Source: Niastella koreensis GR20-10 (GTDB lineage: Bacteria; Bacteroidota; Bacteroidia; Chitinophagales; Chitinophagaceae). From it: a stretch of DNA of 64,000 bases. Positions 1 through 64,000 of this stretch are shown here, piece after piece. The notes under the pieces were generated by a model, which had not been told where the DNA came from, searched no databases, and worked only from the letters and a program-made list of their open reading frames with translations. The stretch is taken from contig NC_016609.1 of NCBI RefSeq assembly GCF_000246855.1, positions 3,162,001-3,226,000 on the forward strand, in the 5' to 3' direction. Numbering within the stretch: position 1 is the first letter of the stretch; every line of letters begins with the position of its first letter. The position numbers and the translations under genes are program-made.

Positions 1-9
1 TGGTGGGGT

Positions 10-50
10 AACTAAATAACTGAGAACTAAGAACTAAGAACTTAAAACAG
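10..50. repeat. Word array, AACTAAG type (half)
   Basis: Short iteration of AACTAA/GAACTAAG immediately upstream of the first gene. It resembles one arm of the two-arm word arrays found in other gaps of this window. The second arm, if there is one, would lie before the window. Confidence 0.5.
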
Positions 51-80
51 AAAACCTTATCTTCGCTCAACTTTTTGAGA

Positions 81-1343
81 ATGAAGATTCTAATTCAACA
101 GGTTACAATTACTGACCCATCATCCCCATTTAACGGCACAAAGCAGGATGTCCTTATTGAATCAGGAGTTATCAGGGATATTCAACCTGCTATTTCAGTG
201 GAAGCAGATAAAGTTATCACAGGCAACCAGTTGCATTTATCGCCAGGCTGGGTGGATGTGTTTGCCCATTTTGCCGATCCCGGTTATGAATACAAGGAAA
301 CACTGGAAACAGGCGCCCGGGCTGCAGCAGCAGGCGGTTACACCGATGTTTTTGTGATCCCCAATACCAAACCGGTTATCGATAGCAAAACCCAGGCAGA
401 ATACATCAGCCAGAAGTCAAGATCGCTTCCGGTTACGGTTCACCCCATAGGGGCGGTCTCAAAAGGCGCCGAAGGAAAAGACCTGGCCGAGATGTATGAT
501 ATGCGCAGCAGTGGCGCCATTGCTTTCAGCGATGGCCTGAACCCGATACAATCTGCCGGTTTGCTGCTGAAAGCCCTTCAATACGTAAAGGCTTTTGACG
601 GTACTGTTATACAAATTCCCGACGATAAAAGTATAGGCGCCAATGGCCTTATGCACGAAGGCATTATCTCAACCAGGTTGGGTTTGCCCGGCAAACCAAT
701 GATGGCTGAGGAACTGCAGGTGGCCCGCGACATAAAACTGGTACGGTATGCCGATTCAAAACTGCACTTCACCGGGGTAAGCGCGCCCAAATCGCTTGAA
801 TACATTCGCCGCGCAAAAGACGCCGGACTGGCGGTAACCTGCTCGGTTACGCCTTACCATCTCTTTTTCAGTGATGAAGACCTGATGGAATACGATACCA
901 ACCTGAAAGTGTATCCGCCCCTGCGTACAAAATCTGATGTGGAAATTCTGCGCCAGGCTGTGCTCGATGGAACCATCGACTGCATTGCCTCGCACCACCT
1001 GCCACATGAATATGACAGCAAGGTGCTGGAATTTGAATACGCCAAATACGGCATGACGGGACTGGAAACTGCGTATAGCGCCATTAAAACTGTTCTGCCC
1101 GGTATAACAGAAAGCCGTTGGGTTGAACTGGTGAGTATAAACCCAAGGAAGATCTTTGGGTTGGAATGCCCGGTTATTAAAAAAGATGCCCCGGCCTGCT
1201 TTACTTTGTTTGAACCCGGGGTTCCGGTAACTTTTACTACGGCATCTTTCCGGTCAAAATCAAAGAACTCGGCCTTTACAAACAGAGCACTACAGGGTAT
1301 GGTAAAAGGCATCATCAATAAGGAAACCTTAATTCTAAATTAA
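81..1343 (+). CDS. Dihydroorotase-like amidohydrolase, degenerate active site
   Basis: 420 aa, dihydroorotase (class I, PyrC/CAD-type) fold throughout: GETGAR-like segment ETGARAAAAGGYT, PNTKPV near residue 97, and LRTKSD followed by the late histidine motif. Several metal and catalytic positions are changed. The usual DxHxHFRxPG reads DVFAHFADPG, so the first His and the substrate Arg are lost. The usual CHVST reads FTGVSA, TPHHL reads TPYHL, and TDHAPH reads SHHLPH, so the catalytic Asp is gone. Family knowledge: inactive PyrC-prime proteins exist as structural partners of aspartate transcarbamoylase, and Bacteroidota carry divergent PyrC copies near a glycosyltransferase. I infer a non-catalytic or altered-function protein. 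ATG at 81 is preferred over an in-frame TTG at 75. It starts a run of closely spaced + strand genes; the next gene begins 11 nt downstream. Confidence 0.85.
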   Translation: MKILIQQVTITDPSSPFNGTKQDVLIESGVIRDIQPAISVEADKVITGNQLHLSPGWVDVFAHFADPGYEYKETLETGARAAAAGGYTDVFVIPNTKPVIDSKTQAEYISQKSRSLPVTVHPIGAVSKGAEGKDLAEMYDMRSSGAIAFSDGLNPIQSAGLLLKALQYVKAFDGTVIQIPDDKSIGANGLMHEGIISTRLGLPGKPMMAEELQVARDIKLVRYADSKLHFTGVSAPKSLEYIRRAKDAGLAVTCSVTPYHLFFSDEDLMEYDTNLKVYPPLRTKSDVEILRQAVLDGTIDCIASHHLPHEYDSKVLEFEYAKYGMTGLETAYSAIKTVLPGITESRWVELVSINPRKIFGLECPVIKKDAPACFTLFEPGVPVTFTTASFRSKSKNSAFTNRALQGMVKGIINKETLILN

Positions 1344-1354
1344 ATACCGATTGT

Positions 1355-1903
1355 ATGACCGTTGAAACCTCCTCCCCCAAAAATGCAGGGGTCCTTTATG
1401 GACTTATTAATGGCGGTGTATCTATTGTTTTTACTGTAATACTGTACCTCGGCGGCGCCAAAATGTTTGTAAGCCCAATTGCCTATTGCGGCATTGTTTT
1501 ACCAATTGCTGTTTGTGTAATAGGTGGCATCCAGGTCAGAAAACAACAGGGGTATCTTGAATTTGCCCAGGCTTTAAAAGTTACTTTTCTGATTCTTGTG
1601 CTAGGGGCTCTGATTGCGACGATATTCCAGTATGTCTTATTTAATTATATTGATGTGCCGTTCAGGGAAGCACTGGCCCAGGTAACGGCCGAAAAGCTGG
1701 AGCAATTCATGCATAAGTTAGGCGCATCGGATGATAAAATAGACGAAGCAGTACAGAAAACTTTAAGCAAGAACAATTACACCGTTGGAAACTTACTGCT
1801 TGGTTTTGTTATGTCCTGCATCGGATCGTTCATTATTGCTCTAATAGTATCGGCGATCATAAAAAGAAAGCGATCGCCGTTTGAAAATTCTTTTAACCAA
1901 TAG
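1355..1903 (+). CDS. DUF4199 family membrane protein
   Basis: 182 aa with four hydrophobic segments, at about residues 13-32, 37-55, 75-96 and 145-167, and a charged helical stretch between TM3 and TM4. This matches the Bacteroidota DUF4199 family, whose function is unknown to me. It lies 11 nt after the dihydroorotase-like gene and 3 nt before a GT2 glycosyltransferase. That order is common in Bacteroidota, so a role beside the membrane-bound glycosyltransferase is plausible but inferred. Confidence 0.75.
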   Translation: MTVETSSPKNAGVLYGLINGGVSIVFTVILYLGGAKMFVSPIAYCGIVLPIAVCVIGGIQVRKQQGYLEFAQALKVTFLILVLGALIATIFQYVLFNYIDVPFREALAQVTAEKLEQFMHKLGASDDKIDEAVQKTLSKNNYTVGNLLLGFVMSCIGSFIIALIVSAIIKRKRSPFENSFNQ

Positions 1904-1906
1904 ACT

Positions 1907-2851
1907 ATGGATATATCCATTGTAGTTCCTTTATTGAATGAAGAAGAGTCGCTGCCCGAATTGTGCGCCTGGATTGAGCGGGTGGTAGCTGCCAATAATT
2001 TCACCTATGAAATTATTATGATCGATGATGGCAGTACCGACACCTCCTGGGATGTAATTGAGCAGTTGCGTTTGAAAAACCCGCACATAAAGGGGATCCG
2101 GTTTCAACGCAATTATGGCAAGTCTGCCGCCCTGAACGAAGGGTTTAAAGCCGCCAAGGGAGATGTGGTGATCACAATGGATGCTGATATGCAGGACAGT
2201 CCCGATGAAATACCCGGACTGTACAAAATGATCGTTGAAGACAAGTTTGATATGGTAAGCGGGTGGAAAAAAGTACGATACGACAATACCCTCACTAAAA
2301 ATATTCCAAGCAAATTCTTTAACTGGGCTACCCGCCGTATGTCGAAGATCAATTTGCACGATTTTAACTGCGGACTCAAATCCTACCGGCTTAAAGTTGT
2401 AAAAAGTATTGAAGTATATGGCGAAATGCATCGCTATATACCGGTGTTGGCAAAATGGGCCGGTTTTAGAAAGATCGGTGAGAAAGTGGTAGAACACCGC
2501 AAACGCAAATATGGTACTACTAAATTTGGCTGGGAACGGTTTGTAAATGGCTTTCTGGACCTGGCTTCTATTACTTTCGTTGGTAAATACGGTAAACGGC
2601 CTATGCACTTTTTTGGACTGTGGGGTTCAGGCGTGCTGGCAACAGGTTTTTTAATGTTCGTGTATCTTATTATTAGCAAGATCGTTGAGCCTGAATATGC
2701 CCTTACCAACCGGCCTGTATTTTATATAGCGTTAACGCTGATGATTATAGGTACGCTGATGTTCATTGCCGGATTTTTGGGCGAACTGATCTCCCGTAAC
2801 TCTGCCGGCCGTAACAATTATTTGATAGAAAAGAAAATAGGGGTAGAGTAA
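1907..2851 (+). CDS. GT2 polyprenyl-phosphate glycosyltransferase
   Basis: 314 aa. The N-terminal GT-A domain opens with a VVPLLNEEESLP motif and has a DDGSTD nucleotide-binding site and the DxD-like DADMQD near residue 93. Two transmembrane helices follow at about 237-258 and 273-297. This is the architecture of DPM1/GtrB/ArnC-type enzymes, which load a sugar from a nucleotide donor onto a polyprenyl phosphate at the inner membrane. It is spaced 3 nt after DUF4199 and 1 nt before a GT4 gene, so it is translationally coupled. The sugar cannot be told from sequence; its position upstream of the heptose genes suggests surface glycan assembly. Confidence 0.88.
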   Translation: MDISIVVPLLNEEESLPELCAWIERVVAANNFTYEIIMIDDGSTDTSWDVIEQLRLKNPHIKGIRFQRNYGKSAALNEGFKAAKGDVVITMDADMQDSPDEIPGLYKMIVEDKFDMVSGWKKVRYDNTLTKNIPSKFFNWATRRMSKINLHDFNCGLKSYRLKVVKSIEVYGEMHRYIPVLAKWAGFRKIGEKVVEHRKRKYGTTKFGWERFVNGFLDLASITFVGKYGKRPMHFFGLWGSGVLATGFLMFVYLIISKIVEPEYALTNRPVFYIALTLMIIGTLMFIAGFLGELISRNSAGRNNYLIEKKIGVE

Positions 2852-2852
2852 T

Positions 2853-3971
2853 ATGGCCCATAAAACGATTGTTATCATTGGCCCCGGGCATCCGCTGCGG
2901 GGTGGGTTAGCCACTTTTAACCAGCGGCTATGCAAGGCGTTTATTGAAGAGGGCCATACCTGCAGCATCTATTCCTTTTCGTTGCAATACCCTAATTTCC
3001 TGTTTCCGGGTACCACGCAGTATTCAACCGATCCTGCACCCACTGATATCGAGATCTTTCCGGTGATCAATTCGGTGCATCCTTTAAACTGGTTACAGGT
3101 AGGGAATGAATTAAAACGAATTCGTCCTGACATTATAGTAGTGCGGTTCTGGATCCCTTTTATGGGACCCGCCTTGGGTACTATTTTACGAAGAGTAAAA
3201 AAGAACAAACATACCCGCATTGTTGCTATTACAGATAATGTAATACCACACGAAAAAAGACCTTTCGACACGCCTTTTACGCGGTATTTTTTAAAAAGTT
3301 GCGATGCTTTTATCACCATGAGTGAAAAAGTAATGACCGATCTGCGCACGTTTGAAAAAGAAAAACCGGCTAAACAGGTGCTGCATCCGCTGTACGATAA
3401 CTTTGGCGAACCCATTTCAAAAGAAGAAGCCCGGAAGAAACTGGGGATCGATGCCAATGAGAAGATCGCGCTTTTCTTTGGCTTCATCCGCAAATACAAA
3501 GGGCTGGATATTTTGTTTGAGGCTATGAACCTGTTGAAGCAACAACCAATTAAATTATTGGTAGCCGGAGAGTTTTATGAAGATGAAAAGGCTTACCAGG
3601 AGCAAATTGAGCGATTAGGGATCAAAGATAGCCTGATCCTCAGGACCGATTTTATCCCCGACAGTGAGGTAAAATATTACCTCTGTGCAGCAGATGTAGT
3701 AGTACAACCCTATCGTAATGCCACCAATAGTGGTGTTACTCCCCTGGCTTATCATTTTGAGAAACCGATGGTTGTAACCAATGTTGGGAACCTGCCCGTT
3801 CAGGTACCCCATGAACAGGTTGGGCTGGTTTGCGAGCCCGAACCTGCCCCCCTGGCTGCCGCCATTACCCGCTATTTTGAACTTGGAGAACAATATTTTA
3901 TACCGCATCTTCGCACCGAAAAAGCGAAATATTCCTGGCATAATCTTGTTAAGACTATCCTGGAAATATGA
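2853..3971 (+). CDS. GT4 family glycosyltransferase
   Basis: 372 aa GT-B fold protein. The N-terminal half opens with a GPGHPLRGGLATFN loop. The C-terminal half has GFIRKYKGLDIL (the usual G.....KG glycosyltransferase 1 signature near residue 209) and the donor-site region ATNSGVTPLAYHFEKP near 290. It probably transfers a sugar from a nucleotide donor to a growing glycan in the cytoplasm. The start lies 1 nt after the GT2 stop. It precedes hddA by 43 nt, which links it to GDP-heptose or a related surface sugar by context only. Confidence 0.85.
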   Translation: MAHKTIVIIGPGHPLRGGLATFNQRLCKAFIEEGHTCSIYSFSLQYPNFLFPGTTQYSTDPAPTDIEIFPVINSVHPLNWLQVGNELKRIRPDIIVVRFWIPFMGPALGTILRRVKKNKHTRIVAITDNVIPHEKRPFDTPFTRYFLKSCDAFITMSEKVMTDLRTFEKEKPAKQVLHPLYDNFGEPISKEEARKKLGIDANEKIALFFGFIRKYKGLDILFEAMNLLKQQPIKLLVAGEFYEDEKAYQEQIERLGIKDSLILRTDFIPDSEVKYYLCAADVVVQPYRNATNSGVTPLAYHFEKPMVVTNVGNLPVQVPHEQVGLVCEPEPAPLAAAITRYFELGEQYFIPHLRTEKAKYSWHNLVKTILEI

Positions 3972-4014
3972 CAATTAGCAAAAAATGCTAATTTGACTTT
4001 AACATCCTATATAC

Positions 4015-5034
4015 ATGATCTACAGAAGCAAAGCACCCTTACGTATTGGTTTGGCCGGTGGCGGAACCGATGTTAGCCCCTACAGCGACCTGTATGGCGG
4101 CGCCATCCTTAACGCAACCGTATCGTTGTATGCCTATGCCAATATTGAACCTATGCAGGAGAAAAAGATCCTGCTGCGGGCTATGGACAGACATGAAGAA
4201 CAGGAATTGGATTGTACCAAAGACCTGCCCATCGATGGCAAGCTCGATCTGTTAAAAGGAGTTTATAACCGCATTCAGCAGCAATATGGCATGCCAGATA
4301 CCGGGTTTAAGCTTTCTACGTTTGTAGATGCACCGGCAGGCTCAGGTTTAGGTACCTCTTCTACCCTTGTAGTTGCTATTGTAGGGGCCTTTGCAGAAAT
4401 GCTGCGATTGCCGCTGGGGGAATATGATATTGCTCACCTTGCTTATGAAATTGAACGCGACGATCTGAAAATGGCGGGCGGTAAACAGGACCAGTATGCT
4501 GCTACTTTCGGCGGCGTGAATTATATGGAGTTTTATGGGGACAATGTGGTGGTGAACCCATTGCGCATAAAACAACAGTATTTGTTTGAACTGGAAAACA
4601 ACCTGGTGTTGTATTATACGGCAACCAGCCGTGAATCCGCAAAGATCATTGAAAAGCAAAGCCAGAACGTGGTGTCGAAAAAAGAAAAGCCAATAGATGC
4701 CATGCACCAGCTTAAACGTCAGGCCCAGTTAATGAAAGAAGCCCTGTTGAAAGGCAGATTGCATGAAATTGGCGAGATTCTTGACTTTGGGTTCCAGCAA
4801 AAAAAGCAAATGGCGGAAGGTATTTCCAATACACTGATGGATGAAATTTATGAAGCGGCTAAAAAAGCAGGCGCTACAGGCGGTAAGATCTCCGGCGCTG
4901 GCGGTGGCGGTTTTATGACCTTCTATTGCCCTGCCAATTCCAAATATGCAGTAATAGAAAAGTTAAAAGAGTTTGGTGGTTTTGTAAAGAATTACCAGTT
5001 TGTTGATCATGGCCTTACTAGCTGGACTATATAA
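4015..5034 (+). CDS. hddA: D-glycero-D-manno-heptose 7-phosphate kinase (GHMP family)
   Basis: 339 aa GHMP kinase. Motif 1 is APLRIGLAGGGTDV at the N-terminus, motif 2 is the ATP loop PAGSGLGTSSTL near residue 108, and motif 3 is KISGAGGGGFMTF near residue 292. The LAGGGTD start is typical of sugar kinases of the HddA/fucokinase group. With gmhA directly downstream the best assignment is HddA, which phosphorylates D-glycero-D-manno-heptose 7-phosphate at the alpha C1 position. A related GHMP sugar-1-kinase remains possible if gmhA were ignored, but the four-gene set makes HddA most likely. Confidence 0.88.
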   Translation: MIYRSKAPLRIGLAGGGTDVSPYSDLYGGAILNATVSLYAYANIEPMQEKKILLRAMDRHEEQELDCTKDLPIDGKLDLLKGVYNRIQQQYGMPDTGFKLSTFVDAPAGSGLGTSSTLVVAIVGAFAEMLRLPLGEYDIAHLAYEIERDDLKMAGGKQDQYAATFGGVNYMEFYGDNVVVNPLRIKQQYLFELENNLVLYYTATSRESAKIIEKQSQNVVSKKEKPIDAMHQLKRQAQLMKEALLKGRLHEIGEILDFGFQQKKQMAEGISNTLMDEIYEAAKKAGATGGKISGAGGGGFMTFYCPANSKYAVIEKLKEFGGFVKNYQFVDHGLTSWTI

Positions 5035-5055
5035 ACTCTAAAAAAATAATGACCC

Positions 5056-5634
5056 ATGAATAATAAGATTGCTGATATCATCAAAGCATCGATCAGTACC
5101 AAAGAAACTATTTTAAAAGATCCCGTTTTATTGGGAACTATTGACGAACTGGCAAACATCATTACCAGCGCCCTGCGCAATGGTAACCGCGTATATTTCT
5201 GTGGAAATGGAGGTAGCGCAGCCGATGCACAACACCTGGCTGCCGAGTTCAGTGGCCGTTTTTATGCCGACCGGGAAGCATTGCCTGCAGAAGCATTGCA
5301 TTGCAACACGTCTTATTTAACAGCAGTAGCCAATGATTACAGCTATGATGTAGTATATGCCCGGTTAATAAGAGGTATTGGCTTAAAAGGCGATGTGCTG
5401 GTTGGTTTATCAACCTCCGGTAACTCAGCTAACATTTTAAAAGCATTTGAGGTGGCCCGCGAAAAAGGTATTATCACGGTTGGTTTTACCGGCGATACCG
5501 GTGGTAAAATGAAAACACTCAGCGATTACCTGGTAAATGTTCCTTCAAAAGATACTCCCCGCATCCAGGAAAGCCATATTATGTTAGGACACATCATATG
5601 TCAATTGGTGGAAGAACAATATTTCAATAAATAG
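5056..5634 (+). CDS. gmhA: Phosphoheptose isomerase
   Basis: 192 aa single SIS domain. The FCGNGGSAADAQHLAAEF motif near residue 50 and LSTSGNSANI near residue 118 are diagnostic of GmhA, which converts sedoheptulose 7-phosphate to D-glycero-D-manno-heptose 7-phosphate. The usual metal or catalytic His and Glu residues are present (QHLAAE and the late HxxxGHIIC region). Length is normal for the family. It is 21 nt after hddA. Its stop codon is followed at once by a word array. Confidence 0.93.
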   Translation: MNNKIADIIKASISTKETILKDPVLLGTIDELANIITSALRNGNRVYFCGNGGSAADAQHLAAEFSGRFYADREALPAEALHCNTSYLTAVANDYSYDVVYARLIRGIGLKGDVLVGLSTSGNSANILKAFEVAREKGIITVGFTGDTGGKMKTLSDYLVNVPSKDTPRIQESHIMLGHIICQLVEEQYFNK

Positions 5635-5691
5635 TTACAAGTTGCAGGGGAATTGGCATTGTTTTCCCATGTAACCTGAAACCTGCAACAG
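5634..5691. repeat. Two-arm word array, GTTGCAGG type
   Basis: The left arm GTTACAAGTTGCAGG starts on the last base of the gmhA stop codon. The right arm repeats the complementary words AACCTGAAACCTGCAAC. GTTGCAGG (5641-5648) and CCTGCAAC (5682-5689) are perfect complements. The same word set recurs at 8202-8299 and 31874-31936. Confidence 0.7.
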
Positions 5692-5707
5692 TGTATTGTA
5701 ATGATAA

Positions 5708-6421
5708 ATGTCCATGGCTATAAAAGAGTGCATAATTCTGGCTGGAGGTTTGGGTACAAGACTACGCAGCGCTGTCCCCGATTTGCCGAAGTGTATGGCG
5801 CCCGTAGCAGGCAAGCCTTTCCTGGCGCATGTTATAGGGTATTTTCAGCAACAGGGAGTTGAAAAATTCATCTTCTCACTGGGCTATAAATCTGAAGTAA
5901 TTCAGGATTACCTGGAAGCCGGATATCCCGGGCTGCAGAAACAATATGTAATTGAACAAGATCCATTGGGAACCGGCGGCGCTATACTACTGGCCTGCCG
6001 TAAGGCTACTGAAAAGAATGTACTGATCCTGAATGGCGACACCCTGTTTTCTATTCAATTACCGGCCCTTACTGCCTTTCATGAACAACACCAGGCGCAT
6101 TGCACGCTGGCGTTAAAGCCCATGCAGCATTTCGATCGCTATGGTGTGGTTGAGATTGCAGAAAACGGCGCAATAAAAAGCTTTAAGGAAAAGCAGTTTT
6201 ATGAAAGCGGTTTAATCAATGGCGGTGTTTATGCATTACAGGTAGCAACATTTTTAAAAGAAGGCTTGCCCGAAAAGTTTTCCTTTGAAAAAGATTACCT
6301 GGAAAAATTATATACCGTACGGCCTATGTTTGGCATTGTACAGGACGAATATTTTATTGACATCGGAATACCCGAAGATTTTGAAAAAGCGAACCGTGAG
6401 CTGGTTAATTCCGGTAAGTAA
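5708..6421 (+). CDS. hddC: D-glycero-alpha-D-manno-heptose 1-phosphate guanylyltransferase (nucleotidyltransferase)
   Basis: 237 aa NTP_transferase domain. The signature ILAGGLGTRLR with SAVPDLPKCMAPVAGKPF is followed by the metal site LNGDTLF near residue 105. Sugar-1-phosphate nucleotidyltransferases of this short type include HddC and RmlA/GlmU-like enzymes. The neighbours gmhA, hddA and gmhB favour HddC, making GDP-D-glycero-alpha-D-manno-heptose. An alternative ATG lies 6 nt further in. The nucleotide (GTP or another) is inferred from context. Confidence 0.85.
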   Translation: MSMAIKECIILAGGLGTRLRSAVPDLPKCMAPVAGKPFLAHVIGYFQQQGVEKFIFSLGYKSEVIQDYLEAGYPGLQKQYVIEQDPLGTGGAILLACRKATEKNVLILNGDTLFSIQLPALTAFHEQHQAHCTLALKPMQHFDRYGVVEIAENGAIKSFKEKQFYESGLINGGVYALQVATFLKEGLPEKFSFEKDYLEKLYTVRPMFGIVQDEYFIDIGIPEDFEKANRELVNSGK

Positions 6422-6433
6422 TAACCCAACGTA

Positions 6434-6991
6434 ATGTTAGACCTTAAAAAGATTGATAACTCCTGGACTTTATTTCTCGATCGTGATGGCGTGATAAATG
6501 TTGAGAAGTATCAGGATTACGTATATACCTACGATGAGTTTGTTTTTTATGACGGCGTACCGGAGGCTATAAAGGCATTATCAGGCTTGTTTGGACTGGT
6601 TATATTAACCACCAACCAGCGTGGCGTTGGCCGTGGACTGATGACAGAAGCCGCTCTGCAGGATATTCATACCCAAATGACCCGTGATGTGGTGAACGCA
6701 GGCGGCCGGATAGACAAGATCTATTATTGTGTAGCCAACGACCCATACGACCCCAATCGCAAGCCTAACCCTGGGATGATTTACCAGGCTAAAAAGGATT
6801 TTCCCGCCATCGATCTGCAAAAATCATTGATCGTGGGAAATAACATGAGCGATATGAAATTTGGCCGGAACGGTGGTATTCATACCGTTTTTGTAAAAAC
6901 AACGCACCCCGACCAGGCGATCCCCGACCCTGCTATTGACCTGGCATTTAATTCATTACCCGATTTTGCAAAAGCTTTACAGTTAATATAA
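6434..6991 (+). CDS. gmhB: D-glycero-D-manno-heptose 1,7-bisphosphate 7-phosphatase (HAD-IIIA)
   Basis: 185 aa HAD phosphatase. The catalytic motif FLDRDGVINVE lies at about residues 15-25, motif II is TTNQRGVGRG, and the late motif is VGNNMSDMKFG. Many GmhB proteins have a CxH...CxC zinc loop. Here the equivalent stretch reads CVANDPYDPNRKP with only one Cys, so this is a zinc-less form. In the pathway it removes the C7 phosphate of the bisphosphate made by HddA. It sits 12 nt after hddC and completes the four-enzyme set. Confidence 0.87.
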   Translation: MLDLKKIDNSWTLFLDRDGVINVEKYQDYVYTYDEFVFYDGVPEAIKALSGLFGLVILTTNQRGVGRGLMTEAALQDIHTQMTRDVVNAGGRIDKIYYCVANDPYDPNRKPNPGMIYQAKKDFPAIDLQKSLIVGNNMSDMKFGRNGGIHTVFVKTTHPDQAIPDPAIDLAFNSLPDFAKALQLI

Positions 6992-7044
6992 AATTTTACC
7001 AACCCTTTCACGTTCCTGTTGGGGAAACCCGGCAGGTATGGTTG

Positions 7045-7052
7045 TAATTTTG
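7045..7052 (+). promoter_or_regulatory. Candidate -7 element TAATTTTG
   Basis: TAATTTTG fits the Bacteroidota -7 consensus TAnnTTTG. A TTG at 7019-7021 stands 23 nt upstream as a possible -33 element. It would give the gene at 7156 a leader of about 100 nt that contains the word array 7059-7148. Confidence 0.4.
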
Positions 7053-7058
7053 AATATC

Positions 7059-7148
7059 GCTGAACGCTAAAAGCTCACACCGAACGCAGTAAGAATTGAA
7101 TAAATGCGGTGTTTTTGCGTTAAGCGTTTCGCGTTAGGCGTTAAGCAT
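7059..7148. repeat. Two-arm word array, GCGTTAAGCG type
   Basis: The left arm reads GCTGAACGCTAAAAGC then CACCGAACGCAG. The right arm reads GCGGTGTTTTTGCGTTAAGC followed by further GCGTT words. Complementary pieces (ACACCG/CGGTGT, AACGC/GCGTT) would fold the leader of the downstream gene into a long hairpin. Confidence 0.65.
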
Positions 7149-7155
7149 TAAAAAT

Positions 7156-8202
7156 ATGAATAACCGTTATAGTAAATATTTTATTAGTTGCTGGCTGATA
7201 GTGATCGGCTTGATAGGTGTTGCCCCGGCTTTTGCACAGAAGATAGCTACGGCCGATAGCAAGGAATTATTGAAGAAAGAAGACTCCCTGCAGAAGTTGT
7301 CTGCGAATATGGTATTCAGTGAGGAGGCCGCCGACCGCTTTCGGTCAGATAGTATATTTACGCGCACCTTTGTGCGGGCGCTGAAAGTAAAGAACTCGTT
7401 TTACTTCCCCTTTGATTCGCTGAATATTTCAAAACTATATGCTCCTGATAGTGCGTTTCGCATCTTTACCTGGCAATTGAAAAAAGATGAGTATGTGTAT
7501 CTGCAGAAAGGGGCTATTCAAATGAATATGCCGGATGGTTCGCTGAAACTATTCCCCTTGTTCGATTATTCTATGTTTACTTCCAAACCATTGGATAGTG
7601 TGCGTACCCGTAATAACTGGATTGGCGCCATTTATTACAAGATCATACCTAAAGAATTCAACGGACAAAAGTATTATACCCTGTTGGGCTTTGATGATTT
7701 TAGTGTAAACAGCAACCGCAAATGGATGGAGGTGATGCACTTCAATGAGCGTGGAGAACCGGTTTTTGGTGGTTCGGTGATCTCATTTAAAGAAGATTCA
7801 GTTAAGAAGCCTGTACAGAACCGTTTTAATATTGAATATAAAAAAGAAGCAAAAACCTTCTTTAATTACGATCCCGATAAAGACATGATCGTATTTGATC
7901 ACCTGATCTCGGAAAGTAACGAACCGGAAAGAAAATCAACTTATATCCCCGATGGAGATTTTGAAGCTTTCAAATGGCAAAATGGCCAATGGGTGCATGT
8001 TGAGCGGCTCGATTTTGAATTTAAGCTGAAAGATGGCGACTTCCCCAAGGAATCAGCTATTTTAGATGACGCCGGTAACGCCAATGAACAGCGACTGGAA
8101 GAAGCTTCCCGCCGGAATATGGAAAAGGAAGCTGGAGGAATGCAGTCTCCTGCCACCAATACGCCGGCTAAAAAAAATACAACTCCCAAAAAGAAAAGTT
8201 AG
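7156..8202 (+). CDS. Secreted protein of unknown function
   Basis: 348 aa. The N-terminus has a signal peptide: basic MNNRYSK, a hydrophobic core, and AFA|QK as a likely cleavage site near residue 28. The mature part is rich in aromatic and charged residues with no motif I recognise. The C-terminus is low-complexity and basic (TPAKKNTTPKKKS). A periplasmic or outer-membrane-facing location is likely. It stands alone after the heptose operon with its own candidate promoter. The stop codon runs straight into a word array. Confidence 0.7.
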   Translation: MNNRYSKYFISCWLIVIGLIGVAPAFAQKIATADSKELLKKEDSLQKLSANMVFSEEAADRFRSDSIFTRTFVRALKVKNSFYFPFDSLNISKLYAPDSAFRIFTWQLKKDEYVYLQKGAIQMNMPDGSLKLFPLFDYSMFTSKPLDSVRTRNNWIGAIYYKIIPKEFNGQKYYTLLGFDDFSVNSNRKWMEVMHFNERGEPVFGGSVISFKEDSVKKPVQNRFNIEYKKEAKTFFNYDPDKDMIVFDHLISESNEPERKSTYIPDGDFEAFKWQNGQWVHVERLDFEFKLKDGDFPKESAILDDAGNANEQRLEEASRRNMEKEAGGMQSPATNTPAKKNTTPKKKS

Positions 8203-8299
8203 TTGCAGGTTACAAGTTGCAGAGCCTGCCCCGCCATAGCGGGATCTCAGGGCAATAATGATGGTTTTCCGGTAACTTGAAACCTGGAACCTGGAACCG
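8202..8299. repeat. Two-arm word array, GTTGCAGGTT type
   Basis: The left arm GTTGCAGGTTACAAGTTGCAG begins on the stop codon of the preceding gene. The right arm contains GGTAACTTGAAACCTGGAAC followed by a repeat of CTGGAACC. The centre holds a small CCGC/GCGG hairpin. It lies between convergent genes and may act as a terminator. Confidence 0.7.
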
Positions 8300-8304
8300 T
8301 GTCT

Positions 8305-8940
8305 TTATCCAAGTAATTTATTCTTCGCTTTAATATATTCTTCTTCGGAAATGACGCCCTGTTGTTTCAACTGGTGCAGCTTTTCCAGTTCCGAGGCTAT
8401 GCCACTACTGGTTGAGCCAGATGAATATTTAACCTCTCCGGCCTGTATGCCCATGGCGGTAGCCATATGCTGGGCCTGGTTGGCCAGTTGAATATTTTGA
8501 AACTCGGCTTGCGCCAGCGTTATAGTGTCTTTCAGGCGTTTGGGACCATGCACATTAAAGTAATCTGTAGCCCCAATTTGCGCAGCTGTTTGAATTTTAA
8601 CATGTCCGAAATTCAGCATGCGACCCCAAAGTGATTGATCGTAGGAGACATTATTTATCTTTTCGAGCGGGCTTTCTTTGGCAAAATGATTGAGTAAACC
8701 GGCTTCATCAATTACCCGGAAATTAGTCACTACCCAAATACTTGCCTTCCAGGAGAAATACACTGCCAGATAATACAGGGAGCCAATGAGAGCGGCAATC
8801 CAGCCATAATGGTCCAGGAAGCCAATAAAATAAGAACCAACCCAGCCGGCCAGGGCTATAATTACCGGAATAATAAGTTTAACCCAGCTGGTATGGGTTA
8901 CCAGTAAGATCTTTTCGCCTTTTTGCAGAGGTGTTCGCAT
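8305..8940 (-). CDS. PH-domain membrane protein with SHOCT tail
   Basis: 211 aa. Two hydrophobic segments at about residues 20-38 and 45-63 are followed by a bacterial PH-like domain (bPH_2/YdbT type) with the WVVTNFRVIDEAG and GHVKIQTAA stretches. A linker rich in Ser/Gly leads to a C-terminal SHOCT motif (LEKLHQLKQQGVISEEEYIKAK), a short oligomerisation helix pair. The function is unknown; such proteins are membrane-associated. ATG at 8940 is chosen over 8958 because the family usually begins just before the first helix. Confidence 0.75.
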   Translation of the reverse strand: MRTPLQKGEKILLVTHTSWVKLIIPVIIALAGWVGSYFIGFLDHYGWIAALIGSLYYLAVYFSWKASIWVVTNFRVIDEAGLLNHFAKESPLEKINNVSYDQSLWGRMLNFGHVKIQTAAQIGATDYFNVHGPKRLKDTITLAQAEFQNIQLANQAQHMATAMGIQAGEVKYSSGSTSSGIASELEKLHQLKQQGVISEEEYIKAKNKLLG

Positions 8941-9085
8941 ACTGTAATTTAGAAACAATAAATATTGAAAAGTGCTAACCTGGCAAACAGGGGAAAAATA
9001 TTTTGAATATTACGGAAAAGATGCATGTTTGTCGTGGGATTATAGCAGTTCCTTATTCGATATTACATATTTTTTTGATAATAAA

Positions 9086-9113
9086 AAAGCCCTGACTGAA
9101 GTGTCAGGGCTTT
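9086..9113 (-). terminator. Terminator after lepA
   Basis: Perfect 11-bp stem AAAGCCCTGAC/GTCAGGGCTTT with a 6-nt loop. On the minus strand it is followed by a T-run, which fits termination of lepA. Confidence 0.85.
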
Positions 9114-9140
9114 GAATAATATTTCGATTGTTGATTTCGC

Positions 9141-10934
9141 TTAATCGTCGAGTTTCAACACTGCCAGGAAGGCTTCCTGCGGAACTTCCACATTACCTAT
9201 CTGGCGCATACGCTTTTTACCTTCTTTCTGTTTTTCCAACAGTTTACGTTTACGGCTGATGTCACCTCCATAACATTTGGCAGTAACGTCTTTACGCATG
9301 GCGCTGATAGTTTCACGGGCCAGTACTTTGGCGCCTACGGCAGCCTGGATGGCGATCTGGAATTGCTGACGTGGTAATAACTCTTTCAATTTTTCACAAA
9401 GCTTGCGACCGAAATCCTGGGAGCGGGCACGGTGGATCAATGCGCTCAATGCATCCACCTTGTCGCCGTTCAGCAGGATATCCATCTTAACGATATCGCT
9501 TTCGCGGTAGCCAATAGGATGGTAATCGAATGAGGCGTATCCACGGGTCTGACTCTTCAATTTATCGTAGAAATCGAATACAATCTCTGTCAGGGGCATT
9601 TCAAAATGTAACTCTACCCGGGTAGTGGTAAGATAACTCTGGTTCAACAAAATGCCACGTTTGCCAAGGCAAAGCGTCATGATGTTACCGATATACTCAG
9701 GCTTTGTAATGATCTGGGCTTTGATGTAAGGCTCTTCAATCCTGTCAGTTTTTACAGGATCAGGGAATTGTGTAGGGTTGTTCACAATCACCTTTTCACC
9801 GTTTGTGGTGTAAGCAATAAAGCTCACGTTGGGAACGGTGGTGATCACAGTTTGGTTAAACTCGCGCTCCAGTCGTTCCTGGATGATTTCCATGTGCAGC
9901 ATACCTAAAAAACCGCATCGGAAACCGAAGCCAAGGGCTTGTGAGGTTTCCAGTTCGTAGGTAAGAGAGGCGTCGTTCAGCTGAAGTTTTTCCATGCAGT
10001 CGCGCAATTCCTCAAACTCATCTGTATTCACCGGGAAGATCCCGGCAAAAACCATTGGTTTCACTTCCTGGAAACCTTTGATCATTTCCTGTGTAGGATT
10101 ATTCTTAAGGGTGATGGTATCACCCACTTTTACTTCTTTGGCGTTCTTGATACCGGTAATGAGGTAACCTACATCTCCTGCTCCTACTTCTTTCTTTTCC
10201 GTCATCTTAAGTTTGAGGATCCCCACTTCTGCGGCCTCGTAATCTGCATCGGTAGACACGAATTTTACGATATCGCCTTTGCGGATGGTGCCATTCAGTA
10301 CCCGGAAGTACACGATGATACCGCGGAAGGAGTTGAACACGCTGTCAAAGATCAGCGCCTGCAAAGGTTTTTGTGGATCGCCATCGGGGGCTGGTATGCG
10401 TTCAACGATGGCCTGTAAAATGCCTTCGATGCCAATACCGGCACGTCCGCTTGCCAGCAGGATATCGTCTGGTTTGCAACCGATCAGTTCAATGATCTGG
10501 TCCTTTACCTCTTCGATCATGGCGCCATCCATATCAATTTTATTGATAACCGGGATGATCTCCAGGTCGTTATCGATGGCCAGGTACAGGTTGCTGATGG
10601 TTTGGGCCTGAATACCCTGGGTGGCGTCAACCAGGAGCAGGGCGCCTTCGCAGGCAGCCAGTGCACGGCTAACTTCGTAGCTAAAATCTACGTGTCCGGG
10701 GGTGTCAATCAGGTTCAGGATATATTCCTGACCATCAGAATGTTTATAGTTAATTTGAATGGCGTGGCTCTTGATGGTTATCCCTTTTTCCCTCTCCAGG
10801 TCCATATCGTCCAGAACCTGGTCCATCATGTCCCGTTCGCTGATGGTATTGGTGGTTTGTAACAGTCTGTCTGCCAGGGTACTTTTACCATGGTCAATAT
10901 GTGCGATAATGCAAAAATTGCGGATATTCTTCAT
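9141..10934 (-). CDS. lepA: Elongation factor 4 (back-translocase)
   Basis: 597 aa translational GTPase. G1 is AHIDHGKS at the N-terminus, followed by GITIKS, DTPGH, NKID and SGRAGIG. The later domains include the LepA-specific C-terminal part ending in the usual [17 protein letters not shown] basic tail. LepA binds the ribosome and promotes back-translocation of stalled complexes. Length and motif order are normal. AAAGGAGAC lies just upstream of the ATG, a rare Shine-Dalgarno-like match for this genome. Confidence 0.96.
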
Positions 10935-10963
10935 TAAGTCGATTGTCTCCTTTAAAATACCCG

Positions 10964-10971
10964 CAAAAGTA
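10964..10971 (-). promoter_or_regulatory. Candidate -7 element of lepA
   Basis: On the minus strand the sequence reads TACTTTTG, matching TAnnTTTG, about 30 nt upstream of the lepA ATG. No convincing -33 TTG was seen. Confidence 0.4.
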
Positions 10972-11025
10972 ACTGATTTTAGTGGGATTACGGAGTAAAA
11001 GTGGGTTGAATTCGGGTTAAGGTTT

Positions 11026-11646
11026 TCAGGAAATGTAGCGGGTAAGAAGCTCAGTGTATTCGATCTGGCTGTTTGACCCTATTGCCGCCATTTGAAAGCA
11101 GTAATTTATTCCCAGCGGCAATCCTTTTATCACTTTTTTGCAGCGGGTGTCTATTTCACTTGCCCATAAGCTGCCCTTTGTGGCGGGAGCAGGCGTCCAC
11201 CGGTACAGATAGGATTTGGCGCCGTGTACCCTGCTAATTTTCATGATGATTTCGCCGGCACTACTGCCGGGAAGAATTTTGAAATCAGTGGGTGGTTTAA
11301 TTATAATTTCCTCTTTAGGCGTGAAAATTGGAAATCCGCTGCTTAACAAGGCCAACTCTGACCCATTTGATTCGGTTTTTACAAACGCTCCTACTTCCTT
11401 TAACTTTTTAATCAATAAAACCTTAAGATCTTTTTTAACGGAAATTTTTTGACGGTCTTTGTTGTGGGCGTCTGACATAGCCTGTTTGAATTGAGCAGCA
11501 GTTTCGGCAAGCTCTATGATCAGCATTCCCGGGTCGGGAAAACATCCATGCTCATTCTCATTCATATGGTATGTTACTGAAGAGGCAATCAAGTACAGAT
11601 CAATATCCTTTGTTTCTTTAAAATTTAAAACCAGTCTTTTTTCCAT
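11026..11646 (-). CDS. Unrecognised protein with fibronectin-III-like C-terminus
   Basis: 206 aa, no signal peptide and no membrane segment. The N-terminal half is helical (residues 10-110). The C-terminal half (about 120-206) is beta-rich with Pro-rich strands, YLYRWTPAP and [16 protein letters not shown], resembling the last strands of a fibronectin type III domain. Similar proteins occur in Bacteroidota without a known function. It is transcribed towards lepA with about 90 nt between. Confidence 0.55.
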
Positions 11647-11880
11647 AATCAGTTGTTTTACAGTTTTTGGTTCCAGTTTTTATATGCCTTTTAAATGAAA
11701 CAGCTATAAGCGTTTGCTTACCTGTTATAATACACTGTAAAAAAATGCTGACTAAAAAGAGTGGCTTAACTAAAGATGCTGGTCAATTGGTTTGCTTTTG
11801 ATGACCGGGTAAATTAAAAATAAGTATAATTTACTAAAAACAATCAGGCGCCGATTGATAAGTAGCTTTTCTTGACGGTA
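11647..11880. other. Gap without recognisable gene
   Basis: AT-rich upstream region between divergent genes. No ORF with coding character, no clear promoter and no hairpin was seen before the phased array that begins at 11881. Confidence 0.5.
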
Positions 11881-12140
11881 ATCACAAAAACCTGGAAGGA
11901 AAAGTGATTGCCTGGCAGGAAATGGCTTATCCCGTTCGGAATTGAGAAAAGCCGGCAGATAATTACTTTTCCCGAAAGGAAATAACAAAACCCAACAGGA
12001 ATTATTAAATCCAGATGGGAAATAAGAAAACCCGGAGGGAAAGAACGTTTTTTAGCGGGAATTCTAAAAACCCGATGGGAAATACAAAATCCCGGTGGGA
12101 ATTCCGAATTCCCACCGGGTTATAAAAAATCCCCACAGGG
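11881..12140. repeat. 13-unit array with exact 20-nt period
   Basis: Thirteen consecutive units of exactly 20 nt without any indel. Each unit has an A/T-rich half (such as AATAACAAAA) followed by a GC-rich half (such as CCCGGTGGGA); the rough consensus is AATAACAAAACCCGGHGGGA. Units are strongly diverged in sequence but not in length. Units 11 and 12 are inverted relative to each other and form a perfect 13-bp hairpin at 12091-12119 (CCCGGTGGGAATT/AATTCCCACCGGG). A 20-nt period rules out translation as a repeat protein. Confidence 0.85.
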
Positions 12141-12458
12141 GTTAGCTCTCAATTAATTGATGATGGTTGTAAATTGACTTGTTGACCCGCCCATTCGTTT
12201 AAAGAGGTTCGTAACTTAAATTAGAAGAGCTGTAAATTGAATTATTAGCCCTTAAAATTGTTAACTGAGACAGGCAATTGATCTGGAACCGTTATAATTA
12301 ATTTCACCGCCTCGCTAATTTTAAAACTGTAGCTGCATCCGGATTTATGAAAGGGAAAAACTATTTAATATCCCATTCCATTCAACGAACCGGACCTTAA
12401 ATTTAACTGCTCAGGTCTTCTGTTTGATAAATAAAAGGTTCCTTACTTAAATTTGCAT
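12141..12458. other. Upstream region of the sigma factor gene
   Basis: AT-rich. A TAAATTTG at 12448-12455 fits the -7 consensus, but it lies so close to the ATG that it could only drive the gene from a later start. Nothing else was recognised. Confidence 0.35.
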
Positions 12459-13301
12459 ATGGATTCCCTGCGACCACTACTTACTTCCTACGCGTATAAC
12501 ATCCTCGGCTCCTATGAGGATGCCAAAGACGTTGTACAGGATGTTTTATTAGAGATGATTAACCGTACCGGTACTGATATTGAGAACGAAAAGGCATATC
12601 TAACCCGTTCGGTAATCAATCGCGCCATCAATGCACGCAACAAATTGCAGAAAATGAAATCGGGTTACCCCGGTAACTGGTTGCCCGAACCGGTAGCTAC
12701 GGAAACTGCTGATGGCGATCTGAACCAGAAAGACATTCTCTCTTACTCCCTCATGGTATTGCTTGAAAAGCTGGATGCCAAACAACGGGCGGTGTTTATA
12801 CTGAAAGAAGCATTTAATTATGATCATGAGGAAATCGCTGAAGTGCTGGACATCAGCGTTGAAAATTCAAGAAAAATACTCAGCCGCGCCCGGGCAATTC
12901 TTCATAATGAGCCCATTAAGGAAGTGGCTTTAACTTCTGTTGATTACCTGGATAAATACATAAACGTAATCCGGAGCGGGGATGTTAAAAGGCTGGAACA
13001 GCTGCTGACCAATGATGTAATGGTGGTTTCGGACGGTGGCGGTAAGGTGGCTGCTGCGCTGAACCCGCTGGTGGGTATAGAAAGTGCTTCGGCCTTTTTG
13101 GCGGGTATTTATAATAAGTTTTACCAGGATATTCAGGCTGTAAAGGCTATGGTAAACCATCACCCTGCCCTGTTCTATTACGTGAATGGCCAGCTGGCAA
13201 CCTGCCAGATCTTTGTATGGCGGAATGTAAAAATACACCGGGTTTATTTTGTTAGAAATCCGGATAAACTGGCTGCGTTGCAGGAAGTACGAAAGAAATG
13301 A
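12459..13301 (+). CDS. ECF sigma factor with SnoaL-like C-terminal domain (SigJ/ECF41-like)
   Basis: 280 aa. Sigma region 2 covers about residues 1-65 (LGSYEDAKDVVQDVLLEM). Region 4 covers about 100-150 (LDAKQRAVFILKEAFNYDHEEIAEVL, then SVENSRKILSRARAIL). A C-terminal SnoaL/NTF2-like domain follows at about 160-275. This layout is that of ECF41/SigJ factors, in which the C-terminal domain itself controls activity instead of an anti-sigma factor. No anti-sigma gene is next to it. It lies about 210 nt upstream of a TonB-dependent receptor in the same direction, a plausible target. Confidence 0.85.
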   Translation: MDSLRPLLTSYAYNILGSYEDAKDVVQDVLLEMINRTGTDIENEKAYLTRSVINRAINARNKLQKMKSGYPGNWLPEPVATETADGDLNQKDILSYSLMVLLEKLDAKQRAVFILKEAFNYDHEEIAEVLDISVENSRKILSRARAILHNEPIKEVALTSVDYLDKYINVIRSGDVKRLEQLLTNDVMVVSDGGGKVAAALNPLVGIESASAFLAGIYNKFYQDIQAVKAMVNHHPALFYYVNGQLATCQIFVWRNVKIHRVYFVRNPDKLAALQEVRKK

Positions 13302-13444
13302 AGAATGAAAAAATTCGCGCTCTTATACTATTGGCTGGTTATACGACCAGCCATTGTTTTTCTACATGGGCCTCTATTGCTTATCTTTTCCTTATTGCGA
13401 AAACGGATTTCCCTTTTTTGAAAACTGCCCGGTGTTGACAGCAC

Positions 13445-13452
13445 TACATTTG
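13445..13452 (+). promoter_or_regulatory. Candidate -7 element TACATTTG of the TonB receptor gene
   Basis: TACATTTG matches TAnnTTTG. A TTTTG ending at 13420 stands 24 nt upstream, slightly far for a -33 element. This is the primary-sigma type of promoter and would not need the neighbouring ECF factor. Confidence 0.4.
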
Positions 13453-13514
13453 CCTCACCGGTTCATCCTGTTGAATGATGAACGGGACGATACATTTTGA
13501 AAACTAGATTCCCA

Positions 13515-15977
13515 ATGATAAGGTTCTCATTTATTCTGGCTCTGTTATTTAGCACCGTTTTCAGCGTTTTTGCAAAAAATCCCACTGATGGTTTTGGCAC
13601 AATTAAAGGAAAGGTTACCACCGCTGATGGTCAACCTGCCGCCTCTGTAACCGTAGTGCTGAGAGGCACCAAAAAAGCAGCCATAACCGAAGAAAATGGC
13701 ACGTTCACCCTGGTACATATAAAATCAGGAAATTATGAGATCGAGATTACCCAGGTTGGGTTTGAAACAATTGTACAACCTGTACGGGTAGATGGCAATA
13801 GTATAACGGCGGTTTCCATTCAATTAAAATTGTCGTCCAAACAATTGCAGGAAGTAGTGGTAACCAGCGGCCGTAAAGGATATGCCATCTCAAGCAGTGA
13901 TTATGTGTCGAAAATGCCCTTGAAGAACATGGAAAACCCGCAGGTATATACAAGCATTGGCAAAAACCTGCTTACCGAACAATTGGTATTTTCGGTTGAC
14001 GATGCCTTACGCAATGCGCCTGGCGTACAAAAAATGTGGGATGCTACCGGCCGTAGCGGTGACGGGGGCAGTTATTATAATATGCGTGGCTTTATAGTAC
14101 AAAGCACCTTGCGCAATGGCATTGCCGGTAATGTGGCCGCTTTAACAGATGCTGCCAACCTGGAAAAAATGGAAGTAATTAAAGGGCCCTCTGCTACTTT
14201 GTTTGGCAATGTACTTACTTCTTATGGCGGCTTAATGAACCGGGTTACCAAAAAGCCATATGATCATTTGGGCGGTGAAGTCAGTTATTCAACCGGTAGT
14301 TTCGAGTTCAACCGGGTTGCGGTTGATATTAACTCACCACTCGATTCAGCTAAAAATGTCTTATTCCGCGTAAATGCGTTGTACAGATATGATGGCAGTT
14401 TCATGGATAATGGCTGGAATAAGGGATTTGTTCTTGCTCCCAGCCTTTCTTATAAAGTAAACAACAAACTGAACTTTTTACTCGACGCTGAGTTTTACAG
14501 CGGACAGAACACAGGCCTGAACGTTTATTTCTTCCCGTACGATCTTACGGTCTCTTCCTTAGGAACAAACAGGGCCGATCAGCTTAATATTGATTATAAA
14601 CGCTCTTATGCAAGCGACGATCTGTACCAGACTTCCAGGAACATGAATTTCTTTGGTCAAATGAACTATACAATCTCCAATAACTGGAAGTCGCAAACCT
14701 CTTTGTCTGTTACCAACAGTTATTCCGATGGCGCTTCCCCCTACTTTTATCTCTTGTCAACCGGCGCGGTAAAAAACACTTCGGAAACAGGTAGCGGTTA
14801 CATCTCAAGAAATGATCAATTCACAGATAACAGCAAAGACCAGGTTATTGAATTACAACAGAACTTTACCGGTGATTTTACAATCGGTGGTTTCAGGAAC
14901 CGCTTTACAGGCGGACTTGATTTCACGCATCATTTTTCTGACCAGTATTTTTCAGGCAATACGTTTGATACCATTTATGCAGTGGGTGAAATTCCTACCT
15001 ACCGGAATTTCAACCGCACTAACCTGGACAGGTTATATATGGATAAGGGGTATTCTTTTACTTACCCCATCAATTTTATGGCCAATACCTACAGCGCGTA
15101 TGCATCTGATCTGTTTAATATAACCGATAACTTAATGGTACTGGCAGCCTTACGGCTCGATCATTTTAATAACCGTGGCCCGGCTGATGACATCACCGGA
15201 ACGTATATAAATTCCGTTCCTTATAATCAGACCTTTCTGTCACCCAAGTTTGGTATCGTGTTTCAACCGGTAAAAGACCAGGTATCGCTGTTTGCCAATT
15301 ACCAGAATTCGTTTACAAATAAATACGGCACAAACGGTGACCCTACTGGCAGCAGCAATGATAAACACAATGACTTTAAACCTGAACAGGCCAATCAATT
15401 GGAAGGCGGGGTAAAACTGGATGTTTTCAATGGTAAATTAACCACCTCTTTAAGTGTATATCAGATAAAGGTAAAAGATGTAATACGGCCAATGCCCGGT
15501 AATTCATTGTTTTCTATACAGGATGGAACACAAATAAGCAAGGGGGTGGATGCCGAGATCGTTGCCAGCCCCATTGATGGATTAAGCCTGATAGCCGGCG
15601 TTTCTTACAACGACTCAAAATATGAGAAAGCAACCGATGAAAATGTAGAAGGCTTGAGGCCAGCTACGGCTGGTTCGCCCTGGGTAGCCAACTGGTGGAT
15701 CAGTTACCGGTTGCAAAACCTGCAATTAAAAGGGCTGGGAGCTGGTTTTGGCGGTAATTATGCCAGTGATAATAAAGTAATGAACAGTAAAAACCTGGGT
15801 ACATTTATATTACCTGAGTATACGGTATTGAATGCCTCTTTGTTTTATGATCAACCAAAGTTCAGGTTATCGGTTAAGCTGGATAACCTCACAAATAAGA
15901 AATATTGGGTAGGCTATAGCAGTCTTATACCACAAAAGCTCAGAAATTTTGGCGCCAGCATAGCATTCAAGTTCTAA
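13515..15977 (+). CDS. TonB-dependent siderophore-type outer membrane receptor
   Basis: About 820 aa. A signal peptide (SFILALLFSTVFSVFA) is followed by a carboxypeptidase-like regulatory (CarboxypepD_reg) domain at about 15-100, a plug domain (SVDDALRNAPGVQ ... EVIKGPSATLFGN) and a beta-barrel ending in the aromatic GASIAFKF. The PGVQ and GPSA motifs match ferric siderophore receptors of the FhuA/FoxA type. The N-terminal extension is the usual Bacteroidota form. It probably imports an iron chelate across the outer membrane. The start is ATG 13515; an in-frame TTG at 13497 would add six residues. Substrate unknown. Confidence 0.9.
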   Translation: MIRFSFILALLFSTVFSVFAKNPTDGFGTIKGKVTTADGQPAASVTVVLRGTKKAAITEENGTFTLVHIKSGNYEIEITQVGFETIVQPVRVDGNSITAVSIQLKLSSKQLQEVVVTSGRKGYAISSSDYVSKMPLKNMENPQVYTSIGKNLLTEQLVFSVDDALRNAPGVQKMWDATGRSGDGGSYYNMRGFIVQSTLRNGIAGNVAALTDAANLEKMEVIKGPSATLFGNVLTSYGGLMNRVTKKPYDHLGGEVSYSTGSFEFNRVAVDINSPLDSAKNVLFRVNALYRYDGSFMDNGWNKGFVLAPSLSYKVNNKLNFLLDAEFYSGQNTGLNVYFFPYDLTVSSLGTNRADQLNIDYKRSYASDDLYQTSRNMNFFGQMNYTISNNWKSQTSLSVTNSYSDGASPYFYLLSTGAVKNTSETGSGYISRNDQFTDNSKDQVIELQQNFTGDFTIGGFRNRFTGGLDFTHHFSDQYFSGNTFDTIYAVGEIPTYRNFNRTNLDRLYMDKGYSFTYPINFMANTYSAYASDLFNITDNLMVLAALRLDHFNNRGPADDITGTYINSVPYNQTFLSPKFGIVFQPVKDQVSLFANYQNSFTNKYGTNGDPTGSSNDKHNDFKPEQANQLEGGVKLDVFNGKLTTSLSVYQIKVKDVIRPMPGNSLFSIQDGTQISKGVDAEIVASPIDGLSLIAGVSYNDSKYEKATDENVEGLRPATAGSPWVANWWISYRLQNLQLKGLGAGFGGNYASDNKVMNSKNLGTFILPEYTVLNASLFYDQPKFRLSVKLDNLTNKKYWVGYSSLIPQKLRNFGASIAFKF

Positions 15978-16006
15978 GAAGAATTTCGCTTACATCAAAT
16001 ACATGA

Positions 16007-16037
16007 AAAGGGTGTACCTGTTGCGGGTACACCCTTT
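16007..16037. terminator. Bidirectional terminator
   Basis: Perfect 12-bp stem AAAGGGTGTACC/GGTACACCCTTT between the convergent receptor gene and the zinc-ribbon gene. Confidence 0.8.
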
Positions 16038-16062
16038 GTTTATGCATATGAATGCAATAGTT

Positions 16063-16581
16063 TTATGCTGTAGGCTGCTTTAACGACCAGCCATTTATTA
16101 CCAGGTCCTGCACCGCCTCATTTTGTTTGGCGCCCTCTTCTTTGGTGTAAATGCCTTTGTCACTTACCAGTTTTACCTGTAACAACCAGGAGCCGGCGAA
16201 GCCAATGATCAAACCACCAAAAATGCCAAAGATGCCCCAAATGCCCCAGATGGCGAAGATCAGTATCACCACTGCTATGGCCACACCCCAAGCAATTTGC
16301 GCCGCTCTGCCGGCGGCCAGAATATGTATCGACTTACACTCTTTGCATCTTGGGATGCCTACAGGAAGCTTATTGTATTTTACCGAGCGGTAAACAATTA
16401 CATTGGTTCTGTCATTTTCTTTAAACAGGGGTACGAAATAGTTGTCTTCCATACTGGAGGAATGTCCCGTTTCACAAAACTGACACTTCGTTAAGGTTGG
16501 TTCCAGTCGTTTTCTTTCTTTGTTAAAGATGTACATGGGCTGATATTGGAATTCGTTCTTATGTAATACGGACACATACAA
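16063..16581 (-). CDS. Zinc-ribbon-like membrane protein, unknown function
   Basis: 172 aa. Two CxxC pairs, CQFC near residue 33 and CKEC near residue 79, probably form a zinc ribbon. A hydrophobic stretch rich in Ile/Gly/Trp (about residues 92-132) forms one or two membrane helices, then a short charged tail follows. The function is not recognised. A second ATG at 16536 could be the true start. Confidence 0.6.
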   Translation of the reverse strand: MYVSVLHKNEFQYQPMYIFNKERKRLEPTLTKCQFCETGHSSSMEDNYFVPLFKENDRTNVIVYRSVKYNKLPVGIPRCKECKSIHILAAGRAAQIAWGVAIAVVILIFAIWGIWGIFGIFGGLIIGFAGSWLLQVKLVSDKGIYTKEEGAKQNEAVQDLVINGWSLKQPTA

Positions 16582-16738
16582 GAAACATATTTTTCATGGA
16601 AGATGCAAGCAACCTTTCCTTTTCGCGTAAGTGGATTTCCCGTTCTGGCAACCCGCGCAGCGCTGGCTGGGTTATTTTTGCTTCCACAATAGGCATTACA
16701 AGGCTACATAAACTCATAATTAAAATCATTAATACCTT

Positions 16739-17074
16739 ATGTGCACTTACCAGACCTTGTTTCATAACGACGAATGCGGTTATGTGATCCTGTGCCGGGC
16801 CTGCGATTCCATACAGGTGGCTTTTGGTAATTTACTCCTTACCTGGAACCGGCCTGATTTTTATGATTTCTTTCAGTTTGTAAAACGGATGTTCAACGAA
16901 TCACCCATTGATGCTGCTACTATCGATAGAAAAACACTGGCCATTCCCGTTCCCTGCGATGGGGTACGTATTTTATTAAGCACCCGGGAGCTGCAACAAT
17001 TACATCAGATGCTGGATATGGCTGAAACCGAATTGCAATCGCAGCTGTTAATGAGCCTGCTGAGCGGTGAATAA
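16739..17074 (+). CDS. Small Bacteroidota protein (DUF6686-like)
   Basis: 111 aa cytoplasmic protein beginning MCTYQTLFHNDECGYV with a CRACD motif near residue 19; the Cys pair with the earlier Cys residues may bind metal. The rest is helical with an LLSTRELQQLHQMLDMAE segment. I associate this start with a short Bacteroidota family (DUF6686) from memory, at moderate certainty. No operon partner. It is followed by a strong terminator. Confidence 0.65.
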   Translation: MCTYQTLFHNDECGYVILCRACDSIQVAFGNLLLTWNRPDFYDFFQFVKRMFNESPIDAATIDRKTLAIPVPCDGVRILLSTRELQQLHQMLDMAETELQSQLLMSLLSGE

Positions 17075-17103
17075 TATTGTTACAATAACCTATACCTGAT
17101 ATG

Positions 17104-17133
17104 AAAATCCTCCCTATATACCAGGAGGATTTT
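17104..17133. terminator. Terminator, 10-bp perfect stem
   Basis: AAAATCCTCC (17104-17113) and GGAGGATTTT (17124-17133) are perfect complements with a 10-nt loop. It ends the gene at 16739-17074 and separates it from the non-coding stretch downstream. Confidence 0.8.
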
Positions 17134-17279
17134 CTTTATGCGGATACTATCTCCAGCCCATATCACTAAGTATATGTGCTTATCCGTTTTAGGCATTAAT
17201 AATCAATTAATAGAAGCAGGTTGGTCAAAATTTGCAATAGGGTGCCCGGGGAGTGTATTTTTACATCGTTATAACAATC

Positions 17280-17868
17280 CAATACAAATGAAGCCGAAAA
17301 CAAACCTTAGCCTGAACCTGAACCATAGCAGTAGATCCTAAAAGACCCGCATTTATCCGTACCCAAAATGGGGAGTCCTGTAAGCCTGAATGATAGCACG
17401 TAGACCGTAAAAAAGACCCGAATTTATTTGTACCCTGAACCTGAGCTGTAGCACGTAGACCTTAAAAGACCTTTTTTTAAAGCCCTAAACCCGGGCTGTG
17501 AACCCTTGATCTGATTAGTAGCAATTAAACCCTGAGAAACCCAACCGTACCCGTTAAGGCCTGATCTTTTAGCAACCCTGGTAACCCTGATATGTAGCTT
17601 ATCCAAAAATCCAATGAAGAACTAAACCGTACTCTGAAACAAGATCCAGGTACTCTTTGAACCCGAACTGAATCCTTGTAGCACCAAGATCCATTAATCC
17701 GTTATTGAAAAACCTGAACCGATTTGTACCCTTTGAAGCGCGATCCGTAGACCTGTATTCCGTACCTAAAGTCTCCTTAGACTTCGCTCAGAACGATTTG
17801 TAGCGATTATCCAATTTAATGAAAGACCAGATTCAATGATCCTTTTGGAAACCATCCAAAGAGATTGA
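17280..17868. repeat. Long degenerate non-coding word array
   Basis: About 590 nt without a credible gene, full of diverged copies of CCTGAACC, GTAGCA, GTAGACC, GTACCC, GATCC and AAAGACCCG. The clearest copies share the order CCTGAA, TAGCACGTAGACC, TAAAAGACC, TTTATTTGTACCC at 17384-17434, with relatives at 17307-17364 and 17435-17480; copies decay further right. Spacing is irregular. A REP-like element (17775-17796) is embedded. The stretch is bounded by terminators at 17104 and 17869, so it could be one RNA. A 17-codon ORF starting MKPKTNLSLNLN (17288-17341) overlaps the first unit, but nothing supports its translation. Confidence 0.6.
17775..17796 (+). repeat. REP-like element copy 1
   Basis: CCTTAGACTTCGCTCAGAACGA; shares the core GACTYCGCTCAGRAC with copies at 26134 and 41805 and a looser inverted copy at 26272. 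Confidence 0.6.
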
Positions 17869-17899
17869 CCCTCCTGATAGCAATCGGGAGGGTTTTTTT
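17869..17899 (+). terminator. Rho-independent terminator
   Basis: A 9-bp stem CCCTCCTGA/TCGGGAGGG with one G-T pair, followed by seven T. Its polarity is plus-strand, so something upstream on the plus strand (the word array) is probably transcribed. Confidence 0.8.
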
Positions 17900-18205
17900 A
17901 TTGATTTCGGATTATTTTTTTGTTATATTCAATGAGGGCCTTAACTTCGGTTTCAGGTAAGTGATATACCTATAGCCACTCTTCCAACCAGTGTTTTTCG
18001 GTAAAGCTTCTGAATAGTTTATACTTATTTCAAAAATATATGCTGTGAAAACAGCGTTACCTTGTTATTGTTATTAGGAATAAACAATAAGTCGGCACGC
18101 ACAGGGAAGCATAGCTGTAATAAGTTTTCTTTGTGAAGTACAACCCACATGCAAGTATGTTTTCCTGGCAACACGCCCTGTTTTTGTGCAGGGCGTGTTT
18201 TTTAT
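17900..18205 (+). ncRNA. Orphan stretch ending in a strong terminator; possible sRNA
   Basis: No ORF with coding character. It ends in a 10-bp perfect hairpin ACACGCCCTG (18171-18180) / CAGGGCGTGT (18189-18198) followed by TTTTTT on the plus strand. No plus-strand gene precedes it. The hairpin may belong to an unannotated small RNA, or it may simply insulate the minus-strand lipoprotein gene that ends at 18208. The 5' end is unknown. Confidence 0.35.
18171..18204 (+). terminator. Rho-independent terminator, plus strand
   Basis: A perfect 10-bp GC-rich stem followed by a T-run, with no upstream plus-strand gene after the terminator at 17869. Confidence 0.8.
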
Positions 18206-18207
18206 TG

Positions 18208-18735
18208 TTATTCAGATTCAACAGTATATTCTGTTATCTTAACCTCGGGTTGATATAAACTTAAAGAAAAACAGGTGGTGGCATCCTGCTGGGTAAACCG
18301 GAAATAATACCTGTCGTCTTTGACGCCCATAAATTCGTAGCCCCCTACCCCTTTTACTTCCAGGGTATGAAACTGGTTGTCTTTGGTGAATAAAAGCACC
18401 GTTGTATTACTGGTAGCCAGTGAGCCAAACCCGAAAAGCTTTTTTTGAACGTCGTAATACTTCAGTTTGGTCAGGTATTTTTTTCCCCGGTAATGAATGG
18501 TTGAGTCTGCAGCGAGTGTAAGACGTGGCGCCGATACCTTGCCGGTTTTAAATAAAGTGCTTTGCGTGTATTTGAACGAAGCGCGCTCCACACTGTTAAA
18601 AAAAGTGCTGGGTTGGTTTGAAGCAGTTATAGCAGCTTGTGCAAGAAAGGTGTTTGATTTACTATCCGGCTTACAGCTAATAATAGCCAAAATGATTAAA
18701 CCTGCGAACATTGATAGTTTACAATTAAAGCTCAT
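18208..18735 (-). CDS. Putative lipoprotein, unknown function
   Basis: 175 aa. The signal sequence ends in a lipobox-like LAIISC at about residues 16-21, so the protein is probably a lipoprotein. The mature part is beta-rich with repeated short strands (TIHYRGKKYLTKLKYYDV, TVLLFTKDNQFHTLEVKGV) and no recognised motif. It stands alone between two non-coding regions. Confidence 0.65.
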   Translation of the reverse strand: MSFNCKLSMFAGLIILAIISCKPDSKSNTFLAQAAITASNQPSTFFNSVERASFKYTQSTLFKTGKVSAPRLTLAADSTIHYRGKKYLTKLKYYDVQKKLFGFGSLATSNTTVLLFTKDNQFHTLEVKGVGGYEFMGVKDDRYYFRFTQQDATTCFSLSLYQPEVKITEYTVESE

Positions 18736-18961
18736 GGTCTTCCTTTTATGCTTCTACTGGTAAGATAGCCATTTTTACCAATACAGCATTCTTTTACGAA
18801 AATATAACAGGTAATGTTTGCCGTTGCCTGTTATCGGTAGCAATAACCAGTTGATTTTTCTTTGGAACCACATTGATATCTACATTTCCTGCATCATATT
18901 TAGTTGTGAGAACAACTAATAGCAAATAACACCTGGAGGGTTTCATATAGGGGGCAAAAGA

Positions 18962-19987
18962 TTATAAATTCGACTTACCGGTAAGCTGGATTCCCAACCC
19001 CGGCGTTTCACTAACGGTTACTTTTCCATTTTCATATTGTAACCCGGTGGCAATATCTTCGGCCAGTAACAACGGGCCATCCATATCCACATAATCGAGC
19101 AAGGGATTCAAATGGGCAATGGCGGCCGAACCTACGGTACTTTCATTCATACTGCCTACCATTACCTTCATGCCCAGTTCACGGGCCTGGGTTATCATGC
19201 GGCGGGCAGGTGTAATACCGCTGCACTTGGTGAGTTTTATATTGATGCCATGAAAATGCCCGTGGCATTTTTGTACGTCAGCTTCCAGCACGCAGCTTTC
19301 ATCGGCTATTAATGGCAGTGGAGATTCTTTGTATAACCGTTTCATGCCTTCCCAATCGTCTTTGGCCAGTGGTTGTTCTACAAATTCAACCCCCAGGTCT
19401 TTCAGCGCTGGTAATTTTTCCAGTGCCTCGGTAACCGTCCAGGCGGCATTGGCGTCAACACGTAAGATGGCATCGGTATGTTTGCGTAAGGCGGTCATTA
19501 TTTCAATGTCCTGACCGGTGCCCAGTTTTATCTTGTAAATGGGCCATGGTTTTTCCTGCATCTTGGCCACCATTTTGTCAATGGTGTCTATACCGATGGT
19601 ATAATCGGTAGCAGGCGCTTTTGTATTGTCAAGCCCCCATAATTTGTACAGGGGTTGATTGCGGATCTTCCCATACATGTCCCAGGCGGCGATATCCAGT
19701 GCGCACACCAGGAAGTTATTTTGCGGGTATAAATGATGCAGGTAATGCCAGTAGCGTTCAGGGTCGGTAAAGGCGAATTTTTCAACAAACAGTTTTTTCG
19801 CTTCCAGGTCGGCCACCATTTTTTCAACGGGAATATTGTAATACGTGATCGCCGGCGCCTCGCCATACCCTGCCAGGCCCCTGTTTTCGAGTTGAACGAT
19901 CAGGGACGGCTGATGGGTTTTGGTGCCTTTTGAAATGGTAAAAGGGTAACGGAACGGTAAGTTGATAGTCTTATAAGCTACTTTCAT
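18962..19987 (-). CDS. Dipeptide epimerase (enolase superfamily)
   Basis: 341 aa. The muconate-lactonizing-type capping domain is followed by the barrel with KIKLG (KxK catalytic lysine near residue 155), RVDANAAW (Asp ligand), EQPL (Glu ligand), ADES (Asp ligand) and the second catalytic lysine in NIKLTKCSG. The terminal part has VGSMNES and the DMDGP-type motif of Ala-Glu and related dipeptide epimerases. Such enzymes epimerise L-Ala-D/L-Glu or hydrophobic dipeptides, often in murein peptide recycling. The substrate cannot be set from sequence. Confidence 0.88.
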   Translation of the reverse strand: MKVAYKTINLPFRYPFTISKGTKTHQPSLIVQLENRGLAGYGEAPAITYYNIPVEKMVADLEAKKLFVEKFAFTDPERYWHYLHHLYPQNNFLVCALDIAAWDMYGKIRNQPLYKLWGLDNTKAPATDYTIGIDTIDKMVAKMQEKPWPIYKIKLGTGQDIEIMTALRKHTDAILRVDANAAWTVTEALEKLPALKDLGVEFVEQPLAKDDWEGMKRLYKESPLPLIADESCVLEADVQKCHGHFHGINIKLTKCSGITPARRMITQARELGMKVMVGSMNESTVGSAAIAHLNPLLDYVDMDGPLLLAEDIATGLQYENGKVTVSETPGLGIQLTGKSNL

Positions 19988-20004
19988 CGTGGATCGTCAA
20001 ATTG

Positions 20005-20163
20005 CAAATTTGATAATGTGATAATATGATAATGTGATAATGAAATACAGGTTCACGATACCCGGAGCGTGTGATTTTTATTTGCATAATAGCTTTCCAT
20101 TTTCCTATCTCTAATTATTCGTTTTTCCATTATCAAATTATCGAATTATCTAATTATCACATT
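20005..20163. repeat. Two-arm word array, GATAATGTGATAAT type
   Basis: The left arm (20010-20044) iterates TGATAATGTGATAATA. The right arm (20128-20162) iterates the complement ATTATCAAATTATCG. The right arm ends next to the stop codon of malQ. The same word returns at 52759-52788. Confidence 0.75.
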
Positions 20164-22850
20164 CATCTTCCTGAGTCTTTCACATACTCTTCAACTTCCT
20201 CATTAAACTCTTTTTCTTTCAGCAGCTGTTCCAGCGTCAAATGCATCCGGTACCGCCAGTAATGTTTTGGAATGGCCGGGATGTTGATGCGTTCTTCCGC
20301 CGGGTTTTCGCGGCGAAGGGTTTCATTCATGCCTAACAGATCCTGCAGCTGAAATGTTGCCCACATGGCAGGCGATTGCAGGTGCTGGATCACAATGGCC
20401 TTATTGATCCACGCTTCACAGGTGGCCGGCGCTTCGCCCCATTGCCCCAATACCGTGTTAAAGAACCGTTGCGTTTTTGTGCGGTCCTCTTCCCACCAAC
20501 CGCGGATGGTGCTCATATCGTGCGTTGATGGCGTTACCACCGACAGGTACGGCGCCTGTGCCGGATGGAAGAACTCACTGTGGATGTCTTTGGGCATCCG
20601 TTGAATTTCCAGGCTCACAATACCCAGCTGTTTCATTACCACCGGAACGCACTGTGGCACCATGCCCAGGTCTTCCCCGCAAATAAGCATGTTGGTCGAC
20701 CGCTTTAGCGCCGGCAATTTACGTAACCCTTCCTGCATCCAGAAATGTTCCTGCCGCTGGTAAAAATAATTTATATACAATTCCTTCAGTCTATCCTGCA
20801 CATACCCTTCCAGGTGTTTGAAGGAAGTGGTGTTTTCCATACTGATGCGGAAATGAAATTCCCGCCCGTTCGACCCTGGTTGTTCAAACAATATGACGTT
20901 GGAAATAAGATCGTACAAGCCTTGCCGCAAGTGCTGGTTTTCTTCACTGCGCTCCAGTGCATCGAAATGCAATTCCACCTGTCGCTGGGTGGCAAATTCT
21001 GGTTTCAACGTGAACTGGTTTCCGGCACTATCCAAATAGGGATAGAACTTTTCTTTATTGGGGCCAAACATTTCCCACAACACCGTATCGTTGATGTATG
21101 GCTGACAATACCGAACCGGCGTGAACCAGATGCCGCGTTGTTCCAGCTCTTCTACATGCACTGGTAATGCGGGCACAAAAAAGCCCATGATTCCCTCTAC
21201 AGCGTGCATGGGAATACTCCAGATGCGGAAGAACCCGAGGATGTGATCGATGCGGAAGGCATCGAAGTAGTTACTCATTTGTACAAACCGCTGGTGCCAC
21301 CATTCAAACCCGTCGGCCGCCATACGCTCCCAGTTATACGTAGGAAAGCCCCAGTTCTGCCCGCGTACGGCAAAATCATCTGGCGGGGCGCCGGCCTGCA
21401 TTTCCATATGATAAAGTTCGGGCTTCTGCCAGGCATCGCTGCCATAACGGTATACCCCAATGGCAATATCACCTTTCAGAATTACACCATTCTTATGCGC
21501 ATAGGCGGCAGCTTCCTGTAACTGGCTATGCAAATGGTATTGCGTAAAGTAATGGATGGCCACCTCATCGTATTGTTTGCTTTTGGGCGAAGCCAGTTTC
21601 AGGATGGCTTCTTTATTGTAAATATTATTCGTTTTCCATTGGTTAAAATCGGCCGTTCCAAAGCGATCGCGCAGGCTGCAGAAAACCGCATAGGGCACCA
21701 GCCAGTGTTCATTCTGGTAAAAGAACTTGGCAAAATCAGGGTCTTTTAACCACTTCTCTTTTTGCACCATGTACAATTCCTTAATGGCGGCCAGCTTTAC
21801 ATGCATCACGGCTTCATAATCTACTTCGGCCAGCTCATTTAACTGTACCTGCTTTTTCTTAAGCGGTTTTATGAGGTCGGCAAATTCCTTACCAGCCACT
21901 TTTGTAATATTCAGGTACAGCGGGTGTAAGGCAAATGCCGAGATAGCGGCGTAAGGATAAGAATCCATCCAGGTATGGGTGGCGGTGGTGTCGTTCACCG
22001 GCAATATCTGGATCATCTTCATGCCGGTTTTTACGGCCCAGTCAACCAGCAGCTTCAGGTCGGTGAATTCGCCGGTGCCAAACGAGTTTTTGCTGCGTAA
22101 GCTAAAGACGGGTAACACCACACCGGCGCCCCGCCAGGTTGTATTAGGCAGGTGTACAAAGCCATCGTGTAAAATGGTGAGGGTGTTTACCAGGGCATCG
22201 CCATGCAGCCAGCGGTTTTCCCCGGTTTCAAACCGTACAAAGCTGTTGCTTTTTATATTATATACCCCGTATTTGTATTGAATGGGGAATGATTCCTTTG
22301 GTAAATGCAGTTTTACCGCCCACCAGTTATTTTCACGGTGCAGTAATACCGGTTCTTCCTGGTCCCAATCGGCTAAAGCTTTGTTGCTACCCAGCAGGCA
22401 CACTACTTCATTTTTCTCCAGCAATGGTGCTTTTACTTTAAAATAGTGCGTGGCATTTTTTACGGCCTTGGCCTTGCTGCGGGTTTCCTGTTCTTTGAGC
22501 AGGATCTCCTGGAAGGGATCGGTATAAAAAGCGTTCTCAAATTCGCCGGCAGAGTTCCAGGTATCCATCACCCTGATCTCCTGCATGGGCTTTTTGGAGA
22601 TGTCAATGGTTTTATGGTCGTCCCACTCCTGCACCTGGTAACCATCCATGCCCTTATAAATGTAACTGTAATGAATGACGTCGATTTGTGGATTGTTAAT
22701 GGTTACCGTGCCCGTCCAAAGGTCGTGACTAAGCCAGGTTAACGGGTGCGCCTTGTCAATATCGTTATTTCCCAACTCGTCGGTATTGCCGGTTACAAAA
22801 AGGGATTCGCCGGGCCGGGTGAAAAATCTTATATAAAAATGGATAGTCAT
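20163..22850 (-). CDS. malQ: 4-alpha-glucanotransferase (GH77) with N-terminal CBM20-like domains
   Basis: 895 aa. Residues 1 to about 230 contain two starch-binding (CBM20-like) modules, recognisable by FVTGNTDELG and VCLLGSNKALADWD. The GH77 barrel follows, with GDIAIGVYRYGSDAW, the nucleophile region FRIDHILGFF, the acid/base GEDLGMVP and STHDMSTIRGWW. It transfers maltosyl units between alpha-1,4-glucans (disproportionating enzyme) and probably acts in glycogen/maltodextrin metabolism in the cytoplasm. The plant DPE2 has the same CBM20-GH77 plan. ATG at 22850 is preferred over 22874, since MTIHFYIRFF leads straight into the CBM. Confidence 0.93.
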   Translation of the reverse strand: MTIHFYIRFFTRPGESLFVTGNTDELGNNDIDKAHPLTWLSHDLWTGTVTINNPQIDVIHYSYIYKGMDGYQVQEWDDHKTIDISKKPMQEIRVMDTWNSAGEFENAFYTDPFQEILLKEQETRSKAKAVKNATHYFKVKAPLLEKNEVVCLLGSNKALADWDQEEPVLLHRENNWWAVKLHLPKESFPIQYKYGVYNIKSNSFVRFETGENRWLHGDALVNTLTILHDGFVHLPNTTWRGAGVVLPVFSLRSKNSFGTGEFTDLKLLVDWAVKTGMKMIQILPVNDTTATHTWMDSYPYAAISAFALHPLYLNITKVAGKEFADLIKPLKKKQVQLNELAEVDYEAVMHVKLAAIKELYMVQKEKWLKDPDFAKFFYQNEHWLVPYAVFCSLRDRFGTADFNQWKTNNIYNKEAILKLASPKSKQYDEVAIHYFTQYHLHSQLQEAAAYAHKNGVILKGDIAIGVYRYGSDAWQKPELYHMEMQAGAPPDDFAVRGQNWGFPTYNWERMAADGFEWWHQRFVQMSNYFDAFRIDHILGFFRIWSIPMHAVEGIMGFFVPALPVHVEELEQRGIWFTPVRYCQPYINDTVLWEMFGPNKEKFYPYLDSAGNQFTLKPEFATQRQVELHFDALERSEENQHLRQGLYDLISNVILFEQPGSNGREFHFRISMENTTSFKHLEGYVQDRLKELYINYFYQRQEHFWMQEGLRKLPALKRSTNMLICGEDLGMVPQCVPVVMKQLGIVSLEIQRMPKDIHSEFFHPAQAPYLSVVTPSTHDMSTIRGWWEEDRTKTQRFFNTVLGQWGEAPATCEAWINKAIVIQHLQSPAMWATFQLQDLLGMNETLRRENPAEERINIPAIPKHYWRYRMHLTLEQLLKEKEFNEEVEEYVKDSGR

Positions 22851-23072
22851 AATAGTGTTTTTAAGTACATGCACCGGCTTTTAAACAGGGGGTAAAGCCT
22901 GATAACATGTTCATGCTCAATGCAAAACTATAGCAAGCATTCTATAAAATACCATTAAGGTCTTAATGGTTCCGGGAAATTCAGGACAAATCAGCGGGCC
23001 ACAACCGGGAGGTTTGAGGTTTGAAAGATAGTAAAAAATACACACCCATTTCCTATTTCAAATCTTTCGCAC

Positions 23073-23080
23073 TACTTTTG
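23073..23080 (+). promoter_or_regulatory. Candidate -7 element TACTTTTG
   Basis: It matches TAnnTTTG and lies 19 nt before the ATG at 23099, which supports that start for the small membrane protein. No clear -33 was seen. Confidence 0.45.
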
Positions 23081-23098
23081 CCTCAAAATTTTACCAAT

Positions 23099-23251
23099 AT
23101 GGCTAATGGTTCTTCAAAATTTTTGTACTGGATCCTGTTCCTGGCATCAACTGCAGCGTTTATTCTTGCTGTCGCTACACGTTTTGAGTATTTGACCCTG
23201 ATCCTGCCTTTTGTTTGTACGTTCTTTGTAAAGGCGCTTGATATTATTTAA
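23099..23251 (+). CDS. Small two-helix membrane protein
   Basis: 50 aa if started at ATG 23099, just downstream of a -7 element. An upstream in-frame start would add 26 residues that overlap the promoter. Two hydrophobic segments, FLYWILFLASTAAFILAV and LTLILPFVCTFFVKAL, leave almost no soluble part. Function unknown. Confidence 0.55.
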   Translation: MANGSSKFLYWILFLASTAAFILAVATRFEYLTLILPFVCTFFVKALDII

Positions 23252-23305
23252 TTCAATTGGCAATGAGCAATTTGCTCGCACGCCTTCAACGTTCTATATA
23301 AAAAA

Positions 23306-23330
23306 AATGCCACCAATTATTGGTGGCATT
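23306..23330. terminator. Bidirectional terminator
   Basis: Near-perfect palindrome with 12-bp arms, AATGCCACCAAT and ATTGGTGGCATT. It lies between convergent genes, with an A-run on the left and T-rich sequence on the right. Confidence 0.8.
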
Positions 23331-23377
23331 CTTTATTAAATATGTTTGCCAGTTGCTTATTGGCTATTGTCTATTGA

Positions 23378-24565
23378 CTACTGCGCCGCTCCCACAACCT
23401 GGGTCTCGGGCTTTTCAATAAAAATGGTCTGTTTTAATTTAACGGCAACGGTTTGCTCGTGTTTTACGGCCGGTGTCCATTGCGGCATGTTCTCAAACGC
23501 TTCTATCAGGTGATCGTTCAGGTCGTCGTTGCCGCCTTTGATTACATTGGCGTAGATCACTTTTCCTGCTTTATCAACCACAAACTCAACCATGGCAAAG
23601 GTTTTCTGTTGCTGGCCCAGGTAGGGCGCCATGTCTTTGCTCAGTTTATCAATAAATGCCTGGAATTTGTCGTTGCCACCAGGGAAAACCGGTAAGCGCT
23701 CCACTACAGTGGAAATCTCATCCTGGTTATACGTTTTCAACGGCCGGCGTTCTTTTTTCACCACCGGTTCCGGTTCCTTTTCTTTAGGAATAATGCCATC
23801 GATCACATACTCCCCTTTCTTCGACACCATGATCACCGGCAGCTTGCGGGTTTTTTCAAAATAGGTGTAGGCATGTTTCATTTCTTCCTCCAGCGGCAGG
23901 TATTCCGGAAAATCCTTTACATACTTTTTCAGGTATTCGCTGCTGCGGGGATTGTCGAAACGGATGGGGAAAATATGCACCGGAATGAAATCCTGTCCTT
24001 CACTTTTGGCGTGTGCGGCCAGAATGTACAATTCCTCAATCTGTTCGTTGTTAACGGGAATGCAACCTGTGGTTACACAACTGCCATGGATATATATATC
24101 GCCACCGGGCATCAGGGAATCACTGAGGATCCGGTCTGAGGCGTTGGGATAATTTAAACCCAGCGACAGGTGGTAATTACTTTTGGGGTTGAACTCATTG
24201 ATGTAATAAAAGCCTTCGGGTACCTGGTAATCGCCTGCCATGCGTTTGGGGCCCAGCGAACCGGCCATCGCGCATACCCGATAGGTTTTAAACAGGGCAA
24301 ACTTATCGTTCAGTTCCTGCTTAACCCAAACTTCTATCTGGCTGTCGTATTTAAAGGAGCGGATGTAAATGTAGCGGGCGGGCCAGGCTAACTTCTTCTC
24401 CTCAAACTGCTTCATCAACGTGTCTTCCTTTTTCTTCAGTGCATCGTTAATGCGCGGGAAGCCACGTTGGTAATCGATAAAATTAATACTGGTTGCTGCA
24501 GTTTGCGCTGAAGCTGTTTTTACAAGGCTTATGGCCCCCAGTAAAAGTATATACGCGTATCTCAT
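23378..24565 (-). CDS. L,D-transpeptidase-like (YkuD) protein with TonB-C-like domain
   Basis: 395 aa with signal peptide. Residues about 60-215 form a YkuD catalytic domain; the active-site motif HGSCVTTGCIPV has the expected His and Cys (HGxxxxxGC). Residues about 290-385 resemble the C-terminal domain of energy-transducer TonB proteins (VERLPVFPGGNDKFQAFI, then FVVDKAGKVIYANVI and MPQWTPAV). No membrane helix stands before the TonB-C-like part, so it is not a classical TonB. L,D-transpeptidases make 3-3 peptidoglycan cross-links or attach proteins to the wall. The TonB-C-like part could be a periplasmic binding module. This pairing looks unusual to me. Confidence 0.8.
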   Translation of the reverse strand: MRYAYILLLGAISLVKTASAQTAATSINFIDYQRGFPRINDALKKKEDTLMKQFEEKKLAWPARYIYIRSFKYDSQIEVWVKQELNDKFALFKTYRVCAMAGSLGPKRMAGDYQVPEGFYYINEFNPKSNYHLSLGLNYPNASDRILSDSLMPGGDIYIHGSCVTTGCIPVNNEQIEELYILAAHAKSEGQDFIPVHIFPIRFDNPRSSEYLKKYVKDFPEYLPLEEEMKHAYTYFEKTRKLPVIMVSKKGEYVIDGIIPKEKEPEPVVKKERRPLKTYNQDEISTVVERLPVFPGGNDKFQAFIDKLSKDMAPYLGQQQKTFAMVEFVVDKAGKVIYANVIKGGNDDLNDHLIEAFENMPQWTPAVKHEQTVAVKLKQTIFIEKPETQVVGAAQ

Positions 24566-24912
24566 GTAAGTTAACTGGGATAGTAACGAAATATAGGTTA
24601 TGATTATTTACTACGCTGGCGTTAATCGATGTTAAAATTAATACAAACAGGCTACTAAAAAACAATTTAGCTTATGCACATTGTGGAAAATACATAAACT
24701 ACTGTATGCAAGTATTTTGATGTTGTTATAGCTAAATGGCAGTTTAGCACCTGCGACGCTTCATCCTCAGGTCTTTCAACAACAAATCGTGATTAATGTT
24801 TATGCGAAACCTGCTGACCAAAAAAAATGCCGGAAAAAGGGAAAAGTCCGGACCTCAGCTAGTTGTTACCTGGCATTGGCCGGACTTTCCTGGCAGATTC
24901 TCTCAATAATTA
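24566..24912. other. Gap between minus-strand genes
   Basis: No gene was recognised. A 9-bp stem AAAGTCCGG (24843-24851) / CCGGACTTT (24880-24888) with a T-rich minus-strand 3' side (complement of 24820-24842) probably terminates hppD. The rest is AT-rich without structure I can name. Confidence 0.5.
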
Positions 24913-26040
24913 TTATAAGTTTCCTCTCAGTTCCTGTTCGCGCTCAATGGCTTCAAACAGGGCCTTGAAGTTTCCTTTTCCAAAACTTTTGGCGCCTTTG
25001 CGCTGAATGATCTCAAAAAATAAAGTGGGCCGGTCTTCAACAGGGCGGGTGAAGATCTGCAGCAGATAGCCTTCATTGTCCCGGTCAACCAGGATGCCCA
25101 GTTCTTTCAGCGGCTCCAGGTCTTCATCTATATGCCCTACCCTGTCAACCAGTTCATCATAATAGCTGGTGGGGATGGTGAGGAATTCAACACCCCGGGC
25201 GCGTAAGGTGGAGACGGTTTCCACAATGTTATTGGTTGCCAGGGCCACATGCTGGCAGCCTTCGCCGTCATAAAATTCAAGGTATTCTTCTACCTGTGAT
25301 TTTTTACGGCCTTCTGCGGGCTCATTGATGGGGAATTTTACAAACCCGTTGCCATTGCTCATTACCTTACTCATCAATGCCGAGTATTCGGTTGAAATAT
25401 CATTGTCATCAAAGCTCAGGATGTTGCGGAAGCCCAGCACCTCTTCATAAAAGCTTACCCATTTATTCATTTGCCCCCAGCCTACATTGCCTACGCAATG
25501 GTCAACATACTGCAGGCCGGTATCGGTGGGGTTGTATACGGTTTTCCATTCTTTATAACCGGGCATAAAGGCGCCGGTGTAGTTTTTTCTTTCTACAAAC
25601 AGGTGAACGGTTTCGCCATAGGTATGAATACCGCTTAACACCACTTCGCCATTGTCGTCTTTGAGGCGGGTGGGTTCCATGTAACTTTTACCGCCGCGTT
25701 TGGTGGTTTCTTCCCAGGCTTTGGTAGCATCCTGTACACGAAGGGCCAGTACTTTTACGCCATCGCCGTGTTTGTAAATATGGTCGGCCATGGGATTGCC
25801 GGCGCGCAGGGGCGTTGTTAATACAAACGTGAGCTTGTTTTGACGGATAACATAACTGGCGCGGTCTTTTACGCCGGTTTCGGGACCGGCATATGCGATT
25901 GACTGAAAGCCAAAAGCGGTTTTATAAAAATGGGCAGCCTGTTTGGCATTGCCAACATAAAACTCCACATAATCGGTTCCTTCGAGGGGAAGAAAATCGG
26001 TGTCTGTATTGGGCGCAGCCGCCATTAATGTCTTAGACAT
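24913..26040 (-). CDS. hppD: 4-hydroxyphenylpyruvate dioxygenase
   Basis: 375 aa with two vicinal-oxygen-chelate domains. The C-terminal one carries the iron ligands: His in YVDHCVGNV (near 180), His in GCQHVALATNN (near 263) and Glu in TLFFEIIQRKG (near 342). It converts 4-hydroxyphenylpyruvate to homogentisate in tyrosine breakdown. Length and motif order are typical. No other tyrosine-pathway gene is adjacent in this window. Confidence 0.95.
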   Translation of the reverse strand: MSKTLMAAAPNTDTDFLPLEGTDYVEFYVGNAKQAAHFYKTAFGFQSIAYAGPETGVKDRASYVIRQNKLTFVLTTPLRAGNPMADHIYKHGDGVKVLALRVQDATKAWEETTKRGGKSYMEPTRLKDDNGEVVLSGIHTYGETVHLFVERKNYTGAFMPGYKEWKTVYNPTDTGLQYVDHCVGNVGWGQMNKWVSFYEEVLGFRNILSFDDNDISTEYSALMSKVMSNGNGFVKFPINEPAEGRKKSQVEEYLEFYDGEGCQHVALATNNIVETVSTLRARGVEFLTIPTSYYDELVDRVGHIDEDLEPLKELGILVDRDNEGYLLQIFTRPVEDRPTLFFEIIQRKGAKSFGKGNFKALFEAIEREQELRGNL

Positions 26041-26133
26041 ACTATACTATTTGTGTTTAAATGGTATTCAGGAAATAACGCAGCAATCAATTATAAAATA
26101 ACTGTCAGCAAGAGTAAAATGTACGGGGAGAAT

Positions 26134-26159
26134 CCTTTGACTCCGCTCAGGACAAATAA
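26134..26159 (+). repeat. REP-like element copy 2
   Basis: Reads CCTTTGACTCCGCTCAGGAC; shares the core GACTCCGCTCAGGAC exactly with 41810-41824. Confidence 0.65.
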
Positions 26160-26271
26160 CTGTCCATAGCCAATGCTACCATCAGCAGGCAATAGCCCAT
26201 GCGCTTGTCGTTAAAAACCTTATGTGGGTAATCGGGTTGCATTCGGTGAACCAAAGATAGAAAAAATGACG

Positions 26272-26297
26272 AAATGATCCTGAGCGGAAATGAAGGG
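26272..26297 (-). repeat. REP-like element copy 3 (inverted)
   Basis: On the minus strand it reads CCTTCATTTCCGCTCAGGAT, an inverted, looser relative of copy 2 about 110 nt away. The pair could fold as a long inverted repeat. Confidence 0.55.
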
Positions 26298-26317
26298 GCG
26301 CCCAGGGGCTTTCTACC

Positions 26318-26347
26318 TTGCCCCTCCCGGCGTAAACCTTATCTTTG
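26318..26347 (+). promoter_or_regulatory. purK promoter
   Basis: -33 TTG (26318-26320), 19-nt spacer, then TATCTTTG (26340-26347), which matches TAnnTTTG. It lies 21 nt upstream of the purK ATG. This is one of the best promoter matches in the window. Confidence 0.6.
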
Positions 26348-26368
26348 CCGCTTAACTAAACTCGAACC

Positions 26369-27490
26369 ATGCAAAAAATCGGAATCCTTGGTGGCGGACA
26401 ATTAGGCAGAATGCTTTTACAGGCCGCGGCCAACTATCCTGTTGAAACCTTTATTCTTGAAAACGATGACCAATGTCCTGCAGCCCACTTATGCCATCAT
26501 TTTGTAAAAGGCGATATTCGCAATTTTGATGATGTGTATAATTTTGGCAAAGGCCTGGATGCCATTACTATTGAGATTGAATCTGTGAACGAAGATGCCC
26601 TCGAAAAACTGGAACAGGAAGGCGTAAGGGTGTACCCCAAACCTTCTGCCCTGCGCACTATAAAAAACAAGATCCTGCAAAAGGAATTCTATAAAGAACA
26701 ATCAATTCCTACGGCTGCATTTGTTATTACTCAAAACCTGGCCGAACTGCGGGCCAAAGCCGATATGCTGCCTGCCGTTCATAAAATAGGCATCGGCGGC
26801 TACGACGGTAAAGGTGTACAACTGTTAAACACACCCGGCGACCTGGATAAAGGTTTTGACGCCCCTGCTGTATTGGAGAAAATGGTAAACATTCACCGCG
26901 AGATCTCCATGATCATTGCCGTGAATGATAAAGGGGAGGACGTATTGTATCCACCGGTTGATATGGTGGTAGACCCACGGTTGAACCTGCTCGATTACCA
27001 GATCAGTCCGGCTGAAGTAAATGAAAAAACATTGTGGAAGGTAGAAGCCATTGCACTGGCGGTAGTAAAAGGACTAAAAAGCCCTGGTATTTTTGCGGTT
27101 GAGTTGTTTGTAAACAAGGAAGGCGATGTATATGTAAATGAAACAGCGCCCCGCGTTCATAACAGTGGCCATCATACTATTGAGGCCAACTACAGTTCGC
27201 AATTTGATATGTTATGGCGGGTGATGTTGCAATATCCCTTAGGCAATACGGAACATATTTTACCTGCCGCCATTGTAAACCTGGTGGGCGCCGAAGGGTT
27301 TGAAGGCGAAGCTAAATACCAGGGGCTGGAAGAAATACTGGCTATGGATAATGTATTCGTTCACCTCTATGGTAAAAAACAAACCAAGCCCGGCCGCAAG
27401 ATGGGCCACGTAACCATCGTCAGTAAAGACAAACAGGATTTGACGTATAAAGCGAACCGGATTAAAAACATATTAAAAGTAGTTAGTTAA
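26369..27490 (+). CDS. purK: 5-(carboxyamino)imidazole ribonucleotide synthase
   Basis: 373 aa ATP-grasp enzyme. The N-terminal ILGGGQLGRMLLQAA is the PurK signature. ATP-grasp parts include KIGIGGYDGKGVQ, VELFVNKEGDVYVNETAPRVHNSGH and the C-terminal GRKMGHVTI. It carboxylates AIR with bicarbonate and ATP in purine synthesis. Its partner purE is on the same strand 6 kb downstream, with an RND efflux operon between them. Confidence 0.96.
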   Translation: MQKIGILGGGQLGRMLLQAAANYPVETFILENDDQCPAAHLCHHFVKGDIRNFDDVYNFGKGLDAITIEIESVNEDALEKLEQEGVRVYPKPSALRTIKNKILQKEFYKEQSIPTAAFVITQNLAELRAKADMLPAVHKIGIGGYDGKGVQLLNTPGDLDKGFDAPAVLEKMVNIHREISMIIAVNDKGEDVLYPPVDMVVDPRLNLLDYQISPAEVNEKTLWKVEAIALAVVKGLKSPGIFAVELFVNKEGDVYVNETAPRVHNSGHHTIEANYSSQFDMLWRVMLQYPLGNTEHILPAAIVNLVGAEGFEGEAKYQGLEEILAMDNVFVHLYGKKQTKPGRKMGHVTIVSKDKQDLTYKANRIKNILKVVS

Positions 27491-27564
27491 CCGCCGTTCT
27501 GCCTGCCGTTCATCTCTTTTTAATACTCAACCTTAGGTAAAACATTAATTTTGCGGGCGAAATA

Positions 27565-27671
27565 CAACGTGAAACGTAAAACGTGAAACATGAAAGGGGG
27601 CCTGAAAATCGGAGTTCATCTCTGCTGGCCGGAGAACCCATTGGCTGTTTTACGTTTGCCGTTTCACGATT
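27565..27671. repeat. Two-arm word array, GTGAAACGTAAAACGTG type
   Basis: The left arm (27567-27594) iterates ACGTGAAACGTAAAACGTG. The right arm (27646-27671) holds GTTTTACGTTTGCCGTTTCA. A perfect 8-bp hairpin GATCCGCC/GGCGGATC follows at 27672-27691. The array lies in the leader of the efflux operon. Confidence 0.7.
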
Positions 27672-27714
27672 GATCCGCCGGTTGGCGGATCGCTTTAAAC
27701 TTATAACAACTCAG

Positions 27715-28764
27715 ATGAACCGTAACAGGATTGTTTTTGGATTTATTCTGTCCCTCATTTTTATTTCCTGTAAAAGCGAGAAAAAAGATGATGCCCCTAA
27801 AGCCAGCAGCAAAGGTGGCAATCGCCCCATACAGGCGGAAGCATTTATTGTAAGATCAAAACCCCTTAGTGAAAGCCTCGAAATTCCCGGTACCCTGTTT
27901 CCTTTTGAAGTAACAGAGATCCGCCCTGAAATTTCCGGCCGCATAGTTGCTTTGAATATTCCGGAAGGAAGTTTTGTGCAAAAAGGCGCATTACTGGTAA
28001 AACTTTTTGATGGCGACCTGCAGGCTCAGCTAAAAAAATTGCAGGTGCAATTGCAGATAGCGCAAAAAACAGCCGAGCGTCAGCAGCAATTGTTATCCAT
28101 CAATGGTATCAGCCAACAGGATGTTGATCTCAGTGAATTGCAGGTAAGTAACCTGAAAGCCGATATCGATCTTACCCAGGTAAACATCAGCAAAACAGAG
28201 ATCAGGGCGCCATTCGCAGGTCGTATTGGTTTAAGGAATATCAGTAATGGCGCTTACATTAGTCCCACTACCCTTCTTACTACTATCAGCCAGGTCAATC
28301 AATTGAAATTGGAATTCACTGTTCCTGAAAAGTACAGTGAAACCATGTATAAAGGCCGTCAGGTGAGCTTTACTATAGCAGGCACCGATCAAAAGTTCAA
28401 TGCCTCTGTGCTGGCTACTGAATCGAATATTGAAGCAACTACCCGCACCCTGAAAGTACGGGCGGTAGTACAGGGCCAGCACCAGCTGCTGGTGCCCGGC
28501 GCCTTTGCTAAAGTTGCTTTGCAGTTGGGAAAGAACGACCGTTCCCTGATTGTTCCTTCACAGGCTGTTATTCCACAGGCGCGTAACAAAAGCGTGATCG
28601 TGTATAAAGATGGTAAACCCAACTTTCAGGTGGTGGCTACCGGCATTCGCGATTCATCGTATGTGCAGGTGTTAGATGGCGTTAAGGAAGGTGATACAGT
28701 TATCACTACAGGTTTACTGGCCATCCGCCCCGAAAGTAAAATCAAATTAGTTAAAGTACAATAA
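27715..28764 (+). CDS. RND efflux periplasmic adaptor (membrane fusion protein)
   Basis: 349 aa, MexA/AcrA type. A lipoprotein signal ends in LIFISC at about residues 14-19. A lipoyl/barrel-sandwich half follows (PFEVTEIRPEISGRIVAL and the complementary TEIRAPFAGRIGLRN) around a coiled-coil hairpin rich in Gln, then beta-barrel and membrane-proximal domains. It bridges the inner-membrane pump and the outer-membrane channel. ATG 27715 is chosen over 27583 because the longer start is encoded by the word array and lacks a signal sequence. Confidence 0.92.
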   Translation: MNRNRIVFGFILSLIFISCKSEKKDDAPKASSKGGNRPIQAEAFIVRSKPLSESLEIPGTLFPFEVTEIRPEISGRIVALNIPEGSFVQKGALLVKLFDGDLQAQLKKLQVQLQIAQKTAERQQQLLSINGISQQDVDLSELQVSNLKADIDLTQVNISKTEIRAPFAGRIGLRNISNGAYISPTTLLTTISQVNQLKLEFTVPEKYSETMYKGRQVSFTIAGTDQKFNASVLATESNIEATTRTLKVRAVVQGQHQLLVPGAFAKVALQLGKNDRSLIVPSQAVIPQARNKSVIVYKDGKPNFQVVATGIRDSSYVQVLDGVKEGDTVITTGLLAIRPESKIKLVKVQ

Positions 28765-28773
28765 GATAGTTGA

Positions 28774-31700
28774 ATGAATATCTCGGAACTGAGTTTGCGG
28801 CGACCGGTATTGGCAACGGTACTGAACATCCTGATAGTATTGTTCGGGGTGATCGGTTTTACCTTTCTGGGGGTTCGTGACTATCCCGCCATCGATCCGC
28901 CCAACGTAAGTGTGCGCACAAGTTATCCCGGCGCCAATGCAGACATTATAGAATCACAGATAACAGAACCACTCGAAAAATCCATCAACGGTATTGCGGG
29001 TGTAAGAAATATCACTTCAACAAACAGCCAGGGCGTAAGCAGTATTAACGTAGAGTTTGATCTGAGCATTGACCTGGAAGCGGCCGCCAATGATGTGCGC
29101 GATAAAGTGTCCCAGGCCATCCGCTCCTTACCTACCGATTTACCTGCGCCGCCTGTAGTATCAAAGGCCGATGCGAGCTCTGACGCCATCATCTCCATGA
29201 CGGTGCAAAGTAATTCGCGCAACCAGCTGGAGGTAACTGAATATGCGAACAACGTACTGGTTGAACGGTTGCAAACCATTCCCGGGGTAAGTTCTATCCA
29301 GATCTGGGGGGAGAAACGCTATGCCATGCGTATCTGGTTCAATCCTGCCAAACTGAGCGCCTACGGTTTAACACCTGGTGATGTGCAGGCCGCGATAACC
29401 AAAGAGAACGTGGAATTGCCTTCCGGGAAGATCTCTGGTAATAAAACCGAGTTAACCGTACGCACCTTTGGACGCTTAACAACCGAAGAAGATTTCAATA
29501 ATGTTATTGTTAAGAATGTGAATGGCAGCGACATCCGGTTAAAGGATGTGGCCGAAGCGGTACTAGGACCCGAGAACGAAGAAACGGTGCTGAAGGAAAG
29601 CCGCATTCCTATGATTGCACTGGCCCTGGTGCCTCAGCCCGGTTCCAACTACGTAGCCATCTCCAACGAATTTTATAAACGGCTGGCTCAGTTGGAAAAG
29701 GAAATGCCCGCCGATATAAAACTGGGTATTGCACTCGATCAAACCAAATTCATCAAGCGTTCTATCTCTGAGGTGGAAGAAACGTTGATCGTATCCCTGA
29801 TCCTGGTGGTGCTGATCATTTACCTGTTCTTCCGCAGCTGGCTCATCGCCTTCCGCCCATTGATCGACATCCCGGTTTCACTGATAGGCGCCTTCTTTAT
29901 CATGTACATCAGCGGCTTTACTATAAATGTGTTATCGCTGCTGGGTATTGTACTTGCCACCGGCCTGGTAGTGGATGATGGTATTGTGGTTACTGAAAAC
30001 ATCTTTAAAAAGATGGAAGAAGGGATGAACAAATACCAGGCGGCGAAGGAAGGATCGAAAGAAATTTACTTTGCGGTTATTGCCACCTCCATTACGCTGG
30101 CGATTATCTTCTTACCCATCATCTTCTTACAGGGTTTCGTTGGCCGCCTGTTCCGCGAGTTTGGGATTGTGGTGGCTGGTGCGGTGTTGATCTCTGCCCT
30201 GGTATCGCTTACGCTTACGCCGGTACTGAACGTGAAGCTGACCCGCGATGTACACAAGCACGGCTGGTTCTATCATAAGACAGAACCTTTCTTCCGCTGG
30301 ATGGAAGATGGGTATCACAATTCGCTGAAGCGGTTTATGCGCGTGCGCTGGATTGCCTGGGTAATTGTAGCTTTTTGCGGAGGCATCATTTACTTCATCG
30401 GCGGGGGCATACAGTCTGAGCTGGCGCCCATGGAAGACCGCAGCCAGTTCCGTTTACAGGTTACCGCACCTGAAGGTACCGCGTATGATTATATGGATAC
30501 CTACATTGACCGGTTGGCGCAACTGGTAATGGACTCTGTGCCCGAAGCCCAAACCGTTATGGGCATTGTGGCGCCGGGGTTTAGTGGTTCCGGTGCTACC
30601 AATACCGGTATGATACGTACTACTTTAAGCGATCCGGAGCAACGCCACCGCTCACAACAACAGATCGTTGACATTATAAACCGCAACCTGGGTAAGTTCT
30701 CCGATGGTAAAGCATTTGCCATCCAGGAACAAACCATTTCGGTAAACCGCCGGGGAGGCTTACCCGTGCAGTTTGTTATTCAAAATAACGACTTTGATAA
30801 AATAGCCGCCGTGTTGCCCAAATTCCTGGAAGAAGCGAACAAGAACCCGGTTTTCCAGGGTGTGGATGTGGACCTGAAATTCAACAAACCTGAGGTCAAT
30901 ATTGAAGTAGACCGCATAAAAGCCAGTCAGCTGGGTGTGAGCGTATCTGATGTATCGCAAACCCTGCAGCTGGCCCTTAGTAACCTGCAGATGGGCTATT
31001 TTTACCGTACCGGTAAACAATATTCCGTTATTGGCCAGGTGGCCAGGAACGACCGTGACGACCCAACCGATCTGAAGAATATTTACGTGCGCAATAACCG
31101 CAACGAGATCATTTCGCTGGATAACCTGGTTAATATGCGCGAGGCGACAACCCCGCCTACCCTGTACCACTTTAACCGGTACAAATCGGCCACCATTTCG
31201 GCCGGTATGGCGCCGGGGCATGCCCTGGGCGAAGGCATCAAGGCGATGCAGGATATTGCAAAAAAACTGCTGGATGATTCTTTTGCTACCTCGCTTTCCG
31301 GCGCCAGCCGCGACTTTGCAGAGAGCTCCGGTAATACTTCCTTTGCATTGTTGCTGGCATTGGGACTGATCTTCCTGGTACTGGCAGCACAGTTTGAAAG
31401 CTTTATTGATCCCATTGTAATTATGATCACGGTGCCGATGGCCTTTGCGGGCGCCCTGTTAAGCTTATGGTTGTTTGATCAAACGCTGAACATCTTTTCG
31501 CAGATTGGCATGATTATGCTGGTAGGGCTTGTAACCAAGAACGGGATCCTGATAGTGGAGTTTGCCAACCAGAAACAGCGTGCCGGCTTGAAAAAGCGGG
31601 AGGCAGTAATTGAAGCGGCCAGTGCGCGTTTACGGCCTATTCTTATGACGAGTTTGGCCATGGCCCTGGGTGCATTACCGCTGGCGTTATCGCTGGGTGC

Positions 31701-31866
31701 TGCTTCCACAAGCCGCATACCGCTGGGTATTGTGATCGTGGGTGGTATCATGTTCTCACTGATATTGACCCTGTATGTGATCCCGGCCGTTTATTCATTC
31801 CTGTCGCAGCCAAAACACAAAAGCGAAATGGAATTGATGGATGATAAAGAAGGCCATAGGGCTTAA
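28774..31866 (+). CDS. RND multidrug efflux permease (HAE1/AcrB-like)
   Basis: 1030 aa with twelve expected membrane helices and two large periplasmic loops. TM1 starts LRRPVLATVLNILIVLFG. The proton-relay pair Asp-Asp is visible in GLVVDDGIVVTEN, and the TM10 Lys in LVGLVTKNGILIVEFAN. It pumps drugs or metabolites out using the proton gradient. It starts 9 nt after the adaptor. Substrate unknown. Confidence 0.95.
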   Translation: MNISELSLRRPVLATVLNILIVLFGVIGFTFLGVRDYPAIDPPNVSVRTSYPGANADIIESQITEPLEKSINGIAGVRNITSTNSQGVSSINVEFDLSIDLEAAANDVRDKVSQAIRSLPTDLPAPPVVSKADASSDAIISMTVQSNSRNQLEVTEYANNVLVERLQTIPGVSSIQIWGEKRYAMRIWFNPAKLSAYGLTPGDVQAAITKENVELPSGKISGNKTELTVRTFGRLTTEEDFNNVIVKNVNGSDIRLKDVAEAVLGPENEETVLKESRIPMIALALVPQPGSNYVAISNEFYKRLAQLEKEMPADIKLGIALDQTKFIKRSISEVEETLIVSLILVVLIIYLFFRSWLIAFRPLIDIPVSLIGAFFIMYISGFTINVLSLLGIVLATGLVVDDGIVVTENIFKKMEEGMNKYQAAKEGSKEIYFAVIATSITLAIIFLPIIFLQGFVGRLFREFGIVVAGAVLISALVSLTLTPVLNVKLTRDVHKHGWFYHKTEPFFRWMEDGYHNSLKRFMRVRWIAWVIVAFCGGIIYFIGGGIQSELAPMEDRSQFRLQVTAPEGTAYDYMDTYIDRLAQLVMDSVPEAQTVMGIVAPGFSGSGATNTGMIRTTLSDPEQRHRSQQQIVDIINRNLGKFSDGKAFAIQEQTISVNRRGGLPVQFVIQNNDFDKIAAVLPKFLEEANKNPVFQGVDVDLKFNKPEVNIEVDRIKASQLGVSVSDVSQTLQLALSNLQMGYFYRTGKQYSVIGQVARNDRDDPTDLKNIYVRNNRNEIISLDNLVNMREATTPPTLYHFNRYKSATISAGMAPGHALGEGIKAMQDIAKKLLDDSFATSLSGASRDFAESSGNTSFALLLALGLIFLVLAAQFESFIDPIVIMITVPMAFAGALLSLWLFDQTLNIFSQIGMIMLVGLVTKNGILIVEFANQKQRAGLKKREAVIEAASARLRPILMTSLAMALGALPLALSLGAASTSRIPLGIVIVGGIMFSLILTLYVIPAVYSFLSQPKHKSEMELMDDKEGHRA

Positions 31867-31873
31867 GATACAC

Positions 31874-31936
31874 GTTGCAGGTTTCAAGTTACAGGTTCAG
31901 GATTTTTCCTGAAACTTGCAACCTGGAACCTGTAAC
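31874..31936. repeat. Two-arm word array, GTTGCAGGTTTCAAG type
   Basis: The left arm GTTGCAGGTTTCAAGTTACA continues to 31900. The right arm CCTGAAACTTGCAACCTGGA continues to 31936. The words are the same as at 5634 and 8202. It sits inside the efflux operon between permease and TolC-like genes and could lower downstream expression. Confidence 0.75.
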
Positions 31937-31968
31937 ATTTTCAAGATTAACAAACAGTTTCTTCAGAT

Positions 31969-33300
31969 ATGAAATATGTTTCTTTACTGGTTATAAGCTT
32001 AATTAGTACCGTACTTGTTAACGCACAACAGCAGCTTACCTTACAGGATGCCGTTACAGCTGCTTTGAAGAATAACTACGACATCTTATTGAGCCGTAAC
32101 GATTCCACTACTTATGCATTGAACCGTTATTATTCATTCGGCGCCTTTATGCCGCAACTGAATGGAACGGCTTCCGCTATTTGGAATACCAATAATCAAC
32201 AATTGAAATTTGCCAGCCGCGTAGATGGTAAAGACAGTTTAATTACCCGCAACGGCGTACGTACTTCCACTGTCAACTATGGGGTGAACCTGAACTGGAC
32301 CCTCTTTGATGGATTGAAGATGTTTGCTACGCGGGAGCGGTTGATAGAACAGGAAACCCTGGGCGGACTTACCCTCAAAGCGCAGATCGTAAACAGCATA
32401 GCAGCGGTGATCAACAATTACTATGGCATAGTTCGCCAGAAAGAACTGTTGACCGCTATTGATAAAACAATGGCCATTTACGAAGAACGGGTACAACTGG
32501 CCGATAAGAAATTATCGGTGGGCCTGGGCAGCAAACCTGAATTGTTACAGGCAAAGGTTGACTACAATGCACAAAGGGCGGCGCAAATAACCCAGCAATC
32601 GTTGATAGCCCAGTTGCGCGATCAGTTGAACCAGCTGATAGGTTTTAAACAGGGCTCCGTTTATGAGGTGGCCGATGATACCATTCCGCTTAACACCTCG
32701 TTACAATATGGCGAATTTGCCAATAAGTACGAGGATACCAACCCGATGTTACTGGCAGCCAAAAAAAGCATCGATGTGGCCAATCTGGGCGTTAAGGAGC
32801 AAAAAGCCGGTTTGTGGCCTACCCTTTCTTTCAATTCGGCCTACAATTTTGGCAAAACCAATAACAGCGTGGTGGTGAACCAGAACCAGCCTTTTTATAA
32901 TCAGAATAAAGGGTTTAATTATGGATTTGGTTTGAATGTACCCATTTTGAACGGCTTTAATACCCGCCGCCTTATAAGACTGGCGCAGATCAACGTACAA
33001 TACCAGGAATTGAATTATGAAAAACAACGATCCCTGGTTGATGTAGGTATCAGCACTTCTTTCAAGAATTACGAATTGCAAAAGAAATTGCTCGAAGTTG
33101 AAAATGAAAATATTCAACTGGCAGAAGAAAATGTACATATTGCCTTTGAACGCCTGAAGCAGGGCGTTACTACTTATCTTGAATTAAGTGAAGCGCAAAA
33201 AAGTTTACAGGACGCCTATATCCGCCTTACAACTGCCAAATACAATACCAAACAGGCCGAAACAGAATTGATGCGGTTGAGAGGCGATCTGTTGAAATAG
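31969..33300 (+). CDS. TolC-family outer membrane efflux channel
   Basis: 443 aa with signal peptide (ending VNAQQ) and two OEP repeats, each with long helices rich in Gln/Ala/Leu (ALKNNYDILLSRNDS..., then AKKSIDVANLGVKEQKAGLWP in the second repeat). It forms the trimeric outer-membrane duct of the preceding RND pump. It is separated from the permease by about 100 nt that hold a word array. Confidence 0.9.
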   Translation: MKYVSLLVISLISTVLVNAQQQLTLQDAVTAALKNNYDILLSRNDSTTYALNRYYSFGAFMPQLNGTASAIWNTNNQQLKFASRVDGKDSLITRNGVRTSTVNYGVNLNWTLFDGLKMFATRERLIEQETLGGLTLKAQIVNSIAAVINNYYGIVRQKELLTAIDKTMAIYEERVQLADKKLSVGLGSKPELLQAKVDYNAQRAAQITQQSLIAQLRDQLNQLIGFKQGSVYEVADDTIPLNTSLQYGEFANKYEDTNPMLLAAKKSIDVANLGVKEQKAGLWPTLSFNSAYNFGKTNNSVVVNQNQPFYNQNKGFNYGFGLNVPILNGFNTRRLIRLAQINVQYQELNYEKQRSLVDVGISTSFKNYELQKKLLEVENENIQLAEENVHIAFERLKQGVTTYLELSEAQKSLQDAYIRLTTAKYNTKQAETELMRLRGDLLK

Positions 33301-33470
33301 ATTAAGTTTTTGAAATTTGGCAATTGGCCCGTAATCTGAGCAAATGGGGAACCAGTATTTCATGAATTGTATGCCGGAGCCGACCTTTTAACAAAAAAAA
33401 CTACAAGTTTTATTACCTATCTTAACGGCTCAAAATTCAAGGGGCAAAAATATAAAAACAGAGATCAGAA

Positions 33471-34016
33471 ATGAATGGACCACAAACCATAGACCACAAA
33501 CCACAAACTATTCAGGTTGGAATTATTATGGGCAGTGACAGCGATCTGCCGGTTATGCAGGCAGCAGCTGAGGTGTTGAAAAGCCTGAATATTGCTTTTG
33601 AATTAACGGTGGTGAGCGCGCATCGTACGCCTATGCGGATGGTGGAATATGCTACAAAAGCCCGCGGGCGGGGGTTGAAAGTGATTATTGCCGGGGCCGG
33701 CGGCGCCGCCCATTTGCCGGGTATGGTAGCTTCCCTTACGCCATTACCCGTGATCGGAGTGCCTATTAAATCTTCCAATTCTATAGATGGCTGGGATTCA
33801 GTATTGTCAATTCTACAAATGCCCAATGGCATACCGGTTGCTACTGTAGCGCTGAATGCGGCTAAAAACGCAGGTATCCTGGCTGCCTCCATTATCGGTT
33901 CATTTGAGGAACATATTGGGGATCAGGTGGCTGCCTACAAGAAGAAACTGGAAGAAGAGGTATTGGTAAAGATTGAAAATCTAAAAAAACAAGGGTGGGA
34001 AAACAAATTTGATTAG
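33471..34016 (+). CDS. purE: N5-carboxyaminoimidazole ribonucleotide mutase
   Basis: 181 aa class I PurE. The core starts [15 protein letters not shown], followed by SAHRTP (catalytic His), [11 protein letters not shown] and PIKSSN. It moves the carboxylate made by PurK. The first 14 residues ([14 protein letters not shown]) are encoded by a CACAAACC word array and are absent from usual PurE proteins, so the only visible start codon lies next to repeat DNA. An internal ATG inside the GIIMGSD loop would destroy the active site, so ATG 33471 or a non-ATG start near 33507 must be used. Confidence 0.94.
33479..33509. repeat. CACAAACC word array inside the purE start
   Basis: Three iterations of ACCACAAAC/ACCATAG within the first codons of purE. 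The same word builds the array at 42411-42540. Confidence 0.65.
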
Positions 34017-34051
34017 GCAAATATATTTCATCCTTGTAATTTGCGCGCGGT

Positions 34052-34918
34052 ATGAAACTCAAATTGCTCGACTACAGAGAAGTTCCGGATTTGCCCGTTG
34101 GCTCAAATGTTGAATTTTTTAATGACACCCTATACCTGGTTGATGATGACGCCAGTGACCTTATCGCCCTCAAAAAGTGGCAGGTTCAGGCAAAGCATCG
34201 GCTGTTAGGGTATGATGATCCCAAATTAGCACCCGGGTCAAAATCCGATTTTGAAGCAACTACCATCGTAGAGGTGAATAGCATTCCCCGCCTGCTGGTA
34301 ATGGGTTTCGATGTAAAAGACCAACACCACAAAGCCATCCTGGTTAACCTCGATGATCTTACCAAGGAAGAACACGATATTACCATTTTTTATAACAGGT
34401 TGAAAGAAACAGTAGGCGTTATCAATATTGAGTCGGCCGCCATTGTGCTGGGTAAACTCATTTTGTGTAACCGCGACCACAAAGCAGCGCCCGAAAAACA
34501 CATCATTGTAACCGATGCCGATTTCTGGAAGAACCAGGAAAAAGCCGAGATTACTACCGTAAGTTTTGATCTGCCACAAACACCCAAACAGGTGGTTGGG
34601 TTATCAGGCCTCGCCTATTCGTATAAAAACGACTGGCTGATAGTAAGCTTACTGTCTGAAAGCGCTGATAAAGACCATCAGACTACAGGTGATAGTTACC
34701 TGGCTGTTATTGAGAACGCATCCCGCAAAGTAGTGCGTAAAAAAATGAAGGTAAACTCCCTGTTTCATTTAAGCGAAGCAGACGAAGGTTTTGCCGGGTT
34801 CAATATGCAGTCGGTTTGTATTCGTAGCGATAAGGGCGCCCGCGTAAAATTATACCTGCTGGCCGATAACAAAAGCGCCGGCAAGAATGGGATCTTCGTT
34901 GTACGCGTTAAGGAGTAA
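34052..34918 (+). CDS. Unrecognised beta-propeller-like protein
   Basis: 288 aa, cytoplasmic (no signal peptide). Repeated strand patterns with aromatic-Asp turns (FNDTLYLVDDDASDLIAL, RLLVMGFDVKDQHH, KLILCNRDHKAAPEKHIIV, GLSGLAYSYKNDWLIVSLL) suggest a small beta-propeller. No catalytic motif was recognised. It follows purE by 35 nt and may be cotranscribed; a terminator lies after it. Confidence 0.55.
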   Translation: MKLKLLDYREVPDLPVGSNVEFFNDTLYLVDDDASDLIALKKWQVQAKHRLLGYDDPKLAPGSKSDFEATTIVEVNSIPRLLVMGFDVKDQHHKAILVNLDDLTKEEHDITIFYNRLKETVGVINIESAAIVLGKLILCNRDHKAAPEKHIIVTDADFWKNQEKAEITTVSFDLPQTPKQVVGLSGLAYSYKNDWLIVSLLSESADKDHQTTGDSYLAVIENASRKVVRKKMKVNSLFHLSEADEGFAGFNMQSVCIRSDKGARVKLYLLADNKSAGKNGIFVVRVKE

Positions 34919-34940
34919 AACTTCCTTTTATAAATAAATT

Positions 34941-34968
34941 AAGGCCTCTCGATATTTCGGGAGGCCTT
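34941..34968. terminator. Terminator after the propeller gene
   Basis: AAGGCCTCTCGA (34941-34952) pairs with TCGGGAGGCCTT (34957-34968), followed by TTACTTTT on the plus strand. Confidence 0.8.
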
Positions 34969-34983
34969 TTACTTTTATGTTGC

Positions 34984-35065
34984 AGGCTAAAAGCCGAAAG
35001 CCTAAGGCTGAAAGCAAAACCCATATTCGCGGTTTTCAGCTTTGAGCTTTAGGCCTTCAGCTTTC
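34984..35065. repeat. Two-arm word array, AAAGCTGAAAGC type, entering bshC
   Basis: The left arm is GGCTAAAAGCCGAAAGCCTA continuing to 35017. The right arm CAGCTTTGAGCTTTAGGCCT continues to 35065. The bshC stop codon (35057-35059) lies inside the right arm, so its last Ser codon and stop are repeat sequence. The same words occur at 38969-39044 and 52145-52267. Confidence 0.75.
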
Positions 35066-36652
35066 TTCCAGAATAACAAACTCCTGTTCCAACGTAGGCG
35101 AGTGTTCATACACCTTTTGAATAAACTCCTGCCCCCACAAGGCAAACCAGGGCATAAAGTTGTCAACCCGTTCCTGTAAACCATTGCGTGGAAAGATGGC
35201 TGACCGGATAGCCTGGATTTGCCGTTGCTCGGCTTCGTATTTTCTTTTTTCGGCGCGGAGTAATTTCTTCTCCAACTCCTGCAGAGGCTTCAATGTACGG
35301 GCCTGTAACGCTTCTACATGCTGCGTTAGCGATTGATCGATGGCCGCGGCTTTATTCTTTAACTGCTCATACACCTGGATGGCAGCTTCCAGTTCATGTT
35401 TTAATTTCAGTTCGCCGTTTTTGTGCCGCGATACCAGTTGCGTAAGCAGGTTGTTTTCCGACTGAAAAAAGTCTTTCGACTGTAAACCCAGTTTATGGAT
35501 CTTTTCCTGCCACTTCTTTTCAACAATCAAAAACGAATTACGCAATACCAGCATGGGAAATGGCACCTGGTAATGGTCGAACAGGCCTTTTAATTCCAGC
35601 CAGTAAGCGGTTTCGCCACCACCACCAATAAACGCAATGTTGGGTAATACCGTTTCCTGGTACAAGCCGCGTAAGATCACATTCGGACTGAACCGTTCAG
35701 GGTGATTCCCCAGTTCGGTCAATATTTCTTCCCGGGTAAAATGTATAGCGGTGTTCCTTACTTCGTATTGGCCATCTTTCAATTCAATCAGCTCACGAAT
35801 TCCATCTTTCAGGTAGAATAAATTTATTGGCCGCGGCGATGCCTGTACTTTATATTCCTGCGACAACTGTTCAATGGTTTTGCCTACGATACCGGCCGGC
35901 ATTTGCTGCAACAGGTCTTCGCGGAAAACCGGGTCCATTATTTTCTTCAGGTTCGCATTGTCGGGCAGAATGGTTATCAAACCATATTCAGCAAACAATG
36001 CATCTATCAGTTTAAACGTGGCTATCTGGATATCCAGGCTTTCCAGGTAACAGGTGCGCAGCAGCTGCATCAACTCCTTTCCATGGGGTTGAACCGATAA
36101 TTCGCCATCGATGCGATGGATCAGTTTATCCAGCCCTTTGGTGGTCATGCGGCCTACGGCCCCGGTTTGCCTGGTGTCCCACACCAGTTTCTCACCACCC
36201 AGGAAAACATGACCCAGCTCATCCAGGTCGGCATCTTCACTGCCCATCCAGAACACGGGTACAAAATGTTTATCAGGAAATTCCTTTTTTAACCGGTCGG
36301 CCAGTTTTATAACATGTACAATTTTATAAATGAAATACAGGTGACCGGTGAAGATAGCCGGCTGGTGAGCGGTGGTAATGGTGAACGTATTGGGTTGCAG
36401 CAGATGCTGAATGTTCTGCTGTACCCGGGCAGAGGTGTTCACCCCAACGTATTGCTGCTGTAATTCTTTAACCAGTAATGCACGGTCGGGTTGCACGGAT
36501 TCCCGGGCGGCTATGGCAGCCCTTATCCCTTCCATTGATACCGGATGCTTATAAAAAGGCAGTAATGAGGGCGACTGGTTTAAATAATCTAAAATGATCT
36601 TAGAAAAATAACCGGTCTGTTCAAATGATAAATTAGTAGAATTACAATCCAT
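35057..36652 (-). CDS. bshC: Bacillithiol biosynthesis cysteine-adding enzyme
   Basis: 531 aa. A Rossmann-like core carries TITTAHQPAIFTGHLYFIYK (near residue 93) and FVPVFWMGSEDADLDEL (near 131), both typical of BshC, and a long C-terminal coiled coil (about 395-480). It joins cysteine to GlcN-malate to make bacillithiol, the low-molecular-weight thiol of many Bacteroidota. bshA and bshB are not in this window. The C-terminal LEES and stop are partly written by a word array. Confidence 0.94.
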   Translation of the reverse strand: MDCNSTNLSFEQTGYFSKIILDYLNQSPSLLPFYKHPVSMEGIRAAIAARESVQPDRALLVKELQQQYVGVNTSARVQQNIQHLLQPNTFTITTAHQPAIFTGHLYFIYKIVHVIKLADRLKKEFPDKHFVPVFWMGSEDADLDELGHVFLGGEKLVWDTRQTGAVGRMTTKGLDKLIHRIDGELSVQPHGKELMQLLRTCYLESLDIQIATFKLIDALFAEYGLITILPDNANLKKIMDPVFREDLLQQMPAGIVGKTIEQLSQEYKVQASPRPINLFYLKDGIRELIELKDGQYEVRNTAIHFTREEILTELGNHPERFSPNVILRGLYQETVLPNIAFIGGGGETAYWLELKGLFDHYQVPFPMLVLRNSFLIVEKKWQEKIHKLGLQSKDFFQSENNLLTQLVSRHKNGELKLKHELEAAIQVYEQLKNKAAAIDQSLTQHVEALQARTLKPLQELEKKLLRAEKRKYEAEQRQIQAIRSAIFPRNGLQERVDNFMPWFALWGQEFIQKVYEHSPTLEQEFVILEES

Positions 36653-36730
36653 AATTAAGCGAATGCGAACATAAAAGTACTATCAACGGCACGTTTGCCA
36701 TAACTGATCGTCAATTTTAACGTTCCATTG

Positions 36731-37558
36731 CTACTTTAGTTCGTACGCCACTATTTTATTTTTAAAGAAGGTGGGAACATACACGATCCGGTTTTTGGGA
36801 TCATAACCAATATCGGCCGTATTTGATTTTTGCTCACGTGTATCCAGCAGGAGTTGTTTGGTGCCATCACCCTTAACATAATACACGGTTCCAATCCAGC
36901 AGCTTACGAGATAATCTTTACCGGTAACATGTTCCAGTCCATCGGTGCTGGCTTCCATACCATCGGCCAGTTTGGTAAGGGTTTTATCTTTTTCTACTTT
37001 ATACAAACCACCGGCGTCCAGGATGTACAGGTTATCGTCATGAATTAACACTCCATTAGGACCTTTCAGGTTCTCGAGCCAGGTGCTTACCTGCCCGTTC
37101 TCGATGCGGTGGATCTTTTTGGTTTTGGAGTCTGATACGTATACCACGCCTTTTTTATCAACTGTAAGGTCGTTCAGGCCTTCGGCGCCGGTAACCGGAA
37201 TGGTTTGAATAAGCTGGCCTTTTTTGATATCGATAACGCCAACTTTGTCAACATCGGCTACATACAAATTGTTTTTATATAAACCCATTCCCTTGGGTGC
37301 GTTAAAACCGGTTACCCAGTCAACGGTAATGATCTTACCATCGAGCCCCACCTTACCCACTGAACCTTTATTGTCTTTTTCCCAGGGCTGCCCGTCTATA
37401 TTGGTAACATAAATGATCTTATTTTCTGCATCGTATAAGGCCGATTCCGGCACCTTCAACAACGTATCCGTTTCCCATTTTTTAACCAACTGGTGTTCCT
37501 GGGCGTTAACCAGGGTTGTTGTAAGAATGAAAGCGGCTGTAATAAGATGCTTTTTCAT
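36731..37558 (-). CDS. Secreted SMP-30/gluconolactonase-like beta-propeller
   Basis: 275 aa with signal peptide (LITAAFILTTTLVNA). Repeated NHL/SMP-30-like strands: PESALYDAENKIIYVTNI, GMGLYKNNLYVADVD, LNDLTVDKKGVVYVSD, NGVLIHDDNLYILDAG and IGYDPKNRIVYVP. A periplasmic sugar lactonase or ligand-binding propeller is likely; the substrate is unknown. ATG 37558 is preferred over 37624 because the longer form places 22 residues before the signal peptide. Confidence 0.8.
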   Translation of the reverse strand: MKKHLITAAFILTTTLVNAQEHQLVKKWETDTLLKVPESALYDAENKIIYVTNIDGQPWEKDNKGSVGKVGLDGKIITVDWVTGFNAPKGMGLYKNNLYVADVDKVGVIDIKKGQLIQTIPVTGAEGLNDLTVDKKGVVYVSDSKTKKIHRIENGQVSTWLENLKGPNGVLIHDDNLYILDAGGLYKVEKDKTLTKLADGMEASTDGLEHVTGKDYLVSCWIGTVYYVKGDGTKQLLLDTREQKSNTADIGYDPKNRIVYVPTFFKNKIVAYELK

Positions 37559-37593
37559 ATGAGGTGTTTTTAAGGGGGGTAAAGATACGGGAA

Positions 37594-37694
37594 TTGAGTT
37601 CAAAGTTCCGGGTTCAGCGTTCAAAGTCTCCGGGTCGCGGAACTTAGAACCTTACACTTGAAACCTGGAACTCGGAACTCTGAACTTGAAACTT
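37594..37694. repeat. Two-arm word array, GAACTT/AAGTTC type
   Basis: The left arm has GAGTTCAAAGTTCCGGGTTC. The right arm has ACTTGAAACCTGGAACTCGG and continues GAACTCTGAACTTGAAACTT. It ends 4 nt before the stop codon of the following minus-strand gene. Confidence 0.7.
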
Positions 37695-37698
37695 ATAT

Positions 37699-38946
37699 TT
37701 AGAACCTTTCAGGCCTAAACGCTCCAACCTCAATAGAAGTCTTCTTTTTACCAACCAACTCCTCCACTAACTTCCCGGTAGCCGCTGCTAACGATACCCC
37801 CAGCATGGCATGACCGCCGGCGATCACGAGGTTGGTATACTTACTGTGATTGCCAATATAAGGTAGCCCATCGGGCGTGAGTGGACGTAAGCCGGACCAG
37901 ATCTTTTCTTTGGGCATCATGTCTAACGCCAGATCGGGATAATAAGCTTTAGCGCCGTTATAAATGGCCTGGGCGCGTTTTTCCAGTACGGGAGAATTGA
38001 GCCCGCTTATTTCCATGGTGCCGCCCATTCGCAGATCAGCGCCCATAGGCGTCATGGCTACGCGTTTATCTACCAGGATGGCGGGATAACGCAGGTTGCG
38101 GGGCACGTTTTGATACGTCATACTATACCCTTTACCGGCTTGTAACAACAGGGAAACACCCAGCTTTTCACTTACTGCCGGTAACCAGCTTCCATTGGCC
38201 AGTACCAGTTGTGAACATTCGAATTTGCCCTGGCTGGTGATTACGGCCGTAACGGTATTTCCCTTTTTCTCAAAACCGGTTACCGTAGTATTCAATTGCA
38301 GTTTTACTCCTGCTTTTTGCAAATGCGCTTTCATGGTGCGCATAAAGTCTCCAGGGTGCAGGTGGCAGTCGATGGGATATAACACCCCTCCTTTTACATC
38401 AACCTGTACATCGGGCTCCATGGCCTGTACTTCCTGTGCACTGAGGACCCTGGTATCTATTTTCAGTGCGGCTGCTTCTTTGGCCAGTTCTATTTCATGC
38501 TTTTCAGTAGCGGCTGATTTGTACAGCATAAAGCAACCCACTTCCGCCATGCGAAAGTGATTGCCAATGTCGTTCTTTATATCGCCTGTTAATGCGCGGC
38601 TGAGGTGCAGCAGATCGTTTAACGGCGGAATATTTTTATGTAAAGTTTGCGTGTTCGCCTGTTTCCAGAAGGTCATTAACCACCTGATGAGATCGAAGTT
38701 GAGGCGGGGCTTTATATAAAACGGACTGGTAGAACTCAACATCCAGCGCAGGCCCTGTGCTACTATACCTGGTGAGGCCAATGGGGTAAAGTGACTGGGC
38801 GATACATAACCGGCATTGCCAAAAGAGGTGCCATCGGTAATATCGCCCTTTTCAATAACGGTAATGTCGTAACCTTCTTTTTGTAAGTAATAAGCACAGC
38901 AGAGGCCAATGATGCCTCCGCCTACAATTGTAACCGATTTACTCAT
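37699..38946 (-). CDS. FAD-dependent D-amino acid dehydrogenase, probably D-hydroxyproline dehydrogenase
   Basis: 415 aa DAO-family flavoprotein. The dinucleotide motif VTIVGGGIIGLCCAYYL opens the protein, and GTSFGNAGYVSPSHF near residue 43 is typical of DadA. The C-terminal part has GLRPLTPDGLPYIG and NLVIAGGHAMLGVSLAAATG. It would oxidise a D-amino acid to the imino acid. Because it lies next to 4-hydroxyproline epimerase and a KGSA dehydrogenase, cis-4-hydroxy-D-proline is the likely substrate (inferred). Confidence 0.87.
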   Translation of the reverse strand: MSKSVTIVGGGIIGLCCAYYLQKEGYDITVIEKGDITDGTSFGNAGYVSPSHFTPLASPGIVAQGLRWMLSSTSPFYIKPRLNFDLIRWLMTFWKQANTQTLHKNIPPLNDLLHLSRALTGDIKNDIGNHFRMAEVGCFMLYKSAATEKHEIELAKEAAALKIDTRVLSAQEVQAMEPDVQVDVKGGVLYPIDCHLHPGDFMRTMKAHLQKAGVKLQLNTTVTGFEKKGNTVTAVITSQGKFECSQLVLANGSWLPAVSEKLGVSLLLQAGKGYSMTYQNVPRNLRYPAILVDKRVAMTPMGADLRMGGTMEISGLNSPVLEKRAQAIYNGAKAYYPDLALDMMPKEKIWSGLRPLTPDGLPYIGNHSKYTNLVIAGGHAMLGVSLAAATGKLVEELVGKKKTSIEVGAFRPERF

Positions 38947-38968
38947 GTGATGTATTTGTTTTGTATAG

Positions 38969-39044
38969 TGCAGGCTAAAAGCTGAAAGCCTAAAGCTAAA
39001 AGCGAATACAGCTTTAGGCTTTTACCTTTGGGCTTTAGCCCTGC
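38969..39044. repeat. Two-arm word array, GCTAAAAGCTGAAAGCC type
   Basis: Left arm: CAGGCTAAAAGCTGAAAGCC and TAAAGCTAAAAGC. Right arm: GCTTTAGGCTTTTACCTTTG and GGCTTTAGCCCTGC. The right arm abuts the stop codon of the epimerase gene (39044-39046). The word is shared with 34984-35065. Confidence 0.78.
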
Positions 39045-40045
39045 TAAAGAACCTGAAACCCATATGCATACGGATCATCTTCCGGGTCTATTGAGATCGT
39101 ATTGTACCCATAGACCTTCGCCCAGCCTTCAATACCGGGACGAATAGCCGGTTTACCAGCAACCGTCGTTTCTTCTTCAATGCGGCCCACAAACTGCGAC
39201 CCGATGATGCTTTCATGTATAAAAGCATCGCCTTTTTTCAGTTTACCCCTGGTATACCATTGGGCCATGCGGGCCGATGTTCCGGTTCCGCAAGGTGAGC
39301 GATCGATGGCTTTATCGCCGTAGAACACGGCATTGCGGGCAGTAGCGTTTTTATCCATTACAGCGCCCGTCCATAAAATATGCGAACAACCATTAATGGT
39401 CGGGTTCTCCGGATGCACAAACTGGTATTGCGCGTTTATTTGTTTGCGTAATGAGCGCGCCCAGGCAATCAGCTGATCGGCGCCATAATGTTCCAGCCCT
39501 TTGAAATTGGGCTGCACATCTACAATGGCATAAAAGTTTCCGCCATATGCTACGTCAATAGTAAGTTCGCCCAGGTGGGGCGATGTTACTGTTAATCCCT
39601 CTGCAGCCAGGTAGGCCGGTACATTGGTGAGCTTTACGCTCTTTACTTTTTTGCCTTCCTGTTTGTAATTGATCATTACCAATCCTGCAGGCGTTTCCAA
39701 CCGGACAACTCCGGGTACTTTGGGCACAATCAGGCCTTCTTCAATGGCAATGGTAATCGTGCCAATAGTGCCATGGCCACACATGGGCAGGCAGCCACTT
39801 GTTTCAATGAACAGCACAGCCATATCGTTCTGCGGATCGTGCGCGGGATACAGGATGCTGCCACTCATCATATCGTGGCCGCGCGGTTCAAACATCAGTC
39901 CTTTACGAATCCAGTCATACTCTTTTAAAAAATGCTGGCGTTTCTCACTCATGTTCTTTCCTTCCAGTACGGGACCGCCGCCGGCTACCAGGCGTACCGG
40001 GTTGCCGCAGGTATGTGCATCGATGCAGAAAAAGGTTTTCTTCAT
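39044..40045 (-). CDS. 4-hydroxyproline 2-epimerase
   Basis: 333 aa proline racemase family protein. Both catalytic cysteines are present: LPMCGHGTIG near residue 88 and DRSPCGTGTSARMA near residue 250. The DAHTCGNPVRLV start is typical of 4HypE. Cys/Cys catalysis separates it from the trans-3-hydroxyproline dehydratases, which have Thr at the second site. It converts trans-4-hydroxy-L-proline to cis-4-hydroxy-D-proline. Neighbours supply later steps. Confidence 0.93.
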   Translation of the reverse strand: MKKTFFCIDAHTCGNPVRLVAGGGPVLEGKNMSEKRQHFLKEYDWIRKGLMFEPRGHDMMSGSILYPAHDPQNDMAVLFIETSGCLPMCGHGTIGTITIAIEEGLIVPKVPGVVRLETPAGLVMINYKQEGKKVKSVKLTNVPAYLAAEGLTVTSPHLGELTIDVAYGGNFYAIVDVQPNFKGLEHYGADQLIAWARSLRKQINAQYQFVHPENPTINGCSHILWTGAVMDKNATARNAVFYGDKAIDRSPCGTGTSARMAQWYTRGKLKKGDAFIHESIIGSQFVGRIEEETTVAGKPAIRPGIEGWAKVYGYNTISIDPEDDPYAYGFQVL

Positions 40046-40112
40046 GTATCGCAGGTAAAGTAGTAATTAATATTATACGGAAATAATTAACTATGCCGCA
40101 GAAAACGGCAGC

Positions 40113-40210
40113 AAGTGAGTAGTGAGTTGTCAGTAGTGAGTGAACTCGCGATTATTTAGATTTCTGAACAATTAGGAACCCACTCACTACTCACACCTCA
40201 CTACTCACTT
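40113..40210. repeat. Two-arm word array, GTGAGTAGTGA type
   Basis: The left arm AGTGAGTAGTGAGTTGTCAG continues with TAGTGAGTGA. The right arm CACTCACTACTCACACCTCA continues with CTACTCACTT. Each arm is two or three copies of the same word, on opposite strands, 35 nt apart. Confidence 0.78.
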
Positions 40211-41692
40211 TTATATTTTATCCTTCGTCAGCACGTCGTTAACCGTCCGCCATATACCTAACGGATTGCCATTTTTTAGCTCCTCCGGTAACAAACTATC
40301 TGACCAGTTCTGAAACGCCATGGGGCGGGCAAAACGTTTAATACCATCAGCCCCAACCGAAGTAAAGCGGGAATCGGTAGTGGCGGGGAATGGCCCGCCA
40401 TGATGCATGCTTAAACAAACTTCCACGCCGGTAGGAACACCGTTTACGATAAAGCGTCCGCAGATGTTTTTCACCGCTTCCACCAGCTCCTCATTATGCA
40501 CAATGTCGTTGTCGGTGGCCATCAGGGTGGCAGTGAGTTGTCCTTCGAGGTGGCGAACTACTTCCAGTAATTCATTCATGTCTTTACAACGAATTACCAG
40601 CGAATAGGGACCAAACACTTCCTGGTGCAATACAGGATTGTTCAGAAATGCTTCGCCGGTGGCAGAAGCGATGGTAGGCACGCCCTGGTTGGCGGCCGGC
40701 TGAGTATTACTTTCTGCTATGGTTTGCACCTGCTTTTGTGAGAGGGCTTTATTCCTGTTTTCAACGTAATTCTTTGCAATGCCGGGATGTAACATAGTGC
40801 CCGGATTGACTGTTTTTATTTCGTTGCCTAACGTGTCGATGAATTGTTGCAAGTCCGGGCCTTCTATTCCGAAGATCAAACCCGGATTGGTGCAGAACTG
40901 GCCAACGCCCAGTGTAATGGAGCCTGCATACATCCTGGCAACCTCAACAGCGGACTGTTTCATTTTTTCGGGGAACAGGAACACGGGGTTTACGCTTCCC
41001 ATTTCAGAAAATACGGGAATGGGTTCTTTACGTTGGTTGGCCCAATCGAACAGGGCCTTACCACCTAAATAAGAACCGGTAAATCCAACTGCTTTGGTAT
41101 GCGCATGCGTTACCAATGCTTTACCCACTTCCTGTGAGGCGCCATGAACATGCGCAAACACGCCGTTGGGCATGTGGCATTGGGTGGCGGCTTTTAAAAT
41201 GGCCTGCGCCACCAGTTCGGAGGTTTGGGCATGCGCCGGATGGGCTTTAACTATTACCGGGCAGCCGGCTGCCAGCGCACAGGCTGTATCGCCACCAGCC
41301 GTTGAATAAGCGAATGGGAAATTGCTGGCCCCAAATACCACAACCGGGCCTAAGGGGATCAGCATTTTGCGTATATCGGGTTTGGGCGGTGTTTTACCTG
41401 GATTGGCAGTATCGATCCTTGCTTCCAGCCACTCACCTCTTTCGCACGCATCGGCATAACTGGTTAACTGGAACATGGTGCGGGCCCGTTCGCCACGCAG
41501 CCGGGCTTCGGGCAGATTGGTTTCCTGCATGGCGGTTTGAATCAGTTCATCGCCTGCATTTTCCAATTCGGCGGCAATGGTGCGCATAAAATGGGCGCGG
41601 TCTTTTAACGAATACTTCCGGTACTGGTGAAAAGCCTGCCATGCGGTATTGAGAACCTGGTCAATTTCGGGTGAAGTTGCATCTTTAAACAT
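40211..41692 (-). CDS. 2-oxoglutarate semialdehyde dehydrogenase (KGSADH)
   Basis: 493 aa aldehyde dehydrogenase. The substrate/cofactor region has PLGPVVVFGASNFPFAYS and VKAHPAHAQTS, the general-base Glu lies in VFSEMGSVNPVF, and the catalytic Cys in GQFCTNPGLIFG. The FGASNFPFA and FSEMGSVNPVF wording is characteristic of the hydroxyproline/aldarate type. It oxidises 2-oxoglutarate semialdehyde to 2-oxoglutarate, the last step of hydroxyproline breakdown. A -7 element lies 32 nt upstream of the ATG. Confidence 0.9.
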   Translation of the reverse strand: MFKDATSPEIDQVLNTAWQAFHQYRKYSLKDRAHFMRTIAAELENAGDELIQTAMQETNLPEARLRGERARTMFQLTSYADACERGEWLEARIDTANPGKTPPKPDIRKMLIPLGPVVVFGASNFPFAYSTAGGDTACALAAGCPVIVKAHPAHAQTSELVAQAILKAATQCHMPNGVFAHVHGASQEVGKALVTHAHTKAVGFTGSYLGGKALFDWANQRKEPIPVFSEMGSVNPVFLFPEKMKQSAVEVARMYAGSITLGVGQFCTNPGLIFGIEGPDLQQFIDTLGNEIKTVNPGTMLHPGIAKNYVENRNKALSQKQVQTIAESNTQPAANQGVPTIASATGEAFLNNPVLHQEVFGPYSLVIRCKDMNELLEVVRHLEGQLTATLMATDNDIVHNEELVEAVKNICGRFIVNGVPTGVEVCLSMHHGGPFPATTDSRFTSVGADGIKRFARPMAFQNWSDSLLPEELKNGNPLGIWRTVNDVLTKDKI

Positions 41693-41723
41693 AGTTCAGT
41701 GTATTTACCGTTGTATTGGGTTA

Positions 41724-41731
41724 CAAAGGTA
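41724..41731 (-). promoter_or_regulatory. Candidate -7 element of the hydroxyproline operon
   Basis: The minus strand reads TACCTTTG, matching TAnnTTTG, 32 nt upstream of the KGSADH start. No TTG at -33 spacing was seen, so an activator may be needed. Confidence 0.45.
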
Positions 41732-41804
41732 TTGTACATTCCGTTAACCGATATAGCTGCGTGAAATATTGAGGATTATTTGATAATTCCTGTTAAGAAA
41801 CGAC

Positions 41805-41830
41805 GCCTGGACTCCGCTCAGGACTTCCCG
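41805..41830 (+). repeat. REP-like element copy 4
   Basis: Reads GCCTGGACTCCGCTCAGGAC; its core GACTCCGCTCAGGAC is identical to copy 2. It is followed by a CGCC/GGCG-rich imperfect hairpin (41829-41860). Confidence 0.65.
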
Positions 41831-41867
41831 CCTACGCCAAGGCTACGGCGGGCGAAGCCGGAAGGCT

Positions 41868-41902
41868 AACAGTAAAAGAAAGAGATCCTTTCTTTCACTG
41901 TT
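41868..41902. other. Long hairpin
   Basis: AACAGTAAAAGAAAG (41868-41882) pairs with CTTTCTTTCACTGTT (41888-41902), a 15-bp stem with one mismatch and a 5-nt loop, in the gap upstream of the hydroxyproline operon. Confidence 0.7.
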
Positions 41903-42119
41903 AATTGACTCCGGTATATGCTGCCGGCAGCAGCATTAGATTGATCAGAACCTAAACCCTCTTCGCGAGAGTTGCTACTAATGAACTAAGCGTATTAACC
42001 TGTTTCAAATTTACCGGGTAATAAACGATTTTGTACACGTTTGCCCGGCTATTTATTATATTTTTTTGTTACTAGTATGTCCTTTTTATTTAATTAATTA
42101 GGACTGCTATCGTGTTTCA

Positions 42120-42262
42120 ACACACATGTAAAGAAAGAGGCAGGCACAAGAGGTTGTGTGCCTGCCTGAGTGGATAATAATCAGTAAATTTTGTCGCACT
42201 ACCTCATTATCCACGTTGCGGAGAAGACCCGATCACTCAGGCCTATCCACATCTGCCATTGC
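42120..42262. ncRNA. Candidate structured RNA with alternative stems
   Basis: GGCAGGCACA (42139-42148) pairs with TGTGCCTGCC (42157-42166). GTGGATAAT (42170-42178) pairs with ATTATCCAC (42206-42214). GCCTGAGT (42164-42171) can instead pair with ACTCAGGC (42235-42242), which would disrupt both. No protein-coding signal was seen. The strand is not settled: on the minus strand the first hairpin is followed by CTCTTTCTTTAC, so it may be only a weak terminator of rimO. Confidence 0.4.
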
Positions 42263-42410
42263 CTCCGATGAGCCAATTAATTATAATAAATGTCGACTGA
42301 GGTTTGTAGTTGTTGGAAAGATGATAAGGAGTACATGATGTTGTCAATGATAAAAAATAACAATATCATCCACACAAAGGTAGGGCGAATGCGAAGCGGT
42401 AACAATACAA

Positions 42411-42540
42411 CTTTGTGGTAATTTAAGTATTTGTGGTTTTCGGTTTGTAGTTTGTGGTTAATACCTCAATTTTTAGACTGCCGCCATTAAGCGATCAGTT
42501 CGAACCTTGGAGTAACTACAAACCACAAACGACAAACTAA
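42411..42540. repeat. Two-arm word array, CACAAACC/GGTTTGTG type
   Basis: The left arm (42430-42460) iterates TTTGTGGTTTTCGGTTTGTA. The right arm (42512-42540) iterates CTACAAACCACAAACGACAA. The right arm reaches the rimO stop codon (42537-42539). The word is shared with the purE start. Confidence 0.75.
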
Positions 42541-43844
42541 ATAACTTCCCCTTCCAGATCGAAATCATACGCCTTAGTGATCTTCACATTTACAAATTCA
42601 CCAATAGGTAATTTTTTAGTGCTGTTAATGATCACTTCATTGTCTACTTCCACACTGTCAAACTCTGTACGGCCCAGGTAACGGCCCGATTCTTTTTTAT
42701 CGATCAGGGTCTTGAAGGTTTGTCCAACCTTTTCCTGGTTCTTTTCAAAATTGATCTCCTGCTGTACTTCCATGATCTCCTGGGCGCGGGCTTCTTTCTC
42801 TTCGTGTGGAATGTTATCTTCCAGGTCGTATGCAGTGGTATTCTCTTCGTGTGAATAGGTGAAGATGCCCGCGCGCTCGAAGCGGTGTTTTTGCAGGAAT
42901 GTTTTTAACGACTCTACATCCTCTCTTGTTTCACCGGGGAAACCGGCAATCAACGTGGTGCGCAAACCAATGCCGGGCACTTTTTCCCTGATGGCGCTGA
43001 TCAGCTCATTCATTTCCGACTGGGTTATCTGGCGCTTCATAGCCTTGAGCATATTATCACTGGCATGCTGCAGCGGCATATCCAGGTAATTACAAATGTT
43101 ATCGCGTTCACGCATTACATCCAGGATCTCTAACGGGAATTTAGAAGGATAGGCATAATGCAGCCTGATCCATTCCAGTCCTTTTACATCAGCCAGGCGA
43201 TTCATTAAATCGGCGAGCATGCGTTTTTTGTAAATGTCCAAACCGTAATAAGTAAGCTCCTGGGCAATCAGCATTACTTCTTTCACGCCTTTCTTCACCA
43301 GGCCTTCGGCTTCTTTCACCAGGTCTTCAATGCTGCGGCTTACGTGCTGTCCGCGCATCAGCGGAATAGCGCAAAACGAACAGGTACGGTTACAGCCTTC
43401 CGATATTTTCAGATAAGCGTAATGCCGGGGGGTGGCCAGTAACCGTTCGCCCAGCAGTTCGGCTTTATAATCTGCCTCAAATGCTTTCAGGATCAGCGGC
43501 AATTCCATGGTGCCGAAATAGGCGTCCACTTCGGGGATTTCCTGTTCCAGGTTGTTCTTGTAGCGTTCGCTCAGGCAACCTGTCACATACACTTTATCGA
43601 GCTTGCCGCGGCGTTTCAGTTCTACCTGGTCAAGAATGGTATTGATAGATTCCTCCTTGGCCTTGTCGATGAACCCGCAGGTATTTACAATTACGATGTT
43701 GTGATCTGATTTTTCATTCTCATGTATCACATCAATATCATTCGCCTGTAACTGGCCGCTCAAAACTTCACTGTCTACCATGTTCTTGCTGCAACCCAGC
43801 GTAATGATATTAACCTTGTCTTTTTTATGTGATCTTACTTTCAT
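42537..43844 (-). CDS. rimO: Ribosomal protein S12 methylthiotransferase
   Basis: 435 aa radical SAM methylthiotransferase. The N-terminal UPF0004 domain has NIITLGCSKNMVDSE with its Cys residues. The radical SAM cluster motif is SEGCNRTCSFCAIPLMRG near residue 140 (CxxxCxxC). The TRAM domain is C-terminal. LGCSKN and AIPLMRG favour RimO over MiaB. It modifies Asp in S12. ATG 43844 is chosen because the promoter at 43854-43884 leaves the longer start at 43856 upstream of the transcription start. Confidence 0.94.
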   Translation of the reverse strand: MKVRSHKKDKVNIITLGCSKNMVDSEVLSGQLQANDIDVIHENEKSDHNIVIVNTCGFIDKAKEESINTILDQVELKRRGKLDKVYVTGCLSERYKNNLEQEIPEVDAYFGTMELPLILKAFEADYKAELLGERLLATPRHYAYLKISEGCNRTCSFCAIPLMRGQHVSRSIEDLVKEAEGLVKKGVKEVMLIAQELTYYGLDIYKKRMLADLMNRLADVKGLEWIRLHYAYPSKFPLEILDVMRERDNICNYLDMPLQHASDNMLKAMKRQITQSEMNELISAIREKVPGIGLRTTLIAGFPGETREDVESLKTFLQKHRFERAGIFTYSHEENTTAYDLEDNIPHEEKEARAQEIMEVQQEINFEKNQEKVGQTFKTLIDKKESGRYLGRTEFDSVEVDNEVIINSTKKLPIGEFVNVKITKAYDFDLEGEVI

Positions 43845-43853
43845 ATAAGGGCG

Positions 43854-43884
43854 CAAAGGTACTTAAACAATGGGCAAAATGCAA
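43854..43884 (-). promoter_or_regulatory. rimO promoter
   Basis: On the minus strand: TTG (43884-43882), 20-nt spacer, TACCTTTG (43861-43854). The -7 element ends 9 nt before ATG 43844, so the mRNA would have almost no leader. The -33 lies in a TTGGCAAATTG word run. Confidence 0.6.
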
Positions 43885-43903
43885 TTGGCAAATTGGCAAA
43901 GGT
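43869..43903. repeat. Word run, GGCAAATTGGCAAA type
   Basis: Three iterations of GGCAAAATG/TTGGCAAA overlapping the -33 region of rimO. The same word occurs at the right end of 45931-46020. Confidence 0.5.
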
Positions 43904-44063
43904 TTTTTAACAATTGTTAATCCTTCTGTGTTTTAGGTGTTTAGCTGTAATATTGCGGCTTTATTACAAAAAAGAATTGAGAATTAATTATTTATATTCT
44001 CATCAGCTATGCGAGTTTGGCATAGTTTTTTAAAATCGTATTAGACCAAACATTGGATTATTT

Positions 44064-44546
44064 ATGAAAAAAATCGTAGTTGTACTGGGTATATTGGCCC
44101 TGTTTACCGTGTCAAAAACCCAGGCCCAGGCTTTAGGAACCAATTATAAAACTGCAGTAGGGGTGAAATTCTGGCCTGGCGCCCTAACAGTCAAACACTT
44201 TATTAAAAGCGATGCTGCGTTGGAAGGCCTCGTTAACTTCTGGGACCATGGCTTCCGTATTACCGGCTTATATGAGTTTCATGGCGATATCAACAGCGCT
44301 CCCGGTTTAAAATGGTATGTTGGACCCGGTGCACACATTGGCTGGTACAGTGATCGTTACTGGCACCATGACCGTTACTATGAGGATGGCGATGCCTCTT
44401 TTGGGGTTGATGGCGTATTAGGACTGGAGTATAAATTTAAAGGTGCTCCTATTGCCCTGAGCCTTGATGTTAACCCTTACATTGAGTTCCTTCACGGCGC
44501 TTATTTTGACGTGTGGGGCGGTTTAGGGGTTAAGTTTGCTTTCTAA
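44064..44546 (+). CDS. Outer-membrane beta-barrel-like secreted protein
   Basis: 160 aa with signal peptide (VVLGILALFTVSKTQAQA). Alternating strands with Gly turns (KTAVGVKFWPGALTVKHF, WYVGPGAHIGWYSD, DVWGGLGVKFAF) and a terminal Phe fit a small eight-strand-type outer membrane barrel. A His/Tyr/Asp-rich loop at about 95-108 (YWHHDRYYEDGD) could bind metal. Function unknown. Confidence 0.65.
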   Translation: MKKIVVVLGILALFTVSKTQAQALGTNYKTAVGVKFWPGALTVKHFIKSDAALEGLVNFWDHGFRITGLYEFHGDINSAPGLKWYVGPGAHIGWYSDRYWHHDRYYEDGDASFGVDGVLGLEYKFKGAPIALSLDVNPYIEFLHGAYFDVWGGLGVKFAF

Positions 44547-44565
44547 AAAGAGAATATAATTAAAT

Positions 44566-44596
44566 GAAAAAGTCCCGACGGTACCGTTGGGACTTT
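44566..44596. terminator. Bidirectional terminator
   Basis: GAAAAAGTCCCGACGG and the complementary CCGTTGGGACTTTTTC form a long, almost perfect stem with A-run and T-run on either side. Confidence 0.85.
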
Positions 44597-44612
44597 TTCA
44601 TTTATTAAGATT

Positions 44613-44717
44613 TTGGCAGACGGCAAACGGCAAACATCCGCGACGCGGCCCTCTATCAACTTCAACTTTATCAACCTGCTTCTTGGTTAACTGGTCAACG
44701 GATCAACTGGTTAACTT
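44613..44717. repeat. Word array, GTTAACTGGTCAAC type, entering ftsY
   Basis: GGCAAACGGCAAAC and TCAAC iterations lead into GGTTAACTGGTCAACGGATC and AACTGGTTAAC. The ftsY stop (44703-44705) lies inside the array, so codons for its last residues Leu-Thr-Ser and the stop are repeat sequence. Confidence 0.7.
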
Positions 44718-45665
44718 GAACAGACTATCAACAAACTCATGTTTATCAAACACCAGCAAATCCTCCATCTTCTCACCCACTCCAATAAACTTCACCGGTA
44801 TTTTAAACTGGTTGGCAATGGCCAGCACTACCCCGCCCTTGGCGGTTCCATCTAATTTGGTAATGGTAAGGGCCGTTACCTCGGTGGTTGCTGTAAAGTG
44901 TTTGGCCTGCTCCAGCGCGTTTTGCCCGGTTGAACCATCGAGCACCAGCATTACTTCATGCGGCGCTTCGGGAATCTGTTTTTGAACTACCCGGCGAATT
45001 TTGCCCAGCTCATCCATCAGGTGAGCCTTGTTGTGCAACCGGCCTGCCGTATCAATTATAATCACATCCACCCCTTTTGCCAACCCGCTTTGCACGGTAT
45101 CAAAGGCAACCGAGGCAGGGTCAGAACCCATGGCCTGTTTTACGATGGGAACGCCAACCCGCTCGCTCCAGATGGTTAACTGGTCAACCGCGGCGGCGCG
45201 GAAGGTATCGGCTGCCCCCAGTAATACCGATTTGCCGGCTTTTTTAAAATTATAGGCCAGCTTACCAATGGTAGTGGTTTTACCTACCCCGTTTACACCC
45301 ACCACCAGGATAACAAATGGTTTGGCGGGCAGCGGTGTGGCGAAACTATAGCTGTTATTTTCGGACGCATCTACCAGCACTGCTTCAATTTCCTGCTGCA
45401 ACAACTTGTTCAGTTCGTTGGTAGTGAGATATTTATCTTTCGATACGCGCTGTTCTATCCGTTCAATGATTTTTACCGTGGTATCAATGCCCACATCGGC
45501 GCTTACCAGGGCATCTTCGAGGTTATCCAGCACCTCTTCATCTACGGTACTTTTACCCGCAATGGCTTTGGTGATCTTTGACAGAAATCCCTCTTTTGTT
45601 TTCTGTAAACCCTGATCGAGCGATTCCTTTTCTTTTTTGCCAAACAACTTCCCGAGAAAACTCAT
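44703..45665 (-). CDS. ftsY: Signal recognition particle receptor
   Basis: 320 aa SRP GTPase. A short charged N-terminus leads into the N domain and the NG domain with VGVNGVGKTTTIGKLA (G1), DTFRAAAVDQL, DTAGRLHNK and TKLDGTAKGG. It docks the SRP-ribosome complex at the membrane. The short form without a long acidic A domain is usual in Bacteroidota. It lies downstream of the rpmB-rpmG-DUF4295 cluster, with a terminator between. Confidence 0.96.
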   Translation of the reverse strand: MSFLGKLFGKKEKESLDQGLQKTKEGFLSKITKAIAGKSTVDEEVLDNLEDALVSADVGIDTTVKIIERIEQRVSKDKYLTTNELNKLLQQEIEAVLVDASENNSYSFATPLPAKPFVILVVGVNGVGKTTTIGKLAYNFKKAGKSVLLGAADTFRAAAVDQLTIWSERVGVPIVKQAMGSDPASVAFDTVQSGLAKGVDVIIIDTAGRLHNKAHLMDELGKIRRVVQKQIPEAPHEVMLVLDGSTGQNALEQAKHFTATTEVTALTITKLDGTAKGGVVLAIANQFKIPVKFIGVGEKMEDLLVFDKHEFVDSLFKLTS

Positions 45666-45698
45666 TTTCCTGATTTTTAGTAACTAAAGATAATGCAA

Positions 45699-45727
45699 AA
45701 AAGCTCCGACAACAGATCGGAGCTTTT
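45699..45727 (-). terminator. Terminator of the rpmB-rpmG-DUF4295 operon
   Basis: Perfect 11-bp stem AAAAGCTCCGA/TCGGAGCTTTT; on the minus strand it is followed by a T-run. Confidence 0.85.
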
Positions 45728-45750
45728 GATAAGATACATACTTACCCAAA

Positions 45751-45924
45751 TTATTTACCGGCTAAGAAATCCTTAACCTTGTCTTTGTGTACGATATTCT
45801 CTTTGAAAGTATATGCACCAGTCTTCTCACTGCGTACAGCACGAATTACTTTCGTCCAGTTCTTTGCCTCAGCGGCTGCTTTAGCATCTTTGGTTTTCGC
45901 GTTCTTTGAAGCTGCTTTTGCCAT
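45751..45924 (-). CDS. DUF4295 family small protein
   Basis: 57 aa, very basic: MAKAASKNAKTKDAKAAA at the start, NWTKVIRAVRSEKTGAYTF in the middle. This is the Bacteroidota DUF4295 family, which travels directly downstream of rpmG. It was found by reading the minus strand between ftsY and rpmG. A ribosome-associated role is suggested by the context and charge but is unproven. Confidence 0.85.
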   Translation of the reverse strand: MAKAASKNAKTKDAKAAAEAKNWTKVIRAVRSEKTGAYTFKENIVHKDKVKDFLAGK

Positions 45925-45930
45925 GACGTT

Positions 45931-46020
45931 AATTTGAAAATGTGAAAATCAGCAAATTTGAAAATGTAATACACCTCAACGGATTTCGCACATTTTCACA
46001 TTTGCGCAATTTGCCAATTA
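45931..46020. repeat. Two-arm word array, GAAAATGTGAAAAT type
   Basis: The left arm AATTTGAAAATGTGAAAATC continues to 45968. The right arm holds GCACATTTTCACATTTGCGC and then AATTTGCCAATTA. The right arm includes the rpmG stop codon (46018-46020). It sits between two cotranscribed genes. Confidence 0.72.
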
Positions 46021-46200
46021 TTTAATTTCTTTATGAACCGTTACCTTTTTCAGGATCGGGTTGTATTTTTTCAACTCCAGACGTTCAGGAGTGTTCTTTT
46101 TGTTCTTGTTTGAAATATACCGGCTGGTACCAGGCAGTCCGCTATTTTTGTGCTCAGTACATTCCAGGATTACCTGAACACGGTTACCTTTCTTTGCCAT
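46018..46200 (-). CDS. rpmG: 50S ribosomal protein L33
   Basis: 60 aa. [19 protein letters not shown] and [20 protein letters not shown] match bL33. A single Cys is present and no CxxC pairs, so this is the zinc-free form. It lies between rpmB and the DUF4295 gene. Confidence 0.95.
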
Positions 46201-46223
46201 TGTTATAACGCTTTAAAAGTTAA

Positions 46224-46460
46224 TTAGATTTTTTCACCCCTTGCACGCAGTTCTTTCACTACGGGCAGTAAGCCTCTTTTGTTAATAGTACGAATACCTT
46301 CAGTTGATAACTTCAGGGTGATCCATTTATCTTCTTCGGCCAGGTAAAAACGCTTCGTTTGCAAATTCGGTAAAAACCTACGTTTGCTCTTAATATTGGA
46401 ATGCGATACTTTGTGTCCTGTTACGGGAACTTTACCTGTCACCAAACATACTCTTGACAT
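46224..46460 (-). CDS. rpmB: 50S ribosomal protein L28
   Basis: 78 aa. MSRVCLVTGKVPVTGHKVSH and KRRFLPNLQTKRF match bL28; the C-terminal ELRARGEKI is typical. The zinc CxxC pairs are absent. ATG 46460 is used; an upstream in-frame start (46523) would add 21 unrelated residues. Confidence 0.96.
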   Translation of the reverse strand: MSRVCLVTGKVPVTGHKVSHSNIKSKRRFLPNLQTKRFYLAEEDKWITLKLSTEGIRTINKRGLLPVVKELRARGEKI

Positions 46461-46671
46461 GACGCATAAAAATTTAGGACGGCGAAGGTCGGAAAATTTA
46501 GGTAATCCACAAATTAATACCAAACTTTTTTTAACTACTTTTCAACATCTGTGGATATAATGGGCTTGGAAATGTGTAAAAAGGCCAAAAACGGGCAGTT
46601 ATGCACATTTTTGACAATCTAACCAGGGACGTCTCCCACCAAAATTACTACGATTTCAATTTACCCGGTAT
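46461..46671. other. Upstream region of rpmB
   Basis: AT-rich region with no clear TAnnTTTG in position for rpmB and no ORF. It leads into the 42-nt array. Confidence 0.4.
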
Positions 46672-46881
46672 TGTTTAAAACTGAAAACAAGGCATTTTCA
46701 GTTTTTAGCCACTTGTTTCTAACTGAAAACGGGGCAATTTCAGTTGGCAGCACCCTGTTTCTAACTGAAAACAGGGTGATTTCAGTTGACGGCGCACCAT
46801 TTTAAACTGAAATCCGGGCGTTTTCAGTTGGTGGCGGACCGTTTTAAACTGAAAACAGAGTGATTTCAACTGCTACAATCT
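46672..46881. repeat. Five-unit palindromic array with exact 42-nt period
   Basis: Units start at 46672, 46714, 46756, 46798 and 46840, each exactly 42 nt, no indels. Every unit holds AACTGAAAAC, a G-rich 4-6 nt centre and a complementary TTTTCAGTT, forming a hairpin with a stem of about 9 bp, followed by a variable GGCGGCGCACC-like spacer. Loop and spacer diverge while stem arms are kept. All plus-strand frames have stops; one minus-strand frame stays open across the middle units as a 14-residue repeat, but it lacks support as a gene. Confidence 0.85.
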
Positions 46882-47030
46882 TTTCCTAATACTTTCTGGC
46901 CGAACGATTTAATAATTACTTAATTTAATTTTAATTTACGCCATCTCACCTTTGGCAGAACAACTTCATACCCAATTGTATGAAGGCCTGATCCGGGCAC
47001 AGAAATGAAAACTATTTCTTAAACCTAAAA

Positions 47031-47046
47031 AAAGGAGAACAGGGTG
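47031..47046 (+). promoter_or_regulatory. Shine-Dalgarno-like site before ppk1
   Basis: AAGGAG ends 7 nt before an in-frame GTG at 47044. Such matches are rare in this genome, so the GTG could be the true start of ppk1 (11 extra residues). The conserved Ppk N-terminus begins after the ATG at 47077. Confidence 0.4.
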
Positions 47047-47076
47047 ATTTCTGCCAATACAAATACGAGCACTCAG

Positions 47077-49197
47077 ATGAAACGCAAGACCATAGCCAGG
47101 GACATTAGTTGGTTGTCTTTTAATGCCCGTGTATTGCAGGAAGCCGCCGATCCCAGCGTACCGCTACGGGAACGGGTAAAGTTTTTAGGCATCTTTTCCA
47201 ATAACCTCGATGAATTTTTCCGCGTTCGCGTGGCTACCCTCAAGCGCATGACCGAAGTGGGCAAAAAGAACATGCATATGGAAATTGCCCCCCACAAGAT
47301 CCTCGACGAAATTCAACAGATAGTGCTGGACCAGCAAAGTCAGTTCAACCGCATTTGGGAGGGGATTAATAAAGAACTGGAAAAGGAAAAGATCTTCATT
47401 ATTTCCGAGAAAAACCTGAATAAAGAACAGCAGAAGTTTGTGCAGACCTTTTTTGAGGAAGATGTGCGGATGAATACCATTCCCCTGATGGTTGAAAGTA
47501 TTCCGCATTTCCCTTACCTGCGCGAAAAGTCGCTGTATCTCGGCGTGGTGCTGTCGCGTAAGGACGGCAGCCTCAAACGCAAATATGCCATCATTGAAAT
47601 TCCCGCCAAGAACATAGGCCGTTTTAAACTGTTACCGTCGCCCCAGGGGCAACATCATATAATATTGCTGGAAGATGTGATCCGGTTCAACCTGAAAAGC
47701 ATTTTCTCGTATTTCGGGTACGATAAGTTTGAATCGTGGGTATTTAAGATAACCAAGGATGCCGAAATTGATATGGACAGCGACATTTCCACCTCCCTGA
47801 TCCAGAAAATTGAAAAAGGGGTGCGGAACCGGCGCAAAGGCAAACCAGTCCGGTTTGTATTTGACAAACAAATGGATGCGGGGTTGCTCGACTACCTGAT
47901 CCGCAAACTGAACCTGTCGCGCAAAGACAGCCTGATCCCCGGCGGACGCATTCATAACTTCAGGCATTTTATGGACTTCCCGGATGTATTTGAAAAAAAG
48001 GGACACCGGAAAAAGCCGTTCATGCACCCGATGCTGAAGGCGGCGCCCCGGGTTACCGATGTGGTGTTGTATACGGACATTATGCTGAATTTCCCTTACC
48101 ATTCCTTTAACCCGGTTATTGACCTGCTGCGCGAAGCTGCCATTGATCCCGATGTAACGGCTATTAAAATAACCGCCTACCGGCTGGCCACCAATTCAAA
48201 AGTTGTGAACGCCCTTATTAATGCGGTGCGGAATGGCAAACTGGTAACGGTGATGCTGGAACTGCGGGCGCGGTTTGATGAAGAAAATAACCTGGACTGG
48301 AAGATCAGGCTGGAGGAAGAAGGGGTAAAAGTGCTGATAGGTATACCTAACATGAAGGTGCATGCCAAATGCTGTTTAATTAAAAAGCGGGTGCTTAACC
48401 ACACTATTCATTACGGTTTTATCAGCACCGGTAACCTGAACGAAAAGACGGCCAATTTTTATGGCGACCATTGTTTGTTAACGAGCGACCGGTTTATTAT
48501 GGCCGATGTGAACCGCATCTTTAATTACCTGGAAACACCGAAGAATGGGATGCGCTTTCTGAAGGGGTGTAAAACCATCATCCCCTGCCCCACCGATTTG
48601 CGCAAAGAATTGCTTAAGCTGATTGGGCGGGAAATTAAACACGTAAAAGAAGGTAAGCCGGCCGAGATCATTTTAAAAATGAATTCGCTGAGTGATGAAG
48701 TCCTGATTGAAAAACTGTATGAGGCTGCCAGGGCGGGTGTAGTATTGAAACTCATCATCAGGGGTATCTTCTGTATGTATTCAGAAAGCGAAAAGTTCGT
48801 AAAACCCGTAAAGGCCATTAGTATAATCGACGAGTATCTTGAACATGCCCGGGTATTTATTTTTCATAATAATGGCAGTGAAAAGGCATATATTTCAAGC
48901 GCGGACTGGATGGTTCGCAATCTTGATCACCGTGTTGAGGCTACGTGTCCTATCTTTGACGAGAATATTAAAAAAGTGTTGAAAAATATCCTGGAAATAC
49001 AACTTAGTGATAATGTAAAAGCCAGAATTTTGGACAACGAATTAAGTAACCGGTATGCGCGGGACCGGAAGATCAAGAAAGTAAGGTCACAGGTGGAGAT
49101 ATATAATTACTTACATCAAAAAAGCAATGGAATTCCCGATTCAGCCAATGCGGAAATATCTCAGATAATAGCAGAGGGCGAAAAATCGGTGGTTTAA
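47077..49197 (+). CDS. ppk1: Polyphosphate kinase 1
   Basis: 706 aa. The N domain starts RDISWLSFNARVLQEA and FSNNLDEFFRVRV. The phospholipase-D-like C1/C2 domains carry the autophosphorylated His in MKVHAKCCL (near residue 432) and the second His in RNLDHRVEA (near 620). It makes and degrades polyphosphate from ATP. The start could be GTG 47044. ppx follows 7 nt downstream, a classical pair. Confidence 0.96.
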   Translation: MKRKTIARDISWLSFNARVLQEAADPSVPLRERVKFLGIFSNNLDEFFRVRVATLKRMTEVGKKNMHMEIAPHKILDEIQQIVLDQQSQFNRIWEGINKELEKEKIFIISEKNLNKEQQKFVQTFFEEDVRMNTIPLMVESIPHFPYLREKSLYLGVVLSRKDGSLKRKYAIIEIPAKNIGRFKLLPSPQGQHHIILLEDVIRFNLKSIFSYFGYDKFESWVFKITKDAEIDMDSDISTSLIQKIEKGVRNRRKGKPVRFVFDKQMDAGLLDYLIRKLNLSRKDSLIPGGRIHNFRHFMDFPDVFEKKGHRKKPFMHPMLKAAPRVTDVVLYTDIMLNFPYHSFNPVIDLLREAAIDPDVTAIKITAYRLATNSKVVNALINAVRNGKLVTVMLELRARFDEENNLDWKIRLEEEGVKVLIGIPNMKVHAKCCLIKKRVLNHTIHYGFISTGNLNEKTANFYGDHCLLTSDRFIMADVNRIFNYLETPKNGMRFLKGCKTIIPCPTDLRKELLKLIGREIKHVKEGKPAEIILKMNSLSDEVLIEKLYEAARAGVVLKLIIRGIFCMYSESEKFVKPVKAISIIDEYLEHARVFIFHNNGSEKAYISSADWMVRNLDHRVEATCPIFDENIKKVLKNILEIQLSDNVKARILDNELSNRYARDRKIKKVRSQVEIYNYLHQKSNGIPDSANAEISQIIAEGEKSVV

Positions 49198-49204
49198 ACG
49201 ACAC

Positions 49205-50110
49205 ATGAAACTGGCGGCGATAGATATCGGTAGTAATGCAGCACGATTGCTGATCTCGGATGTTATTCTTTCCAATAACAGAAGACCGCAATTTCAAAAG
49301 ATCAACCTTATCCGGGTGCCCCTGCGCCTGGGCTTTGATGTGTTTGAGAAACAAGCCATCTCAAAAGAAAAGGAAGACATGATCCTGAACACCATTAAGG
49401 CATACAAGTCACTGATGGATGCTTATGGCGTAGAACATTGCAAGGCGGCCGCTACCTCGGCCATGCGCGATGCTTCCAATGCTGATGTTATTCTTGACCG
49501 CATAAAGAAAGAAACCGGCATTGGCATTGAAGTGATCTCAGGCGATGCGGAAGCCTCACTCATTTATGAAAATCACATTGCAGAGAACCTCGATAAAAAT
49601 CACACCTACTTATATATAGATGTGGGCGGTGGCAGCACCGAACTGACCTTTTTTGCCAATGGCAGGCTTATATTTAAACGCAGTTTTAATATTGGCACCA
49701 TCCGGCTGCTCAAAAACCAGGTAGACGATTTCCTGTGGGGCGAAATGAAGGATTTTGTAAAGCGCGAAACCAAACCCTATCACGACCTGGTGGCCATTGG
49801 CAGCGGTGGCAACATCAATAAAATATTTTCCCTCTCCAAACGAAAAGAAGGCAAGGCCCTTCCCCTGCAATTATTAAAGGATTACTATAAGGAATTCAGC
49901 AGTTTTTCTGTGGCCGACAGAATACGCATTTATAAATTGCGCGAAGACCGCGCCGATGTGATCGTTCCTGCCCTGTTCATTTATGTGAACGTAATGCGCT
50001 GGGCCGGGATTGAAGAAATATATGTACCGAAGATCGGGTTAGCAGATGGATTGATCCAGCACTTATACGATGAGCTTAAGGAAAAAGGGAAGTTGATTTT
50101 GACTTCCTAG
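49205..50110 (+). CDS. ppx: Exopolyphosphatase / GppA-type phosphatase
   Basis: 301 aa, ASKHA fold. AAIDIGSNAARLLI (phosphate 1), YIDVGGGSTELTFF (near 137) and VAIGSGGNINKIF (near 195) are the family motifs. The short form lacks the C-terminal HD-like domains of E. coli Ppx. It hydrolyses polyphosphate and/or pppGpp. It starts 7 nt after ppk1. Confidence 0.93.
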   Translation: MKLAAIDIGSNAARLLISDVILSNNRRPQFQKINLIRVPLRLGFDVFEKQAISKEKEDMILNTIKAYKSLMDAYGVEHCKAAATSAMRDASNADVILDRIKKETGIGIEVISGDAEASLIYENHIAENLDKNHTYLYIDVGGGSTELTFFANGRLIFKRSFNIGTIRLLKNQVDDFLWGEMKDFVKRETKPYHDLVAIGSGGNINKIFSLSKRKEGKALPLQLLKDYYKEFSSFSVADRIRIYKLREDRADVIVPALFIYVNVMRWAGIEEIYVPKIGLADGLIQHLYDELKEKGKLILTS

Positions 50111-50112
50111 TA

Positions 50113-50215
50113 TAAGGTTCATAGGTTATTAAGTTATTGGGTTCTTATGTTTTCTGCAACTCAATAGCTTACCAACCTAATAACCTACTAACCTAATAAC
50201 TTACAAACCTGCAAC
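50113..50215. repeat. Two-arm word array, CCTAATAACC type
   Basis: The left arm AAGGTTCATAGGTTATTAAG continues to 50148. The right arm has CCAACCTAATAACCTACTAA followed by CCTAATAACTTACAAACC. It begins 2 nt after the ppx stop codon. Confidence 0.75.
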
Positions 50216-50386
50216 TTTCTCATTTACAGGCATTTCATTTATTCTGTCTCATTTTTTATTTACAGGATTTCATTTTACCTTAACTTAGCAACCGCTAACA
50301 ACTGCGAGGAGCATTAAATGTGTTTTATTCTAATGCAGAGCCATATTCCCTCCCGCCTTACTTACACAGCATAAAACTCCCAAAGT

Positions 50387-51208
50387 ATGTCGGTACACGT
50401 TAACAAAGAAGTTAAAAAGATAACGACCCATACGTTACAAAAAATGAAGTCTGTTGGAGAAAAGATCTCCATGATAACAGCCTACGATTTTTCCTTTGCC
50501 CGGATCTTTGATGAGGCCGGTATTGATGTAATACTGGTGGGCGACAGCGCCTCCAATGTAATGGCGGGTCATGAAACAACCCTGCCGATTACGCTCGATC
50601 AAATGATCTATCACGCCTCTTCGGTTATCCGGGGTATTAACCGTTGTTTTGTGGTAGTTGACCTTCCGTTTGGTACTTACCAGGCCAATTCAAAAGAAGC
50701 GCTGGCCTCTGCCATCCGCATTATGAAGGAAACAGGCGCACACGCCGTTAAACTGGAAGGTGGCGAAGAAGTGCTGGAATCGGTAAAACGCATTGTGGCA
50801 GCCGGTATTCCGGTTATGGGCCACTTAGGGTTAACACCGCAATCGATTTATAAGTTTGGTACCTATACGGTACGGGCACGCGAAGAAGCCGAAGCCAATA
50901 AGCTGCGCAACGATGCGAAGTTATTAGAGGAAGCTGGTTGCTTTGGCGTGGTGCTGGAAAAGATCCCCGCTGCTTTGGCTAAAGAAGTATCTGAATCGCT
51001 GGTAATACCTACCATTGGCATTGGCGCCGGGATGCATTGCGACGGCCAGGTGCTGGTTATGCACGACCTGCTGGGCATTAATACCGAATTTAAGCCACGT
51101 TTCTTACGGCAATACCTGAACCTGTATGAACAGATTGTGGGCGCCGTAAAGAATTATGTGCACGATGTGAAGGCTAAAGATTTCCCTAATGATAAGGAAC
51201 AGTATTAA
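50387..51208 (+). CDS. panB: 3-methyl-2-oxobutanoate hydroxymethyltransferase
   Basis: 273 aa TIM barrel. [40 protein letters not shown] and the catalytic region VKLEGGEE followed by [10 protein letters not shown] are PanB signatures. It makes ketopantoate for pantothenate/CoA. The stop codon is followed directly by a word array. Confidence 0.95.
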
Positions 51209-51255
51209 GTTTACAGGTTGACAGGTTAACGTGTTAATAGGTTAACCTGTCAACT
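51209..51255. repeat. Two-arm word array, GTTGACAGGTTAAC type
   Basis: The left arm GTTTACAGGTTGACAGGTTA and the right arm TAATAGGTTAACCTGTCAAC include a perfect AGGTTGACAGGTTAAC-type inverted pair. It starts on the base after the panB stop and ends 5 nt before the stop of the next, convergent gene. Confidence 0.78.
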
Positions 51256-51260
51256 ATCTT

Positions 51261-51722
51261 TCACTTCGTGATAATATCCGCATTCAACACTTCGTACATT
51301 AATAAGTCCTCCTGCATCTTTTTTAATTTCTTGTACAGCGTATTGCAATCTGTGGCGGCCGTTGTTCTGCTGATGACTTCTATCTTATTATAGAACAACG
51401 ACAACAGCATCCGCTTTTCTTTCTCCAGCCGGGTTTTGGCTTTGGCAAAGTCGGCATTTCCCTCGTTATTGGTTTTCTCGGCAAACACCACGGCATTCAT
51501 TATATCGTGGTTGTTGGAGCGCAGGTTCAGGATCTGGCAGGCGCATACTTTGGCGCTAATGGTTTTGTTAACCGCCATTACAGAATCGATCCTTTTTAAT
51601 GAAGCAACAAAACGTTGGGAAGTAAAGATGGAAGGTGTTTTGTGTCCATCATTGGCAAGCAGGGTGCTGCTGATGAACATGCCTGTAAGCAACAGCAAAC
51701 AGGTTTGCATAAAAGTGTTCAT
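51261..51722 (-). CDS. Secreted helical protein of unknown function
   Basis: 153 aa with signal peptide (FMQTCLLLLTGMFISSTLLA). The mature part is helical with four Cys residues (KVCACQI near 62, TDCNTL near 125) and a charged helix AKAKTRLEKEKRMLLSLF. No family was recognised. ATG 51722 is chosen over 51740 because it gives a compact signal peptide. Confidence 0.6.
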   Translation of the reverse strand: MNTFMQTCLLLLTGMFISSTLLANDGHKTPSIFTSQRFVASLKRIDSVMAVNKTISAKVCACQILNLRSNNHDIMNAVVFAEKTNNEGNADFAKAKTRLEKEKRMLLSLFYNKIEVISRTTAATDCNTLYKKLKKMQEDLLMYEVLNADIITK

Positions 51723-52144
51723 GGGTACAGGTATAATCAAGTTAACAATGTGTTTAAGGTTTTTTACAGGAACACTGGAACTTGACTAAAACTATAAACT
51801 GGAGATATTGGGTAAATCGAAAATCGCGTGCTGGTTAATCAGAGGATATGCAGTGCAAAGAATGGAACTTATTGTGGAATGTCAAATCGTATTAATAAAC
51901 TTTTTTACCGGTGTGTTTAATCGTTAAAAACACATGTAAAGTGTGCGGGTTTTTACGTGGGAACTGTGTTTACCCGGTTTGGCAGGGTGCTAAAAAAAAG
52001 AAGCCCTATGTAGAAACACGGGGCTCAAACGATTGCTTGCCATATGAAAGTGCAAATGTAGGTGAATAGGTTTATACTTGTATGTCTTTAATGTTAAATC
52101 TTATTAAGATTAAGTGTTGTTAGAACGTTTGTCAGTCTGGTAGC
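51723..52144. other. Gap with minus-strand terminator
   Basis: No gene was seen. AGCCCTATGT (52002-52011) pairs with ACACGGGGCT (52016-52025) except one position, and the minus-strand side runs into TCTTTTTTTT. This probably ends transcription from the Spy-like gene at 52266-52628. Confidence 0.55.
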
Positions 52145-52267
52145 GGAATACAGGGCAAAAGTAAAAAGGTAAAAGCTTAAAGTAAATCATATAGGTGCAT
52201 TCAATTAAACTAACTTTTCATGTTTTTTGCTTTAAGCTTTTGGCTTTGAGCTTTTAGCTGTATTCCT
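52145..52267. repeat. Two-arm word array, AAAGCTTAAAGC type
   Basis: The outer arms GGAATACAG (52145-52153) and CTGTATTCC (52259-52267) are perfect complements. The inner arms iterate AAAGTAAAAAGGTAAAAGCT and GCTTTAAGCTTTTGGCTTTG. The right end includes the first base or two of the stop codon of the following minus-strand gene. Confidence 0.75.
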
Positions 52268-52628
52268 ATTCTCTATTAGCTCTTCGTTGTTTAAACTCTT
52301 CTTTCATCTCTTTCTGGTTTGCTTTGTAGATTTTAAACTGGTCTTTTGTTAATACATCTTTCATTTGTTTGTCCCTGGTATTATTCAATGACTTGAACTT
52401 ACTGCGTTTGGACAATTTAGACTCGTTCGATTTCTTTAAGTCTGCAACGCCTTCAAACCAGGTGGTGTTGATGGCATCTACCTTTTTTGATTGATCTTCA
52501 GTGAGATTCAACTTTTGTTTTAGCTCCTGGTATTTAGCTTTTACTTCGTCCATTTTGTTTTGTGCAGACGCATTGGATGCCAGTATAACCAATACCAGCA
52601 TGACAGTGATTTTGATGATCCTTTTCAT
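52266..52628 (-). CDS. Small periplasmic Spy/CpxP-like protein
   Basis: 120 aa with signal peptide (MKRIIKITVMLVLVILASNA). The mature helix-rich part has LNLTEDQSKKVDAI and DVLTKDQFKIYKA, which resemble the LTxxQ motifs of Spy/CpxP chaperones, and a basic tail. An envelope-stress role is possible. It is just downstream of a LytTR two-component pair on the same strand, which may control it. An upstream ATG at 52643 adds five residues. Confidence 0.65.
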   Translation of the reverse strand: MKRIIKITVMLVLVILASNASAQNKMDEVKAKYQELKQKLNLTEDQSKKVDAINTTWFEGVADLKKSNESKLSKRSKFKSLNNTRDKQMKDVLTKDQFKIYKANQKEMKEEFKQRRANRE

Positions 52629-52758
52629 ATTTTTAGTTTCCATTTTTATACAAAGTACTCCATGCTTATAACATGGGTCATAGTAAATACTTTCAAGCTG
52701 ACAAGATTGCCGGTAAAACTGCTGATTTCAATTTTGAGCCAGCATAATGAGCGCCCCC

Positions 52759-52788
52759 CATTATCACATTATCGAATTATCACATTAT
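52759..52788. repeat. Word array, ATTATCACATTATCG type, entering the LytTR gene
   Basis: Three iterations of ATTATCACATT. The stop codon of the LytTR gene (52780-52782) lies within it, so its terminal Ile-Met-stop is repeat sequence. The word is shared with 20005-20163. Confidence 0.7.
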
Positions 52789-53550
52789 GCCTTGCATCCA
52801 TTCCCGGAACTTACCGGCCTTTGCTTTACTCACCAGCACAGGTTCTTCGGGGTTGGGTAATAAATGCAAACAAAACCGGCCATTGAAATAATGCTCGATT
52901 TCCTTGATGGCCTTGCGGCTTACCAGGAACTGTCTGTTGGCGCGGTAAAACGCTTCAGGATGTAATAAATCGGTCAATTCATCCAGGCTTTCTTCCAATA
53001 ACCAGTGCTTTTTATCGAATGTAATGCCGCGTACTATCCCACCCTTTATTTCAAAAAAAGCAAAGGCAGAGGCCTGTACAGGTATCAGGCGGTCTTTATG
53101 CGGGATAAGGAAATGGCGTTTATAACTGCTTGCTCTTGTTATTTCCCGGGTTATCTGTTGTAATTGTTGTTCAGGAAGCAGGCTTTGTTTCCGGTCATTA
53201 AGACGTTGGAACTTGTCCAGTGCCTGCTGTAATCTTTCTTTCCGTAGCGGTTTTAATAAGTAGTCGATGCTGTTTACTTCAAAGGCCTTGATGGCATATT
53301 GATCGTACGCGGTGATAAAAATAATAGGGACCTCAATTTTACATTGCTGAAAGATGGAAAAGCAGGCGCCATCGGCCAGGTGAATATCCAGGAAGATAAG
53401 GTCAACGGCGGGGCTGTTGCCCAGCCAGGCAACTGATTCTTCCACCGTATCAATAACAGCCACCACATCGGCAGCAGGCAGTGTTTGGGGCAACAGGCTT
53501 TTTAATTGTTGCACCGCCCTTTCTTCATCTTCTATAATTGCAATTTTCAT
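52780..53550 (-). CDS. LytTR-family response regulator
   Basis: 256 aa. The receiver domain has IAIIEDEERAV and DLIFLDIHLADG (phospho-acceptor Asp near residue 55), with KPLRKERL late. The C-terminal LytTR DNA-binding domain starts near 150 (KRHFLIPHKDRLIPV) and includes YRANRQFLVSRKAI. It follows its kinase by 6 nt and probably binds direct repeats upstream of target genes. Confidence 0.92.
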   Translation of the reverse strand: MKIAIIEDEERAVQQLKSLLPQTLPAADVVAVIDTVEESVAWLGNSPAVDLIFLDIHLADGACFSIFQQCKIEVPIIFITAYDQYAIKAFEVNSIDYLLKPLRKERLQQALDKFQRLNDRKQSLLPEQQLQQITREITRASSYKRHFLIPHKDRLIPVQASAFAFFEIKGGIVRGITFDKKHWLLEESLDELTDLLHPEAFYRANRQFLVSRKAIKEIEHYFNGRFCLHLLPNPEEPVLVSKAKAGKFREWMQGIM

Positions 53551-53556
53551 GGTTTG

Positions 53557-54609
53557 TTAATTCATTAAAGGAATGGTTACCGAAAAGCTGGTTTCGGTTT
53601 GTTGGATGATCAATGGGTGGTTTGATAAATACTGGCAACGTTGGTTTAAATTCTGTAACCCCACTCCCGTTGATGGCTCTGGTTGTTTTCGTTGCTGGCG
53701 GTTATTGGTAACCACCAGTCCGGCCACCTCATTGGTAAAAATGTGAATGTGCAACGGCTTGTTATAGGAGGCTATGTTATGTTTAACTGCGTTTTCAATC
53801 AGGATCTGTAAAGCCATGGGCGGCACCCGGTATTGTTGATAAGTTGGCGTTACCTGTATAGCTATCTGCATCTTATTTCCATACCTGCCTTTTAATACTT
53901 CGGTATAGGCTGTAATAAATTGTAATTCTTCCTGCAGGGATATGGAATTTACTTCATGGCTTTTTAATGCATACCGGTATACATCCGACATGTTATTTAC
54001 AAAATGCACAGCTGCCTGCTGATCGGTTGTAATTAATGAATTGATGGTGTTTAATGAATTGAATAAGAAATGCGGGTTCACCTGGTTCTTCAGCACTTCA
54101 TACTTTGTTTCGGCATTTGCTTTTAATAATGATGCATTTGATAAACGCATGTGGTAGTTGTATAATAACAGGCGAAAGATCTGTGCAAACAATATGGTGA
54201 GAATAACTGTAATCACCATATTGATCGTAAAAAGAAATTTAAGCAAGGCGGCGTTTGTTTGCGGCGGAAATAAAATAATATGAAAGTGAAACAGCAGGGA
54301 ATTGAGGATAAAAAAAGTAATGATACTTATTAAGATGCGCTGCCAAAAGCTGTTATAGTTGATAGTTATGAAACCAATTTTACTGATGTTTGTGTGCAAG
54401 TGTATAACAAAATACACAATGGATGTAAGAAATATGTAAAGCGCTCTAAATGAAAGATCAGCCAGATTGGTTTCAGCACCAAATCTCCCCTGTGATAACC
54501 GCTGCCATAATAATAACCTGGGTAACAAGATCAGGAAAGTAATGGCCAGTGCCGTAAGCAGCACCAACTTTGTACGTGATGATACAAGATATTTTGGATG
54601 GGCAGTCAT
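53557..54609 (-). CDS. Sensor histidine kinase (LytS/YehU type)
   Basis: 350 aa. Four hydrophobic segments lie at about residues 14-30, 52-68, 89-111 and 128-150. The His_kinase domain has LKNQVNPHFLFNSLNTINSLI (phospho-acceptor His near 179), and the ATPase has LIENAVKHNIA and GVGLQNLNQRC. It phosphorylates the adjoining LytTR regulator. The ligand is unknown. Confidence 0.92.
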   Translation of the reverse strand: MTAHPKYLVSSRTKLVLLTALAITFLILLPRLLLWQRLSQGRFGAETNLADLSFRALYIFLTSIVYFVIHLHTNISKIGFITINYNSFWQRILISIITFFILNSLLFHFHIILFPPQTNAALLKFLFTINMVITVILTILFAQIFRLLLYNYHMRLSNASLLKANAETKYEVLKNQVNPHFLFNSLNTINSLITTDQQAAVHFVNNMSDVYRYALKSHEVNSISLQEELQFITAYTEVLKGRYGNKMQIAIQVTPTYQQYRVPPMALQILIENAVKHNIASYNKPLHIHIFTNEVAGLVVTNNRQQRKQPEPSTGVGLQNLNQRCQYLSNHPLIIQQTETSFSVTIPLMN

Positions 54610-54778
54610 ATCGGGTTCGTTTTACATAGACTATCCACTAACCGTAATGTTTATTGGCTGGCATAATTTTTTTAACAGAGTGTTTTGATGGGTTTTAACA
54701 TAATACTTACCAGGCAAAAGGTAAAAATTACGCAGTTTTAGCCTCCGTTTCGGTGGTATATTGCAGAAAACCCTAAAA

Positions 54779-55081
54779 ATGATCTACCTGACACAGCTGA
54801 TTTATATAAAAGAAGGACACGAGGAAGCGTTCTTTGAGTTTGAAAATATAGTTCTTCCACTATTGTGGAAATATAAGGGGCAACTTCTTTTACGAATTCG
54901 GCCAACAAGTAGTACATTTGTAGATAATTCTATTGAACCGCCATTCGAAATCCACCTGGTAGCTTTTGAAAATGAGGAAGGTCTTGAGCAGTATTCACAG
55001 GACGAAACACGAAAAAGCTATCTACATCTTAAAGAACAATCTGTAAAGTCCGTTGTTCTGATTAAAGGTTCACAGGTCTGA
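54779..55081 (+). CDS. Small DUF1330-like protein
   Basis: 100 aa. A ferredoxin-like alpha/beta pattern (IYLTQLIYIKEGHEEAFFEF, then EIHLVAFENEEGLEQYSQD) resembles DUF1330 dimeric alpha-beta barrels. Function unknown. ATG 54779 is preferred over TTG 54761. Confidence 0.55.
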   Translation: MIYLTQLIYIKEGHEEAFFEFENIVLPLLWKYKGQLLLRIRPTSSTFVDNSIEPPFEIHLVAFENEEGLEQYSQDETRKSYLHLKEQSVKSVVLIKGSQV

Positions 55082-55334
55082 TTTAAATCCAGTTTATTCT
55101 ATCTACAATCTTTTTTATTACCGGGTAATCCAACGGTGCGTGTGTAAGGAATGTCAAATTTGGAAAAACCTGTCCAATTATGGGACGGAGCTTTTGATGT
55201 GCCCTGCACTAATACGTTAAGAATCATTCATCAGGAATATGGTATGGCAATTGGGTATTTTGCAAAAATTGCTCAGCACGCGTTAGTGTATAATCCATAC
55301 CGAGTTTTCTATTCTATAATATAAAACGGATACT

Positions 55335-55820
55335 ATGAATTCTAATTTACCCGGTAAGTTGTTAAAGAGGAAGTTGTTGGAACTGAACAGCGCATTGTTT
55401 TTTGCTGAAAATGACTCTTTGTTCAAATTGCCGAATCACCTGGTTACTGAAATGGAGCTGAATGAGGATGGAGATGAGATCAGGTTTGCTATCCCTAAGC
55501 CAGCTCAGGATATTGAAGCATTTGACAAAGAGTTTCCGGTTCGCATGGAATTTTTCAAGAAGGGAATCGCCTATCGTTTGAAAATTCAGGGCAAAGGATT
55601 TATTAACGAAGATGCCACTGAATTGGAAAATTGGTTAACTGCCTCCCCCACCCGTCAGGAAAAAGTAAAGAGCGAACCGATGATCATGGTGAAAGTAGTA
55701 GTGAAGTATGTTGATTACACAGGTAACATCAACAGTTCTTTTTCCGGCAAGCTTAAAATGGCGGGCATGCAGATCTTCGATTCATTATTCTCCCATAAAG
55801 GAGCTACAGTTTCCGTTTAA
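55335..55820 (+). CDS. Unrecognised protein, possibly split-barrel fold
   Basis: 161 aa, no signal peptide. The middle (residues 20-95) reads like a flavin-reductase/pyridoxamine-oxidase-type split barrel (SLFKLPNHLVTEMELNEDG, EFPVRMEFFKKGIAYRLKIQ), but no cofactor motif was identified. The C-terminus is a beta strand plus amphipathic helix. It stands alone and is followed by a strong terminator. Confidence 0.5.
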   Translation: MNSNLPGKLLKRKLLELNSALFFAENDSLFKLPNHLVTEMELNEDGDEIRFAIPKPAQDIEAFDKEFPVRMEFFKKGIAYRLKIQGKGFINEDATELENWLTASPTRQEKVKSEPMIMVKVVVKYVDYTGNINSSFSGKLKMAGMQIFDSLFSHKGATVSV

Positions 55821-55848
55821 ACATTGAATAAATAGTTTTATAGAATAT

Positions 55849-55876
55849 TCCCCCCGATAAATCGGGGGGATTTTTG
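55849..55876 (+). terminator. Rho-independent terminator
   Basis: TCCCCCCGAT/ATCGGGGGGA perfect 10-bp stem with a 2-nt loop and a T-run. Confidence 0.88.
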
Positions 55877-55965
55877 TTTTTAGTCATTTCCGGCGTTCTA
55901 ACAGTGAGTGATAAAATAGTACTACCTTTAACAGGCTCTTTCTTTATTAATCTAAATTTTGCCGT

Positions 55966-56409
55966 ATGAACCTCCTTCAACGATTAGAGTTTTGGGGTGA
56001 CAGGCACCATCCCAAATGGGCGGACATCTTCCGCTTCGTACTCGGTATCTTCCTCTGTTATAAAGGGATCGAATTTCTGGAGAATATGAGTGCCATGATC
56101 GGCCGAATGGGCACCTTCTTACCTAACAGTTATTTCAGTTTAAGTTTATTAGGTCACTATATTGTTTTTGCGCACCTCATAGGTGGTTTGATGCTGGCAG
56201 TGGGTTTGCTTACCCGCGCAGCCTGTATAATGCAAATACCTATTTTGATCGGCGCTATCTTTTTTGTAAACCAGGCTATGTTTCGCCCATTCCAGGAAAT
56301 GGCGGTCACTTTAGTTTGCCTGGCCGGGCTTATTTATTTTCTGATTGCAGGAAATGGTCCCTGGTCGGTTGACAAATACTTTGATGAGAAGCGCGAAGGG
56401 CGTTCCTGA
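55966..56409 (+). CDS. DoxX-family membrane protein
   Basis: 147 aa with four helices. FRFVLGIFLCYKGIEFLENM and the second-half HLIGGLMLAVGLLTRAACIMQIPILIGAIFF are typical of DoxX/DoxD-like proteins. Possible redox-linked membrane role, not established. It is convergent with the HEAT-like gene. Confidence 0.8.
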   Translation: MNLLQRLEFWGDRHHPKWADIFRFVLGIFLCYKGIEFLENMSAMIGRMGTFLPNSYFSLSLLGHYIVFAHLIGGLMLAVGLLTRAACIMQIPILIGAIFFVNQAMFRPFQEMAVTLVCLAGLIYFLIAGNGPWSVDKYFDEKREGRS

Positions 56410-56434
56410 CAAGTATGGCCTGTCAAAAACAAAA

Positions 56435-56464
56435 CACCTGGACAATAACTGTATTGCCCAGGTG
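56435..56464. terminator. Terminator between convergent genes
   Basis: CACCTGG (56435-56441) pairs with CCAGGTG (56458-56464), extended by an inner CAATA/TATTG pair. Confidence 0.7.
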
Positions 56465-56497
56465 ATTTTGAATTTTATTCTCCTTACTTCCTATCTA

Positions 56498-56995
56498 TTA
56501 TTCTGAGCTATGCAATTCCTTCAGGTCTTGTTTAGCCAGTTTACCAAACTCTTTATCGGTGGTGAGTTTTTCCAAAATAACCTTTCTGCGTGGTAAATCG
56601 AAAAATGCTTTAACTGCATGATAGGCGTTGTGCCGTACGGCCTGCTCTTCTTTGGGATCAAGCACCAGTTTTATAATCAGTTCTTTTAACTCCTCGCTAT
56701 CGTTCACAAAATTCTTTGACGCCATAACAGCGTAGTTCCTGACATCAGCATCCTGTTCGGTGTTTATAATAGTGATCAACGCCTCGCAAAAGGGTGCGAA
56801 CTCGTCATCAAGGAGCGGCGCAACCTCAATAATTTTCAGCGCTTCTATCCTGGCGAGATCATACTCATCCTTATTGGTTATTACTGACCGTAAGAACTCC
56901 CATTTTTCAGGAGTATCTTCTTCAAACTCAAGATCGCTTAGTAATTCAACCTTTTGGTCGTCGTCGGCATTTTTATAGTCATCAATGATATTCAT
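56498..56995 (-). CDS. HEAT-like acidic protein, probable immunity protein
   Basis: 165 aa, very acidic, all helical. Three or four HEAT-like helical pairs can be seen (KWEFLRSVITNKDEYDLARIE..., DADVRNYAVMASKNFV, QAVRHNAYHAVKAFFDLP). It starts 15 nt after the stop of the toxin-tipped Rhs gene and follows it on the same strand, the usual place of an immunity gene. The acidic charge would suit binding a basic nuclease. The immunity role is inferred from position and fold only. ATG 56995 is preferred over 57013, which overlaps the toxin stop. Confidence 0.7.
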   Translation of the reverse strand: MNIIDDYKNADDDQKVELLSDLEFEEDTPEKWEFLRSVITNKDEYDLARIEALKIIEVAPLLDDEFAPFCEALITIINTEQDADVRNYAVMASKNFVNDSEELKELIIKLVLDPKEEQAVRHNAYHAVKAFFDLPRRKVILEKLTTDKEFGKLAKQDLKELHSSE

Positions 56996-57009
56996 AAAAA
57001 ATATTTTTA

Positions 57010-57408
57010 TCAAAAAACTTCCAGTATCCCTTTGATCCTTGTCACATCATCATCCATCTCCAGTATTTTATCGGCTATCGTTGGGGCCTGACCACCGAGG
57101 ATGGAGTTTTCTCTTCTGCCCGCAGGAATTTTTGATACATCTTTGGGGCCGCCACCTGTTCTCATATCCGGGGTATGCGCCCAAATCTTACCCTCACCTG
57201 CACTACCCAGTGATTTAGTATGTGCTCTTCCTTCCTTTTCCAGGGCAGCATTGTAATTTCTGATCCTTTGTTTTAAGCCTGCCATCCCTTCATTCTTCAG
57301 GATCTTGTTCATGGCTCTCATCTGTTCGGCCAACTGCCGTCTCAATTCCCTTTCGTTGGTAACTTTACCTGGCTTTAATTTATGTCTGTAAGTTAAGGTA
57401 CATTCTTT
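57010..57408 (-). other. Variable toxin tip (Ntox15-like domain)
   Basis: About 132 codons after the DPLGL core end. It is basic and carries a single HTPD motif. Rhs tips are commonly exchanged by recombination, so this piece is expected to vary between strains. Confidence 0.6.
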
Positions 57409-58026
57409 AAGCCCAAGGGGATCAACGCTGATGTTAACATCAGCTACATAGGCATACACGTTCAGGCCGCCGGCAATTGAAATCGGGTCCTTTGAAACAT
57501 ATCGTCCTTCTTCGGGGTTATAATAACGGAACCGGTTATAATATAAACCCGTTTCTTCATCCTCATACTGTCCCTCGTAACGGAAAGGTATAAAATTTTT
57601 ATTACCCACAATCACTTTTGGCCGCCCATAAATATCCAGTTCACATTCCCATACTTTTATTCCTGCTTCATCATATGCCTCCCGTGGGGTGCCTGCATGG
57701 TCGTTTATAATACTATATGCTTTACCGTTCTCTATTTTTGCGCAGGGCAGTTGCCTGTCGGCTTCAAATACCCAGGTGATACCGGTATTTTCAGCAGGCA
57801 GGTTGGTGGGGTTGGGTTCCTGGTGGTCCCAGCTTATTTCGCCCCATTCATTTACTACCGGTTTCGGTTCCTCTTTTTCATCAAAGGTCCATTCGTGCAA
57901 AGGTGTATTACCATCCCACAGCCAGCGGGTCACTTTGCCGTTAGCGCATTTTTTTATCCGCCGGCCAAGGGCATCGTAGGTAAAAGTTACTTCTCCTCCA
58001 TCAGGATGTACTACCCTTTTCAACAT
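57010..58026 (-). CDS. Rhs C-terminal segment with Ntox15-like toxin
   Basis: 338 aa open frame in a different frame from the Rhs core. Residues 1-206 finish the Rhs shell: YNRFRYYNPEEGRYVSKDP and the core end NVYAYVADVNISVDPLGL. Residues 207-338 are a variable tip with HTPD near 284, then MRTGGGPKDVSKIPAGRREN and SILGG. The HxxD followed by GG...N and S.GG parallels Ntox15 nucleases such as Agrobacterium Tde1, in which HxxD is catalytic. I infer DNA cleavage. Its own ATG falls in mid-domain, so it is probably not a separate gene but the end of the upstream frame. Confidence 0.8.
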   Translation of the reverse strand: MLKRVVHPDGGEVTFTYDALGRRIKKCANGKVTRWLWDGNTPLHEWTFDEKEEPKPVVNEWGEISWDHQEPNPTNLPAENTGITWVFEADRQLPCAKIENGKAYSIINDHAGTPREAYDEAGIKVWECELDIYGRPKVIVGNKNFIPFRYEGQYEDEETGLYYNRFRYYNPEEGRYVSKDPISIAGGLNVYAYVADVNISVDPLGLKECTLTYRHKLKPGKVTNERELRRQLAEQMRAMNKILKNEGMAGLKQRIRNYNAALEKEGRAHTKSLGSAGEGKIWAHTPDMRTGGGPKDVSKIPAGRRENSILGGQAPTIADKILEMDDDVTRIKGILEVF

Positions 58027-61000
58027 GCCATTGGCGTACCAATCATACCATGTTTTTTCCCCGTGGACTTCTCCGTTTTGCTGATCAGATTTCCTTCTTC
58101 GTCGTATTTAAAGGTGTATCGTTTACTTTCCAGTAATGCCCCGGCGGTATTGTACTTGCGATCTGATTGTTCTTTTGTTTCATAAATATTACCTGTTGCA
58201 TCGGCGTTGCGATGCAAAATGGTATTATCAGCATATTGAGCAAATACCAGGTTGCCTAATGCATCGTGTTTAAAACGGGTATTACTCTGCGAAACAGCAT
58301 CGAAGATATCGGTAAGCCGGTCGTTGGCGTCCCAGGTAAATTTCTTCCAGCTTTGTACAATGCCGTTCCTGCTTAGTTTTTGTTCTGTAGCTCTGCCGGC
58401 CTGGTCAAATTTCCATTCATTGGTTATACCTCCTGGTAATACGCGTTCTGTTTCCCGCCCGTTCTTATCGTATTTCAGCTGTGCCTGCCAGGTTGTTGCT
58501 TCCTGCCTTGCCCGGATGTCGTGCACAAGACCAAACCGGTTGTGGTTTAGTTGAATATCGGCGCCCAAACTACTTACAATGGAAGTGCGGCTGCCACATT
58601 TATCGTATTTACTTTGTACGGTATAACCATTCTGGGATTCTTCTTCAATATAGCCGAGTTTATTTCTTTTAAACGAAACGGTGCTGTATTCATTTACGGC
58701 TTCCTGCATGTCGCCATTTCTGGTATAGCTGTAAAATTCCCAGCTGCCATCTTCATATGCTATCCGGGTTATTCTGCCATTGGCATCGTACTCATATTTA
58801 GTGAACCTGTCACCTGGGCGCCGGGTCCTGATTACCTGACCTGTAGCATCCCTTTCAAATTTCTTCTGTGTTCCATCAAACCCGGTTTCACTGATAATTT
58901 CACCCCGTTTATTGTAATCAACATGGAAGTGTTTGCCTGCCTCGTTCACAACGGTATGCAGGCGTTCTTCTGTGTCGTACAAAAATGACACGGTGGCGTT
59001 TTGGAGTGTTTGTTTGGTTAGTTTACCCAGCGGGGTGTATTCAAAATTTGCCTGGGTATGTTTATCAAAGGCCCGGGTTACTTCTTCATAACCATCATAA
59101 CTTAATTCTACTTTATTGCCATCAGGTAACAGAATGGAGTTTATCCGGCTCAACGGGTCGTACTCAATAAAGCGCATTTGCCCTTCGGGATTGGTGGTTT
59201 GAATACAACGACCCAATGCATCATACTTCCAGCGGGCTATGCCGCCGTCTGGCAATTGTACCGTAATTAGGTTGTCATCTTCATCGTAACTCAATGCCGT
59301 TTTGCGGTTACCGGTTTCAATAATTGTTTCCAGCTGCCCATCTGCATTGTATTCATACGTAGTGGTTAATCCATTGGGGTAATTAATGAACTGCAGCCGG
59401 CGTAACTCATCATACCCAAAGGTTTGGCTGCTGCCATCCTGCTGAATAAACAGTACGATTTGATCATACTCATTGTAAAGAAACTGGCGGGTAGTGCCAT
59501 CGGGAAAGGTTTTTTCTTTTACCCGGTTTCTTTCGTCATACGAATAACCGGTTATGTTACCAGCTTCATCTATCTCCCGGTACAGCTCAAAGTCTTCGGT
59601 ATATTCGGTATACTTATGATTGCCATAATGATCTGTTTCCTGCACACACAAATTATTCTCATCGAAGTAATAGGTCGTATTTTCTCCCAGTGAGTTCGTT
59701 ACTGTATTGCAGCCCTTGCCGTATTGAATAAACCCTTCCAGCAGGCCGCCATCCCCCCAGGTATGGACGCATCGTTTTTTACTGTCGTATTCCCAGTAAA
59801 AGCGCTGCCCGTTCCGGTCGGTTTTTTGTACCATCAGGTGATTGCTGTAGGCCACTTCCACCACCTGGTTTAAGGCATCGGCAATTTGCACCAGGTCGCC
59901 GTCCTCATTGTATACATAGGAAACCAATGTTTGTTCAAGTTGCCGGTGTTTTACTACAACTTCAGTAATGCGATGTTGTTTATCCAACGTTAAAAGCAGT
60001 TGCCTGCCGGCGGAATCTGTTATGGCTGAGATGTATCCGCCGGTGTAATGCAACTGTATGCGGTTGCCGCTGTAGTTTTCAATAAACGACAACTTCCAGG
60101 TGTGAAGTTGTTGCTCGTAATTGAAATGATAATACAGCGACTCGTTATAAACTTCTAACAAAAAATGTCCATTCTGTTTTCGGCGGAGTAATACATTTTC
60201 CTGGGGATGATAAAAGCTTTCCCCATAATATAATAAAGGAAATACGGCCAGGCGGCCATCGGCCATGGTTACAGAAAGTCCACCTTCTTCCGGCCAGATC
60301 TGCACACAACGGTCATAACTCAATTGTACGCCATGGCCCAGCGGACCGGCAATGCCCGAATCGCTGTCCCAGGTGCGTTTCCAGGTAAGTGGAAGGGGAC
60401 CAGGTAATTCAAAATCGGTGTATTCATAATTTACCCGGCCGGTGATAAGATCAACCGGTTCAAAGCCCATTTTACAAAACTTATTGCTGAGCTTTTTGGT
60501 GGCCGGAAATTTCTTCAGCACCTTATGGTTTAAAGCCTTCAGCAGTTTGCCGCCCAGTTTGCCAAATATTTTCAGGAAAGAACCAAAGGCAAATGCTTTT
60601 AATAATGCCATCAGGCTGAAGTTGGGCACCAGCGGTCCGCCCACCATTACCGGTTTACCCCATTGCAGGGGGATGCAAAATGAAGTGGGCAGGTATAATG
60701 AAGGAATTGGTTTAAATTTTTTACCCGGCCTGAACGACAATGGAATGCCAATGTCGTTACACGTCATCAACAAATACCCCGCTCCACTCATGGGCGCCCC
60801 ATCAACCGAAACCGTTTTACTGCCAAAAAAGTTCTGGCTGTCGTGCCCAATGATGGGCATTAATGAAAAGCCTATTCCAAAGGGAATGTGCATAAACGTA
60901 ATGATCATGCCACCGGTGTCGGTATTGCCGCGCGGCACATGATTTACTTTTACGGTAGCGCCAATAAAGGGAAGATAATCGAAGGGATCGATTACCAGGC

Positions 61001-61100
61001 CAATGTATGGATGAGGAAGCGGAATAAACGGGATCGGGGTATTCACAAAGTGAATATCGATGCCTATCACCGGCTTCAGATGCGTGTTGGCTACGTACAT
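58020..61100 (-). CDS. PAAR-like/Rhs core protein, frame ends before toxin
   Basis: 1026 aa. Residues about 1-170 are a hydrophobic Gly/Pro-rich PAAR-like or DUF4150-like module that could sit on a VgrG spike. A DUF6531-like segment (FEPVDLITGRVNYEYTDFEL) starts near 212. Many YD/RHS repeats follow (YDALGRCIQTTNPEGQ, YDANGRITRIAYEDGS). The frame ends GKKHGMIGTPMAC, whereas a -1 shift at the A6 run (58053-58058) gives KKTWYDWYANGMLKRVV and continues into the next ORF in standard Rhs wording. The whole protein would be about 1370 aa (57010-61100). Either a frameshift mutation, a sequencing homopolymer error or slippage explains it. Confidence 0.88.
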   Translation of the reverse strand: MYVANTHLKPVIGIDIHFVNTPIPFIPLPHPYIGLVIDPFDYLPFIGATVKVNHVPRGNTDTGGMIITFMHIPFGIGFSLMPIIGHDSQNFFGSKTVSVDGAPMSGAGYLLMTCNDIGIPLSFRPGKKFKPIPSLYLPTSFCIPLQWGKPVMVGGPLVPNFSLMALLKAFAFGSFLKIFGKLGGKLLKALNHKVLKKFPATKKLSNKFCKMGFEPVDLITGRVNYEYTDFELPGPLPLTWKRTWDSDSGIAGPLGHGVQLSYDRCVQIWPEEGGLSVTMADGRLAVFPLLYYGESFYHPQENVLLRRKQNGHFLLEVYNESLYYHFNYEQQLHTWKLSFIENYSGNRIQLHYTGGYISAITDSAGRQLLLTLDKQHRITEVVVKHRQLEQTLVSYVYNEDGDLVQIADALNQVVEVAYSNHLMVQKTDRNGQRFYWEYDSKKRCVHTWGDGGLLEGFIQYGKGCNTVTNSLGENTTYYFDENNLCVQETDHYGNHKYTEYTEDFELYREIDEAGNITGYSYDERNRVKEKTFPDGTTRQFLYNEYDQIVLFIQQDGSSQTFGYDELRRLQFINYPNGLTTTYEYNADGQLETIIETGNRKTALSYDEDDNLITVQLPDGGIARWKYDALGRCIQTTNPEGQMRFIEYDPLSRINSILLPDGNKVELSYDGYEEVTRAFDKHTQANFEYTPLGKLTKQTLQNATVSFLYDTEERLHTVVNEAGKHFHVDYNKRGEIISETGFDGTQKKFERDATGQVIRTRRPGDRFTKYEYDANGRITRIAYEDGSWEFYSYTRNGDMQEAVNEYSTVSFKRNKLGYIEEESQNGYTVQSKYDKCGSRTSIVSSLGADIQLNHNRFGLVHDIRARQEATTWQAQLKYDKNGRETERVLPGGITNEWKFDQAGRATEQKLSRNGIVQSWKKFTWDANDRLTDIFDAVSQSNTRFKHDALGNLVFAQYADNTILHRNADATGNIYETKEQSDRKYNTAGALLESKRYTFKYDEEGNLISKTEKSTGKKHGMIGTPMAC

Positions 61101-61123
61101 AGAAAAAAGTTTCTTGTTTCTAT

Positions 61124-61705
61124 TTACTGATTGCTGTTTTCTGGAATGGAGACAGCATGCTCTATTGCATGCTGAAATATTGACTGTACGGAGTTGGCGC
61201 CGTATTTTATTTCATTGGAAGCAAAAGGAAGCAATTGCTTTAAGATGGGTTTTACATCTACCCTTTTTGATTCACAGAACCGTACCAGGTCGCCGAAATA
61301 GATCATTTCATCGCGGGCATCCGCTTCCAGGTTCCTGGCTTCAAACAACAGCAGGCTCAGCACCAGGTATTCATGGCTACCGCTTTTTATATTTTCTTCC
61401 AGTTCCGCAAACGTTGGGTTGATGTAATTCTTTAGCCGGTTGGTGTCGTTCAACATGGCGTCTATTGACTGCAGGTCTTTAAATGAATTGGCGGCTAATG
61501 CCTCCCCTATCGTCCGGCGAATAAAAGCCAGCTCCGGGGCTATCTTTTTTCGGTATTCCGATTCAATGGTGCGCATTTCTTCCACCCAGCCATCTTTGGT
61601 AAAATCAATGCGGCTTTCCTTGGCCCGCAATTCATCTACATACCTGATGGTTATTTCTTCATCGATCATTTCAATTTTAGACCTGACAGAACTCATGTTT
61701 TCCAT
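61124..61705 (-). CDS. Unrecognised helical protein in the Rhs cassette (adaptor-like)
   Basis: 193 aa, acidic, all helical, no signal peptide. Segments such as EEMRTIESEYRKKIAPELAF and EYLVLSLLLFEARNLEADA suggest a helical bundle. It lies 23 nt upstream of the Rhs gene, where T6SS clusters often encode an effector adaptor or chaperone. No family name was recognised; the adaptor role is inferred from position. Confidence 0.6.
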   Translation of the reverse strand: MENMSSVRSKIEMIDEEITIRYVDELRAKESRIDFTKDGWVEEMRTIESEYRKKIAPELAFIRRTIGEALAANSFKDLQSIDAMLNDTNRLKNYINPTFAELEENIKSGSHEYLVLSLLLFEARNLEADARDEMIYFGDLVRFCESKRVDVKPILKQLLPFASNEIKYGANSVQSIFQHAIEHAVSIPENSNQ

Positions 61706-61765
61706 ACTGATGATTTTAAGGATGATGTACCTGGATGCTATTTACTGGTTTATTGTTTGTGATTG

Positions 61766-63130
61766 CTATGAAACCATTATTTCACCTGCATTGGCCTGCC
61801 TGATCTTTTTCTTTGTATAATTCTGTTTTAATTCTTCAATAGTTTGTTGCCAGTTGGCTCCATAGGCGGCGAGCATTTTATGGGTCACTATTTCTGCAAG
61901 GCTGTCTTCTTCGTGCTGTTGCAGCTGCACATAGTCATACGCCATAAAGGGATACTCGGAGGCCTGGATTTCTTCATCGGTCAGCTGGTTGGTGAGTTGT
62001 AATGCCTGTTTACCCGCCTGGAGTTTTTCTTCCTTCCAGCCTTTGTAGTCGGCGAAGATCCAGGCTTTGTAATAGGCAGATACTGCCTGCGAGGCAAAGC
62101 CAAAGACCACTGCTTCATCACCGGCTTTCATAAACCATTCCAATGCTTCTTTTCTCTCTTTCTGGATCTGGCAATCGGCCCCTTTGTAGGTATAATATTG
62201 CAACAACAAAGGTTTTATGGATTCATTGCCGGCGGCAACTTCCTGTTTACATAACCTGATGCCGGTATCCAGCAATTCATTGATGCGTTCGTGGTCTTTA
62301 AAATTGAACAGCATGCCGGCAAACGTGATGTAAGCTGTTGCGAGTAAACTTTTATCGCCTGTCTTCATCCCGCACTCGATGGCTTTCCCGCCCCATTCTG
62401 CCAGCAGGGGTTTGTTTTTCTTATTGGCGGCCGTTCCCATTTCGAACATACATTTCCTGAAAAATGCATAGGGATCGGTAGCTGCGCCGGCTGTTGCAAT
62501 CTGCCTGATGGCATCCTGCATCCGCAGGTCGTGTTTCAGCGTAACCGCATGATCGGCATAGTTTTCAAAAACGTCGCCCGAGAAATTACCTTCTTCATGA
62601 TCAAACACCAGTAATTGAATACCGGGTTGTTTGGGCTGCTGCATCCACTGCCGGATCCATTGTTGAAACGTATCGGGACTGCTCATTTGTTTTGGCAGCA
62701 GGGCTAATACAAACTGCGCATCAGGCTGTCCGATAAAATGTCTGTAAGATTGGATCATGCCGGGTAACAACAGGTCGCAGGCTGCATAGTCTTTTTCGGC
62801 TACCGCCTTTCTAAGCGATGCTACTTCCCAAACGCCTTTGCCAGCATGGACCAGCAGCTTTTGATTTTGCTCATCGTCGTATTCATTCAACCAGTTTTGC
62901 AAGAGGGCATGACTGTAAGTAGTTGCCTGGTTGAAGGGTGTATAAAAGAATACAAACAGGTTATCGAGTTTTCCGTGTGGCGATGCCTCCAGGCGGCAAA
63001 ACCCTTCGTACATACGATGGTCTTCCGGCTTCAGCATCCAGCGGATAAGGTAATGTTGCGGTTGCACGTTCATTTTCCAAACCTGCACCATTTCGTCTAT
63101 TCTTACAGCAATAGGATTATGTTCGTTCAT
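61766..63130 (-). CDS. TPR-like protein in the VgrG-Rhs cassette
   Basis: 454 aa. The N-terminal half (1-200) is mixed alpha/beta with WVL-type aromatic stretches. The C-terminal half (about 215-430) has repeated helix pairs with TPR spacing (KPLLAEWGGKAIECGMKTGD, LLDTGIRLCKQEVAAG, KEALEWFMKAGDEAVVFG). It probably helps load the Rhs effector onto VgrG, but no direct motif proves this. Confidence 0.6.
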   Translation of the reverse strand: MNEHNPIAVRIDEMVQVWKMNVQPQHYLIRWMLKPEDHRMYEGFCRLEASPHGKLDNLFVFFYTPFNQATTYSHALLQNWLNEYDDEQNQKLLVHAGKGVWEVASLRKAVAEKDYAACDLLLPGMIQSYRHFIGQPDAQFVLALLPKQMSSPDTFQQWIRQWMQQPKQPGIQLLVFDHEEGNFSGDVFENYADHAVTLKHDLRMQDAIRQIATAGAATDPYAFFRKCMFEMGTAANKKNKPLLAEWGGKAIECGMKTGDKSLLATAYITFAGMLFNFKDHERINELLDTGIRLCKQEVAAGNESIKPLLLQYYTYKGADCQIQKERKEALEWFMKAGDEAVVFGFASQAVSAYYKAWIFADYKGWKEEKLQAGKQALQLTNQLTDEEIQASEYPFMAYDYVQLQQHEEDSLAEIVTHKMLAAYGANWQQTIEELKQNYTKKKIRQANAGEIMVS

Positions 63131-63159
63131 AGTTAAGGTTGCTTAATTTTCAGACTCAT

Positions 63160-63271
63160 AATTCGTGAAACGTGAAAGGGCCCGCGATAATTCGGTGCTT
63201 CGTGTTAACCTGTCAACCTGTTAACTTTTCAACCTTCTTCTTCCTTTATCAACTCTATCAACGTTATCAAC
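63160..63271. repeat. Word array, GTTAACCTGTCAAC/GTTGATA type, entering vgrG
   Basis: GTGAAACGTGAAAG (left), then GTTAACCTGTCAACCTGTTA and iterations of TATCAAC up to 63271. The vgrG stop codon (63267-63269) and its last Cys codon fall within the TATCAAC words. Confidence 0.7.
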
Positions 63272-64000
63272 AATTCAATTTCACCTGCCCACCCACAATC
63301 GTCGTCATCAATTTACCATTGGCTTCTACGGAGCCTTCTGAATCCAGCGCCACTTTGGTTTTGCCGTAAGTAGATACCTCCAGTCCGCCAATGTCTACTT
63401 TGTTGTCGGAACCGATAGTGACGGTAGTTTTTGCCAACACATTGTTTTCATTCTTACCGTAGATGGTGGAGGTTTCGGTGAATTGGGCATCGAGCACTTT
63501 GGATTGCATCACGATCTCGTCTTCGGCCAGCATGGTGATCTTTTTGGTCTTCAGCGTGATTTCGTTGGTGGCGTCGATCAAAACCGTTTTGTTGGATTTG
63601 ACTGTTATATTACCTGCTCCATCGATGAGCATGCTGTTGCCATCTTTATCTTCCACAAACACGCTGCCATCTTTGTCGTTCATAATAACTTTATTGCCAC
63701 TGCGGGTTTGCAGGGCTTTTACATCATTGGCAGCATTGCTGTAAGCGTTGCTGGCTTTGCCATGATACACGGTGCCGATGATATATGGTTTTATGGGACT
63801 ATCCCCTTCAAACCCTACAATTACTTCTTCGCCTACTTCGGGGATAAAGAACATGCCTTTACCGCCGCCGCCGTGCGGACTGGTAACCCGGATCCAGGGC
63901 GTTTTTTCGGCGCCATTCATCCAGTGAAATTTAACCCTAACCCGGCCCAGGCCTTTGGGATCGTGGTTATCGGTTACCATGGCGCTTTGTGTTTCTGAAT
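63267..64000 (-). CDS. vgrG: VgrG spike protein, 5' end outside the window
   Basis: Partial; the frame stays open to the window edge. Visible part about 244 codons. The gp5 OB-fold reads VVTDNHDPKGLG-like (MVTDNHDPKGLGRVRVKFHW), then PHGGGGKGMFFIPEVGEEVIVGFEGDSP. A triple-stranded beta-helix of short repeats follows (DGAGNITVKSNKTVLIDATN, EITLKTKKITMLAEDEIVMQ). VgrG trimers tip the needle of type VI-like injection machines. An internal ATG at 63980 is not the start, since the preceding codons continue the family pattern. Confidence 0.9.
   Translation of the reverse strand, partial: SETQSAMVTDNHDPKGLGRVRVKFHWMNGAEKTPWIRVTSPHGGGGKGMFFIPEVGEEVIVGFEGDSPIKPYIIGTVYHGKASNAYSNAANDVKALQTRSGNKVIMNDKDGSVFVEDKDGNSMLIDGAGNITVKSNKTVLIDATNEITLKTKKITMLAEDEIVMQSKVLDAQFTETSTIYGKNENNVLAKTTVTIGSDNKVDIGGLEVSTYGKTKVALDSEGSVEANGKLMTTIVGGQVKLNC

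Follow-up and report, generated by a model that had tools for sequence, protein, structure and literature searches.

Many of the gaps between genes in the genome of Niastella koreensis GR20-10 contain short arrays in which a word of 7 or 8 nt is iterated, in many cases with a complementary second arm nearby. These arrays are probably the terminal inverted arms of small stem-loop elements, comprising masters that encode a PF05635/TIGR02436 protein (IVP or S23p, the rRNA intervening-sequence protein, which is Avd-like) and short non-autonomous copies, an organisation like that of RAYT genes and REPINs. On sequence evidence, some of the short arrays look like the ends and worn-down copies of IVP-carrying small mobile elements. 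The window analysed here is a stretch of 64,000 nt of contig NC_016609.1 (positions 3,162,001 to 3,226,000), and coordinates below are those of the window.

Iterated words in gaps and at gene ends

An earlier note, made from the letters of this DNA, described gaps with iterated-word arrays and a second, complementary arm, and the description is borne out. A period-7/8 score with a threshold of 9 detects 26 arms in the window, whereas 10 dinucleotide shuffles yield 0.6 on average and never more than 1. For many of these arms a complementary partner lies no more than about 100 nt away. The 250 gaps of a 464-kb sample match themselves with z values of 15, 7, 13 and 20 at lags of 7, 8, 14 and 21, respectively. 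A sample of spaced places covering 1.264 of the 9.034 Mb of the genome contains 156 arms of period 7, 89 of period 8, 12 of period 9 and 11 of period 11; the remaining periods have 1 to 3 arms each, and shuffles about 1 each. Arrays are present in about a quarter of the gaps (179/713 in this 14% of the genome). Coding sequence is nearly free of them (2 arms in 316 kb at a threshold of 10), gene models being those of a simple hexamer caller written for the analysis. The arms are degenerate tandem 7-8-mers, mostly parts of inverted elements, and like long simple sequence repeats they consist of 5-11-nt units iterated beyond chance. The short form of the element has two arms around a core (median 23 nt) and no gene. 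Perfect long expansions of the arrays are also present.

The recurrence of words at distant loci of the window, also claimed previously, stands as a recurrence of word families; several of the exact words and positions quoted for it do not. An exact copy of AAAGCTGAAAGC is found only at 38978. The word CACAAACC is exact at 33481 and 33495, and at 32809 on the other strand, but not at 42411, and GTTAACCTGTCAAC is exact at 51217/51241 and 63204 but not at 44613. Short elements with the word GTTNCAR lie at 5641..5690, at 8202..8298, starting inside the stop of 7156-8202(+), and at 31869..31936, just past the stop of 28774-31866(+). Those with AAAGCTN lie at 38974..39043, before the stop of 39044-40045(-) and with AATACAG just inside the arm, and at 52145..52266, overlapping the stop of 52266-52643(-); AAAGCYN is the word at 34984..35065, where the element adjoins an intrinsic terminator and overlaps the stop of 35057-36652(-). 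The word GATAATGT forms a short element at 19999..20163 and a single arm at 52759..52788, which overlap the stops of 20163-22874(-) and 52780-53550(-), respectively.

Further short elements carry GTTTGTGG (42420..42547, overlapping the stop of 42537-43856(-)), GTTGACAG (51209..51254, starting at the stop of 50387-51208(+)), AGTTCAG/AGTTCCG (37597..37694), CGTGAAA (27556..27679), GCGTTAA/CGCTGAA (7058..7151) and GAAAATGT (45931..46027). The element with GGTTATTA at 50111..50214 starts at the stop of 49205-50110(+), and several relatives have other words at this place. An array of GTTAACCT and CTATCAACG at 63203..63271 enters the stop of 63267-63980(-). Arms of GGCAAAC and GGTCAACT at 44615..44716 lie beside the intrinsic terminator 44553-44612. 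Single arms of TATTGGC and AACTAAG are found at 23358..23383, overlapping the stop of 23378-24565(-), and at 18..55.

That arrays abut or enter stop codons, as was noted for the window, holds for the genome sample, in which array positions peak at -3 to +6 nt from stop codons. Within tandem gaps of at least 120 nt, the start of the arm falls between -3 and +6 relative to the upstream stop for 29 of 133 arms vs 6.2 expected; the figures for convergent gaps are 9 of 36 vs 2.9, and for the equivalent place relative to the starts of divergent gaps 0 of 23 vs 1.4. We considered and rejected the arrays as suppliers of stop codons. Arms read inward contain 650 stops vs 536 expected, and antistops are equally raised (466 vs 384), so the arms are not specially enriched in stops. 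None of the three frames stays open in 34 of 192 inward-read arms vs 9 in shuffles (outward 10), which we attribute to composition and to a period coprime to 3.

Their placement near stops and their strong folding (81/99 with z below -3) are what would be expected if the arrays were mRNA 3'-end hairpins, terminators or stabilisers, that are maintained by selection with words free to drift. This function was raised as a possibility in the earlier note and is very unlikely in light of the other evidence, although the arrays may have some effect on mRNA. The 10 nt after arrays contain 3.2 T vs 3.6 in the mirror control, unlike the T tract of an intrinsic terminator; 6 or more T are present in 8 vs 16 of 99. 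Intrinsic terminators are not commoner in array gaps (9/97 vs 55/368). Mismatches within the arms have no sense-strand G-U bias (105 vs 95, p = 0.52), and RNA-level selection on the arms was rejected on this ground. Moreover, 29 of the 49 array-bearing orthologous gaps of two genomes of the genus, G006 and G007, have the array in one species only.

IVP genes bordered by arrays

Long inverted pairs of the same word led to genes of the PF05635/TIGR02436 family. The identity of the encoded protein is supported by matches to PDB 2GSC (E 1.7e-26) and TIGR02436 (E 3e-39); the protein of one locus (L333) has a below-cut-off match to Avd (E 5e-5), and that of another (L340) has no Avd match. From 72 PF05635 matches in the genus we used 58 loci, leaving out ten weak, partial or duplicate matches and four copies at one orthologous place (gap 24), which were looked at apart. 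Arrays lie within 200 nt on both sides of 41 of the 58 loci and on at least one side of 54. The inverted flank score is above all 30 shuffles at 56 loci and at least 3 above the best of them at 53. Among 204 size-matched control genes of the window's genome, 5 have arrays on both sides, 46 on at least one side and 7 strong inverted flanks, with scoring against the best of only 10 shuffles and thus by an easier test than for the IVP loci. For the 27 best-scoring loci outside the genus, arrays flank both sides in 9 cases and at least one side in 19, with strong inverted flanks in 12 and scores above all 30 shuffles in 19; the corresponding control genes (n=165) number 0 for both sides, 7 for at least one side and 1 for strong inverted flanks. 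A protein-gene stop is near 51 of 53 IVP elements, and 35 of these 51 are within 15 nt of it, a count without a control set. No rRNA was found at the 58 loci and about 1.5 kb on each side, where Rfam identifies three tRNAs only.

A search of 50 Bacteroidota genomes recovers the IVP family in 47, and 14 control genomes yield no match; the distribution of arrays among Bacteroidota is patchy. IVP copy number is correlated with array counts over 41 named genomes (rho 0.40, p 0.010), with input figures transcribed by hand from three separate counts and arrays counted at one locus of about 21 kb or less per genome. Within the genus the correlation does not reach significance (rho 0.56, p 0.11). In the one stretch examined per genome, many genomes that have more than one IVP gene lack an array.

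Within the window, a decayed PF05635-type gene remnant is identified at 33349..33468 on the forward strand by tblastn with the IVP of genome G003 (45% over 40 aa, E 7e-5). At the orthologous place the IVP gene is open in G003, G005, G006 and G007 and truncated in G002. The period-7 array of CCACAAAC at 33479..33508, on the same strand, is read as the right arm of the decayed element, and its translation now forms the N-terminus of protein 33471-34016, which we take from its sequence to be PurE. A complete short element with the word GTGAGTA (40113..40210) lies directly at the stop of 40211-41692(-). Both of its inner ends resemble the ends of an IVP element in G009 (L406), with scores of 22 and 15, and the gap 40046-40210 has no match among phage records that would point to a phage origin. 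The word of the element at 37597..37694 is similar to that flanking an IVP locus of G000 (L378).

The words follow the protein. IVP pairs of the same cluster from different genomes have similar words in 36 of 64 cases, pairs of different clusters in 23 of 1352, and 2000 label permutations give no more than 9 similar-word pairs within clusters; the clusters are probably largely orthologous places, so that descent adds to this agreement. Words agree in 46 of 152 pairs of orthologous gaps that contain no IVP. The inner ends of IVP and short elements form 27 pairs at a score of at least 15 vs 3.4 in shuffles, including both ends of 40113..40210, with 18 of the 26 pairs listed belonging to one family (GTGAGTA); a first comparison with badly set edges was little above shuffles. 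The motif AATACA is at the inner edge of 22 of 282 array arms vs 2.4 in shuffles (18 consensus words, some of them near-variants) and at 23 of 97 IVP ends vs 1.8. Of 462 arms sampled in nine congeners, 192 have a match among the IVP arms of their own genome; 8 reassignments to another genome give 121.5 on average and 154 at most. The own-genome IVP set, which differs in size between genomes, is best or tied best in 6 of the 9. In the window's own genome (G000) only 77 of 262 arms have such a match and the IVP arms of G003, G005 or G007 match more, which lowers our confidence in the IVP loci as masters.

Numerous arms, and some abundant words as well, lack a matching IVP in their own genome. 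These observations, and the position of IVP elements themselves at stops, would suit IVP genes that are passengers, inserting preferentially into array-bearing gene ends or homing to arrays; the association would be real and the words would not be spread by IVP. Against this stand the arrays on both sides of IVP genes, inverted and with the word typical of the cluster, and we regard this explanation as unlikely.

Turnover of words and a proposed mechanism of spread

The words form species-specific families, one of which has 847 matches in one congener and 0 in two others. This count and those for GTTTRTN, GMTRATNN and GTTNCAR are of overlapping three-unit matches, not of elements. In the four genomes where the gap-24 IVP gene is open and has GTTT-word arms, GTTTRTN has 441, 399, 199 and 164 matches, compared with 45 where that gene is truncated, 5 where it is decayed and 1, 12 and 4 where it is absent; the gap-24 arms of G003 (GTTTCTGG) do not fit the strict pattern. 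GMTRATNN has 403 matches in G002, 468 in G005 and 68 in G003. No IVP with this word was found among the loci examined, and a related word, GMAAATNN, is present in the same IVP cluster of G003 and G005. Similarly, GTTNCAR has 199 matches in G000, a genome in which no IVP flanked on both sides by GTTNCAR units was found. A vocabulary shared across the phylum was rejected, as GTTNCAR occurs in 12 of 198 genomes and its backwards control pattern in 17, so that words look arbitrary outside a genus. A constant anchor with a hypervariable spacer was withdrawn after a contiguity test and an allele-count control.

Orthologous gaps often carry different words. Together with the species-specific families and the ties between words and array-flanked PF05635 genes, this supports the earlier suggestion that words are actively written or moved close to the ends of genes. 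Growth in place by pure replication slippage, with the 7 nt set by the polymerase (an idea attributed to Mrazek et al. 2007 in excerpts of PMC4679880) and IVP genes as bystanders, would account for the dominance of periods 7 and 8 and for the perfect long expansions. Units differ from one another in a way that resembles ordinary mutation, with a transition fraction of 0.463 vs 0.503 between orthologous gaps, and a count of distinct alleles reveals no bias by position (824 vs 824.4). Slippage does not account for inverted second arms, cores common to several elements, a word with hundreds of matches in one species and 0 in its sister, or IVP genes bordered by inverted arrays with words that agree by cluster, and as the whole explanation it is improbable.

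The REPIN-like layout raises the question of whether the arrays are REPINs moved by RAYT or another Y1/HUH transposase. Y1 genes are present in all 10 genomes of the genus, and a subclass-1.2-like TnpA in G000 adjoins an array. Such TnpA genes are found in 25 of 48 genomes and are absent from the array-rich Olivibacter and Tamlana; Olivibacter lacks a PF01797 match and the only one in Tamlana is interrupted by two stops, the completeness of these genomes not being given. None of 21 scanned subclass-1.2-like loci outside the genus has a period-7/8 array (8 further frameless loci were left out), and a RAYT-like gene (L097) has no array flanks. An HUH/Y1 mobiliser as a general requirement was rejected on the evidence of Olivibacter, Tamlana, the distribution of TnpA and the 21 TnpA loci, and REPINs moved by such a transposase are very unlikely.

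If the arrays are instead arms of IVP elements, each IVP locus would be the master of its word family, as RAYT genes are of REPINs. The IVP protein would bind its cognate hairpin and, with a polymerase, reverse transcriptase or recombination partner, might help copies to arise at other gene ends. Ordinary slippage would then lengthen and shorten the arms in steps of 7-8 nt, and they would be eroded by point mutations of the ordinary kind. Gene ends would be favoured because insertion there is either targeted or least harmful. By-eye inspection of presence/absence pairs revealed no target-site duplication clean enough to call.

Relationship to known systems

The earlier note knew of no named family that matches the arrays. 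This is close to correct; among named elements, the rRNA intervening sequence and its S23p ORF come nearest. As described in excerpts of PMC4990558, this is likewise a small element whose complementary borders form a stem, it encodes the protein family found here in the long form, and it has been called parasitic or selfish. The same excerpts give S23p proteins as without known function and cite Ralph and McClelland 1993 for a proposed role of the ORF in mobility. rRNA intervening sequences are inserted in rRNA and excised from the transcript by RNase III. The elements described here differ in lying at protein-gene ends, in having arms of iterated 7-8-nt words with many word families per genome, and in the large number of short derivatives that lack the gene. 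The open-licence literature searched contained no account of an IVP gene with word arrays at its flanks; excerpts of PMC5524665 name four-helix-bundle genes without such repeats. Excerpts of PMC10053308 describe a resemblance of PF05635 to Avd, which is essential to the reverse transcriptase-driven retrohoming of diversity-generating retroelements, a class with template and variable repeats.

REPINs and REPs with RAYT, according to excerpts of PMC6006769 and PMC3733652, are also dispersed short palindromes at gene ends that sometimes provide stop codons, with a low-copy protein gene flanked by cognate repeats; here IVP would take the place of RAYT, although a large part of the arms matches no own-genome IVP. 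The IVP protein is a four-helix bundle and not an HUH transposase, and the arms are degenerate tandem words that vary by family. The REPIN palindrome is fixed, with a GTAG or CGTC foot. The heptanucleotide repeats covered by excerpts of PMC4679880 (LSSRs, and TAACTGA of Beggiatoaceae, Cyanobacteria and five Bacteroidetes) share the period of 7, the intergenic position, the patchiness over phyla and some overlap with ORF ends. They are reported mainly as direct repeats of one word, with one inverted repeat noted, and in the main genome most of them precede start codons. The text of PMC4679880 contains neither the term four helix nor the term intervening sequence.

Drosophila Foldback transposons have long inverted ends composed of short tandem subrepeats in variable number. 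Unlike the arrays here, they are eukaryotic and far longer, and their proteins are unrelated.

The link between IVP genes and arrays offers a partial explanation for the heptanucleotide repeats and hints at a system organised like REPINs around a protein of another kind. Each cluster of the S23p/IVP family is now linked to repeat words, which gives direct access to a family without known function. We tentatively raise the possibility, which we hold to be less likely than not, that across Bacteroidota the IVP/S23p proteins determine the mobility of a class of elements that has no transposase. Each clade would recognise its own 7-8-nt iterated word as a hairpin and copy it to gene ends, probably assisted in trans by a polymerase or reverse transcriptase, much as Avd works with its reverse transcriptase, seeding many short derivatives, and the rRNA intervening sequence would be an odd outpost of this class.

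Abundance and structure of the word arrays

The window makes up 64 kb of a single-contig genome of 9,033,684 bases and holds 26 arms in which a degenerate word is iterated with a period of 7 or 8 nt, against 0.6 in shuffles. Many of these arms have a complementary arm close by. In a larger sample of the same genome (1.264 Mb in 61 stretches, the window among them; gaps of at least 25 nt), an array was present in 117 of the 450 gaps between tandem genes, in 40 of the 121 between convergent genes and in 22 of the 142 between divergent ones. The period was 7 nt for 156 arms of this sample and 8 nt for 89. Arms beginning -3 to +6 nt from a stop codon numbered 29 in tandem gaps (6.2 expected) and 9 in convergent gaps (2.9 expected). 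Arrays are nearly absent from coding sequence. By eye, an array apparently lies in frame within a coding gene, not at its end, in each of two Pedobacter genomes (L229 17197-17229 and L233 16910-16935).

Two-arm elements were extracted (n = 110), with a median left arm of 34.5 nt and a median core of 23 nt, and 81 of 99 fold strongly (z < -3). Among the 72 tandem-gap elements no side is favoured, the better array being the 5' arm in 34 and the 3' arm in 33, and no sense-strand G-U bias was found among arm mismatches (105 vs 95). No T tract was found 3' of the elements. Transitions account for 0.463 of the differences between neighbouring units, compared with 0.503 in orthologous gaps, which is an ordinary mutation spectrum, and allele counts revealed no position bias. 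Array units thus behave as tandem duplicates that decay through point mutation.

The window also contains other repeats. A separate tandem family (42-nt unit, 4.7 copies, with AACTGAAA...TTTCAGTT palindromes) occupies 46673-46868, in the gap preceding the gene at 47044. At 12057-12119 the 20-nt repeat GGGAATTCCAAAAACCCGAT precedes a perfect 14-nt inverted repeat; similar-looking sequence occurs at locus L037 8214-8348.

Spread and turnover of word families

The arrays form families that have spread and are subject to turnover. Counted as overlapping three-unit matches in whole genomes, GMTRATNN has 847, 720, 468, 403, 244, 68, 26, 1, 0 and 0 matches in ten genomes, in which the same pattern written backwards has none. 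GTTTRTN has 441, 399, 199, 164, 45, 12, 5, 4, 1 and 0, and its backwards control at most 9. The 16-nt core of the GTTTGTGG family is present in 17 copies in G003 and 21 in G005 (9 of them in tandem runs), and was not found in the genome of the window. Similarity between cores exceeds that of shuffles (score of at least 18 in 9 of 1770 pairs vs 0). Of 282 arms, 22 carry the motif AATACA at the inner edge (2.4 in shuffles), and these cover 18 consensus words.

Turnover is visible at orthologous gaps. Between G006 and G007, two genomes of the genus with a median gene identity of 86%, 109 such gaps carry arrays in both genomes (20), in one only (29) or in neither (60), and the word is the same in 15 of the 20. 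Across nine genomes and 14 gaps, the gap at window 33301-33470 excluded, 152 genome pairs have arrays at an orthologous gap, and 46 of these pairs share the word. At the orthologues of the window's 40046-40210 gap, three genus genomes have a GTGAGTA-like word and six a GTTTGTGG-like one, next to a flank that is mostly conserved. Here the core of the GTTTGTGG element looks inverted between G006 and G007, as if it had flipped through its arms. At 50111-50386 several differing words begin at the stop codon across nine genomes, and the remainder of the gap is conserved.

Beyond the genus, a looser scan that also accepted periods of 10 and 11 covered 80 loci of named Bacteroidota, each no longer than about 21 kb, and found at least one array in 25. 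Flavihumibacter, Olivibacter and Aquiflexum had six per locus, Larkinella and Tamlana three, and three Pedobacter loci one or two each. By eye, several begin in or at a stop codon. Among 198 genomes of the phylum, GTTNCAR is present in 12, fewer than the 17 that contain its backwards control, so the words look arbitrary outside the genus.

IVP genes between inverted arrays

Same-word pairs 300-600 nt apart were inverted in eight cases and direct in two (of 38 pairs). In G003 and G005, such an inverted pair at the gap orthologous to window 33301-33470 encloses a PF05635 gene encoding an IVP, the S23p protein of rRNA intervening sequences (IVS). The G003 protein (133 aa) is 84% identical to that of G007, 82% to G006 and 58% to G005; the gene is broken in G002, and a 40-aa remnant persists in the window. 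At the neighbouring gene (33471-34016), which we take to be PurE-like from our own reading, an array arm encodes the first residues, and the start varies among species of the genus.

Of 50 genomes searched, 47 have a PF05635 match, which is absent from all 14 control genomes. We examined 58 of 72 matches in nine genomes of the genus, plus 27 loci from other genera. Genus loci have arrays on both sides in 41/58, on either side in 54/58 and strong inverted flanks in 53/58, compared with 5/204, 46/204 and 7/204 control genes. The corresponding values for other genera are 9/27, 19/27 and 12/27, compared with 0/165, 7/165 and 1/165. In eight fully read loci the end of the upstream gene is followed by an array, the IVP gene, an inverse array and the next gene, and 35 of 51 genus elements having a stop nearby lie within 15 nt of it. 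No rRNA was matched at any of the 58 genus loci.

IVP proteins clustered at 58% identity have typical words, including GTTGACAG, GMTRAT/GMAAAT, GTTTNTGG, GTGAGTN, GTTACC, AGGCAACA, GGCAGAC, GAAGTAAG and AGTTNNN. Within clusters, 36 of 64 pairs taken from different genomes have similar words, compared with 23 of 1352 pairs between clusters. These clusters probably correspond for the most part to orthologous positions, and descent therefore accounts for part of this agreement. GTTTRTN is abundant in all four genomes in which a GTTT-armed IVP element has an open gene; the GTTT-type IVP arms of G003 do not meet the strict pattern. GMTRATNN abundance agrees with the IVP elements in G000 (the window's genome), G006, G007 and the zero-match genomes, the exceptions being G002, G005 and G003. 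With all genomes pooled, 192 of the 462 arms match an IVP arm of their own genome, against a mean of 121.5 (maximum 154) with IVP sets reassigned. In G000 alone 77 of 262 arms do so, and the IVP sets of three other genomes equal or exceed this. Short elements of the GTGAGTA family (including window 40113-40210) share inner-end sequence with the IVP elements L406 and L379, as would result from deletion of the gene with its flanking ends kept; such pairs are few in other families.

Known systems and a candidate copying mechanism

The rRNA IVS elements, as PMC4990558 describes them, encode S23p between complementary borders, so that protein family and borders are common to both systems. The arrayed elements differ in lying at protein-gene ends, in their iterated-word arms, in the pairing of cluster and word, and in the swarm of gene-less copies. 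These four features appeared in none of the open-licence PMC literature searched and are apparently new. Outside Bacteroidota, genomes rich in heptanucleotide repeats occur among Cyanobacteria, and PMC4679880 names Xanthomonas campestris for such repeats; the same species supplied the IVP structure, according to PMC4990558.

An HUH transposase as a general requirement is excluded by the array-rich Olivibacter, to the extent that the Olivibacter assembly can be taken as complete. A Y1 TnpA with subclass-1.2-like motifs (DHMH, YLDKQEEHH) lies among apparent aromatic-biosynthesis genes at L089 1435-1863 (minus strand); full-length PF01797 matches of this kind occur in all ten genus genomes, and it looks domesticated. 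Between two genes, L098 (G009) holds a RAYT-like gene with REP-like repeats on both sides and L095 (G004) a degraded copy; these repeats are a family distinct from the word arrays.

Avd is the partner of the reverse transcriptase in diversity-generating retroelements, according to PMC10053308. The IVP protein resembles Avd, and one such protein (from L333) gave a below-cut-off Avd hit; this likeness suggests that a reverse transcriptase or polymerase may assist in trans. We consider it fairly probable that the arrays are the terminal parts and remnants of stem-loop elements that encode an IVP, in an organisation resembling that of RAYTs and REPINs. Low-copy master IVP genes, some of which occupy corresponding positions in several species, would then give rise to many non-autonomous copies, and the IVP protein would drive the copying together with a reverse transcriptase or polymerase acting in trans.
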